Of a DNA stretch of 64,000 bases, positions 1-64,000 are shown one piece after another. The stretch is from assembly GCA_028554795.2 (NCBI GenBank), contig CM068827.1, positions 77,373,677 through 77,437,676 on the forward strand, given 5' to 3'. A program made the translations under genes and the position numbers. Numbering within the stretch: position 1 is the first letter of the stretch; every line of letters starts with the position of its first letter. The notes below the pieces were generated by a model. The model saw only the letters and a list, made by a program, of their open reading frames with translations, made no database searches and was not told the DNA's origin. This stretch comes from Sinohyriopsis cumingii (lineage: Eukaryota > Mollusca > Bivalvia > Unionida > Unionidae).

Positions 1-1805
1 AAATACAAGGATGTTGCTATTTCTGGTTGTTGGATCTCATTATTACACTTTCAGCCATCTAGTACTGTTATTTCTGTTTCATGTCGTCATCATTAACCTT
101 GACTGACAATGAATTTTCATTGCTGCAATGGTATGTCTGTCCTTAGAATTTGACATCATCCAGGGTTATACCTTACTCTGTAGTATACTGCTATATCTTA
201 TTACCACAATCTTTGCTTTATGCCTGTTTTAGAAATTGCAATGAAAGTCATTTAGTGAAATTGTTGATTGAAGCTATGAAATTTGTATTATTAGAATTGA
301 CAGTAATATGTAGTTTTGAAAAAGATTATTTAAATGATTTAATACAAATATAGGATTATTTTATTGCTGTGTTGTATTGAGCTGTATTGTAGTCTGTTGC
401 TCACAGCAAATAATTTTCCTCTAATCGAGGATTGCTTCAGTGGCCTAAGTGGTTAGAGCAAGTCATACCAAGGACTTTTAAAAATGGTACTAGCAGCTGC
501 CTTGCTTGATGTTCAACATTAAGCCGTTAGTGTTAGGACTGGTCAGCCTGGTGTCAGAATAATGTCACTGGATGGGACATGATGCTACATGTCTGTGACA
601 TGCTGCTGCAGTACTCAGACATGATTTATCTCCGATTTAAAGCAGAATTCCGCTTTTCTCCTGACTTAAATCCGATTTTTCTTGATATAGTCTGTTTTTT
701 TTTAAAATGTCTGATCCGGGTTTTTCCCGTTTTTTTAAACAGTCTGTTTGGGCCCATTCCGCAACAACCCTTGTAGCGTATTCGCTCTTTATATTAGTTA
801 GCCCACAACTCTTGTAAAGAGCTTTCTGATTGGTCAAAAGTTTAAATTCATCCAATGAATCTTCGTGAAAATGAAACTGATGGCAATGGAAAGAAGAAGC
901 ATGCTTACAAAAAGTGGCGTCCTGAGTTGTTGAGAGAGACCATGACATGAGAAGTTTAGATAAAGGTTTACAAAATGTATGGGAATGGCTGGAGCAAAAG
1001 GTCGATGGAAATTTAGTTGGTCAGTTTTTAAGAAAACTAAACGCTTGAGGACTGCATGTCGCTAACACAAGCTGGAGCTTGAAAGGAAAAAGGCTGTCGT
1101 TGAGAAGGAAAAGAAACGATTGTACATTGAGCCAACAAAGTCATAGTTGAGAAAAAGAAAGACTAAAGAAATCTTTGATAAAGCCTCAAAAAGAGCTCGA
1201 CTGGCATATCAACAGGTTATGTCCAGTTGACAAAAAGACAAGTGAATATGTGGGATTATTTGTATATAGGTGATGTACTTGGGTGTTTATTTTACAGATT
1301 TGTTATGAAAAGAGAAAAGTGTAATATGTTGGCAGTAAAAAATGCCTAATTATTGACTTAATTACGATGTTAACACTGACATGCACATGAAATAACTTAA
1401 GCATCAATAGTATTGGAAAACAAATTCATGTGACAATAAATATTGTGAAATTATTCAAGTTGAAAATTTTTGGTAAGTTTGTTAGTTTTTCAGATGATTA
1501 TTTTGTTATATATTATGATCATAAGTTGCACCAGGAGCAGCTTTTCATGAGTGTAAAATGCATTTTGACCTGGACCCCCTGATCGGGGGTGCTGCCGCTC
1601 AAAACCCCGTTGGGGGAGGACCCCAAAACCTCCCTTCAGATTTTCAGCTTTTTTTGTATGGAAGACCAAAATCATGTCTGAGTACTAAACATAGCTATTA
1701 TTATGACTGAAAATTGTTAAAGCTACATTAAAAATCCAAATAACACACACCCACCCATGTTTATGCCTCAGATATTTTTTATCTTTGTGCTGTTTTGCAT
1801 TTCAG
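1..1805 (+). other. Lamin intron (3' part) with repeat fragments
   Basis: No coding exon is visible. It holds a SINE fragment (434-583), an unclassified repeat-like stretch with clustered CCGATTTT/CCGGGTTTTTCC motifs (about 640-740) and a GC-rich patch at 1568-1625. Confidence 0.6.
434..583 (+). repeat. SINE fragment, internally deleted tRNA head
   Basis: An A-box-like stretch (TGGCCTAAGTGG) runs straight into the body that starts GTCATACCAAGGACTTT and continues AAAAATGGTACTAGCAGC. The same body follows a full tRNA-like head at 58299-58438. The B box is missing here, so the head is deleted. It resembles tRNA-derived SINEs known from molluscs; the family name is not certain. Confidence 0.65.
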
Positions 1806-1976
1806 GAGTTAAATGAGACCCGTACTCGAACTACGATGGAGATAGAGGAGGTTGATTCTCGTATTCACCAGGATTACGAGAACAAGGTCCAGGAAATGCT
1901 GCAGAACCTGAGGGCTGAGCATGAGGAGCAACTTAGGTTGGTGCGGGAGGAGGTTGAAATTCTGTACGAGGGCAAG
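1806..1976 (+). CDS. Lamin exon, rod segment (171 bp)
   Basis: Phase-0 exon of 57 codons between a ttcag acceptor and a gtatta donor. It encodes an acidic/basic heptad coiled coil starting ELNETRTRTT and ending EILYEGK, equivalent to vertebrate lamin exon 4. Confidence 0.93.
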
Positions 1977-4044
1977 GTATTAGATCAGTTTTGGTTGTTT
2001 TTTACTCCTTAATTAAATATAGTCTGTATTCAGTGTCATCAATATTAAAACAAATTTACCAGTGTTTTCCTTTGTAGGAAATGGCAGAAGCAACTAATGC
2101 AGACCTGCCAACACTTTCGATTTTGCCGTAAGTCATAGGAAAATGACCCTTAAAATTTGGACTTGTGGAATAAAAGGAAAATATATGGAAATGTGATTGT
2201 TGTTGTAGAATCAAGATAATTGGGTCATCTGTGTTTGATTTGGATTGAGGGTTACATATTAGCTTTAGTGGAATTAGAGAACCAGACTAACTTTATTGTA
2301 GTACCTAAGACACTTTAAACTGCACATATTTTCCCATACAGAGTGCATACATACCAACCATTACCCTTTTTGGTGTAATCATTATGCTTTTTTCAGCACA
2401 TTTATCACGAGACTGCATATGGATTATGATTTTTTGCCATTTATAATAATAATCACACTTATTCCTCTCGCAGGGTTGGCATTTATGAAAGAGTTTGCAT
2501 GATCAAATGGCAGATTATAAAATTTTTAAAAATATCACCCAGCTACCGATAGACCTTAAAGACCAAAAGATAAAAAAGGTTTTAATAGTCAGTACAGAGG
2601 AATAAAAAGGAATATTAAAATTGTTCTGAATAAAAGTAGGAACAGAGACAGTTATTAGACATAAATTGTGCAGAAAATGTTTCCAAGAATAGTGTGAAGA
2701 TAAGAGATAGCAACAAGCTACTGAACTGCTTAGGGTTTGCAATTGAAGGTCTATTTTTACTTTACAAACTTTTCAGATGAACATAATGTTTACTGTCGAT
2801 GCATCAGTTTGGAATACCGAACTTTTAAAATACACATTTTCCAACTTGACAGCAGCAGTACATGATATTTTGTTGCACCTTACTGAAAACTGATCAGATT
2901 TATGGAGACAGATCAGCTGCACTACTGAGATAAACTTTTTAGGGTTGGCAGGTCTGCTGTTTTCCAGGGACTTGTCTTGTGATGATGTTCCAGCTGAGAA
3001 GATTTTAGACTTTGTGAAAGAGTGCAGTCTATACCAAAAATCCGACTTTTTATGTTAGGGATTTTACCCTTTTGTTTAAGATGCCTAAATTTGCTATATG
3101 GCTAGTATTGTGCTGGTGTTTTATTCAGCGCTATACAGAAATTGTGAGTATTGAAATTGTTATATCTTTAATCTGCTGAAAGACATGATGAAACTGCGGC
3201 ATTGATGAAATGTGACCTGGTACTCTTGATTTATATTGCTAGTCGTATACTGATTGTAATAAAAATACAAAAATGAAACAACACAACATTTTCGATAATT
3301 GTGTATTCCAAGAGAAACTTGTGTTTAAGTTGTGTGACGTGTCTATCACGGTTTTTTATATCCTGTAATAGGAAGTGTTTACTTTCTATTAGATGCAGAT
3401 ATATATTGCTATAGAATTCTTCATATTTAAAGGTTTGAAAGAAAACAAAACTAATTTATGTTCATTATGTCGTTCACACTTAGCAGCATAATGCAGATCA
3501 GCAAAAAAAAGTTAGAACTTTTATTCTGTACATTGAATTGACTTTACATGCCAATTTATATGAATATAATCAAACTTGTTTCGTGTGATACATTTTGTGT
3601 TTTTTACATGATCATCTTTTCTGCCTTCGATGTTTTGGAGAGTCTAGAAAATAAAAACCTGTTTAGATTTAGAAAATGCATGTTTATAATCTAAAATGTT
3701 CTTTAATTCCATTCATTAATGGTCATATGTGAACCTTGAAAAACTTAACTTCATCCTGGAAAAACCCTGGAAATTTATATTTAGAAAAGCGTGGGAACCA
3801 TGAACATAACATGCATTTGGAGGTACACATAATTAAGATTAGCATTTTCTCCCATTTGATACAGATACGTCTAAAGCTACAAGACCCTTGCTACTTTGGA
3901 TTTGGCATTATTGAAAGCATGGCCTGACACAAAATTCAGTGGACATTTAAAGCGAACCTTGAATGTTCAGTCTTTTCCCATCTCATGCCCAGTTGATTAA
4001 GATCAAGTGTACTGCATATGTGTTTGTGTGTGTGTGTGTATATG

Positions 4045-4105
<61 letters not shown>

Positions 4106-5595
4106 TGTACATGGCAAGTTGCCTGCTATGGCAGGGGAAGTAATCTATGATGGTGACAGAAACTTTTGAAACATTAAACGGTTGTTTTCATATCATTAGC
4201 AATCAACAGAATCAGAGATATTGTGATATAAAGCATCCAGATTACTTGGGTAATTATTAAGCAGATGACATTAAGGCAATTTTAGATGCACTTAGGCCTC
4301 CTGTTTCTTTACTTGTTTGCACTGAAAGTCTTCCAGTGCAAACCTTGCAAACAAAAAGTTTGCCATGGATTCATGGTGATTTTTACTTGCATTTCGTTTG
4401 TGTAATATTATTAGCATGATTCAGTAGAAAGCAGTGTTTTTTAATTTAAATTATTTTTGTTATCTTGGTAGATTCTAAGATGGTCTGGACATAAACCCTT
4501 TTTTTGTGTGTGTGGGGCATGTGTTTTATACACAGCATGGTTCATTTTATACAATTACATCTCATTAACTTTGCTTTTACAGGTGAATGAGCTCCAGGGA
4601 TCACTGGATCGCAGTATGTCACTTGGGAGCACAGCAAAAGATGAGTTGGTAATCACAAGACGCAGAGTAGATGAATTGGGCTCAGAAGTTACCAAGCTGA
4701 AGGCACAGGTAAGGTTATGAGCTTATGGTGTTCTTTGATTACACAACTTGGCATGAAAATAGATAAAATCAGATATGTTTTATGTTTTTTTTTAAAAACT
4801 CTTTTGACCATAATTGACCATCTGCTCTGCATCATCAGTTTGTGTTTTCTGTTAATATCTGGTATTTAAAACTAGTTCTCAAAGACTACTTGACCAGTGT
4901 GCATACGTTGTACAGATAGTATTCTGATGGCGTGACCTTTCCGATTCGTTCATTGGATGTCAATCTGTTATCCAATATTGTCACCATTTCTGATAACTGA
5001 AATAACTTCTGAAGAATTACTGAAGAGAATGTCATCCTTAATTGATGGGAAGCAGCGGGGGGGGGGCTTTCAAATTTAGCCGCCGATACTGAAAAAACCC
5101 TTAAAAATGACTTGTATTCATAAACTGCTCAATAGAATTTGATTCAGTTTGACAGAATTAAATTTCAGTTTGTATAAATGAGGTTGATCCACAATCACCT
5201 ATGGCAACCATTACTAAAATATAAATCTTTTTTAAAAGGTTCCTCAAGAACCATTTGACAGTGTCCTTGCATAAAGGCTTTTTCTGTTCTGTACAGATGT
5301 TGACAGTTTGCTAATAGATAATGGCCATTGTTTCTATAAATAGAAGCATAAAACCCAACTTGAAATGACTTCGCTCACCAGAATTTTACAGATCATATGC
5401 ATGGCTACTATTACTGAAATTTGAAAAGCCACTAAATGGCTTCTCAGAAATCATACAATTGATAATATCTTGGCATGAAGAGATTTTAAAGTGATGCCAG
5501 TATGGTATCTAAAAGCCTGCTGCTACTCAAAATAGAAAAATAATTGTGATAACTTTAAAAGAACATAATTCAACTTTTAGCATCTTAGCTTGAAG

Positions 5596-5676
<81 letters not shown>

Positions 5677-8600
5677 CTTGCTGAACCACCATCACATATG
5701 GCTACTATACTTTTAAGAGAACAACGGTTAAGACAGCTTGATCTTGAAAGAACTGCTTAACATAATTCGGTCTACTTTGAGAGAGATGTCCTAGCATAGA
5801 GTCTTTTTATTGTGCCATCAGACATGTATAAAGATAACTTGAAACTACTTATTATATCATACAATAAACAGTATTGAGATTTCTTGGCTAGCTGCTCTTG
5901 CATTTGGCTGTTATGTCCATCTGGTTTGTGGTCTTAGGCCCACTTACACCTTGTTTTATCGTATATCCATTTATTGTGTTGTTGGCTTTGACACCGCTTT
6001 CATTTAGTCAGTTGTGAATTGGCGATAAAATATGGGTGCCGTTACTAAATGAAGAAGAAACCAACTAAACTTCTCAAGAACTTGTCGATAAGATCAGACG
6101 AATTCAGAGAAAGAATTGTGGCATGAAGCACCTTCAAAATTTGTTCAGATTATAGCAGACTGCATCAGATGTGGCCATTTTTACTCACAGTGGACAAACG
6201 TCTGAGGAACTGCTAAACAGAATTGGATCATATTTGAAAGAGAGCACCTGGGCATGTAACTCGTATATTTGTTCAAACAATGATGATCTACCATCAAATG
6301 TAGTCAACATTACTAAAAATGATAATGCTTTTAAATGAATTCTCAAGATCTTCTTACAAAATTGAACCAAATTTGACAGAAAACATCTTGAAATATTTGG
6401 CTTTGAATTTTTACAAATGGTGTTGTTCTGCCATCAAGTAGAACTTTTATGACAAGAAAAATGCTATACTTACCAATTTTCCTGTTTACATATGGTTCAA
6501 TTACAGTGAGTTTCCTAATAATATTTCTAGCTAAGATATTGATTGAGGAATAAACGACTTGCATCCATAAAACAAATACTGCACACATAATCCAGTTGAA
6601 AACTGGGACTTTTATGTGTTCAGATGAAGGGGGATCTAATATAAAAAAATTTAATCATGAAAAGTTGTCTTAAATGAAAAAAAATACATTTCTTTTTTAC
6701 ATTGTCCAATTAGCATAAGTTCATAAAAGTATTAAACGATAGGGTTATTATGTAATTACATGTTTATCATTGATACCCAAAACAACTACTTAAAGGAAAT
6801 CAACAGGAACAGGTATAGCATGTCCATTGATAAGAAGAAAAAGAAAGATTCAGACAAATGGAATTCTTTTCAATAATGATTGATTCTGTTTTCCCCTTTT
6901 GGGGGAAACTGGAAAGTTTCACCAGAATATCTCAGGATGTCACAAGATAGAACTGTTGGGTTATGGTTTCTTAAAAGACAATTTCTTAGTTCTGAAGTAT
7001 TGTCACATGTGGTTTCCTAATGCAAATCATCTTGTTTACACATTAAAACTATTAACTTGAAGTGAACTATGTTGGCCAATTTGTTTAAAAATTTACTTCT
7101 TGTTTACAACACTTTTTCATTTGCAACATCTTTCAAATTTTATATCAAAGTGAAAACAGCTTAAATACAGCATGTTGCAGATTTCATACAGTTTACCTTA
7201 TTTCCCAGAATGCTGCCTATGAGGCACGTATCCGTGACTTAGAGGGACAGCTAGAGAGCGATCGAGAGATGTTTGAGAACCAGATAACACTAAAGGATCA
7301 GGAAATTGAGGAATTGCGTAAACTGTTGGATGAGCAAACCAGGGAATATGCAGACCTGCTTGATGTCAAGATAAGACTGGACAATGAGATTGAGGCCTAC
7401 AGGAGGCTGCTAGAGGGAGAGGAGGCCAGGTATTCTAAAGAATGGACTGTTTATCAAAGTCAAATTAAGCTTTCCAATATGGACACTATGTTGTCCATCT
7501 GAAAATCTTGTCCTCCTGTTGATGTGGGAATTTCTCCAGAAGACTTTTTACGAATGAATGTAAATAGTGCCGGTCTCTCTGCCAGTATGGGCACCATGCC
7601 GTCATTCTAATAAACTTGTCTCAGGATGGATGTCATATTGACATGGAGGCTTCATCAAAAGACATATAAATTATTTGCTGAATTGTTAAAAATTTTTTTT
7701 ACAAATTCCATCAGTAGTTTTCATTGATGGATTTAAATATTGGACATGACAGATGTGTTCTCTGGGATGAACTAAGTTGTATAAACATGATCAGTAGATT
7801 AATCAGGGAGACATTTTTTTTTCTTCCGACCATGAAATGTCCTTGAATTTCGCAAATATTGATGAAAGTCTAGAAAAACTCTGGGGTATTCTGCCACCAC
7901 TTGATGCCCGAAACAGTCACATAATTGAGTCATAACTAAACTAATCGCGAGTTAAATTTATCAAGTTCTAACCAAAGTATTTGAAGGGTACAGAATGGAT
8001 CTTTTGGGTGCTTGCAGTAAACATATGCTGAGTCAATCCAAACACTCATTGGATTAGATTTGTCTAGTAGACTTTTATTTTCACAGTCAGCTCGATATCT
8101 GTATCTTTCCTTATATGGAAGGTATGAAAACCAGGCTAACATCATAAGAGGTCATTGTGGTGGCAAAGTATAGCCACTTACCGGATATCCTAGCAAACTT
8201 AAACGTTAAATCGAGTCATACATGCATGAATTTGATATGAAAATTACTTATTTTCTTAGAAATTGCGAGTATTAAAATCATTATGTCTTTAATCTGCTGA
8301 AAAACAAGATAAAACTACGGCGGTGATGAAATGTGACCTGGTATTTGCATTGCTAGTCTCATGAGTACCCAAATTTCTCAACCCACATTTTCAAATATTG
8401 TAGAGAAAAAAATTGAAAAAAAACACTAAAGTCGTATACTGGTTGTAATAAAAATACAAAATTGAAAGAACACAAAATTCTCCATATTTATTCAGATAAC
8501 AACTTCTGGAGTTTTGTTGTAACACGTGATTACCACGTTGACATGTGCTGTCTGCTTGATGAATCAGACTGGCCAAATTGCTGCAACAGTGACAAGCTTG

Positions 8601-11600
8601 TCATTGTTCTCCAATAAATATATTGAGAATTATATGTTCTTTCTGGATTTTACAAAAATTTATCTGACTTTCATTTAATACAATTGAATTTCTGTGCAAC
8701 ATCAAAAAGGAGTGTGTTGTTGATATTGCGTGACTATTGGACTTCACCAGTGGCATCATTTGAGATTTATGAAGTTGTGTGACTAGTAAATGGTGAGTAC
8801 CGGGTTTAGGTTTCATCTATGCTATTGTTTTGTCTAGTCTGTCAGCAAAATAAAGACATAATTATTTTAATAGTTGCCATTTCGGAGAAAATAAATCATT
8901 TTCCTATCGATTTCAGGCAGATATGAGTTGATATAACATAAGTTTAAGTTTGCTAGGCTCGCTGGTAATCGACTTCCATATGCCACTTCCACATGGCGGT
9001 GGCAATTTCCAATTTTCGATATGCAATTGCAGTGACCCCACACCCCAACATAAATGTCCAAATGTGAAAAATGGGAAGAGAATATTTGGAGGAAATCCAG
9101 ATTAGAAAACAGACTGCTATTTGTTTTAAGCCAAATTTGTTGTCCAAAATGTTGAATTTCAAAGCTGAAATGAGAAATTGTTTTCCCTTGTATTATATAT
9201 TAAAAACCGATATGAGCCCTTGGGACTGGTTTAATGAATTACAAGAAGACGAGTTGATTTTACAGAAAATTCAGTCCTTGTTTATACAACAAAATATAAT
9301 TTATTTTGAAGGTCTTTTGTCACTTAGCACTTTAGCAAGTGAGGAAAGAGGTAAATGATAGTTGTACACTGTTGTTAAGTCACATATTAACCTTTACCAT
9401 TTTATTGTGACGTCTTTAGGTTAAACCTGTCTCAAGAAAGCACAGACTCGAGTACACCCAAGAAAGGTTCAGCACGTGGACAGAAAAGGAAACGTGTTAC
9501 GATGACTGAATCTGTCGAGACCTTTACTGAAGGAAAGTCTGGCAGTGACTTTGCTTCTGAGGCACAAGCCAGTGGTACTGTTGAAGTTTATGAGACTGAT
9601 CCAGAGGGCAAATTCATCAAACTTCACAACACTGGTAAAGAGGTATGTGATAGATGTGCTTCATTATACATAAATTGTATTACCCATGCCAGCCATATGC
9701 TGGTACAGTGTTGCTGAGTGTGGTTGAATAACGTTAGCTAATTCAGTTAAGGCACTTTTTGTGTTGCACTCTCTCTATGAAGTTAAAGGGCAAAATTGCA
9801 CACAACGTCATATGCACAACATTGGGGGTTTACCTAACTATATTGTAGCTTGAAATTTAATGTTGGACTAAAAAGACCTAGGCTGGTAACCAGGGCCAAC
9901 ATAAGTTATGTGTGAGCGGCGGCTTGCACAGGTAGCTGTTTTCAGAGGGGTGCAAATATCAGGCAAGGGAGCTAATATGAAAGAAAACCTTTGTATTTCT
10001 TCAATGAAAATCTTTTTACTTGGTCATAACTTGCATCAGTCTCTTGTGTGCTTATCAACCAGTATTTTAATGTGATGGGACGGGGCAAATGTCTGTTTTG
10101 CGCTGGGCACTCTATTGCCTCATGCCTGTCCTGCTTGTAATATATTGATATTGCACGGTGCAGAAACATTTAGATCGGGAGCAATCACAAGGTAGCAGCA
10201 TATACCTGACTTAACTACACTTGCGGCAACCTGATGTCACACAGTGCAGAAGCATGTGAATCAGTGGCAATTACACCTGTAACATTACACAATACAGAAT
10301 CATTTAAAGCAGTGGCAATCAGATGGGCAGCAGCAGTTTAGCATAGAAATGACTTGACTACACTTGTGGCATCCTCATATCACACAGTGTAGAATCATGT
10401 AAATCAGTGGCAATTACACCTGTAACATTACACAGTGCAGAAGCATGTAAATCAGTGGCAATAGCACAGGCATGTGTGGAAAATGGATGTTATGTCGATG
10501 AAGTACCACACAAAATTTTGTTCCAACGTATTTTTTGCACATACCACGGTATACTGTAATTATATTAAAGACCAGCATTTCACTGTTCTGTGGCAGGGGC
10601 CTGATACTATTTTGTTTATTTTACAGTTTGGGAGAAATTATTGATTAAGATGAAAGAAAAGAAAATATTTACCTATTTGATAAAGATAGGAAGTATTGAT
10701 GCTGAAGTCTACAATTTTCTAGCAGCACTTTTGATATAATAAGCAGGGAAACTTTGAGTGGGATGCCAACACCCATGCATTTTTATCAGAGTGAGCCAAT
10801 AACATAAAACTCAACAAACAAGAAAGTATATCATGGATCTGAAAAATTATGTAAAATTCATTCAGAAAATAAGCATGCTTTACAAAATCATAGGGAACAA
10901 TCAACCTGTGACAAAGTCCATACAATCAGCTTGCAGTGTAAAATGATTATGTACTCTTTGGAAAAAAAAATGAAGAAAATGTGACAATTATTGGATCTCA
11001 TTTGATTTAAGTATTGCTCATGGTGGGAGACGTGATTGCCTCTGTCATTTGGTACAACAAACCAAAAAATTATCTCCATTTGAGAGCCACTATGAAACCT
11101 TGAACCTCTTTAAGGTTTGGAAATGTGGTGGTGTCTGTAATTAAACTGGAAGTTATTAGGGCCAAATATACTTACTTGAATGTAATGTTGAATTTGCTGT
11201 CTCAGACCATACTTCTGAACTTTCAAATTCATGTTTTCCAAGGCAACAATAGCAGTAAATGGTATTTGTTGCCCCTTACTGAAAATTGCTCAGACTTGTG
11301 GAACAATATTGATTGGTATACATAGGTCTTTTGGGGGCTGACAGGACACTCTTGTTTATTAGACCTTGAAATATAATGCTCACTAAAATGAGGAATATGA
11401 ATACACTAGTGTGCTTTAAACTAAGTTGTAGAATGGAGCTAATAAATATTCTCATTGTATTTTCAGGATGTAGCTATTGGTGGCTGGTTGTTGGTCCATA
11501 CAGCTGATAGTCAGGAAACAACATACAAGTTCCATCATAACCTAATACTGAGAGCTGGTGAATATGTCACAGTAAGTTTTGTACTTTTTTCAGAGAACTT

Positions 11601-14600
11601 GTATAGAAACTCACAGAACATTAAAAATCAGTTTGTATTTGTGTAATAGCTGGCAGAACTATCTTAATAAGGAAACTAAGAAAAGATGCCTTTCTGTAGC
11701 ATCACAGGTTATGACTCCTTAGCTTTTGACCTTAATAATATTAATTCTGTATCCTGAAAATGTATTTTTTCTTCTAATGAAATGAATATTGGACCACTAG
11801 ATGATTAGTTCTTCAGGCAGTGCCTAAACTTTAGTAACAAGTCTTCATGCATTGCAGCGAAAAGAGATTTAAATATATCTGTCGCCAATTTATATAAGAT
11901 GTTTTTTGCTTGTGGTGAGGGGGATGAAATTACAGATTTTCTAAAACCCGTTTCATTGTCGGCAACATCCTTCTTAAATCTGGAGCTGTTTGAGATTAAG
12001 GGTAGACTTGTTTGTTATTTTCTAAAGTGTATTTTCATGTATATTACTTGATGACTATCTTAGAAAGACAAATTTTCATGTTTTTGTTGTTTGTTTTTTA
12101 ATGTGCTGTGTAACCATGGTTCTTTCAGATAAATTAGAAAACTTGACTTGTTGCTAAACTATTCCCTTGTTATAATTCTTTGCATGGGAGCACATCTTAA
12201 GTGAGATATCTTATATTGAGGTATGTGTCAAACGTAATGTTGTAATTTACGTAGAAACATTTTTGAAAAATGGTATTTAATGATGTTAAATCATATCCAC
12301 TCTGTATTTAGTACTCTGATGCTGGATCAGTGTGGCTTTGGTTTGCGAATGGTGGAATGTACGTATCAGTTAAGTGCCTATTCTGTGATGCATGATGGCT
12401 GAATTCATTATTTCATCATGACCAATTAGAAACCAAATGCACAAATCATGCATTGTATTTTCAAGCCCAATTTTTTTGTTTCTCATGAAATTCCACCTAT
12501 ATTCAGAAAGGTAGATGCCTAGATAATTGATTATTTTCTGCCATCAATTGCTGTATTTAATGGAAACATCCATGGAGGTGCAGGTTACAAATTGGTGTCG
12601 TAATATTCAGTTCTGTCTTGCCAGCATTAATGCTATTCCCAAGCATGACAGTATATTCTGTGGAAAACTGGACTACTTATTTTTTTCCTATTCAGGTATG
12701 GAGCTCAGGCGTGGGAGAGACCCACAACCCACCATCTAACCTGGTGATGAAGGGGGAGCAGAAGTGGTTCACAGGGGACCGCATGAAGACCGTTCTTAAA
12801 CAGGGAGACCAAGTAAGCACTCTTATTGCTTAATGAACGTACTAGTTTTTTTTAAATGTATGAAAGCTTCTGTGTTCGTCAAACATGATCCAACTTTGTC
12901 TAAATGAGTTACCAGGAGAAGAACTTGGAAGCCAAGTTAAATGCAGTAGCAGGCATTTCAGTTTGTAAAAAATACTAGCTTGAAGATTATTATTTTCTTT
13001 ATTTCATGTCAGTGGCATTGATTGTCCTTGGTTAAATTTCTCTTTTCAAACAATTTTTGTGACGTGTTGGCCCCTGTGTTCCAGGCACAAGAGTTGTTAG
13101 GCAGGTAAAATAACATAATGGACTGAATGCACAGCAGTTTTCCTGTTTGCAAGAAGTTGTGGAATTTATGTTTGTGTTACAGAAATAGCCTTGCAGTTTT
13201 TGAGGATTTTTGTTATGGTTGTAAGAAATGCCATTCATGAAATGCTTGAGAAATTTGAACAGCTTATCTGTCAGGGATTTACTTTTCTTTAATAATCCAC
13301 AACTTTATGATTGTTTCTTTTCTGTTTTTCTGTGACAAATTGTATGAACTATGCAATTCATCTTGCAAAAATGCCAACATGTGTTTCTCCATTTTCTTTT
13401 CTATTTTTTATAAAGAAAATCTAATTTCAAATCCAAATCCTTTTCTCTAATTTTTGTTATGTAAACTTGATGGAAAAGTGATGTTTTGAACAGAAAAATG
13501 TGGAAGTCATGGTGGACATCATATCTTGTGGAGGAAGAACCTTAGGAATCTGTTACCAATCATTCTCACATACACACATACCGATCCTGAGAGTTGAACT
13601 AGTAGGACAGAGTTGAGATGTCAGTGGTCTGTAAAGGGGAGTGCCTTTGACCACTCGGACACCTGAGGGCCCTCTGAATGAATCGTAGTCTATATACTTG
13701 GATTCACCTTTAAAAATGGCTGGCAAAGGAGCGCCACTGGGAAAGAAAGGATTTCTAGTCACAATCAACACTACTTGGACAAACACTCCATTATGCTTCC
13801 TGCTCTATCCAATTTGTGACTTCAAGAACATTATGAACTTTGCAAGCAGGAAAGTCTGATCAATTGAGACACACTTGAACAAATATACAGAGTGTGCAAG
13901 TGCATGTAAATAAATAGGTTGCAAAAAGTTGATAATTGTTTATGCAACACAGTATGATCTCAGTCATCAGAACAGAATTTATCTTAATAGAGTTTCTTGT
14001 TGAAAATAATCTGTTGTCACTGTTAAACTCGGCAAATAAGATTTTCCAAAACTCATTTCCCACTTCCATTTTAAGAAAACCAAGGTCACACCAAAACTAA
14101 TAGCAATAGAGAAATACGGTTCTTAAGAAATCATTTGTCCAGTGATTAAAACTTTTAAACTTTCTCTTTTGCATAGTGATGTCAAATCAATATATTTCTA
14201 TATTGCTTTTCCCCCTACTGAACATTACATGAAAATGAAATGATTGTTGTAATAAATTTTTTGAAAAACTAATTCTTTTGAGTATGAACATTGTATATTG
14301 AATAGCTTGTCGACAGTATGTTGCTTTTCTTTTCTCTTATGGGATGCCATCTGCAAGAAGATGACATTTAAGAGCCATTTCTGCTTAAGGAGGGGTTTTG
14401 CTCCCCAAGACTCCCACTTTGCCTTAGCAACCCTTGAATAAGGTATAGCCCCTGCACCACTCGAGTCTGTATTTTCCTTCAAGTGTGTTGACATCTCTAC
14501 ATTAGACCTACATTACATAGATGGCTTACACTTGAAGCTGTGAAGAAGCCTCTGAAGGTCAAGGTCACTGACATAAACGCCCAAAGGTCAAACAGTGAAG

Positions 14601-17600
14601 TTACTAACTGAAAGAAGAAAAATGGCTTCTGCACAGTATCTTATCACATACCTGGAACAAAACATGGCCTTGCATTTGGACATGGTTTCTGCACAGAAAT
14701 GTCAGTTTTCAAACGTATTGTCACCAGAGTTTGTTATTGGCATATACTTGTGCTATGGAAGAAGCCTATTGATTTAGGGGCCTCAGGGTCAGAGATTGTG
14801 GCTATGGTAAGTCAGATTAGGAAATAGTGGTCCTGCACTGCAAATTTAATTGAAGACCACATACCTAAAGGTCCTTGTCATTGAGACCCATTGGTCAGTC
14901 TGCAGAGTCAGCCGTGCCCTACTAGTGACTACATAGAAAAGTAATCTTATTTTGCAATACTTACCTTTCATTTTTTGTCTCATGGAAGCATATCTACTTT
15001 TCATCTTGACTTTACTGTTTTGCTAACTAGATTATGAATGGCGCTGTATAGTCATAATTGTGCTAATGTGCGATTCAAGCCTATACATCAATATACACAC
15101 ACACACACACTGGATGCAAGTTTTGCTTTCCAGGATAAATATTTGGAGCTCTGTTTACTTGCAGGAAATGGCAAGTAGAACTCTTACAAAATTTGTGCGA
15201 AGGACGACTCAGTATAGGTCCAGTGTGCGTGGCGGTGATGAGACAGATGCTGGTAGAAGGGTAAGTTGTTTGGTCACGTAGAATACTTGTAGCATGGATT
15301 ATATAGGAATTCTTGGAGCTGGCTGTTTTTCTATTCTTTTCATCGATCTATCTTTCCTTCTATTTTGTGTACCAAACTAGTGACACTTGTTAACTTGTCC
15401 TAATGCAAAGTGAGCATAGAGTATGGCCCTGTGTCCATCAGATGTTGTTTGTGAACACTTTAAAGCAAATAGGAGTTAATCAAGATTTTGTGTGAGTTGC
15501 ATCCATGCATATTAATATAGTATTTTCATTGATTGAACTTGTGTAGGTCATATTTCTGATAAAATATAGTATGTACGATTTAAATATCAGGACCTTATAT
15601 AAATGAGCATTTGGCCTCGTTTTTGATACATCTCTTTGTTAATCCAGTTTTGTTGGTTTTTTTAAAATTATTTCAATGTAGTCACACACAAAAATGGATG
15701 TTAAAGTTTATTTTGCATGAGTAGTATCAGCTGTAACCTACACTCATGACAGCTCATGTTTACATGAAGTGGTCTTTGTTGTGATGGAAACCACCAACTT
15801 TGGATGGTAAACCCTAACCCTTTTTGCATGTGGCAGAACCAGAGATCAAACATGGGTACAAAGCCAGAACATTGTTGTGTTTTTTGCACAAAAATGTTGT
15901 ACATTCTTTTTCATACGTATTGAGAATGAGCTAAAATATTCTTGTGCTTCTCGGTTCGATTAGGAGTGATAAATTTGAATGAGGTGATTTTGCTTTTGAT
16001 TTGCAAAGTTTGTGAAAACTATTTCTGATCAGAGATCAATGTAAACTTATGTCATCAAGATATCTGATAATTTTATTATGAGCTTTATCCGTGCATGCTA
16101 TTTTGATGTTGCATTAGATTGGTAGAGCTTGAAAGCCCTTGGGAGGCCCTTTTTCTGCTCCAGAGTTAGATTTGGTATATTGGCTTTCATCAAGATGATC
16201 TTGTTCAACAAGTTCATTTATGGGATGGTTTGTGTTTTTTTTTTGTACTGCTCCTGAGAGGAGTTACATCAGGGGTCTCAAACTCACCATCAGGGCCTTC
16301 GGGCCACATCACTGAAACCTTTTCATATAGCTTAAGTAGCTCGTATAAAAGGTAGCCAGTTGAATTATTGGAAATAAAAACTAAATGATGTAACTCAAAT
16401 TTTTGTAAAAACTGGCTGACTGTGAAGAAAACATTTGCATTATCAATTATTTTACAAATTCTGTGTGTCGTTATGGGCCACAGGAAATAACTCCATAACT
16501 TTAGGGCCACTTGTTTGAGGCCCCTGAATTAGATTATAAATTATATCATATATTATAGAGGTAATCTTGCATCTGTTGACTTCTCTTGTGAACACTTTAG
16601 AGGTTATATATATCAGGACTTGAGTTCAGCTATGATATCCATTACTATAAATGAGGTTATCGTGTATCTTGATTAGCTAGGTTTGTGAACAATAAAGCGA
16701 TTGCATTATCAGATGCATGGAAATGGGGTGATCTTGATTCTGATAGGCACTGCTGATGAACAATTTACGAGTCCATATTTCTCGTCAGATCTGATATGTA
16801 ATCTTTATTTCATAGAGGAATGTCAATAACCTTGACTCAGACCCAAATAAACATGTTTACCTGTATTAATAATGACCCTAATATTTAATCCACTCTCAGA
16901 GAGAAAATATTGGCTTTGTCTTATTTGTTTACCAAATAAAAGTTAATGGTCAGGTACAAAATGAACTTGATTTTGGACAAGGTCAGGCCCAGATTACAAT
17001 TGTACATGACATATAATCATGGAAAAAACCTAATAAGTGATACAAATTAAATATACAGAACGTGTATGCAATTTTGTATTCATAATTTTATACCAAACCA
17101 AGTAGGGTGTAATAGGGTTTATAGTCAAATTTTATGTCCATGCACACTCATTGGTAACATTTTGTGTTCTAGTCCTTTATATTTTCAGGCACTTTCATGA
17201 GGCATCCATGTTAAAGGAACATGTTGGCACAGGGTTCACACAGTTTTGCAAAATACTTAAATTTTGAGATTGGCTTCTTTGGAAAAGTGCTTGAAATCTA
17301 GAAAATACTCAGTAGTCCTTAGGAAGTGCTTGAACTTTGAAACAAATGTAGAAATTGAAATATGTTTAAATACTGACTTAAATATTAAGAAAGAAAATAA
17401 ATACGAGAATAAATTTAAAAAGCAATAACCTGATTTTGCAAAAGTTTTAATTTGATGCTGGGTGACTTACCTGCATATTTATGCTCTACATTGTTTGGGA
17501 TCTTAATGACCTCGTTATGTAAATGAAATGATGCTGTGTTGACAGGGCCAGACTGATGGAAAAGTGGTCAAATGCCCTGAAATGACAACATGGTCATAAG

Positions 17601-18458
17601 TGATAAACACACTATGTGTATTGGTAAAGCCCACTGATAAACTAAGAGCTATGTATTGTGTTTATCGAAAGATGGGTTAATGATAGTTGTAGACACCTCA
17701 AGTCGTACTTTTGGTGGGAACATTACCATAAGCCTGGTACAGATCATTGCAATAAAAAATAAAAGCCTCAAAATAGTACTTTTTGGTCCTGTTTATTTTT
17801 TTTATTGATTTGCAATAAGCAAGGAAATACCTTGGAAATAATGCCAAAGTGCTAATCACCTGGATCTGAGAACTCAGCTGAAAATCTGTGAATTTGATTT
17901 TGTCTCTCAAGTCCCTATCATCATTATAACTAGAGACCTGTAGAGCTATAAACGTAAGCTAGATCAACAAGTAAAATTGTTTTGAAGTCACCTAGCAAAC
18001 GTGAAAAGCATAAAGGAATGAAATACATAGAATAGGAATGAATTTAGATAGCTTAAATGTGAAAATAAGACTGCAAAGTCCCAGACTGACATAAATGTGA
18101 TGACTGCACCTCTTCCCCCATGCCTCGAAGTCCCTTGATCTTTGGTCTTCATCCACACCTAGCTTAAGAAAAAAATATTTTGAAGTTCTCGTTTAAGAAT
18201 GAAATGCTTGTGATTTTTTTGCAGACTCTATAAAATAGTCAACATCTTTCATAAGTTTTTATACCATTAAGTACAGTGCTAGAATATTTCCTTAAAGAGT
18301 GCTTGAATTTCCTGATTAAATGTAAAAAACAAATTTTGATTTGAGTACCAAGACTGAAATTGTAGTTCAGTGACATGAAAAGTACATTTAATGCTAATTC
18401 ACTGATGCTGTAGTGTCTTCACTTTTTTCTTTTTCAGTCTGAATGCTCCATAATGTGA
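1806..18458 (+). CDS. Nuclear lamin, 3' part of gene (8 coding exons; 5' end outside window)
   Basis: Encodes the C-terminal half of a nuclear lamin, the intermediate filament protein that lines the inner nuclear membrane. Coding exons join 1806-1976, 4583-4708, 7209-7429, 9420-9642, 11467-11571, 12696-12812, 15165-15260 and 18438-18458, all with AG/GT borders and compatible phases. In order they give coiled-coil rod segments ending in the intermediate-filament consensus EIEAYRRLLEGEEAR, a basic nuclear localisation signal (RGQKRKRV), the lamin-tail Ig fold (EGKFIKLHNTGKE, GGWLLVHT, GETHNPPSNLVMKGEQKW), a basic linker and a terminal CSIM CaaX box for farnesylation. Exon sizes 171, 126, 221 and 223 bp equal those I recall for vertebrate lamin exons 4-7. 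Head, coil 1 and promoter lie to the left. There is no break in the part seen. Assignment to a lamin is near certain; A/B-type labels do not apply well to invertebrates. Confidence 0.95.
3137..3290 (+). repeat. Dispersed repeat, copy 1 (pair with 8258-8483)
   Basis: AGAAATTGTGAGTATT, ATCTGCTGAAAGACA and GATGAAATGTGACCTGGTA through GTCGTATACTG recur in the same order and orientation at 8258-8483. Confidence 0.7.
4024..4103. repeat. Compound microsatellite (GT)n(AT)n(GA)n
   Basis: About 80 bp of GT, then TA, then GA dinucleotide runs within a lamin intron. Confidence 0.95.
4583..4708 (+). CDS. Lamin exon, rod segment (126 bp)
   Basis: Phase-0 exon of 42 codons (VNELQGSLDR to VTKLKAQ) between a ttttacag acceptor and a gtaagg donor. 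The coiled-coil segment and length equal vertebrate lamin exon 5. Confidence 0.93.
4709..7208 (+). other. Lamin intron
   Basis: No gene seen. Holds a pure AT microsatellite at 5600-5669. Confidence 0.7.
5600..5669. repeat. Microsatellite (AT)n
   Basis: About 70 bp of uninterrupted AT dinucleotide. Confidence 0.95.
7209..7429 (+). CDS. Lamin exon, end of rod domain (221 bp)
   Basis: Starts NAAYEARIRDLEGQLES and ends with the helix-termination motif EIEAYRRLLEGEEA plus two bases of the next codon. The 221-bp size and split codon match vertebrate lamin exon 6. Donor is gtattc. Confidence 0.95.
7430..9419 (+). other. Lamin intron
   Basis: No coding exon seen. Holds the second copy of the intronic repeat (8258-8483). 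Short open frames near 9071-9358 have no recognisable domain. Confidence 0.7.
8258..8483 (+). repeat. Dispersed repeat, copy 2, with about 75-bp insertion
   Basis: Matches 3137-3290 but is interrupted between TTGCTAGTC and GTCGTATACTGG by about 75 bp of AT-rich DNA. The break repeats the bases AGTC on both sides, which may be a short target duplication. Confidence 0.7.
9420..9642 (+). CDS. Lamin exon, nuclear localisation signal and start of lamin-tail domain (223 bp)
   Basis: Begins with the last base of the split Arg codon. It carries a Ser/Thr-rich stretch (SQESTDSSTPKK) suited to mitotic phosphorylation, the basic signal GQKRKRV, then the first strands of the Ig fold (GTVEVYETDPEGKFIKLHN). 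Same size as vertebrate lamin exon 7. Confidence 0.94.
9643..11466 (+). other. Lamin intron
   Basis: No gene seen. Holds a degenerate minisatellite-like array at 10150-10465. Confidence 0.7.
10150..10465 (+). repeat. Degenerate minisatellite-like array
   Basis: At least five diverged copies of a unit of about 50-60 bp containing CACAGTGCAGAAGCATGTAA and ATCAGTGGCAATTACACC, with larger higher-order spacing (ACTACACTTG.GGCA recurs twice). Confidence 0.75.
11467..11571 (+). CDS. Lamin exon, Ig-fold strands (105 bp)
   Basis: 35 codons, DVAIGGWLLV to LRAGEYVT, between tttcag and gtaagt. Corresponds to vertebrate lamin exon 8, one codon shorter. Confidence 0.92.
11572..12695 (+). other. Lamin intron
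   Basis: No supported exon or repeat. Confidence 0.65.
12696..12812 (+). CDS. Lamin exon, Ig-fold strands (117 bp)
   Basis: 39 codons, VWSSGVGETHNPP to VLKQGDQ, between ttcag and gtaagc. Carries the conserved THxPP loop and KW of the lamin-tail domain. Confidence 0.92.
12813..15164 (+). other. Lamin intron
   Basis: No supported gene. A short AC microsatellite lies at about 15095-15111. Confidence 0.65.
15165..15260 (+). CDS. Lamin exon, end of tail domain and basic linker (96 bp)
   Basis: 32 codons, EMASRTLTKF to TDAGRR, between gcag and gtaagt. It completes the Ig fold and gives a short basic linker toward the prenylation box. Confidence 0.88.
15261..18437 (+). other. Lamin intron
   Basis: No gene seen; contains a hAT-like MITE at 16270-16526. 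Confidence 0.7.
16270..16526. mobile_element. hAT-like MITE
   Basis: Non-coding element of 257 bp with inverted ends: left CAGGGGTCTCAAACTCA, right end reading inward CAGGGGCCTCAAACAAG. Flanking 8-mers AGTTACAT and AATTAGAT agree at 6 of 8 positions, as expected for an aged 8-bp hAT target duplication. There is no transposase. Confidence 0.75.
18438..18458 (+). CDS. Lamin last coding exon with CaaX box
   Basis: After a ttttcag acceptor the frame reads Ser-Glu-Cys-Ser-Ile-Met-stop. CSIM is a typical farnesylation CaaX box of lamins, which directs CaaX processing and attachment to the inner nuclear membrane. It is only 21 coding bases, but the phase and residues leave little doubt. Confidence 0.92.
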   Translation, partial: SECSIM

Positions 18459-19672
18459 AGATAATCATTTTTAAGTGCCACACACACCAACATCAACCTC
18501 AAAGATCATCAACCTCAGAAGTGCTTGAAAAGATTGAAGATGAAAGACATGCCTGTTCAGATGGACCTTCTTCTAGCATTTCCAGACAAGTGCTTTATTG
18601 TTAAACACTCCTGTTTCATTTGTACAACATTTGATTTAGTATCCATTTCATTGTCAGCCTATTTCTCTTAAACTTCATGTTCATGTTCTTGTCATAACTG
18701 GTTGCAGATTTTTTAGGCCATGCAGTCACCTTTTCTGTCCTTACACTACTTATAACCAGCATCATTCTGCATATTTGGTGCCATTTGCTACTGGATTGCC
18801 TGTTGCATATAGCTGTGCCTTTTGAAGAACATATATAATTCGGTGTGACATTGTCTGAGGACCTATATTGTGCCTTGTAGAGGTTTTGTCATGTTGGCTT
18901 AAGTTTGGTATGTGGTTTTCAATTGACACATTGAGTGAGCTTGAGTTCCATTGTTCCTCGCATCATTTATGAGATTATTGTCCATGATTGCCAATCTTTT
19001 TGGTTTTCACAATATAACTTTGCTAGCTTTCCACCAAATGTGGCATGTAGTTATCAGTATGACCTTGAATGGCTGTGTTTAGAAGAGTTTTAACCCCAAA
19101 TGGACCATCCTCCTGATGTCTTCTTTATGCAGCACAAGTATACTTTGGGATATCGGTCCAGGTTATCGTGTACCTTTATATTGCAGAGATATTGAACAAG
19201 TTGGATGCCTAGCATTCTATGTCATTTTAAAGAGTTACAGTCCCTGAATGCCGTTCTCCATACTTGAGTTGTCCAGAGGTTTGGTCTGTCTAAGGCCATA
19301 TTAAGCAAATTGTGTAGAGTATGGCCATTTGTGATGCATACGTAGTTACTTGATGGGCTTTTTCTCTGCTATTTTTTTAAGCAAATAAACATATCTAATG
19401 AATTTGAGACCAGGGAGAAAATAATTTTTAAAAAATTGTTTGAACTGAGCAGCTGTCTGAAGTGTGTTAAGCAAAGGTGGCCATTTTGAATATTTCAAAA
19501 CCTGTACCCCTGAGTTAAAAACATGCTTCATGACAGCAACAAGGGCTTGTAGCAGCGTGTGTCTGTGCACAAGGTCTGAACACTGCTTATTGTTACAACA
19601 TAAGGGAATATAATTCCCATGACCTACTTTTTAATATAGAGTGATCATGTGCTATATACTTGATGTAGCCTA

Positions 19673-19678
19673 AATAAA
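19673..19678 (+). terminator. Candidate polyadenylation signal (lamin)
   Basis: First clear AATAAA downstream of the lamin stop, about 1.2 kb after it. Use is unproven. Confidence 0.4.
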
Positions 19679-21489
19679 GAACAACAAATTTTTATTAGCT
19701 TGAATACTCTTTAATGGAATTCACCTACTTTTTTGCTGATGACAATCACTAGAAGGCACGTGGAATTATCCACTTCCTGTACTAGAGTCTTAACTTTGGT
19801 ATATGTTACAACCATAGGCATCACAATGAAATGGATATTTAAAGCTTCATTTATGCATTACAACCTTGTTTGTTTTTAAGCTTTCAGGCAGCATTTTGTT
19901 TTTGTGGTATATTAATTGGTGATCTGAAACGTGTAGGTGCTGATAGTTTTTATGCATGTTGATAAAGTGAAAACGGTAATAAAGCATAATTTGTATTATA
20001 GTAGGCATGCAGTAATCTTTTAATGTAAATGTATTTTCTTTGTGAACACCCAGTAATCTTGTCATTAAAATTGGAGATCCGATATTTATGAAAATGGTTC
20101 TTATGCCATGGTAGTATTAGATCAGTCAGATGTGATTCCTGGAAGAAAGTTGTCATTATGGGTCAGGTCAGAATTTCATGTAAAAAAATTGTGTTTATGG
20201 GAAAAGGAAACATTCTCACAAGTAATGCTAGAAGGAGCCAATTTAAATTTTCAGCCAATATCATGGTCGTAGTATAAAGGGCAAAACATATCTTGATATT
20301 TTATAATATTTATGAGAAAAAAAGTTGACACAGATGTTAAAAGAAGTCATTAACTGATGCCAGAATTTTCACTTATCTTCTGAGAATATACAGTCCCACC
20401 AAACATCTTTTGTCAGTTAGAATGTATATGCTTATGGTGTATGTAGTGAAATGTTTGCATGTTACTTCATTTCTTTGACATTTTTTAAACATTTTATTGT
20501 AAATAATTTCCTTTTTTTTTTTTTGCTTTTTTTTTTGCTTGTGTAGCTATATGGAAATGTATATTATCCTCAAATTTAGTTTAAGAATGGTAACTGTTTA
20601 AATTGATACTAGATGCAAATACATTATATGTTGTATGCAAGTCATGCTAGGTTTATTGTTTACGAAGGGAACCTAAATTCAAGGGACCATATCTTTTGTG
20701 CTTTCAGGTACTGCAAATTACACAACTTTTTGAAAGGACTATATTGAATGAAGGCCATATTGTGCCACCATTTTTTTAAAGAAAAATAATTTGTTATAAA
20801 TTTGGAGTCTGTTCATTCATCCTTGAACATACCAGCCTGTTACAGATTTTTGATTCATACCAAAAAAATGACTATCAAACATGGGCTGGTATATTACAGA
20901 ATGATACTGTGTTTAGCAGCTTCAAACTCCATATTGTATATGAGCACAGGTTTACTCCAGATACATATCAACAGATTGTATTAAATTATCAGTGAGCAGG
21001 GTGCTGTGGTGTTGATGTTGCATCATACCCATCACTGAGTCAACCACTACATGCAAAGAAATTGAGCTACAGTTGCTAGCTGCATCATTATTTTCATTCT
21101 CTGCAGTATTCTACTTGAAAATACAAGGAAAATCTATGAATTCACAAACTTTTTAAACAATAGTTACCTTTTGGTTTCCTTTTTTTTTCTTCTTGTGCGT
21201 GTTACATGATGTTTTAGTGAAGTGCCATTGGGTATTTTAGAGGGACAGAAATTTTTTGAAGTCATACTTGTTATTATTAGAGCTGAATATTTTTATCTTG
21301 TTGCAAAAATGGAGCCATAACAGCGAGGTCAGTTTGATTGATTTTTTTAATTAAAAAAATGTACTAATAGATTCAAATCATTTTTTGCTAATATGAGGGG
21401 AAAAAATGTTATTTCTCATTGCATTAAACACATACAGACACAAGTATCACACGTGGATACTGTCAGAGGAGACTTATTTGAATCTTTTA

Positions 21490-21727
21490 ATGGCCAAGTG
21501 GTCTAAAGTGCTCACTGTTATGGATCATTGCTATCTCACTTCTGTCTATGTGGGTTCAATTCTCGAGCTCAGCAAATGTGGATATGTGCGAAAGCTTGCC
21601 AGTAGCTTCTTGTGGGTCAGTGGTTCTTTCTGGGGTTTTCCGGGTTCTTCCTCCACCATTTATACTGGCCGCCATATATAGCCTATCTTGTGCAGAAAAA
21701 TGGTGTTAAGCCCTATAACAACAACAT
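21490..21727 (+). repeat. tRNA-derived SINE, diverged
   Basis: A-box-like TGGCCAAGTGGTC and B-box-like GGGTTCAATTC 60 nt apart give a tRNA-like head. The body carries GGGTTTTCCGGGTTC, then ACTGGCCGCC and GGTGTTAAGCCC, a layout I recall from abundant bivalve SINEs, and an ACAACAACA tail. Confidence 0.7.
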
Positions 21728-24603
21728 CAATATGAGGAATGTACTGAGTCACCAAAATTTAGTGATGCAGAAATGTAATCAATTCTTTTATCCTATCTGG
21801 CAAAGATATTCTTTTGGAAATCTTCCAGCAGTATCTTCACACAACAAGCATGTCACAAAATGTGTCTTTGTATTGGATAGCTAGGATTCAGAAAAACCCA
21901 GGAAAAAACCCTGATCTAGAATGTAATAATGACAAAAGAAATTTTGTGCTTCTCCACAGTGCATTAATTGATCCCAGTGTCTTGTTTTTGACATGAGACA
22001 GTTGTATACAGTAATAAATTGCATAATTTGTTTATGGTTTATGCACTAGGGTTGTACTATATTATACTATTGCTCTATTGTGGTATATAGGAGTCCTTCT
22101 GTCAAGCACACAGTGTTATTACAACTAATTTCTCTCTTTTTTATGCATTGTCATAAAACTTCATAAAAGGATTGGTCATCAATTTTTATTAGGAGTTACT
22201 GCAGGGTTTTTATGGTCTTTGAAGGTCTTTGACAGTTTTTGAAAAATGAGGTAGCATTTTCAAGGCCTTGAAAGTTTGAGAAAATTGAGCTGATTATCCT
22301 GAAGTCTTTAAAAGTCTTTGAAAATTTAAATAAACCCAAACATTTTTTTCTGAATCCATAATCACAAGTTAAATTGTCCAAGTTTGTTAGATTTGGATCT
22401 AGTTGAGTTTTCCTGGTTTCTTTCTTTTGATTAATTATAGTTTGAATTTCATCATTAAACAATATTGTAGTATTTTGCATTCATTGTTTTCTCATATAAC
22501 TTGTATACAAATTTTAGCGAAAATAGGTCTTGGAAATCTATGTTTGTGGTCTTTCAAAATGTTTGGGAAAAGTCTTTGAATTTATCATTCAGAATTCTGT
22601 ATGAACCCTGTATTGCCCTTTTTTACTTGCAAGTGAAAGCGGTGCATGATAAAATCTCACATTTTTTTAATTGATTGCCATAAAACATGGTAATTATGAT
22701 AATCATCACCAACAAATCAGTTTCGACCCACAATGTTTGTTAAGAGTTTTGATATTTTTTACTTGCAGATCTGTGTAGTGTGTGACACAATCTTGTAAAT
22801 GCTTCTTATCCCACAAGTTTTGATGCCGTGAAATTTGGTACATGTTAAGGTTATGACTTGAAGTTACACGTCAATAAATCCCTAAGCCCCTTCAGTATTT
22901 ATAAGGGTCATTGCTCTTTCTGACTTTAGATGAATGACAGTCTTGTGAATGCATGTAGTCTCCGTTTCCATTGGATCACCATGAAACTTTGCACATCAAT
23001 CAAGAAATGCCTGCATTGTGTACTGGTTCATCAGTGTACAAAATAGTTTTAATTTCTCAGATTTTAACATTGATATCCAAGACAAATAAGTGGTCTGATT
23101 GATTCTTGGTTTGCATGAATGTATTAGTGTAGTTATGTCACCATAATGTGTGTCTGACTTTACACAAATGAAAAAGAAAATTCCATACGAGTGGCATACT
23201 GTATATCCTTGCTTACAGGTAGAGTTCAAGTGCAAACAATGTGGCAGATCAAGATCTGTGTTGTTTGTTCCGCTGATCACTCATGATAAACTGCATAGAC
23301 CAAGATCTGCGTTATGTGCTGGCAGATCTTGTTCTCTGCAGTTTGCAGTTGAATGGTAGTTCTTTCCAGTAAAAAATGTGAAGATTTCTGAGGTTCTGTT
23401 TCTGCAAAACTATTTTTACTTTGTATCATGCCTTGCAGTGTTTTGCATAGAGTTTTCAGAAAGGATCTGTATAGCAAATACATTAGTATTAGTGATCTTG
23501 TTCTTAACATGAGTACTTTCAACAGGTTTATTTTCTATTGTCTGCAATATTTTCGTCTAGTCTTGACTAATTTGTGAAATACTCCAAATTCAGGCTGCAT
23601 TGTTTTTTTCTTCCCCAAATTAGATTCATATTTTAGCATCATAATTTAATTATTTTTTTTTAAGTGAATAAAGTTCAAACTAGTTTCTTTATGAGCTTAG
23701 TTGTTTAGCTGTGATGGTTGACATTTTTTTGTTCTAAAGATAGAAGATATTTTTTATTTCTGTTGTTTTTGTGATTACAGTCCTCTAATTTTGTCCAATT
23801 AAGATTCTTGTAGAAGATGTTTTTTTTTTCTTCAGATAAATTTTCTGTTAACAAAGAAAATTTTATGCAATTCCTTAATGCTTCATTGTGAGTATAACCT
23901 TTAAGCAAGCAAAAATTGTTGGGACCGAAGAGCTAGATGTTTTGTTCATTTAGTCTCTTTTCAAAGAAATGCATTGATTTAGCATACTGCCCTTGTGATA
24001 TGGTGGAATTGGCAATATAGTTTGATAAAGTTTTGATATATACTGTTAATTTTGATTTATTACCAGGTTAAGTGAAGTAGCCTTTGTCGACATCTAATAT
24101 TATATAGTTGCACCTACTTTCTTGAACTTTATTTTAGCAAGTAAAGAACATATGAAAATTGTATAGTTTATACATGTGAATTAGGTTATCATCAGAAGTG
24201 AATGGAAACGTGTATGTAAAAGTGCAGATAGATAGATGAATAAGACATTTTTTGCAAACATTGTACATTGTGTGTAAGATAAATATCAAGTTTGTATAGC
24301 ACTGATATCAGGTTTGGAAAATCCAGTAATTTTCTGCATGCTAAAATTAAGATTGTTTCCCAAAAATATTTTTTCCAATGTGTTTGTTTTTAAGTAGACG
24401 TTTCCAACATGTCAGTCATCTCCATCTCCTTGAATCATTAACAATTGCCAGAGGAATGGCTGTCAGTTGGGTACATGGTGTGAGAAGATACACGATGATA
24501 AATATATTTGATCAGTTTACAGGAGCCGGTAGTGCAACCTGGATGAAAACAATGTTGTAATTATGAGCTGAAATTACTTATGAAGATTATCTTTGTGATT
24601 TCA

Positions 24604-24609
24604 AATAAA
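24604..24609 (+). terminator. Candidate distal polyadenylation signal
   Basis: AATAAA in the distal downstream region; would give a 3' UTR of about 6.2 kb if used by the lamin gene. Confidence 0.3.
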
Positions 24610-24935
24610 ACAACTTTCAAGTGTCTTCATTTATCTACATCAGGAAAGATTTTCTTGTACAAGCAGGTATGGAAATAGCTTGAAGCAAATTTCAGGTATA
24701 TCCATTCTAGAAAAATAATGTAATCTTAAGTTCTCCAGTTAAAGTTTTGGGTTAGTTTCATGCTGGTGGACATGGAATTAGTCCAGCCCAGTAGAATATT
24801 CATGAAGGATTGATGTGTTGAAAACTATGCCATTTTAGTTAAAGGGATGGGAGTGGGGGCTGTTCTGTATACTTACAAGACAAAGGGACCTAAAATGATC
24901 AATTTATTTGTCTTTATATTGTAAAGAAAGTTTGT

Positions 24936-24941
24936 AATAAA
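24936..24941 (+). terminator. Candidate distal polyadenylation signal
   Basis: AATAAA about 6.5 kb after the lamin stop; an alternative to the two upstream candidates. Confidence 0.25.
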
Positions 24942-25955
24942 CACAGTGAAGATGCATTTGCTTCCGTCACTGTTGCTTATTGTACTGCATGTATAGGTCA
25001 TATACAGATATGGTAGTTTGCATTGGCTTGAAAAATTTGCATTCACATGAAAGATTCTGTACTGAATTTAGAGGCAGCACTCAAGAAGCATTTAAACTCT
25101 TTTTACTTACATTTATCACAGTCTTGCCAAATTTATAAAACACAAGGTACATCATGTCTACTTTAAAATCATGAAGCATATTTTTTATTCCAATTGAATT
25201 TTTATGTATCTTGCATTGTTTACTTTTGTGATTTTGAAACTTGTATAGATAATTAATCACTTTTTATAGGAGGATGAAAGATCTTACATTGAGTGTTGAT
25301 TAGGTTTTGTTATTCAAGCTTTGCAATTTTTTTTTAAAACATGCATATTTCGAGTTCAAACTTTCATACTTCATGGTTTGTATTTCATTGAAATATAATT
25401 TTGTAGAAAAACATGGGATTCTCAGCAAGTTTTGCCATGTAGTGTTAATGACTTGTGTAATTTGTCATATCAGTAAAGATATAATTAATGGTAGAAAATG
25501 ATATACTTACTACATAAAGTGACTGTAGATTCACATTTATTTGGATGTCTTTATAGTGATAAACTAAGATTTTGTTTATAAAGGTTGTATTATTTTGGCA
25601 CCTATTGACATTGCCTGATATGTGCATGTTGCTGATTATTTTATTTGAAGGGGGAGAATAATACCGAGTAGTTTTCTTTTTATGCATATACAACACTTCA
25701 TGTTCGTGTTGTCTAGCTTTATTTGTATGTATCTACGACACCTGCATTATCTGTTACCTTATCTTAAGCCCAGGTACAGCATTTGAATTTACATCCTGCA
25801 CCTCTATTTAGTGATGCATTTCTTTCCTGGTTTCAGTTGCCTTTATCTTATTGACTGGAGTATTTTTGGTGATGAACAGCATTCCATCAGTATTTTGATA
25901 TTTAAAACAAAAGGATTTCACACAAAGTGTGTGTATCTAAATATGTATGTATATA

Positions 25956-25956
<1 letters not shown>

Positions 25957-26007
<51 letters not shown>
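25957..26007. repeat. Microsatellite (GT)n(AT)n
   Basis: A GT run followed by a pure TA run. Confidence 0.92.
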
Positions 26008-26012
<5 letters not shown>

Positions 26013-26268
26013 CATGCATATCATTGTAAGGTTTAGAGGTTCATTGAAATTTAATAATAAGAAATAAATCATTTTGCCATATAAACATTTTAAGCTGGAA
26101 ATTTGGCACTTTCATAGATTTTTTGCATCACTTTCCAGACATACGTTTTAACAAATTCTTAATAATGGCCTTGTCAGCATTTAAGTGATATTTTTTGGTC
26201 TACTTTCTGCAGTCGGATGTGCTTGAAGTTTGCTCTTTCATGCGTTCACTTTGACTCCATTATGTCTA

Positions 26269-26290
26269 ACATACATACATACATACATAC
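26269..26290. repeat. Microsatellite (ACAT)n
   Basis: About five perfect ACAT tetranucleotide units. Confidence 0.9.
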
Positions 26291-26841
26291 TGGAGGCAAT
26301 GTAATGGTGACACATACGAAGCATGAGCATGTATAAAACTTGAACATGGTTAGATTCATTGATGCTTTTGTCATTGCTTTGGCATGAAAATGGTCAGACA
26401 TTTTGGCATAAAGACAATAAAATGTTGTTTAAATTTGACATCAGAATGTCCAAACTGTTTTTGGCTTGAAAATGGCCAGAGGATAAATTTGAGGCAGCAA
26501 AATCTGCATGTTCTTTTTTTTTTCATTTTGATTTTGTGATTAGCAACAGAAGGGCTTTCTTCAGTGGATCCCTTGTTGTCATTTGGATATAGATGTTAAT
26601 CCAAGTGTTGCGTTGACATTTCTGCAGTTCATTTTATGAAACCACTTTATCTTAAGGTGTCAGTTCAGGTTTAAGATGGTAACATATGCATGTATACCCA
26701 TTCTTATTTTAAATAAAATTCATTTTTAATTTGTGTTAATCTTTTAATTAGCTTATCGATCCATAAGGTCAATGGGGTATATTTTATTGCTTGGCATCAG
26801 TCCTGCACAGAGATCTATCCACATTGGCCCATCTTCACTAA

Positions 26842-26878
26842 CCAAGGTTCCGATGTGATAACCTTATCTACACCTTGG
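26842..26878 (+). repeat. Dispersed near-palindromic repeat, copy 1
   Basis: CCAAGGTTCCGATGTGATAA followed by CTTATCTACACCTTGG; the ends CCAAGGT/ACCTTGG are inverted. Related copies flank the Polinton at 34829-34900 (plus) and 55560-55632 (minus). Confidence 0.7.
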
Positions 26879-28178
26879 AGAATGGCTGATAAATTTGCAT
26901 GAGAAGGCCATGTAATTTTTACTGGTATTTGCTGACTCGTTGAGGATTAATCTACTTCGACATTATTACATCCATCTGTATTTAGTGTATATGACATTGG
27001 GCCTTAATGTACAACATATTCTGCGGAAATAAATGAGAATATCATTTTTCAAAATGCATTAAAACTAAATAAACGAATATATACACTGACCTACGACTAT
27101 TTAAATACTTTGGATTCATTTTGCAAAAATAATGCTACATTATATAAGAATATTTGCGGGGAAAAAACCAAATTATGTCTTTTTGTATGTCACCCATGTT
27201 AGCAAGAACAGTAACTCTTCCTGGCACGTGGGTCTGTACAAATATAAATAATGGCAACAATATGGCATAAATTGAGTTTTAAAAAAGGAACTCATTTTAT
27301 GACAACGCGAACGTTTATACCAAGGAATTGGATGATACACATTTTCATTTATTATTCTAAATGTATTAAAAATGGTACAGTTTTATTGTGTGTAATGTAT
27401 TTTCGAGGTTAGACTTCGACTTGTATTTACAAATAATGGGAGATATTTAGAGGTATTGGTAGGCCTATTTAATTAAAAAATTTCATGTTTAGTATAGGCA
27501 AAATTAGGTAATATTTAAATTATTTTGAGAAAAGAAAACCAATTCATGGCATTTATTGTGAATATCTATTCTGAATATTGACACTATAAAAGGCAAAAAG
27601 TCGATCTGTACATATCACTTTATTTAAAAAAAAAAATAATCATTAATTTTCAATGGGAACTCGGTGCCGGTTCCTACTCTCGCACTGATTTCACAGTATA
27701 CTACTACTTCATGAAGCGTATAATTTTGCTCAAATTTGACCAGAATTATTTAGAAAGTACTAAACATACATCCAAAATTTAATGTTGCAACATACACAAT
27801 TTATACCATATAAACGCAGATTTTCTGTAATAAATTAGTGGAAAACCTATACAGTATTAAAGAGGGAAAGGAATTTGTCAGGAATTTTGTCCATGCGACT
27901 GACATCCTTAGTAGAATTGTGGAAGTAATAAGTGTAAGTTATTTTCTGTATGTTTATTCTTCGTCATTAATTTTAAAGATATACCGATTGACCAAAACTA
28001 GCTTATCATAATTTAATTCTAAAGTGGCAATTTCTGTTTACTAAATTGTGATTTCAGATCAACTTATATATGTACAAGAATATTGTAATGATTATGCACT
28101 GTTTTAAGAGCAAGATATAATTCCAGTTTGTTTATGACTCATCATTATGGTATTTTATTAAAAAATTGATTGTGGGAG

Positions 28179-28370
28179 GGCACTTAAACAAGACACAGAA
28201 AGGCTTCAGAAACAATGAAAAGGTACATTTATTAAAGCTGAATATTCACAAAACATTTCTACATTTCCGTATGTAAGAAATATGCAAATTTCAGCTTGAA
28301 ATACCAACAAGGTTAAGATCTTGCAAAAGGTGACCAAAGACCAGGTGGATGGTGCATGTGTTGCACAGTA
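28179..28370 (+). repeat. Local direct repeat, copy 1
   Basis: CACAGAAAGGCTTC, AGCTGAAT.TTCAC and ATGTAAGAAATATGCAAA occur in the same order about 309 bp later. Confidence 0.7.
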
Positions 28371-28487
28371 TCATAAAGAGGAGTTCAGTTTTTAATTCTA
28401 TGCACACATTGTGCATAAAACATTCTAATTTCAACATGTATATGACTCAAGAATCTAGTATTTCATACAAACATGGGGTGTCACTTC

Positions 28488-28690
28488 ACTTGATAAAAAT
28501 GCACAGAAAGGCTTCCGAAATCCATGAACACAGGAAAAAGTCTATACATTATAGCTGAATGTTCACCCAACATTTATATATATCCATATGTAAGAAATAT
28601 GCAAAGGTCAACTTAAAATAACAGGAGGTCAAGATTTTGCACAAAGCGATCAAGGCCAATATTTAAAATGGTGGACAATGCATGTGTTTC
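28488..28690 (+). repeat. Local direct repeat, copy 2
   Basis: Diverged tandem copy of 28179-28370, sharing GCACAGAAAGGCTTCCGAAA and GTAAGAAATATGCAAAGGTC. Confidence 0.7.
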
Positions 28691-30631
28691 AATGCTTCCT
28701 GAGAAATGATCTGCAAAGATATCATGAATATGAATTCATTGTTGGATTAAGCACACTCGAAATATGCAACAACAACAAAAACGTTCCATTTTTTTTATTT
28801 ATTCCAATATTCTGAAAAAATGCATCCCCAGTTGCTATCATTTGGTCAATAAACTTGTCACATGGTTAGGTCTGGTAATTTTTAATTTTGAGTCCGGAAA
28901 AGGTATAAAATATTTTTCTGAATTTGTGGCAGGAACCCTGCATACTTTCACAGCGTCCTGCCATTAGGTCTTGCAGACTTGAGCTATCTGTAAACGTGCA
29001 TTGAATATAGCCATCTTTCTTATGACGGTGGCTTTTTTTTATACAACTGCCTTTGAAAAAAGAATCACTTTATAGCATATCATCAATCCTGGCAGAACAG
29101 TATATTTTTTTTCTTCAAAAGATGCCAACCTGTCATTGAATATGGCCACCTTCCTACAAAGTGGAAAAACTTATTCTGGCATCAAGGCTTTTTACAGATG
29201 ATGTTGATCAGCAATCCAATATAACCACCATCAAAAATAGGAAGCCCAAGTGATCACTCAACTCGAAGACATCATGTGCTTTTAGATTAAGACTTTTGCT
29301 GTCTTATTCTACTGAAACAGATCTGTAGTTGGATTATTTATAAGCGAGTATATATGTTAAAAGCAGTCATATTTAATGGCAAGCTAATATTTGTAAAATT
29401 AAAATACCTGACCGCTAGATGCTGTCGGCTTGGTTCAGAATCTGCCAAATACTCCTAAGCTTGTTATGCTGTGAAATAAATTATTGCACAGAAATAGATG
29501 AATAAAGAAGCGACATGAAAAGGATAATTTCAGGATGGGGATTTGTGGTCTCCTGTGACCTATATAGATGTAGTAGCCAAAAACAAGGATAACCCAGCCC
29601 CAGGACAAGAAGAGGAATCTTGATTATTGTAGGTGAGTTCAAAGACATAACGGACACGCTAACGTATGTGTGTCATGATTGGATGCATCAGCTACAACAG
29701 ATGCTCTATATTAGTTCACCATTTCAGTATTATGAAATAGGTCTTTCAGAAACCAGCCGTATGTCTAGTTTTGTTCCATAGCGTTTATTAGTTAAAGAAG
29801 AAAAACACCGCAAAAGCGGTAGACCTGAAATTACACATTGGTAATTTTAAGTTCTAGCATCAAATATAGTATTGTTTGTATTTTTAAAAAATCCATGAAT
29901 TACAACGTGCCCCGTTTGCCGTACTGAAACGGGTATAACCTGATGACAATTTATCAGATTGAAATTGGATTTAAAATTTATTTGACAGAAAATAATTTCA
30001 TATTGAGCGAGGAACACATGCTTACAAAATTCAAGTTGAATGTTTGTACATGATTCCAAAATAAACGAATTTCACAAAATTTATACTAGTATATATTATT
30101 GGTTTGTTCATTGACGGAATCTCATTGCCAGTTATCAGCCAGTTTTGACTTGCCAACACCAACATTTCTTACCAGGACTCTTGTCACTTTATATAGTGGA
30201 ATCTCGAACTCGAAGGTCCTAGTGGGATTCTAAACAACAATATCTTTTTAAAAAAATACAAAATAAAACGCATAGAATTTATACCCGCACTAACAGGAAT
30301 GGATTTATTATAAAATTTATTATAAATTTTTGATATAACAAATACTGGCACATAAACAACGCCAGGGCTAAAGGAGGGAACCAAGGTGTCTGTTTCAATA
30401 TAGCCTAGATATGATAAATGATTTCTAACAGCAACATGCACTGGCCAATATAAATAAGAAATACTCTTTTTAAATCTGGTTGGTTTGGTAATTGATTGTA
30501 GAATTCCAGAGAAACAGTGTTCACCATGGAGCCAATATGAATAGGACTATACGTCACACTTTTTTATTGAGTGTGGGTGGGTGGGTTGCTTTTTAGTGAG
30601 CTTCGTTTGTGCTAGCAACTAGTATATGAGC

Positions 30632-30913
30632 CTGTGCCGGATTAAGGCCTTCCATGGTCCTAGGCACTGGAAATATTGCGTCCCCCTCCTATAAAATGTG
30701 AAACTAAAATAATAATATTAAAAGCTAAAAATTTGGGAAAATACCAGTGTTATCATCATTCCAGATTTAAAATATTCGTACATACAGATGGAAATGATTA
30801 AATATAATTTATTCAATTTTTATTATAAATAATTTGATTTTTTTTTCTGGTGCTCCTGTTGGGTTGGTGTCCTAAGCACGTGCTTAGTTTGCTTAATGGG
30901 TACTCCGTCACTG
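30632..30913. mobile_element. hAT-like MITE
   Basis: Non-coding element of about 282 bp. Left end CTGTGCCGGATTAAGG and right end read inward CAGTGACGGAGTACCCATTA are imperfect inverted repeats. Flanking 8-mers ATATGAGC and GCATGAGC agree at 6 of 8, consistent with an aged hAT target duplication. Confidence 0.6.
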
Positions 30914-32261
30914 GCATGAGCTGCTCGTTATTGTTTGCAGGGCTAATTGACCCTCGCCGGATTGCCCTGAAAAGTTAGGTTACTCTTGGAATTTGCGGCC
31001 TTTCTATTCCAGAAGTGTTTAACAAATTACCACGATCCCGGCCATGGCAAGCGCTTCTGGGTTCGCCAAGGTATAATGTGTTCGTGGGTATATTGTCCTC
31101 ACGACCATGACCCGAAAAACTATCTTTCTTTTGAGGGTTTTGATGTAGAGTTTGAAGCATCAATGTAGACAAATGTTTTGATAAAATATCAAACTTACCT
31201 GTCAGAGTTTTTCAACTCCTGCTCAGCTGAGCAAATTTCCATTAAGAGTGCTTAGAAACTAAAATAAGTCATATTTATAGCTAGTGTCATTTTGGGGTCT
31301 TTCACTGGCCAAACCCGTTGAAAATTTACTTTCTAACATATCATTTCTGGTTAAGAAGTGAATACGTCCCAATCTTTTTGCCGTATACCCATTCATCTGC
31401 AATCCCATATAACAATACCATCGCCTTCCGTCTGCTGCTCTATAATGACTGCATCAGTGCCTTCTTGACACTAACATTTCCTAAAACACCCTCAAGTTTT
31501 GCAAGGATATCTGAAATCGAAAAGCTTTCCCTCAAAGGTACTAATAAAATGTCTAGCCATAAAAAGGAGAGAATTTCGAAAAGACCACAGAACATACTAT
31601 GGTGCTGACTGACTGTTATATGGAAGATACCCTAGTGTATCATATAAGACTCAGTCGTGGTCCTGTTTCTTTTAAAAGTCTGGCTGATTCAGCTCCAGTT
31701 TCCAGTGAATAAACATTATGTGAAAGATCTGTACAAGCTTCCCCTTCCACTCACCGAGCAGATAGCAGTACAAGTTAAAATCTTCAATGCTTCTGCGAAG
31801 CCTTGTTTGCTATTGTTGTTTTTGTTTTTGCTTACTAATTTCAGCCATCGGCCATACAAAGTCAAGGAAGAGGTTAAATATCAGAAGTGCAGAATGTGAC
31901 ATTGGAGTCTGTGCTAAAGGCTATTTTACAAACCATATGATACTGTAGCTAGTGGTGCATATACGTGGATATGCATTCCCAAACTTTTATGTGCATTTGA
32001 TTTTGGTCATAAGATCTCCACTTGGTGATGGTAATGGGATGCAGTCGGAAGCATTTCAAATTTGATTAAATATTAACATTGTGCCATATTCATTACTCAT
32101 TTTATATTTTGGTCAGAGATGGAGGATTATCATGTACATGTTTAATTATAATTTTCATGTTCTTACCTTGTTCAATTTTTTTTTTTTGCATTTCGAGTGA
32201 CAGGGAAGCTGACCCACTCGATTGATGAGATCCAAGGAAACAAGTATGGATCATGGAACTC

Positions 32262-32530
32262 GACCTGTTCGTGATTGCACACAACCCTACCTAGTGTACA
32301 TTAGAGAGGAAGCAGTGATGTAGAAAAACGGATTCCTTTTTATCTCGAAGAGGTGCCCACTCTACATCTGATACTATAGAGAAGTTTGCCTATATACGAT
32401 ACGACCGAGGATTTAGATTGTTAAGCGGTCTTGGGTAACCAGTCGAAAAACAAAGTATCTTATTCTGTGCGACCCTGGAGCCTAGTCTCCTTTGTTACCA
32501 AAGAGATAGTGGCATACTCTGTTACATTTG
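32262..32530 (+). repeat. Unclassified dispersed repeat, copy 1
   Basis: Aligns with 63400-63615 in order: ACCTAGTGTACATTAGAGAGG, GTGATGTAGAAAAAC, CCTGGAGCCTAGTC and CTTTGTTACCAAAGAG have counterparts there. Diverged, class unknown. Confidence 0.55.
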
Positions 32531-32730
32531 TATACAATGTCAGTTCATTTTCTATGATATATGGTCAACACCGGCCTTTGCAAACGTGGTACCCGATTTG
32601 GATTATTTTCGGCTGGGCGCCCTGGATTTACGCGCGGGGTCCCCGGTGAACATGGCATTTGGAAATAAACTTTTAAACAAGATTTATTTGATACTGAACT
32701 TAAAATTTTCTTGCATCGCTTCAAAATGAC

Positions 32731-32773
<43 letters not shown>
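32731..32773. repeat. Microsatellite (CT)n
   Basis: About 43 bp CT run with one interruption. Confidence 0.95.
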
Positions 32774-32778
<5 letters not shown>

Positions 32779-34828
32779 AAAATTACTAACGCGCGGGGCA
32801 GCTGTGAATCGGTACAATCAGCCGGAGGCCAACCCTGCTTATGGTATTAACCTAGCGGGTTTCCATGAACTGTGGTCAGATTATTTCCATATTTGTGTTA
32901 TTATTGTTATTTCATAACTAATACCAGTAGTATGCTTATACTAGGTCTGCTGTTAAATTGCTTTTATTATTTTTCAAAATTAAACCAATTTTATATGCTT
33001 TCTAATATTAACTACCATCATCCATGTCGCGTTTATTATTTCCCTTTATGTGTCTGCAATTATGATGTGGTAGAATGCCAAAATCGTTGCATACATTGTT
33101 CAATTATTTCAAATTTAAGCTACTCGTGGTTGGATTAAATCCGTCATGGATGGATTTTGTTCATAGCTGTGCTATGTTGTTTGATTTAAATATTTTCGTA
33201 AACCACACTAAACCTCATGTTGTGTTTTATTTTAATTCAACTGCGACTCTCTAGCTAAAGAGAGCTTAAGTTTATGACAATTTCCAACATGACTGAGAGC
33301 ATGATGGCGTTGCTTTTATTGATGAAGTATCGCTTAAAAACAGATGGATCATGCTTCAACGGAGTCGAAACTGAAAAATATCGGTTTCTATTTCAGCTTC
33401 CGCACTAGACATATCTCACTAGTAAGTAATATTTTCTTATGCATGACATGGAAGTGCAGTCAGTAATAACGACTTTCAGTTGCAAACGCTGTTACAGGCA
33501 TATCTGAGAGCTGTAATCAAAAGCAAAATAACAACCTATTCTTTTGCAGACAAACTATAGTACAAAGATGATTCAGTGAAAGGAATGTTAATAAGTGGAA
33601 ACTCATTCCGGAGGCATCTGTATCTTCTATTTACCATAATTATTTGTAAAGCTTAGCGAAACTTTGCCGGTAAAGACATCCGATAAAATTTCACCAAGAT
33701 ACTGCTAAAATTGACTGTACATGCATGAGCGGACATGAGTATTGCTTTCTGAGAGGCCTTTTAAAAATTAAAAACTACAGGTTTACACATGATCTGTTAG
33801 AATTACGTGAATATATTAACTTACATTGTAGAAAATTTCGTCAGGACATTTCAAAGTTCTAGTTTATACCCACTCCTTATTGAAAATAAAAACAAATAAG
33901 TATAAGTTGCAATTAATTTTCTTTTTGTAACGGTACTTAAAAGTATTTACATAAAAGCTTCAGTTCGAGCCAGATTTAGGCCCCTTAAAATTAGACGTCC
34001 GCCGTACTGGCTTAAACATTACCTTCTTGAGGGCTATTGGTAATACGAGTAGGGTTAACAGGGTGGGTGGTTGTGGTATAGCCAAATATCTCCTATAGTG
34101 CGTAATAAGTAAGAAGTTTTAAAAATTATTAACTTAAGAAACTCTCATTTAAATGTTCAGGGACAATCTGCTTTGCGCAAAATGAATTTATATGCGCCAA
34201 ATCATATGTCCAATCCCGCATTGTTTCATAAAATGACAATAAAATATGTTTAAAACAATTAATGCTATCTTTCTGTGGGAGATAAGGTGAGATTGATCAT
34301 GATATTGACTTCAAAAAGGAAAAAAAAAAGACTTTGACACTATATTGTGTGATAAAAGGATGGAATGTTGAAAGAAACTGTCGGCAGTTATGTAATAAAA
34401 GAATGTAGTACATATAAATGCTAAATAAAGATGCTGAAATATGTACGAACTGAACACCACCTCTCTTTTTTTAACATTGCCTGAACCGATGTTTAGCCTC
34501 TTGGGTAAGTAGATTTGTAAACCATCGGACGCTGTTAATTCTTTATATAAAAAAAGTTGTTTGTGGATATGTATTAATTCAGTTAATACGTGGTCAGGTT
34601 TTGGGTTTGGAAGTAAGATCTAGCATTCACCTTGGATATATGATTTATTAATTTAACATTTTTCATTTGGGAATGGAGGAGGGTAATTGGTTTATGAAAA
34701 TTAAACGAATCTTTTTATTGGTATAACAGTGGCTCAGTAAATACAGGTCATCAAGTTCTTCTATGTGATGGTATTATTTTGACATGATATGTTGGATAGT
34801 CCAGAAGCGTGCGAGTGAGCATTACCTA

Positions 34829-34900
34829 TTCATACCCATCTTTGTTAGCCGAGGTTCCGATATGTTTACACTATCTACACCTTGGCGGATCGATCAGATA
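34829..34900 (+). repeat. Dispersed repeat left of the Polinton, copy 2
   Basis: Shares GAGGTTCCGATATG, CTATCTACACCTTGG and GGATCGATCAGATA with the reverse complement of 55560-55632, so the element is bracketed by inverted copies about 340 bp (left) and 40 bp (right) from its ends. Confidence 0.7.
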
Positions 34901-35237
34901 ATATAGTGTTTCGGGTCTGTGAATTTTATTGGGTGCGGTGGCAAGTTATTGCACCCAATCACAATCAAGTTGTTCAAATTTGTTGTTCACTTTACATGAT
35001 ATATACAAGGGGAGCACACAGCTGGAATGGACTGATAAATACGCAGTTTTCCATTTTCTGTCTGTGTTTGTATAAATACACCCTTTCTCTCAAATACAGC
35101 TGCAATGGCTTCTCTCAGATACGGAGTCATTCATTTGAAGTCAATTACATGCACTATTTTCGGCTGATGTACAAAGTAACAATTCACCGCTGCTTTACGC
35201 TATTGGTTAGTAGGCATTACAAACTATGGGAGACAAC

Positions 35238-35619
35238 AGTAGTGAATGGGGATACCCTAGCGACAATGGGAATTAGCATTACAGACCCCCCCGGGACAAT
35301 CTGGCGACAATGGAAAATTAACATGGAGAAAAATCGTGGGACAATCTGGCGACAAGGGAAATTAACATGGAGAAAAATCGTGGGATAATCTGGCTACAAG
35401 GGAAATTAACATGGAGAAAAATCGTGGGACTGTTGAGCGACAAGGGAAATTAACATGGAGAAAAAATCGTGGGACTGTTGAGCGACAAGGGAAATTGAAC
35501 ATGGGATTTTTTTTTTTTAAAAAAAATTATAAAAAATAAAAAAATTAAAAAGGGTAGGCAATCGAAAGTCATTCTCTTTTCGAGAAATGTGGGTGGCCCT
35601 GAAAAGGGCCTTTGGGTTT
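35238..35619 (+). repeat. Polinton left terminal inverted repeat (382 bp)
   Basis: Inverted match to 55199-55518. The outer 54 bp are followed by about five tandem units of about 44 bp (each GGGACAATCTGGCGACAAGG or GGGACTGTTGAGCGACAAGG, then AAATTAACATGGAGAAAAAT), an A/T tract and a stem-loop/purine module (35570-35619). Longer than the right copy because it holds more tandem units. Confidence 0.95.
35595..35610 (-). terminator. Histone-type 3' stem-loop inside left TIR
   Basis: On the minus strand GGCCCT-TTTC-AGGGCC, preceded by CCCAAA and followed by ACCCACA, then CTCGAAAAGAGAAT. This matches the replication-dependent histone mRNA stem-loop and a downstream purine-rich element. It lies 24 nt past the stop of the leftward gene at 35635-35862. 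Confidence 0.8.
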
Positions 35620-35642
35620 ATGTTAATATTAATATTAACATA
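35619..35642. repeat. Perfect 24-bp AT-rich palindrome
   Basis: Perfect inverted repeat centred on 35630/35631 (arm TATGTTAATATT), at the inner edge of the left TIR, overlapping the stop codon of the leftward gene. Not present next to the right TIR. Function unknown. Confidence 0.9.
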
Positions 35643-35862
35643 GATGGCATCTGTCACATCTTCTTCTTAAACTCCTTCTAACTGCAGGTCCATACACAAG
35701 TACCCTCTTGAAACATCCTTGTCTTTCTATGTAAACTCTTCTCATCCATAGACTAGTATCTGTCCTATCAACAACAGTCCACTTGGACCGGACATACATG
35801 AGCATGTCCGTCCTAAACATCATTGAAGACACAAGGCTGGATGATTCAACTGTGGTCCACAT
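35635..35862 (-). CDS. Left-end accessory protein, 75 aa, unknown
   Basis: Outermost left gene, read outward into the left terminal inverted repeat. I do not recognise a family. The protein is Arg-rich, especially residues 42-75, and ends with a Cys/His-like CDRCHLC. Support for a real gene comes from a TATA box (TATAAATA, minus strand 35907-35914) 45 nt before the ATG, and a histone-type stem-loop 24 nt after the stop, the same layout as the right-end genes. It shares a 219-bp divergent promoter with the gene at 36082. Confidence 0.6.
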   Translation of the reverse strand: MWTTVESSSLVSSMMFRTDMLMYVRSKWTVVDRTDTSLWMRRVYIERQGCFKRVLVYGPAVRRSLRRRCDRCHLC

Positions 35863-36081
35863 CTTGAAGCGACGAGAACAGGTGAATCAATGCAGTGAAC
35901 TGCGCTTATTTATAGGTAGAGGAAGGATTGAAACGGATTGAGTTCATTCACCAATCCTAACACGCGTTACAAAATTCAGTCAGCCCTCATCCAATCCGAA
36001 GAGAGCAGTCTGTGACGTCACGTGGTCTATATAGATTCGCTAGCGCCTGTGTGCAGTCAATCTATGCGACAGTGATTCAAC
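35863..36081. promoter_or_regulatory. Divergent promoter of the left-end genes
   Basis: Leftward TATA at 35907-35914 and rightward TATATA at 36028-36033. Between them are two CCAAT boxes (35951-35955 and 35991-35995), a consensus CRE palindrome TGACGTCA (36013-36020) and an overlapping E-box CACGTG (36019-36024). These are host RNA polymerase II motifs; binding is inferred. Confidence 0.65.
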
Positions 36082-36654
36082 ATGACGGAAACTCAGAAAA
36101 CGATCCATTGGGGTGCACCAGCAGTGGAGACCGCCCAAGGGAACTCGGACTTACTTTTAGAAGAGGTAAATTGGGATTTTGTGGATTTTCTTACCTCGCA
36201 AGATTTTGTTCCGGAACCTTCGTCACCTTCTTCATTACCGCAAGTGGAGAATTTTAGACAGAGACAGAAAGAAGAATTGGAGAAATTTATACAACGACAA
36301 AAGGAAGCGGAACAAGCTTTTCTCCTACAGCAACAGCAGCAAGAAGAAGAGGTAAGAAAAAAACAACAGCAAGAAGAAGTAGCAGCAAAGAAACAAGAGG
36401 GTGAAAATCAAACGGTCACGATACTGTTAGATATTTTAGCGGAGTTAAGAAGTCTGAAACAAATGTATTAGACTTCTTTATCACGACCGAAGAGAATACG
36501 ACCTTCCCCAGCTAAACACGTCAACCCTGTGACTAAGCCTACCGTACCACCCTTAGTGATTTCAACCAAATCATCATCATCATCAACATTACGCAGTCCA
36601 GAAGTAGGCCTTGGCCGTGGCAAAGGCTTAAGGCAGTTAAAGTTGATTGCTTAA
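36082..36654 (+). pseudogene. Left-end accessory coiled-coil protein with in-frame stop
   Basis: From the ATG at 36082 the frame encodes an acidic N-terminus, then a Gln/Glu/Lys-rich coiled coil (about residues 55-110) and a leucine-rich helix (LLDILAELRSLKQMY). It meets TAG at 36469-36471, so 129 aa are made as it stands. The same frame then stays open for 60 codons to 36654, with basic Pro/Ser-rich composition and a GRGKG motif near the end. The histone-type stem-loop sits 28 nt after that second stop, which suggests the downstream part was once coding. TATA 49 nt before the ATG. No family recognised. Confidence 0.6.
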
Positions 36655-36681
36655 ACTCACCCTTACACCAAAAAAACCAAA

Positions 36682-36697
36682 GGCCCTTTTCAGGGCC
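36682..36697 (+). terminator. Histone-type 3' stem-loop
   Basis: GGCCCT-TTTC-AGGGCC with AACCAAA before and GCCCA after, then CTCTCGAAAAGAAAT. Follows the coiled-coil gene at 36082-36654. Confidence 0.82.
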
Positions 36698-36932
36698 GCC
36701 CACGTCTCTCGAAAAGAAATACAATTTCAGTTGCCAATAACTCAAAAAAAACCCATTTTACCCCTATAGTACGTTTATATGAGTGAGTGAGTGTAGCTTC
36801 TTATTTTAAAATCAAAACTCAAAGACACTTACCTTATATAATTAATGTATTCTTTTCTCAGTAGTTACAATACAATTCACAATTCACAACAGAACACTTT
36901 AAAAAGTTCATAGACTTCTTCTGTCTCCTTGT
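36698..36932. other. Short intergenic region between convergent genes
   Basis: AT-rich, contains GAGTGAGTGAGTG runs also seen near 53648. No gene. Confidence 0.5.
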
Positions 36933-37373
36933 TTAGTCTCTCTGTGTTTTCAATTTCTTCACCGTCACAGTCTTTTCCTCCTCTTCCTCCTCACTTTCTT
37001 CCCTTCTTCTTTTCTTCTCCTGTCTCTTTCCCTGGCTGCTTTCTTCCTCTGAAAAATCCCTCTCTTCTTCTGAAGAATCCCTCTTTTCTTCTGACTCCTC
37101 TTGTTTCTTTTTTGGGCAATCTGGAGACCAATGTCCTTTTTCTTGACAATAATAACAGGTATCTTGACTTTTGTCTTTTCTAGCCCCTGTTTTTCTTTTT
37201 TGACGGTCTGCACACTCTGAAGACCAATGCCGTTTCTTCTGACAGATATAGCAAGTATCTTGACTTTTATCTCGAAAGGAAGGAGAGTAGTCCGTCGACT
37301 GGTCTGAAGAGAATTTTCTAATGACCCCTCGCAAAGCTCTGATGAAACGTTCGATTTGGCTAGTCTCTTCCAT
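36933..37373 (-). CDS. Two-zinc-knuckle (CCHC) protein, 146 aa
   Basis: Contains two CX2CX4HX4C zinc knuckles: residues C41/C44/H49/C54 (CYICQKKRHWSSEC) and C73/C76/H81/C86 (CYYCQEKGHWSPDC), inside a 32-residue tandem repeat (KSQDTCY.CQ...HWS..C). Such knuckles bind single-stranded nucleic acid in retroviral nucleocapsids and cellular RNA-binding proteins. The tail is a long Glu/Ser/Lys/Arg-rich charged region with basic stretches (KKRRR, KKLK) that could act as nuclear signals. A minus-strand TATATAAAAG at 37427-37436 lies 54 nt before the ATG, and the gene is divergent from the polymerase. Complete and open. Role unknown; replication or genome binding is a guess. Confidence 0.8.
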   Translation of the reverse strand: MEETSQIERFIRALRGVIRKFSSDQSTDYSPSFRDKSQDTCYICQKKRHWSSECADRQKRKTGARKDKSQDTCYYCQEKGHWSPDCPKKKQEESEEKRDSSEEERDFSEEESSQGKRQEKKRRREESEEEEEEKTVTVKKLKTQRD

Positions 37374-37507
37374 CGTTGTGCTCGGTTAGAGAGTGAAATG
37401 AATAGTGAAAGGACAAGACACACACCCTTTTATATACGCTGGTCTGCCATGACTATAAATTAGTCCATGGTGTTTAAACTTGAGTCATTTGACGTTTTTT
37501 ACTCAAG
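37374..37507. promoter_or_regulatory. Divergent promoter, zinc-knuckle gene and polymerase
   Basis: Only 134 bp. Leftward TATATAAAAG (37427-37436, minus) and rightward TATAAAT (37454-37460) are back to back, each about 48-54 nt from its ATG. Confidence 0.7.
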
Positions 37508-40500
37508 ATGAAACGATCCTATTCATTCGAGAAGAAAGAAGAAGAAAAAAGTAAGAGGCAGAAACGTGATCTATCGCCTCGTACCAGGGCTGAAGTCTTG
37601 GCACAAATTCATGCCAGTGATTTTGAAGAGGACATGAGTGAACCAGAATCCGAACACTCTAAACCAAGTTCACCACCCTTAGTCAACCCTGAAAAGTACT
37701 ATTCCATTCGAGAGACGGAAAAGCGCTCCTCTAGAAAATTTAGAACCACGGCTTACAAATACACGGTGAAGTTTAAAGATTTCAAGGCTGAAGTACCGTT
37801 AGAGAAAGCAGAAGGGTTCATCACTGGGGTGTGGGATTCTTTGCTCACTGCACTCAAGCGACAATGTCAACCCAAAGAAGACGATCGCTTGAGACTTTCC
37901 ATACAACACGACCGTTTGAAATCCCCTGTTTGGATCGAGTTTAGCACCCCTGCAGAATTGACCGCTTCCAAAGTCATGGACAAGATTCAACACGTGCAAC
38001 AATCTAATGACCAGTTTGACATCACCGATGGAAAAGCCACACTGGACATGACCATCGTCTCTCCTCCTCAAGGGACTGGACGCAAAAAGATGTTATTGGT
38101 GGACGACCTTCGCAACACCAAAACAAGTCTCGTCCGAATTAACAACCCTGACGACCACATGTGTTTAGCCAGGGCCATCGTGGTGGGACGAACCTATGCC
38201 AACAAGAACGACACGGTAGAATGGAAAAGAACCTGGAAAACTATTCAACGATCCGACCGAGCCAAACAACGAAATGAAGCAGAACTCCTGTTACAACAAG
38301 CCGGACTGTCCAAAGACACACCCTGTGGCATTCCTGAGATGCAAAAATTGCAAGATGCCCTAGCTCCACGATACACATTGAAAGTGTACCCTCAAGAAGT
38401 GCGCGGGCCTCTGTTGTTTCGAGGGAAAGACTTTAAGGACGGAAAATACATTCATGTCTATTATACGATGATCATTTCGATACCATTACCAGTATCACTG
38501 CATTCCTGGGATACGGTTATTACTGTGAGAAATGTGACCATGGTTATAATAATCGACAGCAACACACGCATTGTGTATTGAAATGCTCAGGATGTTTGGC
38601 CTCTCCACCCTGTCTGAGCGAAGGACCAGTGCCTTGTTCAACTTGTCTGCGCACGTTTGTCAGCCCTACCTGTTACCAACAACATCTGAAGACGCAAGGT
38701 TCACAGCAGAAATGTGCTTGTCAACTCCTGAGATTGTGCCCTACGTGTGGACAAGGCATACGTACCAATACTGCCAAGGCACACGTATGTCGAGGAAAGA
38801 AAAAATGTCACATTTGTCACCACATCGTGGACTTGGAACGCCAATGCTACGTGCAAAAATACCAACCTCCACCAGAGAAAGAGGACGGTCACAAGAAGAA
38901 AGGCAATTTCATCTTTTTTGATTTCGAACGCATGCAAGAGACCGGTATTCACATTCTTAATTTCTGCGTGGCTCATCGAGCGTGCGAGAAGTGCATTCAG
39001 GAACCTATCTTCAGTCATTGCCCTCACTGTAGCAAGATTCCCGGAGGGCGTGAAAAAATCTTTCGAGGACCGAACACGTTAGCCGATTTTGCCCAATGGG
39101 TTTTAGACCCCATCGACAAGACGTGGAGCCAAGATGACATCGAACGTTACGGAGATTGTCATCGTCATGCCACAGTGATGGCTCACAATTTCTCCGGATA
39201 CGATGGACAGTTTCTTTTGAGATACTATACGGAACAAGGCACCGAGCGTCCTAAAGTGACTTTGAACGGAGCCAAAATCATTTTCATGCAAGTGGGACAA
39301 GTACAGTTTAAAGATTCGATGAGCTATTTGGCCATGCCTTTGAGTCGAATGCCTAAAACGTTTGGAATGACAGAAATGGCTAAAGGGTACTTTCCACACT
39401 TTTTCAATACGGAAGCCAATTAACACGCCGTTCTACCCCATTTACCTGAGGCTCACTATTACGACCCCGACAACATGCGTACCGAACAACGAGAAGCTTT
39501 CTACGCTTGGTACCAGGCTCACGCCTCGGACCCTTTCGACTTTCAGGAAGAAATGTTAAAGTATTGTCGTTCCGACGTGGACATTTTACGGCGTTGCTGT
39601 GGAAAATTTCGAGAACTGTTCATGGAACACGGAGGGGTCGATCCTTTGAAAGAAGCTTGCACCATTGCCAAAAGCGTGTTCCTTAGTGTATCGACAACGA
39701 TTCATGCCTGAAAACACCGTGGCTGTCATCAGTCCTCAAACGACCCACTATGTCAGACGTCAATACTCGGTCAAAGCCCTACGTTGGTTACATTACTTGT
39801 GCGACAAGGAAGACAAGTGGATTCAGCATGCTCGCAACGGAGGGGGCGAAAAGACCATCGGAACGCATTCGGTCGATGGCTGGGACTTAGAAAACCCCAA
39901 GATCGTGTACGAGTTTAACGGTTTCTTATTTCACGGATGTCCCGTCTGTTACCCTGACCGTGGCACTAAAAATCAGTTTTTACAACGAACCATGGAAGAC
40001 TTGTACCAGGACACTTGTCAGCGACGCCTAAAGTTTAAACAGGAAGGATACCAAGTGGTGGAAATGTGGGAACACAAGTACGATCACCGTATAAAAACCG
40101 ATCCCGAGTTTAAACGCCTCGTGGAAAGTTACCAGTTCATGGACCCGCTGAACCCGAGGGATAGTTTGTACGGAGGAAGGACCAATGCCACCTGTTTGCT
40201 GTACCAAGCCGACGAAGAGAAAGGAGAAGAAATCAAATACTTGGACGTGTGTTCGCTGTATCCCTACGTGTGCAAATATTGTCGCTTTCCTGCAGGGCAC
40301 CCACAATTGTTCACGGAACACATCGACCTGATAAACATTCGACAATACGAAGGTCTGATCAAGTGTAAAATTTTGCCTCCCACGAACCTATACCATCCCG
40401 TGTTACCTCACCATTGTCAAGGCAAACTGATGTTTCCCTTGTGCAGTACTTGTGCCGAAACGTGCAACCAAGACCATCCTTGTCAGCACACCCAGGAAGA

Positions 40501-41548
40501 ACGGGCTTTGACGGGAACCTGGGTCAGCGAAGAATTGTTCAAAACTCTGGACATGGGATACCAACTGTTAGAAGTGTACGAAATTTGCCACTTTCCCAAG
40601 ACACAACAATGCCACAAGGGTGACCCCACGCAAAAAGGCATTTTCGCCGACTACGTGGATGCCTTTTTGAAACTGAAGCAAGAAGCCAGCGGCTATCCTT
40701 TCTGGTGTCACACTCCCGAAGACCAAATAAAATTCAAAGAGAAATACAATGAACAAGAAGGCATCACTTTAGATCACATCGAGAAAAACGAAGGCAGGCG
40801 ATCGTTTGCCAAAGTGATGTTAAATTGCTTGTGGGGTAAAATGGCACAACGCCCGTGTTTACCCAAGACGGAATATTTGACAGAACCTTCCCGCTACTTC
40901 CAGATGATTCACGACAAAACCAAATACATGAAACACGTGGACGTCGTTCGAGAGGATTTGATCTTGGTCAATTACGAAGAAGATCTGGACTTTGTACAAG
41001 ACGACCCTTTTGGAAATGTCATCATTGCGGCTTACGTGACAGCCCATGCTCGTTTAAAATTGTACGAAGCTTTAGAACTGTTAGGGGAACGCGTCCTGTA
41101 CTTTGACACGGACAGTTGCATCTACATTCATCACCCGAGTCAACAGCACCCTGACATCGAAGGAGACCGTTTAGGAGCCTGGACAGACGAGCATCCCGAC
41201 GACAAGATTCTAAGTTTCGTCAGTGGCGGTCCCAAAAATTACGGCTACGAATACCGGGACAAACAAGGTGAAGTGCACACGACGTGAAGAGTGAAAGGAC
41301 TGACTCTGAATTATCGTACCAGTCGAGTGGTCAACTTTGGGGTACTGAAAGAAGCCTTGCAATCCGGAGAGGATGAACATTTTAAAGTGACCACCTATCA
41401 ACCGAACAAGATTGTACGTTTACCCACTCACCACATCGTCAGTCGACCCTTGGAAAAAGTCTATCAAATCGTGTACCAGAAGCGAGTGCGACTACCCAAC
41501 CACTTTACTTTGCCGTATGGACACGTTGGTATAAAACATTGGTTGTAA
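37508..41548 (+). pseudogene. Protein-primed DNA polymerase B (pPolB), broken
   Basis: Replicates the element's linear DNA by protein priming. The N-terminal part is basic/acidic with nuclear-type signals, followed by a Cys-rich zinc-binding region (about 38540-38850). The exonuclease motifs are present: Exo I FFDFE (nt 38920), Exo II NFSGYD (39199), Exo III YCRSDVD (39574). Polymerase motifs follow: A YLDVCSLYP (40244), B KVMLNCLWG (40811), C YFDTDS (41105) and KxY GPKNYGY (41234). All key residues are kept. Breaks: frame change near 38460-38467, in-frame TAA at 39421-39423, frame change near 39669-39672, in-frame TGA at 41285-41287. It therefore cannot be read through. Length of about 1,340 codons fits Polinton polymerases. 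TATA 48 nt before the ATG. Confidence 0.95.
41530..41536 (+). promoter_or_regulatory. TATA box for first BIR gene
   Basis: TATAAAA inside the last codons of the polymerase gene, about 36 nt before the ATG at 41572. Confidence 0.6.
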
Positions 41549-41571
41549 GTGGATAGTCACCCACCAGAAGG

Positions 41572-41976
41572 ATGACTTCGCCACAGCAAAAATCGAGTGA
41601 GAAACCCGATGAGAACTCCAAGTTCAAATCCTACCATTTTCCAGTCTTCTTACCTGACTATTGTGATTGTGCCCGTCGATTGGACACGTTTCAGAAATGG
41701 CCTACGGATAGGGAAGGATTACCTTCTTCGCATGTTTTAGCTATAACAGGATTTGTCTACTTGGGACCTGAGTCAGGATTGGGATATGAAGTACAGTGTT
41801 TCGCTTGCGGACTGAAGTTACGAATGGATCTATGTATCTATAAAGATTCAGCTATTTTGGAACATACTCGATGGTCTCCGCACTGCCCTTACCTTTCTAT
41901 GGCCTTTCCACCCATGACATTACGGTACAATGATGACGGTACCTTAGAGACGGTACCTTCCAAAACAAGACATTAA
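41572..41976 (+). CDS. BIR-domain (IAP-like) protein 1, 134 aa
   Basis: A single BIR domain spans about residues 20-110: RRLDTFQKWP, then an AITGFVYLG core and zinc ligands C76, C79, H98 and C105 (VQCFACG ... LEHTRWSPHCPYL). BIR proteins bind caspases or other apoptosis and immune regulators in host cells and insect and mollusc viruses. The spacing between the second Cys and His is 18 residues rather than the usual 16, and the usual Trp in that loop is absent, so peptide binding may differ. There is no RING domain. It lies directly behind the polymerase and 112 bp before a second BIR gene. Open and complete. Family is clear; an anti-apoptotic role is inference. Confidence 0.88.
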   Translation: MTSPQQKSSEKPDENSKFKSYHFPVFLPDYCDCARRLDTFQKWPTDREGLPSSHVLAITGFVYLGPESGLGYEVQCFACGLKLRMDLCIYKDSAILEHTRWSPHCPYLSMAFPPMTLRYNDDGTLETVPSKTRH

Positions 41977-42025
41977 AAACATAAAAAAGGAAAGATGTAC
42001 AAGCTGGAGACTGCATTGCGACTAG

Positions 42026-42034
42026 TATAAAAAG
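42026..42034 (+). promoter_or_regulatory. TATA box for second BIR gene
   Basis: TATAAAAAG 55-63 nt before the ATG at 42089. Confidence 0.65.
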
Positions 42035-42088
42035 GGGCTATGGTTAAGATCGATAGTTCATTGGGACTACCAAGACCGAGCGAACAAG

Positions 42089-42724
42089 ATGAATACTTTC
42101 AGAGAAATACAAAACAAGTTTAGAAAGGCACAATTCAAGTGTGGGGCTTCTGAAGTGGAATGCGATTGTGAGCCTTGCGATGGGTACGATGCTGTACGTT
42201 GTGACCTTAGCGATGCCGTAAAGCATCATGGGAACATTGTTCTCACTACCCCTATCATGGAAAGTGATGTTGTGCGTGTCAAACCTGAGGGATGCGAAAG
42301 CGATGCCACTCGTCCTCTTGGACATTTTACTGGGTTTCGTTTTAAAGGAGGATGTTCACCTTCACGTCTACCCCCCTACGGATGTCATCCAGCCCTGAGC
42401 AAACTCCTACCCATGTCACTCAACCCTCATCGAAACGAACCTGTGAAAGACGAATATTCGTTCCCTGTGCGTTTGTCGGAATACTGCGACTTTGGAAATC
42501 GTCTTCAATCGTTCAAAGGAAAATGGCCTAAGTATCTGGGAGGACCGACCCCCGAAGAATTAGCCAGAGCCGGATTTTTCTACTTGGGCGAAGGAGATAA
42601 AGTCAAGTGCTTCAGTTGCGGTGTGTCACTTCACCACTGGGAACCGCAAGATTCGGCCTACGTAGAACATGCTCGATGGTCACCGAATTGTCATTACTTA
42701 CCCTTAGTGGGACCGAGACACTGA
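42089..42724 (+). CDS. BIR-domain (IAP-like) protein 2, 211 aa
   Basis: The C-terminal BIR domain at about residues 123-205 is canonical: NRLQSFKGKWP, LARAGFFYLGEGDKVKCFSC, then HHWEPQDS and VEHARWSPNCHYL. Zinc ligands are C174, C177, H194 and C201 in the CX2CX16HX6C spacing. The N-terminal 120 residues are Cys-rich with no recognised fold (Cys at 18, 25, 27, 30, 38, 69, 89 and 99). There is no RING or second BIR. It pairs with the shorter BIR gene upstream and probably arose by duplication followed by divergence, or by two captures. Open and complete. Likely acts on host cell-death or innate signalling; that role is inferred from the family. Confidence 0.92.
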   Translation: MNTFREIQNKFRKAQFKCGASEVECDCEPCDGYDAVRCDLSDAVKHHGNIVLTTPIMESDVVRVKPEGCESDATRPLGHFTGFRFKGGCSPSRLPPYGCHPALSKLLPMSLNPHRNEPVKDEYSFPVRLSEYCDFGNRLQSFKGKWPKYLGGPTPEELARAGFFYLGEGDKVKCFSCGVSLHHWEPQDSAYVEHARWSPNCHYLPLVGPRH

Positions 42725-42746
42725 AGTAACTTACCATAATCTGTTC

Positions 42747-43181
42747 ATGGATACTTTACACGAGAACATTCGTGCTTTGCCTGTGGAGTTGAGAGAACTC
42801 ATTTACCGAGAGCTGGTCAAAATACAAGTCAAACGTAAAGAACAATTGCATCCGTTACGTCACCGGTGTTTGAACCACTGGTACCTGAATGCTATAAAAG
42901 GACTGATTCAGTTGAAAGTGTTCCATTGGACAGACATTGATCAACAACCCCCTGGTTTTAAAAAGGATTGGTTTGCTATTGATGATTCTATCTTCTACAA
43001 TGTAAACGTACTGCATCGAATTCCAGAGGAAGAGTTAACGAATTACCGACATCTTTTACACAATGTCAACTTAGTGAAAGAGGAAACTTCTGAACGAATT
43101 GTAATGTGTAAATTAGTGACTAAACGATTTCGATTCGACAATGAATTAAAACTATGTCTGTGCAAACAGTACATTTCTTGA
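42747..43181 (+). CDS. F-box-like accessory protein, tandem copy 1, 144 aa
   Basis: Starts MDTLHENIRALPVELRELIY. The LPxELRExIYxEL stretch at residues 11-23 resembles the start of an F-box (SKP1-binding) helix pair; the rest is not recognised. The first 45 or so codons are almost identical to the next gene, after which the two proteins differ strongly. No clear TATA of its own; the ATG lies 23 nt after the BIR2 stop. Open and complete. If it is a true F-box protein it could recruit a host ubiquitin ligase, but this rests on a short motif only. Confidence 0.65.
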   Translation: MDTLHENIRALPVELRELIYRELVKIQVKRKEQLHPLRHRCLNHWYLNAIKGLIQLKVFHWTDIDQQPPGFKKDWFAIDDSIFYNVNVLHRIPEEELTNYRHLLHNVNLVKEETSERIVMCKLVTKRFRFDNELKLCLCKQYIS

Positions 43182-43214
43182 GTCAGACAAAAGAGGATTT
43201 AGTATGACCTATTC

Positions 43215-43733
43215 ATGGATACTTTGCTAGAGAACATTCGTGCTTTACCTGTGGAATTGAGAGAACGCATTTACCGAGAGCTGGTCAAAATACAAGTCAA
43301 ACGTAAAGAACAGTTGCATCCGTTACGTCACCAGATCTTTAACCACTGGTACCTGAATGGTATAAGAGAACTGATTCGTCAGAAATTGTTTCAGTGGTCA
43401 GACCTTGTTCAATACTTCCATGACCCCGATGATCCACGTGTTGATTATTTTGGTTACTTCGAGATTCACCTACAGCAATACATTGAGGAAGACAAGGTAA
43501 AGGATTACCGACATATTTTACGTGGAATCTACTTAGTGGAAGAGGAAACTTCTAAACGATCTCTGACGTTTCGGTTACAGTATGCAACATTTAAATTCCC
43601 CACTGGAAAACGAAGATCTCTGGCTAGAAAGTACGTGTATTCTTTTCGAAACAAAGAGACTATAAAAACAGGCTGCCATGCCACGACTTTAATCACATGT
43701 AATCCAACAGATTCCGTGGAAGGAACTCAATGA
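43215..43733 (+). CDS. F-box-like accessory protein, tandem copy 2, up to 172 aa
   Basis: Paralogue of the previous gene: the same N-terminus (NIRALPVELRERIYRELVKI), HPLRHQ..NHWYLN, and the later KDYRHIL...LVEEETSKR. The last 25 or so residues (after KETIKTG) overlap another reading frame and may be spurious. No other domain is recognised. The upstream 30 bp resemble those before copy 1 (ACCTATTCATGG against TCTGTTCATGG). Confidence 0.62.
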   Translation: MDTLLENIRALPVELRERIYRELVKIQVKRKEQLHPLRHQIFNHWYLNGIRELIRQKLFQWSDLVQYFHDPDDPRVDYFGYFEIHLQQYIEEDKVKDYRHILRGIYLVEEETSKRSLTFRLQYATFKFPTGKRRSLARKYVYSFRNKETIKTGCHATTLITCNPTDSVEGTQ

Positions 43734-43902
43734 CCATATTCAAACCGTGGATCATTACCATCGATTATTACAAGAACTGTATCCATTCAATTTGGGTCGA
43801 CAAGTGGTGTGTGTCTTAGTGACTTGTTTTCTGGGATTTCGTTTACCAGCCGATTCTTTGTGGACTCTTTACGATCAGTACTTACCACCTCAATGGCCTT
43901 AA
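43678..43902 (+). pseudogene. Small Polinton ORF, broken near its start
   Basis: From the ATG at 43678 the frame meets TAA at 43690-43692, then is open for 69 codons (through IPWKELNDHIQTVDHYHRLL and a hydrophobic VVCVLVTCFLGFRLP) to TAA at 43900. Its composition is protein-like, and its stop overlaps the ATG of the next gene. A TATAAAAA at 43661 is too close to the ATG to serve it in the usual way. Not recognised; low confidence. Confidence 0.4.
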
Positions 43903-44216
43903 ATGGTCACGAAAAACTCCTTTTGCTCAAAGCCTTGCGGTTTCATCTGGATACTTCTCGACCTCTACGGGAAAAAAAGATTCGTCAACTTTTAGCTACC
44001 CAAGACGTGTATAACGATGTGTGTGTAACGTGTGACGTACACCCCCATTGGACAGATGTCCGTGCCAGGAAAGAATGGGATTTTGAGGCTTGGACCCAAG
44101 AAGTGGCCCAGTATGCACGAGAGTTGTTCAAGGAAAAAAGTTACTTTTCAACCTGTGTTAGTGACGGTGCCAGAAGAACCCGTCACCCAGGACAGGACTG
44201 TCGTGGACAGGCCTGA
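43893..44216 (+). CDS. Hypothetical Polinton protein, about 107 aa
   Basis: The ATG overlaps the end of the previous frame. Helical N-terminus (ALNGHEKLLLLKALRFHLDTS), a CVTCDVHPHW stretch, then WDFEAWTQEVAQYARELFKEK. The last 20 or so residues are odd; a neighbouring frame (TVPEEPVTQDRTVVDRP, ending at 44259) looks more protein-like, so a frameshift near 44140 is possible. No family recognised. Confidence 0.45.
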   Translation: MALNGHEKLLLLKALRFHLDTSRPLREKKIRQLLATQDVYNDVCVTCDVHPHWTDVRARKEWDFEAWTQEVAQYARELFKEKSYFSTCVSDGARRTRHPGQDCRGQA

Positions 44217-44259
44217 AAGACCCTTTCGGGAGGACACTTGTGTGTACCCCCTACTATAG

Positions 44260-44479
44260 AACTGGTCAGAACATTACCCAAAACATGTTGTACAGACACT
44301 TGTGTTTATTCCACGTTAATGGTTATCATGTGCCTTTTATCCTTGTACTTAAGCCTTTGGCTTTTATGTATTTTTGTCTTTCGTATTCATGTTTAAAACA
44401 TTCAATAAATGTGTTCTGAAAAAAGTATATAAACTCTTGTCTTGTTTGTTTTCGTGTCACAAGTGACATTTCTCACACT
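44260..44479 (+). promoter_or_regulatory. Intergenic: candidate poly(A) signal and ATPase promoter
   Basis: AATAAA at 44404-44409 could end the upstream transcript. TATATAAA at 44426-44433 lies 47 nt before the ATPase ATG. Confidence 0.55.
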
Positions 44480-45208
44480 ATGGCTACCTCTGCTGTCTCT
44501 GCTCCCTCTTCCTCTACTGTCAAAGTCATCGACGAACACTTAGATCGTGCCAGTTGGGAGGCTTTGTATCTTCGCCATCCCTTTAACATGCTCATTGCTG
44601 GACCTAGCGGTTCAGGCAAAACCGAATTCGTCAAACGTTTGATCGAACATAAACATCATCTGATCGATCGACCACCTCAACGGATCGTGTGGTGTTACAA
44701 AGAGTGGCAATCGGCGTACAGCCTCTTGCGAGAAAGTCAAGGCGATTCCATCGTGTTTGTGGAAGGCATTCCTAAAGAAGACGACGGCATCGTCTCTGAC
44801 TCCCGTCAAACCCATTTGGTCATTTTTGACGACATGTTAGGAGAAGACGAAGAAGAAATTAAACTGTGGTTCACGCGCAAAGGGCATCACCGTAATGCCA
44901 GTGTCGTTTACATCACCCAAAATTTGTTTCAACAAAGTAAAGCCCATCGCACCATCAGTCTCAATGCGCATTACGTGGTCTTGTTTAAAAGCCCTCGAGA
45001 TAAAACGCAAGTGCAAGTCTTAGCCAAACAGTTAGGAACGCCTTGGCTGACTCAGGCGTACGACGATGCCACTCAAACTCCACACTCCTATTTACTCGTC
45101 GATTTGAAACCTACGACCCCCGATGATTTGCGATTTCGTACCCACTTGTTTCACCACTGGTGCCAAGACGGAGGACCTGTCCTGTACACGTCTCCGTCCT
45201 CGACTTAA
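44480..45208 (+). CDS. Genome-packaging ATPase (FtsK/HerA, A32-like), 242 aa
   Basis: P-loop ATPase expected to pump viral DNA into capsids. Walker A is GPSGSGKT (residues 41-48), Walker B HLVIFDDML (112-120), with a sensor-like ITQN motif at about 152 and an arginine-bearing FKSPRDK at about 172. Length fits Polinton ATPases. Full open frame with its own TATA box, so unlike polymerase and capsid genes it shows no break. Function assigned by family. Confidence 0.93.
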   Translation: MATSAVSAPSSSTVKVIDEHLDRASWEALYLRHPFNMLIAGPSGSGKTEFVKRLIEHKHHLIDRPPQRIVWCYKEWQSAYSLLRESQGDSIVFVEGIPKEDDGIVSDSRQTHLVIFDDMLGEDEEEIKLWFTRKGHHRNASVVYITQNLFQQSKAHRTISLNAHYVVLFKSPRDKTQVQVLAKQLGTPWLTQAYDDATQTPHSYLLVDLKPTTPDDLRFRTHLFHHWCQDGGPVLYTSPSST

Positions 45209-45228
45209 TTTCACTCCACAAAAAAATC

Positions 45229-45236
45229 TATAAAAA
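45229..45236 (+). promoter_or_regulatory. TATA box
   Basis: TATAAAAA 38-45 nt before the ATG at 45274. Confidence 0.65.
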
Positions 45237-45273
45237 CCTCAGACCCTTTTCGTCTGTCTCACACAACGTCAAC

Positions 45274-45597
45274 ATGACGTCCCTTCAGTCGCATCTTCCC
45301 GTCAAATTGATTCGTGCCTTGTATGTCATCAGTCGAGAAAAAGATCCACAAACACGAGCTCGTGTCTTAGAAGCTAGTCTCAAAGAAGTCTTACGATGGT
45401 TCACGGTGACGGCACGTCAATTACTCCAAGGAATCATTCAGATTCCTCATCAAACCCAACGCTTTTTCGATCGAAACAAAGTCGCTTTGACCCAACTGGC
45501 CGATCCCCGCATCGACACTCAAACCAAAAAACAAATCATTTTGAAACCTGGAGGGAGCGGTACTCTAGGAGGGGTCATCATTCGCTCTCTCTCTTAA
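45274..45597 (+). CDS. Conserved Polinton small protein (GG-motif family), copy 1, 107 aa
   Basis: Alpha-helical protein of the pattern LIRAL......TRARVLEASLKEV, then RQLLQGIIQIP and KKQIILKPGGSGTLGG. It aligns with the protein at 46272-46658 (conserved leucines, RQ/NVLKG, KK..LV.RGG), so the two are diverged tandem paralogues. The type recurs in Polinton-related elements as far as I recall; role unknown. Its frame ends at 45597 just as the basic frame below becomes protein-like, so an original fusion by frameshift is possible. Confidence 0.65.
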   Translation: MTSLQSHLPVKLIRALYVISREKDPQTRARVLEASLKEVLRWFTVTARQLLQGIIQIPHQTQRFFDRNKVALTQLADPRIDTQTKKQIILKPGGSGTLGGVIIRSLS

Positions 45598-46223
45598 GAT
45601 GGGATCCTAATGCCCCCAAACTCCTCCCCAAGAAAAAAGTCAAACGAAGCCCCAAGAAGAAGAAAAAGACCAGGTCCCCAAGAAGAACTTCTCCAGTGGC
45701 GGGACCCTACTCTTACCAGACACCACCCCGGAAAAAGATAAGAAGCCCCCAGAAAAAGAAACAGAGAAAAAGTCCCCAGAAAAAGAAAAGTCCACAGAAG
45801 AAAACTAGTCGCAAGAGAGGCACTTCGGCCAGGACGCAACCTTACACTCGCAAACCACGACCTGCCACGGCGGTGACTGCGTCTCCAGCAGCTTCACGTT
45901 CATCCATTTCTCCGTTGATGACACCAAGAACTGAAGAGTACTTGGAGACGTTGATCACACCAAGAACTTCTCCGTTGATGACCCCAAAAAGAACTTCCCC
46001 AGTGGCAGGACCCTCCAATTTAGTGGCAGTGGCTGCTGCTCACAAAGTACCTGCTCCCAAAATCAAAGTTCAAGAAAGATCGGGCATGTTACAAAGTTTA
46101 CTGGATTTGTCCAAGCAAGGACTGGCTCAATTTAGTCCGTTGCGTACCCCTGCACGACGTGTCATGCCTGTCCTCAAACTGATACGACGTAAAGACAATC
46201 AGTGGCGACGCGTTCCAGTATAA
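45396..46223 (+). CDS. Highly basic core-like protein (start uncertain)
   Basis: The frame is clearly coding from about 45600. It encodes Lys/Arg/Ser/Pro runs (KKKVKRSPKKKKKTRSPRR, SPQKKK repeats), then RTSPVAGP twice and SPLMTP twice, and ends KLIRRKDNQWRRVPV. Such composition fits a DNA-condensing virion core protein or a protein with many proline-directed phosphosites. The first 65 or so codons overlap the previous gene in another frame and may not be used; no promoter of its own is seen. It may be the frameshifted C-terminal part of the preceding gene. Confidence 0.5.
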   Translation: MVHGDGTSITPRNHSDSSSNPTLFRSKQSRFDPTGRSPHRHSNQKTNHFETWRERYSRRGHHSLSLLRWDPNAPKLLPKKKVKRSPKKKKKTRSPRRTSPVAGPYSYQTPPRKKIRSPQKKKQRKSPQKKKSPQKKTSRKRGTSARTQPYTRKPRPATAVTASPAASRSSISPLMTPRTEEYLETLITPRTSPLMTPKRTSPVAGPSNLVAVAAAHKVPAPKIKVQERSGMLQSLLDLSKQGLAQFSPLRTPARRVMPVLKLIRRKDNQWRRVPV

Positions 46224-46228
46224 AAAAG
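46219..46228 (+). promoter_or_regulatory. TATA box
   Basis: TATAAAAAAG at the end of the basic gene, 44-53 nt before the ATG at 46272. Confidence 0.65.
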
Positions 46229-46271
46229 GCCTGTGACCAAGCTGGGTATCAGTGTTTTGGTGCTCCTGAAG

Positions 46272-46658
46272 ATGTCACCCTCCAGAAAACATCCCTCTTC
46301 TAAACAGCCCCAAGGAAAGAAAAGAAAAGGACTGCCTCCTCGTTTAGTCAAACATGGGGACATGTTATCTGTCCTGTCCAAAGCTTGTCCACCTCTACGA
46401 AAAAAACTCATTCAATCAGCCTCCAAAGAGGTCATCGATACCGTGTGCGAATGTTGTTTGAACGTCTTGAAAGGCACGATCCCTTTGTCCAAACACCAGA
46501 AACAATGCTTAGGCAAACATCGTCACGTTCTTCGCCAAATAGTTCAAAAGAAAATTCCCTTTCGTCAAAAGAAGAAGATGTTGGTCCAACGTGGAGGCAT
46601 TTTACCCCTCTTGTTAGATCCCTTGCTGAAAGGAGTCTTGGGAACCATGTTGGGATGA
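46272..46658 (+). CDS. Conserved Polinton small protein (GG-motif family), copy 2, 128 aa
   Basis: Basic N-terminus (SRKHPSSKQPQGKKRKG), then helices SVLSKACPPLRKKLIQSA, EVIDTVCECCLNVLKG and HRHVLRQIVQKK. It ends with KKMLVQRGGILPLLLDPLLKGVL, a hydrophobic Gly-rich tail typical of this Polinton-associated family. Open, with TATA at 46219. Role unknown. Confidence 0.68.
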   Translation: MSPSRKHPSSKQPQGKKRKGLPPRLVKHGDMLSVLSKACPPLRKKLIQSASKEVIDTVCECCLNVLKGTIPLSKHQKQCLGKHRHVLRQIVQKKIPFRQKKKMLVQRGGILPLLLDPLLKGVLGTMLG

Positions 46659-46671
46659 CTGGTGGGAGCAA

Positions 46672-46680
46672 GATAAAAAG
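46672..46680 (+). promoter_or_regulatory. TATA-like box
   Basis: GATAAAAAG 46-54 nt before the ATG at 46726. Confidence 0.5.
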
Positions 46681-46725
46681 GCCCTCGGAAGTCCCAAGAT
46701 ATCAGAATCGACCCTTGACAACCCC

Positions 46726-47355
46726 ATGGAAGGACGAAAACTAGCTTTAGTGCCTTACAAACAATGGATGGAATACCATCGTTGGCAAGAACAACGCACC
46801 CTGCATTTACCTCCCAATCCCAATTTGAGCGAGATGTCCCAGTTAAAAAACGAATTGCAGTCCTTGATGGATCGCCAAGATTTGTCCGAAACAGAAAAAT
46901 CGCAAAAGTACGGTCAACTCTTGCAACGACTGCAACTCTTTCACCAGAAAGCTTTAGACGAAACAGCTCTACCCACTCTGAAAGATTTTAAGACCTTCAT
47001 GAAAAGTCCAGCACCATCACCAGTACCAGTACCAGTACCAGTACCAGTGACCAAGACAGAAAAAGGAGAAGAAGAAGAAGAAGGGTTTCAAACTCCACCA
47101 GAAAAAGTACGCAAGTTAACAACACCACCTACCTCCAGAATTGGATGGATTAAAAAGATGATGGCCACCCCTTCTTCATCACAAGAGAAAAAGAAAGTGA
47201 AGACAAGTGAAGACAGAAGTGAAACAAGAACCGATATCCCCTGTTCCCACATCCTCCTCCTCGACACCTATTGCCGGTCGCACACGCAAAGCATTACAAT
47301 CCAAAAAAATACCCCAAGAGAAAAAGAGTAGCATCTTCCAGTGGGTGCCTTATTA
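46726..47355 (+). pseudogene. Polinton accessory protein with coiled coil, likely frameshifted
   Basis: N-terminus LALVPYKQWMEYHRWQEQ, then a coiled coil (about residues 35-85), a (PV)n stretch built from a CCAGTA hexanucleotide repeat, an acidic run, and Ser/Thr/Lys-rich sequence to GWIKKMMATPS. The original frame ends at 47331 in unconvincing sequence, while a neighbouring frame from about 47215 is protein-like (SSSSTPIAGRTRKALQSKK) and stops at 47355, so a frame change near 47215-47230 is likely. It precedes the integrase. Not recognised beyond being Polinton-type. Confidence 0.55.
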
Positions 47356-47371
47356 ACACACAAACACAAAA

Positions 47372-48480
47372 AATGGAAAGGTCTTAGCCAGCATTTACTA
47401 CGATCCCTCCCATCCTGCAGGTTACGCAGGAGTTCAAAAATTGTATCGTGCTGCCAAAACTCGACTGAAAAGTCTCCGTTTACCTCAAGTGCAACGATGG
47501 TTACAAGAACAAGCTACCTACACTTTACACAAACCCATTCGACGCAAGTTTGCCAGAAGTCGCACCCGAGTGGAAGGCATCGACCATCAATGGCAAGCCG
47601 ATTTAGCCGATGTCTCTCATTTGGCCAGCTACAATCGTGGCTAAAAATATTTGTTTTGTGTCATCGACGTCTTTTCCAAATTTGCCTGGGTCGTACCCTT
47701 GACTTCCAAATTCAGCAGCGAGTTAGTGCGAGCCTGCAACGAGTGTTGAAAGAAAGCGGTCGTCACCCTCTTCGATGGCAAACGGACAAAGGCACCGAAT
47801 TTCTGAACCAAGCTTTCCAAAAAGAATTAAAGAAACGTGACATTCATTTTTTTACCACCGAGAATCCAGAAACCAAAGCCAGCATCGTGGAACGTTTTCA
47901 ACGCACTTTGAAAGAACACATATGGAAATATTTTACGCATCACCACACTCTGAAGTACATCGACATCTTACCGCACCTGGTGCAAGCGTACAACCAATCT
48001 TACCATCGAAGCATCGGACGTGCCCCGGAAGAAGTGACTCCCGAGAACGAAGTGTTGGTGTTTGAGCGCCTGTTTGGTACGTCCCCGACGAGGGCTGTCC
48101 CCAAGAAAAGTGGAGAGTTGACCGTAGGAGATTGGGTGCGCATTGGCAAAACCAAACGCACTTTCGACAAAGGTTACTTACCTAACTGGACGACCGAATT
48201 GTTTCGTGTCACTGGACGAGTGCATGGCTGTCATCCTACCGTCTATAAATTGGAAGACATGAACGGAGAAGTGCTCAAAGGAATGTTTTATTTGCCCGAG
48301 GTACAACGTGTCACCAAAAAAGAAGACGACGTGTACGACATCGAAAGCATTCTCGAACGCAGAACCCGTAAAGTGGGCAAACGACGTGTCAAAGAAGTGA
48401 AAGTACGTTGGAAAGGATATCCACCCAGTTTTGATTCTTGGATCGACGCTTCGCAAGTCATCGACTATAAAAAGAAGTGA
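47372..48480 (+). pseudogene. Retroviral-type integrase with chromodomain, broken
   Basis: Inserts the element into host DNA. An N-terminal region (SIYYDPSHPAGYAGVQKLYR, WLQEQATYTLHKP) leads to the rve core with its acidic triad: D in DHQWQADLADV (about 47605), D in RWQTDKGTEF (about 47790) and E in KASIVERFQRTLK (about 47890), the last two 35 residues apart. A C-terminal chromodomain (DVYDIESILERR, KVRWKGYPPSFDSWID) probably targets chromatin. Breaks: no in-frame ATG at the start, in-frame TAA at 47642-47644, and a frame change near 47735. Not functional as it stands. Confidence 0.92.
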
Positions 48481-48485
48481 CCATC

Positions 48486-48896
48486 ATGCCCTTTCACACA
48501 GACGCAGCTACGTCGACCACTCCTTCACCCAGTTCTTCTGTGCAAGATTTACAAAAACAACCCTTGTGGGTGTGGTGTGGAGAACGTGTGCCTAAATCGC
48601 AAATCGTCTTTTTCTGCCAAATCTTCGTGGTGTATTGTGTCATCGGTGTAGCCATTGCCAATTTGAGTTTGGAACAAGGAGACAAACAGTTGTGGACCAT
48701 TTTATTGAGCAGTTGCATCGGTTACCTGCTTCCTAATCCCTCCCTGAAGTTCACCTCGAACGGGAACCACGGGAACCTTGTGTCCAGTGCCAGTGCCAGT
48801 CACCACTCCAACAACAACCACAACCCCATTTTGGGCGGAGACACGCCTCTGACGTCCAGTAACCCCTCGGAGAGCCACAGAACTCTGGAATTATGA
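48486..48896 (+). CDS. Conserved Polinton two-TM membrane protein, 136 aa
   Basis: After a Ser/Thr-rich N-terminus comes LWVWCGERVPKSQI, a transmembrane helix at about residues 41-60 (VFFCQIFVVYCVIGVAIANL), a short polar turn and a second hydrophobic segment at 69-83 ending in GYLLPNP. The tail is Asn/Ser/His-rich. The VPKS-(TM)-NLS-(TM)-LLPNP layout recurs in animal Polintons as far as I recall. The stop overlaps the minor capsid ATG (ATGA), so the two genes are probably on one transcript. Open. Role unknown; virion membrane or assembly are options. Confidence 0.7.
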   Translation: MPFHTDAATSTTPSPSSSVQDLQKQPLWVWCGERVPKSQIVFFCQIFVVYCVIGVAIANLSLEQGDKQLWTILLSSCIGYLLPNPSLKFTSNGNHGNLVSSASASHHSNNNHNPILGGDTPLTSSNPSESHRTLEL

Positions 48897-49824
48897 GTCA
48901 CCAAAACCAATTTTACTTAACCTTACCCAGTGACAGTTCCATGGAGGTGTTTCCCCACAACACGTTGTGCTGTTACACGGCCAAATTACCTCAGGCCATC
49001 CCATTAGATCACGAAGCCCATTGGGAAGTGGCTTTAGTAGAAATCATTCACCCGACCCAAGCCCTCAATGTCCTTCCCAATCAAAATTCTTTTGATGTGG
49101 AAGTTCATGACGAGCAAGTGCAACAGTACTTGGATACCCATGGCAAATATAACATAAAAACCCCTGGCACACAAAATCAAAAGTACACCACCTATCACTT
49201 GTTCATTCCTCCAGGCTATTATTTTAGTGGTCAACATTTGGTCAGCACCATAGCCTCCAGGTTTAATGTCGTGTTTCTGAAAGCTTTGGAGAGTGTCAGA
49301 AAAGTGTCACCATGGAATACCACAAAGCAGCTCGTCCTTTCTCGATGAAATTTGACGGGAGTAAAACCCTGTCCATTTTATTTTGTCCTGAATTGTTTGA
49401 CATGTTGGGCGGAGACACGGACATGAGAAAGGCCATGTTCAAGAAAAACGAATTACCAATCGTTTACGACAACGAGTCTTTTAGCAAGTTATTTCGTACC
49501 CCGGTAGAACTGAACAAAGGACTGAATTTGATGTTCGTGTATTCCGATGTGGTGGAGTAAAACGTGGTGGGACACACCTCCGTACCGTTACTGCGTGTCA
49601 TTCCTTTCAAAGTGGATTCTGTCACGAACGCTGACGAGGAAGGTGGAAACACTTATCACGTCCACCGCGAATTTGTACATCCTCACTATTTGCCTGTCAG
49701 CAAGTCGTATTTGGACACGGTCAACATTACTATAAAAGGAGATTTGGGACAAAATATTCCATTCACCAAAGGAAAAGTCACGGGGAAACTCCATTTTAGA
49801 AAACGGTTCTCTCACGACTCGTAA
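48893..49824 (+). pseudogene. Penton-like minor capsid protein (mCP), broken
   Basis: Single-jelly-roll vertex protein. The typical start FYLTLPSDSSMEVFPHNTL and HWEVALVEIIHP are present; later segments include LNLMFVYSDVVE, VPLLRVIPF and REFVHPHYLPV. Breaks: a frame change near 49290-49315 and an in-frame TAA at 49558-49560. Total of about 310 codons fits the family. It sits between the membrane protein and the basic protein, the usual Polinton order before the major capsid. Confidence 0.9.
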
Positions 49825-49827
49825 GTC

Positions 49828-50253
49828 ATGTATCCAGTGTACCGAGGGGTTGCTCGACAGCGAGGACACGGTTTAGGAGATACGTTAAAATCGGCCTTTC
49901 GTTCGGTGGCCCCGGTGTTGAAACCGATGGTGACACCCGGATTGCACGCCTTGAAAGATGCGGCACTGACGCAAGGCAAAGAATTTCTCCAAAATGTCAT
50001 CATCGACAAACGAAACCCTAAAGAAGCCTTCATGAGGGCTGGCAAAAATGTATTGCTGCAAACGGGCAAAGACATTTTAGGCCGACGAGACACACCTATA
50101 AATGCCCTTCACGCTACCGAGTCAGGCATTCAGCAAGGACAAGGCAGAAAGAGACGACGAAGAAAACACACTTTCACCAGACTTCACACGTCTAAAGCGA
50201 GAAAGGCCAAGAAAAATAGAACCGTCCGAGACTTAGACGTTTTCGATTATTGA
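49828..50253 (+). CDS. Basic virion protein (adenovirus pVI/pX-like), 141 aa
   Basis: Starts MYPVYRGVARQRGHGLGD followed by an amphipathic segment TLKSAFRSVAPVLKP, a pattern shared with small virion proteins encoded between minor and major capsid genes in Polintons and adintoviruses, and reminiscent of the membrane-active helix of adenovirus pVI. The C-terminal third is strongly basic (RKRRRRKH, SKARKAKKNR). Begins 3 nt after the minor capsid stop. Open. The function by analogy is uncertain. Confidence 0.65.
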   Translation: MYPVYRGVARQRGHGLGDTLKSAFRSVAPVLKPMVTPGLHALKDAALTQGKEFLQNVIIDKRNPKEAFMRAGKNVLLQTGKDILGRRDTPINALHATESGIQQGQGRKRRRRKHTFTRLHTSKARKAKKNRTVRDLDVFDY

Positions 50254-50288
50254 GACACAGAGAAAAATGATGCACCGACCTGTTTGCC

Positions 50289-51536
50289 ATGCCCCCTACG
50301 ATGATGACGATGCAAGAATCCCAGTGGGTGGAATTTCACCCCGTCTCCTCATTGACAGATTCCGCTCCCATCGAGTTTGAAATCAAAGGACAGCCCGAAG
50401 ATTACATCGATCTGAATAGCAGTTACTTGTACTTGAAAGTCAAAGTTCTAGATAAGGATAATGGTGGAGTAGAAGACACTGAGAATATAGCTCCCGTTAA
50501 CAATTTCATGCATTCCTTGTTCAGCTCAGTGGACTTGTACTTGAATAACAAACTGGTCAGCAGCAGCATGGATACTTACCCTTACCGTGCCTAGCTGGAA
50601 AATCTCTTGACGTACGGAATAGATGCCAAGAATACTCATCTCAATGCTTGTGTGCTATGGGAACCTGACGAAGCGAGCAAGTTTGACATAATAGATAAAG
50701 ACATTGACGGCTTTGAGGAAAGACGAAACAAAATCACAGATGGAAAGAGTTTAGAACTGATGGATCGTTTGCATTTGGACATGTGGTTGCAAGAGAAATA
50801 TTTGCTAAACGGGGTAAATGTCCGCTTGAGACTGAATCGCAGCAGTGCCGCTTTCCATTTGTTGGCTGATACTACTTCTGGCACTCCTAAAAGCAATATC
50901 GAGGAGGCCAAACTCTACGTACGACGCGTGGAAGTGTTACCCAAAGTGGGAAACGACATCAGTCAGACGTTGAGCAGAACGACCGCCAAGTATCCGATAC
51001 GTCGCGTGGAAGTGAAAACCTTCACCATTCCCAAGGGACAGCGATCCATGATCGAAGATCATTTGTTTCAAGGACAGTTACCCAAACGTTTAATCCTTGG
51101 TATGGTCGAGAATTCAGCCTTCAACGGAACCTTCGCTGAAAATCCTTTCCACTTTCGACACTTTGGCGTGTCCAAGATCGAAGTCAGTCACGATGGCAAG
51201 ACCTTGTGTACCCGACCTTTCGAACCTGACTTTGAGAAGAAGAATTACTTGAGATCGTACTTGTCCCTGTACGAAGCCACTGGACAGTTAGGGACCAACA
51301 CCAGTCACGGCATTACGTACGAGGATTATGCAGGAGGCTATGCTTTGTGGGCTTTTGATTTCACTCCAGACCAAGGCAGCGACGAGGGACATTTCCACCC
51401 TATAAAATCCGGCCAGATTCGTGTGGAACTTCAGTTTGCTAATGCTCTACCAGACACGGTGAACGTCATCCTGTATGCCGAATTTGATAATACGATAGAA
51501 ATCAACAGTTTGAGAGAAGTCATTCTAGATTATTAG
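50289..51536 (+). pseudogene. Major capsid protein (double jelly roll), one in-frame stop
   Basis: Hexon-like capsid protein. Landmarks: WVEFHPVSSLTDSAPIEFEI, YIDLNSSYLYLKVKV, FMHSLFSSVDLYLN, then LDMWLQEKYLLNGVNVRLRL, KGQRSMIEDHLFQGQLPKR and a C-terminal IRVELQFANALPDTVNVILY with EINSLREVILDY. One in-frame TAG at 50592-50594, after about 101 codons, breaks an otherwise continuous frame of about 415 codons. Length and order fit Polintons. Confidence 0.93.
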
Positions 51537-51541
51537 AAGCC

Positions 51542-52021
51542 ATGGAAGACTGTTATCCCTCTTTACCTAGTGGAGATACTTTGGACATGGAACGTGAGGA
51601 GACTGTGGAAGAAGTGATCATGATGAAGTCCCAATGGCCAGAACAAGAAGCCCATTTAGTCTCCTGTTTTGCCAAGCACTTGGTCGAAAAAATGACGGAA
51701 TTGATCAAGAAAGATTGCTATGGATGTCAAAACGATCATCCCAGTCAAATTCAACACGATAAATGCCTGATGCTGAGTCAAGAAGAAAAATATTATGAGT
51801 ATCTGGACGAGGCTTGGAGTCTCATCTCGGACGAAGACGTGTTGCACCAGTGGTATAAAGACTTGCGTGAACATTCTTGTCCACCATTAACCACTCAAGA
51901 GATCGATCGTATCGAAGCTCTCCTGAATCAGAGTGAGGAGACGAAACGAAGAAACGGTTATTTGTCAGACATTTTCAAGAAAAAAGTCAGGATCGAATTG
52001 ATGACTTATTATTACCTGTGA
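51542..52021 (+). CDS. Polinton accessory protein with Cys/His motif, 159 aa
   Basis: ATG 6 nt after the capsid stop. Contains KDCYGCQNDHPSQIQHDKC at about residues 55-73, a likely zinc site (Cys, Cys, His, His, Cys), between acidic helical regions. I recall similar CYGC...QH motifs in Polinton-associated proteins of aquatic animals. Lies between major capsid and protease. Open. Role unknown. Confidence 0.65.
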   Translation: MEDCYPSLPSGDTLDMEREETVEEVIMMKSQWPEQEAHLVSCFAKHLVEKMTELIKKDCYGCQNDHPSQIQHDKCLMLSQEEKYYEYLDEAWSLISDEDVLHQWYKDLREHSCPPLTTQEIDRIEALLNQSEETKRRNGYLSDIFKKKVRIELMTYYYL

Positions 52022-52048
52022 AGAAGAAAAAAAAAAAACACACAAAAA

Positions 52049-52609
52049 ATGGATACCTGGGAACTTTATTACCTTTTGAACCACAGTTCGTATATGGCTT
52101 CTTGGAATCCTGTCGTCTGTGCTAAAGATGAACTCTCTCATCGCAAACCTCAAGACCATCAAGCTTATGTCATCAACATGGACGACAGTCATCTCCCAGG
52201 AACCCACTGGGTAGCCGTTTACTTTCCTCAAGAAAGATGTGTGGAATATTTCGATTCGTATGGATTGCCCCCTTTGGAAGACGATATCATTGACTTTATG
52301 AGAAGAAATGCTCAGACTACCCGATTCAATAATGTGAAATTACAAGGCACAGATTCTTTGGTGTGTGGACAGTACTGTGTGTATTTTCTGCATCATCGCA
52401 GCCTGGGCTATTCCTTAGAACATTTAGTGACTCATTTTGATCCTCGTTCTTCTTCTAGAAATGATGTGAAAGTAGATCGATGGTTTTGTGACCATTATGC
52501 TTATCTTTTGTCTCAAGCTAGGAAACGTAGTGTCAATCAATGGCCTAATGACTTCCAACAGTGGAAATCACAATTTCATTCACAACGTTGTCAGCCCTGT
52601 TTAAAGTAG
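52049..52609 (+). CDS. Adenain-like cysteine protease, 186 aa
   Basis: Virion maturation protease of the adenovirus/Ulp1 (C5/C48) fold. Catalytic residues fit: His53 in GTHWVAVYF, Asp69 in CVEYFDSYGLPP, Gln99 in KLQGTDS and Cys106 in LVCGQYCVYFL, with the Gln-Cys spacing of seven as in adenovirus. Length is close to adenain (about 200 aa). Complete and open, with an A-rich leader before the ATG. Expected to cleave capsid and core precursors. Confidence 0.92.
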   Translation: MDTWELYYLLNHSSYMASWNPVVCAKDELSHRKPQDHQAYVINMDDSHLPGTHWVAVYFPQERCVEYFDSYGLPPLEDDIIDFMRRNAQTTRFNNVKLQGTDSLVCGQYCVYFLHHRSLGYSLEHLVTHFDPRSSSRNDVKVDRWFCDHYAYLLSQARKRSVNQWPNDFQQWKSQFHSQRCQPCLK

Positions 52610-52720
52610 ACTGTAAATTGAAAAAAAATGTCTGTCATTTGAAAAAAATGTTTGATGTTATAATGTTGGATTATTGTTAAAATTGTTAGAGTTGTTGTTG
52701 GTTAGGGTTAAGTGATTTTG

Positions 52721-52726
52721 AATAAA
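52721..52726 (+). terminator. Candidate polyadenylation signal after protease
   Basis: AATAAA 112 nt after the protease stop, unlike the stem-loops that follow the terminal genes. Confidence 0.45.
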
Positions 52727-52854
52727 AAAATGTTGTATTTTGAAAAAAATGCCTTTGTCGTTTGTTTGGCTTTAAAAATGTTGATTCATGCTCTTTGACT
52801 TCTCTCTATCTCTCTCATGTCACTCATTGAATGTTCCGGCTCGAAAACCGTGGA

Positions 52855-52882
52855 GGGATGTTTTCCTTCACGTCCGCGCTTT
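52855..52882 (+). promoter_or_regulatory. Right-end promoter motif, copy 1
   Basis: GGGATG then TTTTCCTTCACGTCCGCG and CTTT, followed by a weak TATA-like CTTTAAGAA. Same module at 53721, 54431 and 54498. Confidence 0.75.
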
Positions 52883-52946
52883 GACTTTAAGAACCGGGGC
52901 AATTTTCCAGTCTAACGATCCATTGTCGACTCATCCTCCTACGAAG

Positions 52947-53309
52947 ATGTGCTCCAAATTAGCTAAGCTAAACGAAGCCTACGTGAATTTGCATAGGGTC
53001 AGACACAGTTTGATACCGAAAGCTGAAGAGATAGAGAATGTGAGAATGCTAAAAGTCACTGAAGACCTGATAGAAGAGCTCTTCAGAGAAGAAGTGAACA
53101 GGGAGAAAGAAGAATGGACAGAGAAGTACAGACTTCTGAATCAGCAGCAACAGCAACAACAACAACAGCAGCAGCAGCAGGAACCTGAACCTGACAGAGG
53201 CTTTGTCGATTGTCGTATCGACACCAAAGAGTTCTTCTTCTCTTTCCGAAGAAGCAGACCTATCGTCAGAAAGTCTATCCTCAGAGGACGACGCATTCTT
53301 AGAAACTAA
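52947..53309 (+). CDS. Right-end accessory coiled-coil protein 1, 120 aa
   Basis: Helical LAKLNEAYVNLHRVRHSLI and IEELFREEVNREKEEW, then a Gln run made of CAG/CAA codons, and a basic C-terminus (FRRSRPIVRKSILRGRR). It aligns loosely with the two following genes (helix and EEV....E.W pattern), so the three form a family. An upstream in-frame ATG at 52788 would run through the promoter motif and is less likely. Stem-loop 29 nt after the stop. No known family. Confidence 0.65.
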   Translation: MCSKLAKLNEAYVNLHRVRHSLIPKAEEIENVRMLKVTEDLIEELFREEVNREKEEWTEKYRLLNQQQQQQQQQQQQQEPEPDRGFVDCRIDTKEFFFSFRRSRPIVRKSILRGRRILRN

Positions 53310-53338
53310 AAGATTGCCATAGCAAACAAAAAAAACCC

Positions 53339-53354
53339 AGCCCTTTTCAGGGCT
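53339..53354 (+). terminator. Histone-type 3' stem-loop, A-T base pair variant
   Basis: AGCCCT-TTTC-AGGGCT: the same structure as the GGCCCT/AGGGCC copies with the outer pair changed on both sides. Followed by ACCCAA and CTAGAAAAGAAAT. Confidence 0.78.
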
Positions 53355-53666
53355 ACCCAATACTCTAGAAAAGAAATAACAATCAATTTGCCAATGTGTG
53401 TAGGTAGAGTAGTGTGAATATAAACACTAACTCTTTTTTATAGTGTGAGTGTATGTGTTTGTGTATAAGATTGTGTGTTTGTAAGTGCTCACGTACGTTG
53501 GTGTGGATAATAGATTAAAATCATGTCTTTTTTGCTGTTAGAGGTGTGGGAAGAGTAGATTTGGGGTTTGTTTCCTTTTGTATGTGGATAGTATATTGAA
53601 GTGATTAATGAAAATTTTTTAGAACAGTAATGGGCAGTATAAAAAAGTGAGTGAGTGTTTCTTTTA
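53355..53666 (+). other. Post-terminator spacer, duplicated
   Basis: AT-rich spacer rich in GTGTGTTTGTG; nearly identical in its first 115 bp to 54191-54310. No gene. Confidence 0.6.
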
Positions 53667-53758
53667 GGTCCGCGCGTTGTGTTGGTCATGATCTAGGTAA
53701 GATCAATTTTATGCTTTAGGGGGATGTTTTCCTTCACGTCCGCGCTTTTAGTATAAAT
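53667..53758 (+). promoter_or_regulatory. Right-end promoter module, copy 2
   Basis: A partial motif (GGTCCGCGCGTTG), then GGTCATGATCTAGGTAAG, ATCAATTTTATG, a full motif TTTTCCTTCACGTCCGCG at 53727-53744 and TATAAAT at 53752. The same arrangement occurs at 54431-54536. Confidence 0.75.
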
Positions 53759-53793
53759 TAAAAGTCACTCGTCAGTCCAGCTACCCTTGTTGA

Positions 53794-54144
53794 TTGATCA
53801 ACACCAGAGTGAACACCAGACTAGCGAAACTGTTGGAACTTCATGTGCATCTGGAATATGCCAGGCGCCTGTTGAACGAAGCCATTGTGGAAGAGGGAAG
53901 GATGAGAGAGGGGGAGGAGAGAAGAAACAAAGAAGAGGAGGAGAGAAGATACAAAGAAGAGGAAGAGGAGAGAAGAAACAAAGAAGAGGAGGAAAAGGAG
54001 AGAAGAAATTTCAGAATCCCAGAGACAGAAAATTGGGATTCTGAAGCTATTTATCCCGCCTCTGCTCTCTCCCCAAAAAAGGTAAAAAGCAACTGGAGAA
54101 CAAGATGTGTATGTGGCGCCAGGCCTGGAAGGTGCCATCATTAA
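53794..54144 (+). pseudogene. Right-end accessory coiled-coil protein 2, no ATG start
   Basis: The frame reads TRLAKLLELHVHLEYARRLL at the position of the start of gene 1, then a long Glu/Arg/Lys coiled coil built of imperfect repeats (ERRNKEEEE), and NFRIPETENWDSEAIYP. No ATG lies in frame between the TATA-derived start region and codon 36, so the start is lost or non-AUG (TTG 53794, GTG 53809). Stem-loop 31 nt after the stop. Open otherwise. Confidence 0.5.
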
Positions 54145-54174
54145 CCAGGTGTCCATGAAGTTCCAAAAAAAACC

Positions 54175-54190
54175 AGCCCTTTTCAGGGCT
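54175..54190 (+). terminator. Histone-type 3' stem-loop, A-T base pair variant
   Basis: AGCCCT-TTTC-AGGGCT with ACCCAA and CTCGAAAAGAAAT after it; near-identical to 53339-53354 with its surroundings. Confidence 0.78.
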
Positions 54191-54430
54191 ACCCAATACT
54201 CTCGAAAAGAAATAACCATCAATTTGCCAATGTGTGTAGGTAGAGTAGTGTGAATATAAACACTGACTCTTTTTTTCATAGTGTGAGTGTATGTGTTTGT
54301 GTGTTTGTGTTTGTGTTTGTAAAAGCTCACGTAAGTTTGTGTGAATAGTAGATTATGGGTTAGTTTATTGTTTCTTAGCGTATGTGGAGAGTATAGTTTG
54401 GGTTTTATTATATGAAATGAGAAAGTAGGA

Positions 54431-54536
54431 GGGATGTTTTCCTTCACGTCCGCGAGTTGTTTGGTCATGATCTAGGTAATATCAATTTTATGTCTTAGGG
54501 GAATGTTTTCCTTCACGTCCGCGCTTTAACTATAAG
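54431..54536 (+). promoter_or_regulatory. Right-end promoter module, copy 3 (double motif)
   Basis: Two copies of TTTTCCTTCACGTCCGCG (about 54437-54454 and 54506-54523) with GGTCATGATCTAGGTAAT between them, then CTATAAGAA at 54530, 50-57 nt before the ATG at 54587. Confidence 0.78.
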
Positions 54537-54586
54537 AACCTACAAAGTTCGTCGTTCGCACCATTCTACAGAATAATCTAGACAAG

Positions 54587-55183
54587 ATGACTCAAGTGAC
54601 TGATTTATTTAATCAGTTGAGGCATATCTATTTCTGGATGATAGATGCAGAATATGCTATAGAAAGGATACAAAAGGAATGGAAGTATGAAGATAAAGAA
54701 CACTTGGTAACCAGTCAAGTCGAACGTCTAAAGGCCGCCAGACATATAATAGAAGGAATGATAGAAGATGAAGTCAACAAATCAAGAGGATTTATTGACC
54801 CACCTTATGTCAGAGTGGGGAGTTTGAAGGAAGCACTGGATTATGTCATCCAAGTCCGGTGCTTCCTAGAACCTATAGTGTATTGGACGGAGTTGTCATA
54901 TGTGAAGAGGGGGCTGGACAGGTTGAAAAAAGGAGAAGAAATAATGAAACAAGTGATGACTGAAGAGGTGAAAAAGATAAAAGAAAAATGGAGTCAAGAA
55001 AGACAGGATAAGGAAACAATAAAGAAGAAAGAGGCCTTTGACAAAGTCAATCAAAATTGGATCAAGATACAAGAGAAGTTCAGGGCTATGGGTCACCCAG
55101 ACTGGTTACCAGAAAAAGAAAAGAGGAAGAACAAAGGAATTTGGAGAAAGATTAGGGGCTGGATGAGGAAATGGAGGAAATAG
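54587..55183 (+). CDS. Right-end accessory coiled-coil protein 3, 198 aa
   Basis: Outermost right gene, read outward into the right terminal inverted repeat. All-helical, highly charged. Two related halves: residues about 5-60 (LFNQLRHIYFWMIDAEYAIE ... VERLKAARHIIEGMIEDEV) and about 82-128 (LKEALDYVIQVRCFLEPI ... LDRLKKGEEIMKQVMTEEV), suggesting an internal duplication. Short relatives are the two preceding genes. The C-terminus is basic (KEKRKNKGIWRKIRGWMRKW). Stem-loop 24 nt after the stop. Open. No known family. Confidence 0.7.
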   Translation: MTQVTDLFNQLRHIYFWMIDAEYAIERIQKEWKYEDKEHLVTSQVERLKAARHIIEGMIEDEVNKSRGFIDPPYVRVGSLKEALDYVIQVRCFLEPIVYWTELSYVKRGLDRLKKGEEIMKQVMTEEVKKIKEKWSQERQDKETIKKKEAFDKVNQNWIKIQEKFRAMGHPDWLPEKEKRKNKGIWRKIRGWMRKWRK

Positions 55184-55198
55184 AAGAAGAAGCAGAAG

Positions 55199-55518
55199 AA
55201 ACCCAAAGGCCCTTTTCAGGGCCACCCACATTTCTCGAAAAGAGAATGACTTTCGATTGCCTACCCTTTTTTATTTTTTTATTTTTTATTTTTTGAAAAA
55301 AAATAAAAAAATCCCATGTTCAATTTCCCACGATTTTTTCTCCATGTTAATTTCCCTTGTCGCTCAACAGTCCCACGATTTTTCTCCATGTTAATTTCCC
55401 TTGTCGCCAGATTGTCCCACGATTTTTCTCCATGTTAATTTTCCATTGTCGCCAGATTGTCCCAGGGGGGTCTGTAATGCTAATTCCCATTGTCGCTAGG
55501 GTATCCCCATTCACTACT
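55199..55518 (-). repeat. Polinton right terminal inverted repeat (320 bp)
   Basis: Reverse complement of the left repeat with about 3.3 tandem units instead of about 5. The inner edge starts at the AAACCC just before the histone-type stem-loop. Confidence 0.95.
55208..55223 (+). terminator. Histone-type 3' stem-loop inside right TIR
   Basis: GGCCCT-TTTC-AGGGCC preceded by CCCAAA and followed by ACCCACA and CTCGAAAAGAGAAT. Identical to the left-TIR copy because it is part of the inverted repeat. Confidence 0.82.
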
Positions 55519-56482
<964 letters not shown>

Positions 56483-56668
56483 GTGAGTTACTTAACTCAC
56501 ATTACATGTATTTTTATTATTTCACGTGGGTGGTAGTGGTTTCGGAGTGACGCGTCTTCGGAATAATCTGGACCAGAAATTTTCACATCTGCAGCAACAA
56601 GATAAAATTAACTAAAAACAGCTGTTATTTGAATATGAGCACCTAATGTTCTTTCAAGAACATAAACA

Positions 56669-57720
56669 ATGTACCTTGACGCTGAAATTAAAGAGTTAAC
56701 GCCTGTGAAACAAGATCAACCCTCTCAAATAGAAATGTTTGAAAAAAAAAATTCAGTATTTGCTGAAGAACGATTTCATATAACCAAGTCAAATTTAATA
56801 CACCATATAAACTTGCACCGAAACCAGCTACTACTTTCCGCATTTGTACCGACTATAGAAAGGTGAACAGTGTTACTAAAACAGGTTCATTTTAATTGCC
56901 AAATATGCATGACTGCATAGGTAAGTTGAAAATGCAAAATTTGTCGCCAAATATTTGACCTTCTGAAAGGATTCTGGCAAATTCCAGCACGGAAAGGGCA
57001 AATGAAATTTCGTCATTTGTAACTTTAACATGGACTTTATCAATATAAAGTGATACCGTTTGGGATGAAAGGTTCGCTTTGCGCGTTTCAACGTTTAATG
57101 AACATAATTACATTTGGTCAAGATAATTGCAATGCTTAGATTGATGATGTCATTATCTACAATGGCACGTGGAAAGATCACTTAGAGACAATTCGGAAAT
57201 TTTTTAATAGAAACACTGATGAAATTTTGACAATTAATTTATCCAAAAGTGAGTTTTGTCGTGCATGTTACATTTCTAGAACATATCATGGAAAATGGAG
57301 ACACTGTAAACCTACAGATGCCAAGGTAAAGGCTATCTCTGAAATCCACGTGCCTATCTGCAAAAAGCGACTGATGCGATCTTTGTTTTGTATGTCCGGA
57401 TATTATTAGAAATTTTATTCCAATTTTTCCATAAATGCTGAACTAATGACAAATGTGTTGAGCAAGAAAACCAAGTTTTATTGGTCTGAAAAATGTCAGG
57501 AGACTTTTCATACGTTACAGAACATAGTAAAGAGTGCACCAGTTCTTTCAGCTCCAAATTATAGTCAATCATTTAAAATATCTGTCGATGCAAGTGATGT
57601 TGGAATCGGTGAAGTATTGATTCAAGAAGACAAAATATGGCGTAAATCGTCCAGTGTGCTATTTTTCTAAGAAATTAAATAAGCATCGGAAAACATTATA
57701 CAATACTAGAGAAGGAATGG
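56669..57720 (+). pseudogene. Ty3/Gypsy-type pol remnant (reverse transcriptase and RNase H)
   Basis: Fragments in shifting frames match LTR-retrotransposon polymerase. A YxDD-box region at 57137-57151 has a stop codon at the Tyr position and reads IDDVIIYNGTWKDHLETIRK after it. Then come LSKSEFCRACYISRTYHGKW (57239) with KVKAISEIHVPI, and a linker/RNase H start (FYWSEKCQETFHTL, FKISVDASDVGIGEVL at about 57570). Many stops and frameshifts; no LTRs seen. Confidence 0.8.
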
Positions 57721-58298
57721 TTGGCTTTGATATTTTCTTTACAACACTTAGAAGTGTGTATTAGTTCAGCTCCATGTTGTGCTTAATGATCACAACCCCC
57801 TTACTTTCATTGATGAGAAACAAAAATCAGAAAATCAGAGATTATTATGGTCGAGTTTGATATTGCAGGTATACAATATTGGCATTAGGCACGTTAATAG
57901 AATTCAATAGCCATTGCACCTTCACGTGTATAGTAATATTATATTATTTCATGTATACTGTTGTGTCATTCATAGGATTTCATCTTGTGTAAATTTCTTA
58001 ACACACGTATATTTGACTAATAGTGAAAAGAAAGGTTCAAATCATAACTTTTTCTTAATCTTCATGACTGGAGGTGTTATGTATATTTAATTTGCATTGT
58101 TTGTTAGGTTTCGTTTTTAAAATTATGTATTATAATATATGCTATAATAATGTAACATTGTATGTTGGACTTGACCTTGACCGAAATTACGTTTATTGTC
58201 TCCCTGGCCTGAATTAGTGTGTGTGTGTGTGTGTGTGTTTTAGTAAACATGTTTATCTCAATCGGAGTCTTGTACTTTATATTATAATTTTTATTTTG
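57721..58298. other. Intergenic, no gene
   Basis: AT-rich, with a GT microsatellite at 58217-58239; the first part may be further retroelement debris. Confidence 0.5.
58217..58239. repeat. Microsatellite (GT)n
   Basis: About 11 GT units. Confidence 0.93.
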
Positions 58299-58438
58299 AC
58301 CGCACTGGTGGCCTAGTGGTGAGAGAGTCCGCCTCAGATGCGGGAGGTCGCGGGTTCGAACCCCGGCCGAGTCATACCAAAGACTTACAAAAATGGTACT
58401 AACAGCTGCCTCGCTTGGCGCTCAGCATTAAGAGGTTA
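58299..58438 (+). repeat. tRNA-derived SINE, 3'-truncated
   Basis: A full tRNA-like head with A box TGGCCTAGTGGT (58309-58320) and B box GGTTCGAACC (58353-58362), then the body GTCATACCAAAGACTT, AAAAATGGTACTAACAGC and CTCAGCATTAAGAGG. The same body is at 434-583. Not a working tRNA gene: no acceptor-stem closure or tRNA 3' end, and it continues into the SINE body. Confidence 0.85.
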
Positions 58439-61400
58439 ATTTTAGTAACAGACTATTAATTATAACTAAGATTTTATTTTGTAAACATTATGAACCTTCC
58501 AGAAGCTTATTTTCCATTAGGTAATAGGTTTGTTTAGAAAATGCTAACTGTGACTTGAGGAAAAGTAGAGGACACAATAATCTTGTCACCGGAAACCTTA
58601 TTAATTCATGCACTATGATCTAGCAGCAACACTTATGTATTATTATTGTGTCCAGAAGTTCATTTTTGCTGGAATTTATTTCTTCAAATTATTTAATCAA
58701 GTGATTTTTTTCTCTCTGGAAATGCAAAACGATCATAAAAATAAAACTCTTGGATTGGATTTAAAGTTAATTAAAACGTGTAATTATGCTGTTGTTTTTC
58801 AACAAAAGACTATTGGTACAACACCACGGTAGAGGGCACCACCGACACATCAACACATTCAGTGTTCAATTTAATATGGATTTCTCCTAAAATGTATTCA
58901 AATATTATATTATTAGGACTTGTGTCTGTTATTCTAGGATTATACTGGGATTTAATTTTCAATACCGTAAGGTCTTTTGTTCACTTCTGTAAAACAATCG
59001 CCTGCCGCTCCTTAAAAAGCCAGCCGGTACGTACAGCGGAATACTGGCTTGAACGGTTCAGTATTTGATATTTTTGTTTATTGACCGCTTTAGTTGCCAT
59101 GTTTTGAGGTCAGACCATTTTCAGTCAGGACCGTCTACATATTGTTATAGCGTTTTTATGCAACAGCCAAATGGATGTCTATGCGACTATTCATTCCGTA
59201 CAAAATAAGCTATAACAAATGTTTAAGATGGTCAGCAATGCAACCAGTTTTGAATTTAGACAAGCATCGTTTTAATAAAAGACTAACTATAAATGGCAAG
59301 ATATGTTTTACAGAAAACTCCACGTCGATATGCCCATCCATTCAGCGAGAGAGAGGTCACATGTGCTGATTCCTGGAAACAAGGGATTGGGGTGGAGGCC
59401 AAGCGGATTGGAGTTGGAACGTGAGCAATGGACATTTAACGCGACCGGAAACTTTATCATGCTACTCCGACTGCAGCCTTCAAGATAGAGCAGGATGAGG
59501 AGATACGTAGAAACAGGGTTAGAGAGAAAGAGAAAGAATAAAATATACCATAGCCGCTACCAATCTCTGAGTAAAAACAATCTGCGAACAGCAAAGGGGA
59601 AGGTTCGCTACCAAAGTTGCAAATATTTGTTTACTCACGTCCCCTTACACGTTGCAATACCTTATAACTGAGACATATTGGTGTTCTATGTGTTGTTATT
59701 TGACACTGATTTAATTCCTGAAAATCAGCCCTAAACCATTTTTTATGAAACAAAAACAATAACTGGTTAAAGTAAAAAAAATTTTGACACTGTTAGTAAG
59801 ATGAGAATTTAAAACTTTTGTAAAGTTTCTTCAGTAAACTAATGCAATCAATCATTTGTGTAGAATACTAATGAAAGGCAAAAAACTTCGGTTGTAATGT
59901 CAGTGAAAAATGTTTGTTCTTGCCATCGGGTGTATAAGTCAACGTAAAAGTATTTTGGGTTATTAGTGCATAAATCAATCTTTAAAATCTCCCGATTAGT
60001 TAACCGTGTCATCCAGGCCGTTTTGGAAATATTCTACTTCCCTTGAACTGTTGTTGTAGGTTGCTAGCTCTGCTTCCTAGCCAGCTATTGGTATTGCACA
60101 ATCCAGATATTGCGATGAAGTTATGAAGCTATGAAAGGTGAACATGCATCAAATCAGTTTTAAAAACAATAATATCTGGAAAACGACACATCATAGTTTT
60201 AACATGAGAAATTTGACTGGGTCAAGTTACGAAACTGTCTCCTACTATCTTAAACATTTTCATTAAAATAGTTTCTGTATATTTTACATATTTAGACATT
60301 TTCTAGTAAAAATGGTATAAAAAAACCTATAGTGTGTATAAAACTAATAATTTTGTATCTCTATTAGAAGAGTTACTACTCTGGGGCAAAGGCATTGCGC
60401 GTGTGTACATTGCGAATGACGCTTGCCAGCATTTGTTCAGAAATTTAAAGTATATACAACCTCAGATGCTTCATGTCTTTTTTTACCATCACAGTGTTAG
60501 GACGTTACCAAAATTCCTCTGCAATGCTACTTGAATGAAAAAAAATGGACATGGAAGTCAAACTTGTGAGGGAATTTGAGATACTATGCTAGTCGTCAGT
60601 GATAAAACTTCCATTCTACAGTCATTTACTTTGTAGGAAAAGTTGTCTAAAGCGCATTAACTTAAATAATATCTACTCTTATGTAAAGAATATGCATTAA
60701 AAGCAACTTTAGCTTGACGTATATATAACAAAAATTAGTTCCTAAAATATATTTTTTTCTTGTGGTGCTAATAGCTAATATCAGTAGAAAATGGGAGGGG
60801 GGTAATCATCACAGAACTATTGTCTAATAAATTAAAAGAGATTAAAGTTTAATCAATAAACATTAGATAATGTTGAAACTTTGATATATTGCTGTGTAGG
60901 ACTGTACTAGATGTGCAGAGTTACGCATCAAATAAATAAAAAATAAATGACCATGATATTCAAAAAAAAATTTCATCTTAGATTCATATTTCACTTACAA
61001 CTAATTCTAATTATTGTTCCTGCTTATTCAATGATAGTATATATGACGATAAGCTACAGGACAAATGTTAACAGTGGAAATTTTAGTTCAGGAAAAGAAC
61101 CATTTTAATTGCTTTTGGCTTCTAATTCATATATATCACAAAACACAATTCAATCTGGTGCTTCTATCAACATCACTGGTCAATGAATTCTAACATTTTA
61201 CCACTGAAAATTAGGCATGCAAAACAAAGAAAATAAACACAAGATACTGATACACATTCGATGCTCAGTGAAATTACAATAATTGCAAAAGAAAAGATTG
61301 TATTGTTAAATCCAGCAAACTTTCTAAACTAATTAGAGTGTTTCGACCCGATGAATATGATACCGTTTCTCCTGTTGTTAAAACCTATAAATAGCAAGGC

Positions 61401-63399
61401 ATGTGCCTTTATCTTAAGTTTTTAAAATCAGAGTATATCTGATTTTGGATTGGGAAATCGGTATACCGATAGGAAGGAATGGTCAATTCTTTGAGCAATT
61501 AACATTTCACGTTCTCTTTAATAAAAAAATAGTATTGCAGATACACTGCCTTGGAGAGATGTACGTTTTGGTACGAAGAAAAATTGGTAAACCAGTCAGA
61601 GGAAGCAAAGTAACAGGAAATTATTTACAAGGTCATTCAACATGACTACTAAACCATGAACAAGAAATGAAAATTGTTACGTATATCTATATTTTCTATA
61701 ACTTCTGGTATTTTATTTTATTTAGTTTTCATAATTTTTATTCATATTCGTAAACTTTAACGGATAATTTTTTAATATAAATTGTATGTGTAATTTGGCT
61801 TGGTTAAAAACGCAAATTACGTAGGATCTGTAAACATATGTTTACGTACCTGTTGACAGTCAGTAATAAATATCATATACTAAGACTTAAAATGGCGCCT
61901 CGGGCGTATTTTCTCATTGACTGATGAGATATCAATGTTTCCAGATTAATTCTGTGGGGTCCCATTGCTGCGTGAGGTCATGTAAATATACGTAGTTTTT
62001 TGTCGTAAATCAATAGTAGTGTATGTTGTCACATGGGGCATACTGCAAATTACAGTCGCAATATACGGTGTAAAAGAAAATTAAGCATTTTGTTTCATTC
62101 CGATTTCTGGAGTCATTCACACTTTTAGTGTTCCTGTTGTAAGTCTGCAGACGTATTTTATGTTGTACTTAGATATCTTTCGAGACGAAAAACAATTGTT
62201 TGGTCTGTCCAATGGTGACAAAAAGTGTTTATTATTTGGGCTCTAAAATTAATCTGGAACTGTTATAAATTATTTTTAAAGAATTCTGGACAACGTCATC
62301 TTGACGACGTCACGGTTCCCTGTGGACCAGTCCATCTCCGGTATTGACAATTATAAGGGATTATTCATTCATTTAGGATTTTCAAAGACCTTTGTAAGGA
62401 CAAATTTGTGTTCTGTTCATTATACTATAACTTCCTCTCACATTTTTTATTTAGCAGTTAAATAATTAAATTGTTTAAGTTTTACAAAACATGTTGGTTT
62501 TTGCATCTTTTATGTTACTTATGTTTGTGACCATAGAGTATTAACAATATAAATATAAGGCATGAACACAATAGTATAAAATAGTATGGGATACATTTGA
62601 CTCAACCACTGTATCCAGCACATTTACATTTATTGCACAGCTTTTACTTTGACCTAGAATATTAGACGTATACCATTTATATATTTCTTATTATTGCTTA
62701 GTAGTGATACATTAATCTTCCATGTCATCTTCACATTGGGGCCTGAAGAAAGAAAGTAAGCTGGTGTGCTAAAACGTTTATTTTTCTCCCCTAAATATGT
62801 CCCAAAAATGATATAGGCATCACCATTTGCAAAACTGTTCCACTGGTGGCATCTGCCATTCAAACTGGTGTGTTTATTTTTATGGCTGCTCTTGTCGTGT
62901 TACTTTGCGTTTCAGAATGGGTGAGGGTTTGCTGTACTATATGTTTGTGTGTCTGTGCTGAAATATGAATAATATTCATTAAAATATAAACGCCGATAGA
63001 AAATTAAGAAAATATAGTATAACCCCATTATGTTTCCATATCTAGTAAGATGTGCGCAAAATATGCTACTTTGTCCTGATGACAATAGTTCTGTTAGAGG
63101 AACAAAACGCGGTTGCCTCCCCTTCACCAAGATTTCATAACGCGGAGATGAATTGGGGGCAAAATGGAAGGTAGTGTAAGAGGATAATAGATAAAATTTA
63201 CTCGCATACATAGAAATAAAAAGAAAATAATATCAGATGTGGTTAAATGCACCAACAGATAAATAACAGCATTTTCTTAAGGGCGCAAGGGACATTACAT
63301 AAATAAATTGTCACAGACGAAAATGCTCGAATGGGTGTAAACCCAATGGGTTGGTGCCATCCTGAGAGGAGGCTATGGATCACGTGACTCAATTGGCTC

Positions 63400-63615
63400 G
63401 TGCCTACATACAACCTCACCTAATGTAAATTAAGAAGGAATTTGTGATCTGGAAAAACTGCTATACTCTTGTCACCAAGAGGGAACCACTTAAACCACGG
63501 AATCGGAGGGGACTTAACCAAGATTGTACTCTGGCATAGGTAATTAATCAGTCCCATGGAGCTTAGTCACCTTTGGAAACGAAAGGAACACTGGCATTCT
63601 GATTACCTTAGTGAA
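63400..63615 (+). repeat. Unclassified dispersed repeat, copy 2
   Basis: Aligns in order with 32262-32530: CACCTAATGTAAATTAAGAAGG, GTGATCTGGAAAAACTG, CATGGAGCTTAGTCACCTTT. Confidence 0.55.
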
Positions 63616-63722
63616 AGGTGTCAGTCGGTCTTCCGGTATGTTTCAAACTTTAATTTTTATACTTTAAAAAACACTTCATTCAGGATATGCATGTATGAAG
63701 TACAAGGTGTGTGCATTTGTGT

Positions 63723-63725
<3 letters not shown>

Positions 63726-63754
<29 letters not shown>
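63726..63754. repeat. Microsatellite (GT)n
   Basis: About 14 GT units. Confidence 0.93.
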
Positions 63755-63756
<2 letters not shown>

Positions 63757-64000
63757 ATAACTTTGCACTGCCAGTTATTCAGATATTACATGTATTCTGT
63801 TCTTTATCAGCTTGTACAATCTTTTTAGCGGCGAAAAACTATTTTTATATCGTGTGAAACTATTAGAGTTGCCTTTATCATCTGTCCACTTCCTCGTTTT
63901 GTACTCTCGATAAATATCGTGTGATTTGTTCGCCACGCGTTATTTCGGTAGGGCATTGGGACATATATTTGGAGTTTCCAATCTCTCGCGTGTATAAGTT

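Follow-up and report, generated by a model that had tools for sequence, protein, structure and literature searches.

Does a Polinton end the messages of its accessory genes in the manner of replication-dependent histone genes? The question is raised by a 20.3-kb Polinton at 35238–55518 of the window (the whole stretch of DNA analyzed, 64 kb), to which all histone-type stem-loops of that window are confined. The 3' ends of replication-dependent histone messages are formed with SLBP and the U7 snRNP. An initial annotation had placed five hairpins of this type in sense orientation after the accessory genes at the two ends of the element, and all five were found there in pattern searches and in searches with the Rfam model RF00032 (Histone3).

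The element has the hallmarks of animal Polintons/Mavericks, with a putatively protein-primed polymerase B (PF03175), a chromodomain accompanied by a weak rve match, an ATPase (PF04665), and inverted terminal repeats (Table 1). The window copy is not intact: the polymerase is split over several open reading frames (ORFs), and gene A contains an in-frame stop (36469–36471), whereas L002 and L003 keep this frame open over about 190 aa. No 6-bp target-site duplication was found at this copy (GACAAC on the left versus CATGAA on the right), and it may have recombined. Gene L1 lacks a Pfam match and has relatives in L002, L003, and L007; the frame of gene C that has relatives extends farther upstream than the first ATG at 53902; and the regions of B and C are duplicates of each other (90% over 136 nt). 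The product of gene D is predicted to be all-helical (pLDDT 74), and a search with the predicted fold gave no significant match. No histone match was found in Pfam among the products of L1, A, B, and D; these genes may be expressed like histone genes, yet they are not histone genes. Of the three LxCxE (Rb-binding) motifs that the element contains, none falls within the five accessory genes. No relatives emerged from IMG/VR or GTDB contigs when these were searched by pattern or with the ATPase or polymerase.

Table 1. Features of the Polinton, in window coordinates
Feature	Position	Strand	Basis and remarks
Left terminal inverted repeat	35238–35619		Pairs I1–I3 with 55199–55518, both ends aligned; contains L1 stem-loop
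L1 stem-loop and purine box	35569–35615 (stem-loop 35595–35610)	-	RF00032, 40.8 bits
Gene L1, 75 aa	35635–35862	-	ORF; stop 24 nt ahead of stem
Gene A	36082–36654	+	Stop 27 nt ahead of stem
Gene A stem-loop and purine box	36677–36723 (stem-loop 36682–36697)	+	RF00032, 29.0 bits
DNA polymerase B, part	39704–41287	+	PF03175, E 9.5e-25
ATPase, Pox_A32 type	44480–45208	+	PF04665, E 6.9e-8
Integrase with chromodomain	47497–48480	+	Chromo, E 1e-7; rve, E 0.00023, below rve cut-off
Two ORFs, presumed capsid position	50289–51536	+	ORFs; Pfam search without match; taken by us, from gene order, as the expected position of the Polinton capsid gene
Adenovirus-type protease, probable	52049–52609	+	Peptidase_C5, E 0.066, below its cut-off
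Histone promoter box, gene B	52854–52880	+	25/27 to H1; 52857–52880, 23/24 to H2B promoter
Gene B, 120 aa	52947–53309	+	ORF; stop 29 nt ahead of stem
Gene B stem-loop and purine box	53334–53380 (stem-loop 53339–53354)	+	RF00032, 27.1 bits
H4-identical box, gene C	53658–53678	+	21/21 to H4 promoter, L069 1556–1576
Histone promoter box, gene C	53721–53746	+	24/26 to H1; 53723–53746, 23/24 to H2B promoter
Gene C	53902–54144	+	Start is first in-frame ATG of window copy; stop 30 nt ahead of stem
Gene C stem-loop and purine box	54170–54216 (stem-loop 54175–54190)	+	RF00032, 30.2 bits
First histone promoter box, gene D	54430–54454	+	23/25 to H1; 54433–54454, 21/22 to H2B promoter
Second histone promoter box, gene D	54500–54525	+	Repeat D6; 54503–54525, 22/23 to H2B promoter
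Gene D, 198 aa	54587–55183	+	ORF; stop 24 nt ahead of stem
Right terminal inverted repeat	55199–55518		Inverted repeats and end alignment; contains D stem-loop
Gene D stem-loop and purine box	55203–55249 (stem-loop 55208–55223)	+	RF00032, 40.8 bits

With up to three mismatches allowed, the window contains five matches to GGCCCTTTTCAGGGCC, where 100 shuffles predict 0.16. The gathering score of RF00032 is 34 bits, and the two terminal sites (35570–35615, minus strand, and 55203–55248, plus strand) were the sole matches in the 64-kb window at or above it; the three internal sites, matching from 36677, 53334, and 54170 with E values of 4e-5 to 6e-4, all scored below it. Because the L1 and D stem-loops lie within the terminal inverted repeats and are copies of one another, the independent sites number four rather than the five annotated. 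Each consists of the stem GGCCCT/AGGGCC, or a compensated form of it, around a UUUC loop. The annotated 3' flank, ACCCA, is present at four of the five sites, with GCCCA at site A; at B and C the outer pair is A-U and no AAA stands immediately 5' of the stem. A purine box, GAAAAG, follows at every site in the window, starting 29 nt from the stem start and 13 nt past the stem end, nearer than the 15 to 20 nt first given; the measured stop-to-stem distances span 24 to 30 nt, as against 24 to 31 nt in the annotation. The proposed absence of the signal from core genes also held wherever such genes were examined: none followed the polymerase B gene in the RF00032 search of the window, and none lay around the ATPase in 30 copies (111,780 bases), loci whose 27 hairpins were all of one unrelated antisense kind. 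The pattern of stem-loop plus purine box had no match in viral contigs and none in genome contigs. With these zeros, the excess over shuffles, and a count of zero in the reversed control of the genome, an origin by chance was rejected.

The identification of these hairpins as histone-type, as first annotated, rests on the host's own histone genes, which were read in a unit of H3, H4, H2B, H2A, and H1 (on L069). All five genes end in the same stem type (GGCCCT..AGGGCC, compensated in H1) with a UUU-N loop, followed by the same purine box as in the Polinton, 29 to 30 nt from the stem start, and the stem stands 27 to 38 nt after the stop. This is a lineage-specific form: stem position 4 is C-G in both Polinton and host and U-A in the Rfam consensus. 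The generic animal stem, GGCTCT/AGAGCC, has 192 copies in the genome; tandem arrays on C8, C15, and C61 account for 89 of the 100 matches listed, so the dispersed Polinton form is that of the main host histone unit. Searches of the host for the SLBP domain (PF15247) and for U7 (RF00066) gave no match, and as the controls were equally silent, absence is not implied. A 16-nt BLAST match (E 0.035) linking the end of the integrase with the H3 gene was dismissed as chance.

Resemblance to histone genes extends to the promoters of B, C, and D, a point that the initial annotation had missed. Upstream of these genes lie boxes of 21 to 27 nt that differ by 0 to 2 mismatches from the host H4, H2B, and H1 promoters; C and D have at least two each, and the second box of gene D adjoins a TATA-like sequence. 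No promoter box was found at L1 or A. On C1, 54 of 69 boxes were followed within 1 kb by the exact stem-loop in sense, and none by an antisense one. A histone-only test of the H2B/H1 box form did not separate the two groups, because Polintons were found to carry those forms too. On sequence grounds, the boxes suggest that B, C, and D mimic histone genes at both ends, in promoter and 3' signal alike.

Copies elsewhere in the genome indicate how the 3' signal has been maintained. Among 20 copies chosen by their ATPase, 18 kept the terminal stem-loop, while gene D was recognizable in 7; a C-type stem-loop was likewise present in 18 (15 exact and 3 with one change). In 20 copies chosen by protein D, position and purine box were kept in all, and the exact 16-mer in 17. 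Identity of the signal block was 0.92 in 77 pairs, whereas the 300 nt upstream averaged 0.57, against 0.56 when shuffled. As judged from these alignments, the signal is kept even where the terminal gene of a copy is no longer recognizable. Stem pairing was intact in 97.9% of cells, a level reached in none of 500 shuffles, and 14 cells were altered on both sides. Genomewide, the exact 16-mer occurs 34,230 times, 32,070 of them (94%) with the purine box, and its reversed controls 0 times; this abundance, in the tens of thousands, was also missed by the initial annotation.

We consider it probable that the accessory genes of this Polinton imitate the host's replication-dependent histone genes and that their transcripts are SLBP bound, nonpolyadenylated, and linked to S phase. 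SLBP would bind the Polinton hairpin and a U7-type snRNP would pair with the purine box; the transcript would then be cleaved a few nucleotides past the stem and receive no poly(A) tail. Transcription of B, C, and D may draw on the same S-phase factors as that of histone genes, so that accessory proteins would be produced when replication enzymes and nucleotides are available to the viral polymerase, with the core genes presumably relying on other signals. Polyadenylation could act instead or additionally near the right end and gene B, given an AATAAA 94 nt past the stem start at the former and an ATTAAA 175 nt past the stem start of the latter; host H4 itself has AATAAA at 37 and 92. Counted against histone mimicry are the scores of sites A, B, and C below the Rfam cut-off, the lack of a promoter box at L1 and A, and the chance that the box, outside Polintons, may not be limited to histone genes.

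Alternatively, the histone-type ends may serve poly(A)-independent expression in oocytes or early embryos rather than coupling to S phase. Oocytes and early embryos store and translate histone messages, and expression there would aid the germ line spread of an integrated element, which, having very many integrated copies, must reach the germ line. The 3' signal by itself would probably not tell the two uses apart, nothing specific speaks against the embryonic one, and both could coexist; the boxes upstream of B, C, and D, however, fit coexpression with histone genes wherever cells divide, and we regard exclusive use in oocytes or embryos as rather unlikely.

Much less probable is that a single capture of histone regulatory pieces was followed by their functionless spread through duplication and terminal-repeat copying. 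The duplicated B and C regions, the two terminal sites that are mutual copies, and the sheer number of copies speak for such a passenger; against it stand the uniformity of the block beside genes no longer recognizable, the two-sided changes in the stem, and the preserved order and orientation of box and stem-loop (54 of 69 in sense versus 0 antisense). A role of the palindrome at the DNA level, for example, if the element replicated or were packaged from its terminal repeats, appears the least probable of all: two of the five sites do lie inside those repeats, but three lie outside them, all five follow a gene in sense, loop and purine box are conserved as well as the stem, and the same block stands at host histone genes.

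As in the replication-dependent histone 3' end (RF00032), a 6-bp stem, a 4-nt U-rich loop, and mostly an ACCCA flank are combined with a purine box at the host's spacing, in sense and shortly after the stop; the Polinton differs in that its genes are not histones, some outer pairs are A-U, and processing is predicted. With other animal Polintons/Mavericks it shares polymerase B, chromodomain integrase, ATPase, and inverted terminal repeats, with a protease as a further candidate, and it adds histone-type gene ends. To our knowledge, no virus or transposon terminates its own messages with a histone stem-loop, and a literature search found no description of a Polinton together with one. In the passages found of a study on vertebrate Mavericks, "histone," "stem-loop," and "polyadenylation" do not occur (PMC8097293). 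For the clam Lucina pectinata, the part of the report available describes histone genes that carry purine-rich elements and, close to the stop, a stem-loop; those signals belong to host genes, and that part mentions no mobile element (PMC6210712).

A broader proposal, which we advance tentatively and hold slightly more doubtful than not, is that a Polinton lineage has made its accessory genes into mimics of histone genes, in three cases at both ends, so that they are transcribed and processed with host histone genes, perhaps in histone locus bodies. Some ten thousand integrated copies would then present tens of thousands of 3' signals, far more than the host's own, and could act as a sink for SLBP and U7 that forces the host to adapt. 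If such transcripts exist, poly(A)-selected RNA sequencing would overlook them. If they are processed as their sequence suggests, they would represent a new route for an integrated virus into S phase, by borrowing the sole class of messages tied to DNA synthesis through its 3' end and, for three genes, through its promoter as well. This would offer a direct test of the timing of Polinton activity and would raise the question of how the host maintains its histone supply amid tens of thousands of mobile copies of the processing signal.

All five histone-type hairpins described in the initial annotation were found, each 3' of the stop codon of an accessory gene (L1, A, B, C or D) of a Polinton, and the stop-to-stem distance of about 24–31 nt given there agrees with the measured values (24 nt for L1 and D, 27 nt for A, 29 nt for B, and 30 nt for C). 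The search that it proposed with the Rfam Histone3 covariance model (RF00032; gathering cut-off, 34 bits) passed at the terminal-repeat sites (L1 and D, 40.8 bits each), and the internal sites C, A, and B scored 30.2, 29.0, and 27.1 bits, below the cut-off. Because both lie within the terminal repeats, the two best-scoring sites are one sequence. The 64-kb window held no further match above the cut-off.

Features of the window and of the host assembly (G000), in window coordinates unless a contig is named
Feature	Position	Remarks
Lamin gene exons	7089-7499, 11446-11643	Intermediate filament, E 3.5e-20; weak lamin tail domain
Polinton	35238-55518	20.3 kb
Inverted terminal repeats	35238-35619, 55199-55518	
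Divergent L1/A promoter region	35863-36081	TGACGTCA, CACGTG, CCAAT-type, and TATA-like sequences; no histone box
Polinton sites with a TCAATTTTGCC-like stretch	36682-36735, 53339-53392, 54175-54228, 55208-55260	
Zinc-knuckle gene near Polinton left end	36933-37373 (-)	zf-CCHC, E 3.7e-10
BIR-domain (inhibitor of apoptosis) genes inside Polinton	41572-41976, 42089-42724	Pfam
Duplicated gene pair	42731-43412	86% identity over 214 nt; first copy without Pfam match
Promoter box upstream of C	53658-53678	Identical to host H4 promoter, 21/21
Right flank: long TA repeat and weak reverse-transcriptase fragment	56283-56435, 57140-57406	Fragment E 0.0063, under its cut-off
GGCTCTTTTCAGAGCC tandem arrays	G000:C8:71072816-71209371, G000:C15:116515421-116610018, G000:C61:4114-85086	Periods ~4.26, 2.4, and 4.26 kb
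Seven stem-loops ~1,851 nt apart	G000:C1:5073417-5084523	One strand; not among the purine-box matches listed

Comparison with the host's own histone 3' ends supported the likeness. In the host assembly (2.9 Gb, 1,138 contigs, including the window), histone genes are arranged as tandem units of about 8.3 kb, one of which (L069, holding H3, H4, H2B, H2A, and H1) served as the comparison. Its 3' ends read GGCCCTTTTTAGGGCC for H3 and H4, GGCCCTTTTCAGGGCC for H2B, GGCCCTTTTAAGGGCC for H2A, and GGTCCTTTTCAGGACC for H1, with stem-loops 27–38 nt past the stop that scored 35.0–39.4 bits against RF00032; the terminal-repeat signal of the Polinton scored above all five of these genes and its internal sites scored lower. 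Stem position 4 is C-G in both the host unit and the Polinton, whereas the Rfam consensus has U-A, and the downstream purine box, GAAAAG(A), begins 29 nt from the stem start in host H3, H4, and H2B and in 5/5 window sites (30 nt in host H2A and H1). The sequence, position, orientation, and conservation of the signal are established from the DNA, as is its presence at host histone genes. At least one such stem-loop was present in 29 of the 30 histone loci fetched, and two in 28. An additional stretch resembling TCAATTTTGCC, about 15–20 nt beyond the purine box, occurs at Polinton sites and in the L069 3' flanks, less exactly in host H2A, H2B, H4, and H3 than in the Polinton. Separately, 89 of the 100 places listed for the generic animal histone stem-loop GGCTCTTTTCAGAGCC lie in tandem arrays on contigs C8, C15, and C61, which might represent another cluster of histone or sperm-protein genes.

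The likeness to host histone genes is also seen in promoters. A repeat upstream of genes B, C, and D (D6) is also present in L069; in BLAST searches with the element ends in pieces, the box at 53658-53678 upstream of C matched the H4 promoter in full, and the remaining boxes differed from the H2B promoter by 1 mismatch in 22–24 and from the H1 promoter by 2 in 25–27. Host boxes lie 60–108 nt upstream of the ATG, with an inverted copy upstream of H2A (3 mismatches across the 18-nt core). The best match to this core had at least 4 mismatches in 200 base-shuffled unit strands, against 1 and 2 in the real unit; no core was found at ≤4 mismatches in 43.7 kb of flank, three core-gene pieces gave no BLAST match to the host unit at E 0.005, and L1 and A had no histone promoter box. 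The 21-mer occurs 25,693 times in the genome (reversed control, 0), and the H2B/H1 forms 6,675 times. On contig C1 up to 5.57 Mb, an exact sense stem-loop followed within 1 kb in 54/69 copies of the 21-mer and a sense stem-loop followed in 10/16 of the H2B/H1 forms (antisense, 0 for both). The box is therefore common in Polintons, and these genome counts do not separate it as histone-only outside them.

Genome-wide, GGCCCTTTTCAGGGCC occurs exactly 34,230 times (16,943 + 17,287; reversed control, 0) against a chance expectation of about 1.4 (2 x 2.9e9 / 4^16), with GAAAAGA 10–14 nt downstream in 32,070 (94%), and AGCCCTTTTCAGGGCT occurs 21,286 times. A portion of the 34,230 represents host H2B genes (a histone family search gave 662 first-look candidates overall). 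If each element carries three sites of the GGCC form and two of the AGCC form, these counts suggest some ten thousand Polinton copies. Of 100 GGCC places listed on C1, 98 were compared in orientation; those lying 900–1300 nt apart formed 27 divergent pairs, no convergent pair, and a single same-strand pair, the divergent arrangement being like that of L1/A. Also on C1, a Polinton end seems to have turned into a tandem array of seven stem-loops.

A genome search with RF00032 gave 589,472 candidates, of which 75 were scored and listed; the eight fetched as loci were all Polinton ends, with the terminal repeat matched in 8/8. Since these had been selected by the hairpin, further copies were sampled independently of it. 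In the right-end stretches of 20 of the 150 ATPase matches listed, the terminal stem-loop was present in 18 and a C-type stem-loop in 18 (15 exact, 3 with one change). The two lacking the terminal stem-loop (L082 and L088) had no terminal-repeat motif within their stretch, and gene C was not found within the fetched stretches of L083 and L086. Gene D was recognisable in 7/20, at 44–55% identity over the longest stretch. In the 3' flanks of 20 of the 150 protein D matches listed, hairpin position and purine box were conserved in 20/20 and the exact 16-mer in 17/20; in two of the remaining three, a single stem pair is broken.

Among 18 sequences (the window and 17 copies; 153 pairs), 77 pairs had upstream identity below 0.65. 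In these, mean identity was 0.57 upstream (shuffled, 0.56), 0.70 over the 200 nt past the signal block, and 0.92 in the block, a value somewhat favoured by the purine-box anchor lying within it. For stem pairing, a loose rule gave 92 windows; 11 with 5–6 stem-loop differences were removed, and 49 of the remaining 81 were aligned, with apparent repeats excluded by hand. Stem cells were paired in 97.9% of 280, versus 66.1% in the best slid control. Fourteen cells were altered on both sides (0/500 shuffles as high), and two stem pairs showed two-sided change (22/500 as high), one of them depending on host H1 alone; as the copies are related, the shuffle is not a probability.

The window copy itself is partly broken, its polymerase being split over several ORFs and gene A carrying an in-frame stop. 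Pfam identified its DNA polymerase B at E 9.5e-25, an ATPase of the Pox_A32 type at E 6.9e-8, and a chromodomain at E 1e-7, the last accompanied by a weak match to the integrase core; an adenovirus-protease match was weak (E 0.066, under its cut-off), and two ORFs presumed from gene order to encode capsid proteins had no Pfam match. No matching pair of 6-bp flanking duplications was found around this copy, and the closest recognised host exons, of a lamin gene, lie about 24 kb upstream. Protein D relatives (P0001–P0005, 49–53%) occur on short metagenome contigs, and an ATPase relative at 64% (P0013), perhaps host DNA within a clam-symbiont assembly, comes from a draft genome labelled Candidatus Thiodiazotropha taylori. 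No published description of histone-type ends in a Polinton was found, including in passages of PMC6210712 and PMC8097293; most subscription literature lay outside the scope of this search.

Two features count against the proposed histone-type processing, an AATAAA 94 nt past the right-end stem start and an ATTAAA 175 nt past that of gene B. Searches for host SLBP and U7 gave no match, with uninformative controls. Across 30 ATPase loci (435 pairs), mean pS was 0.038 and mean pN 0.0015; because ranking these loci by protein score lowers pN, this gives no more than a hint of recent function in the lineage. Judging from the sequence of the signals, the Polinton hairpins are probably bound by SLBP, with pairing to U7 and cleavage of the transcript. 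Accessory transcripts of the Polinton would probably lack poly(A) and be timed to S phase.
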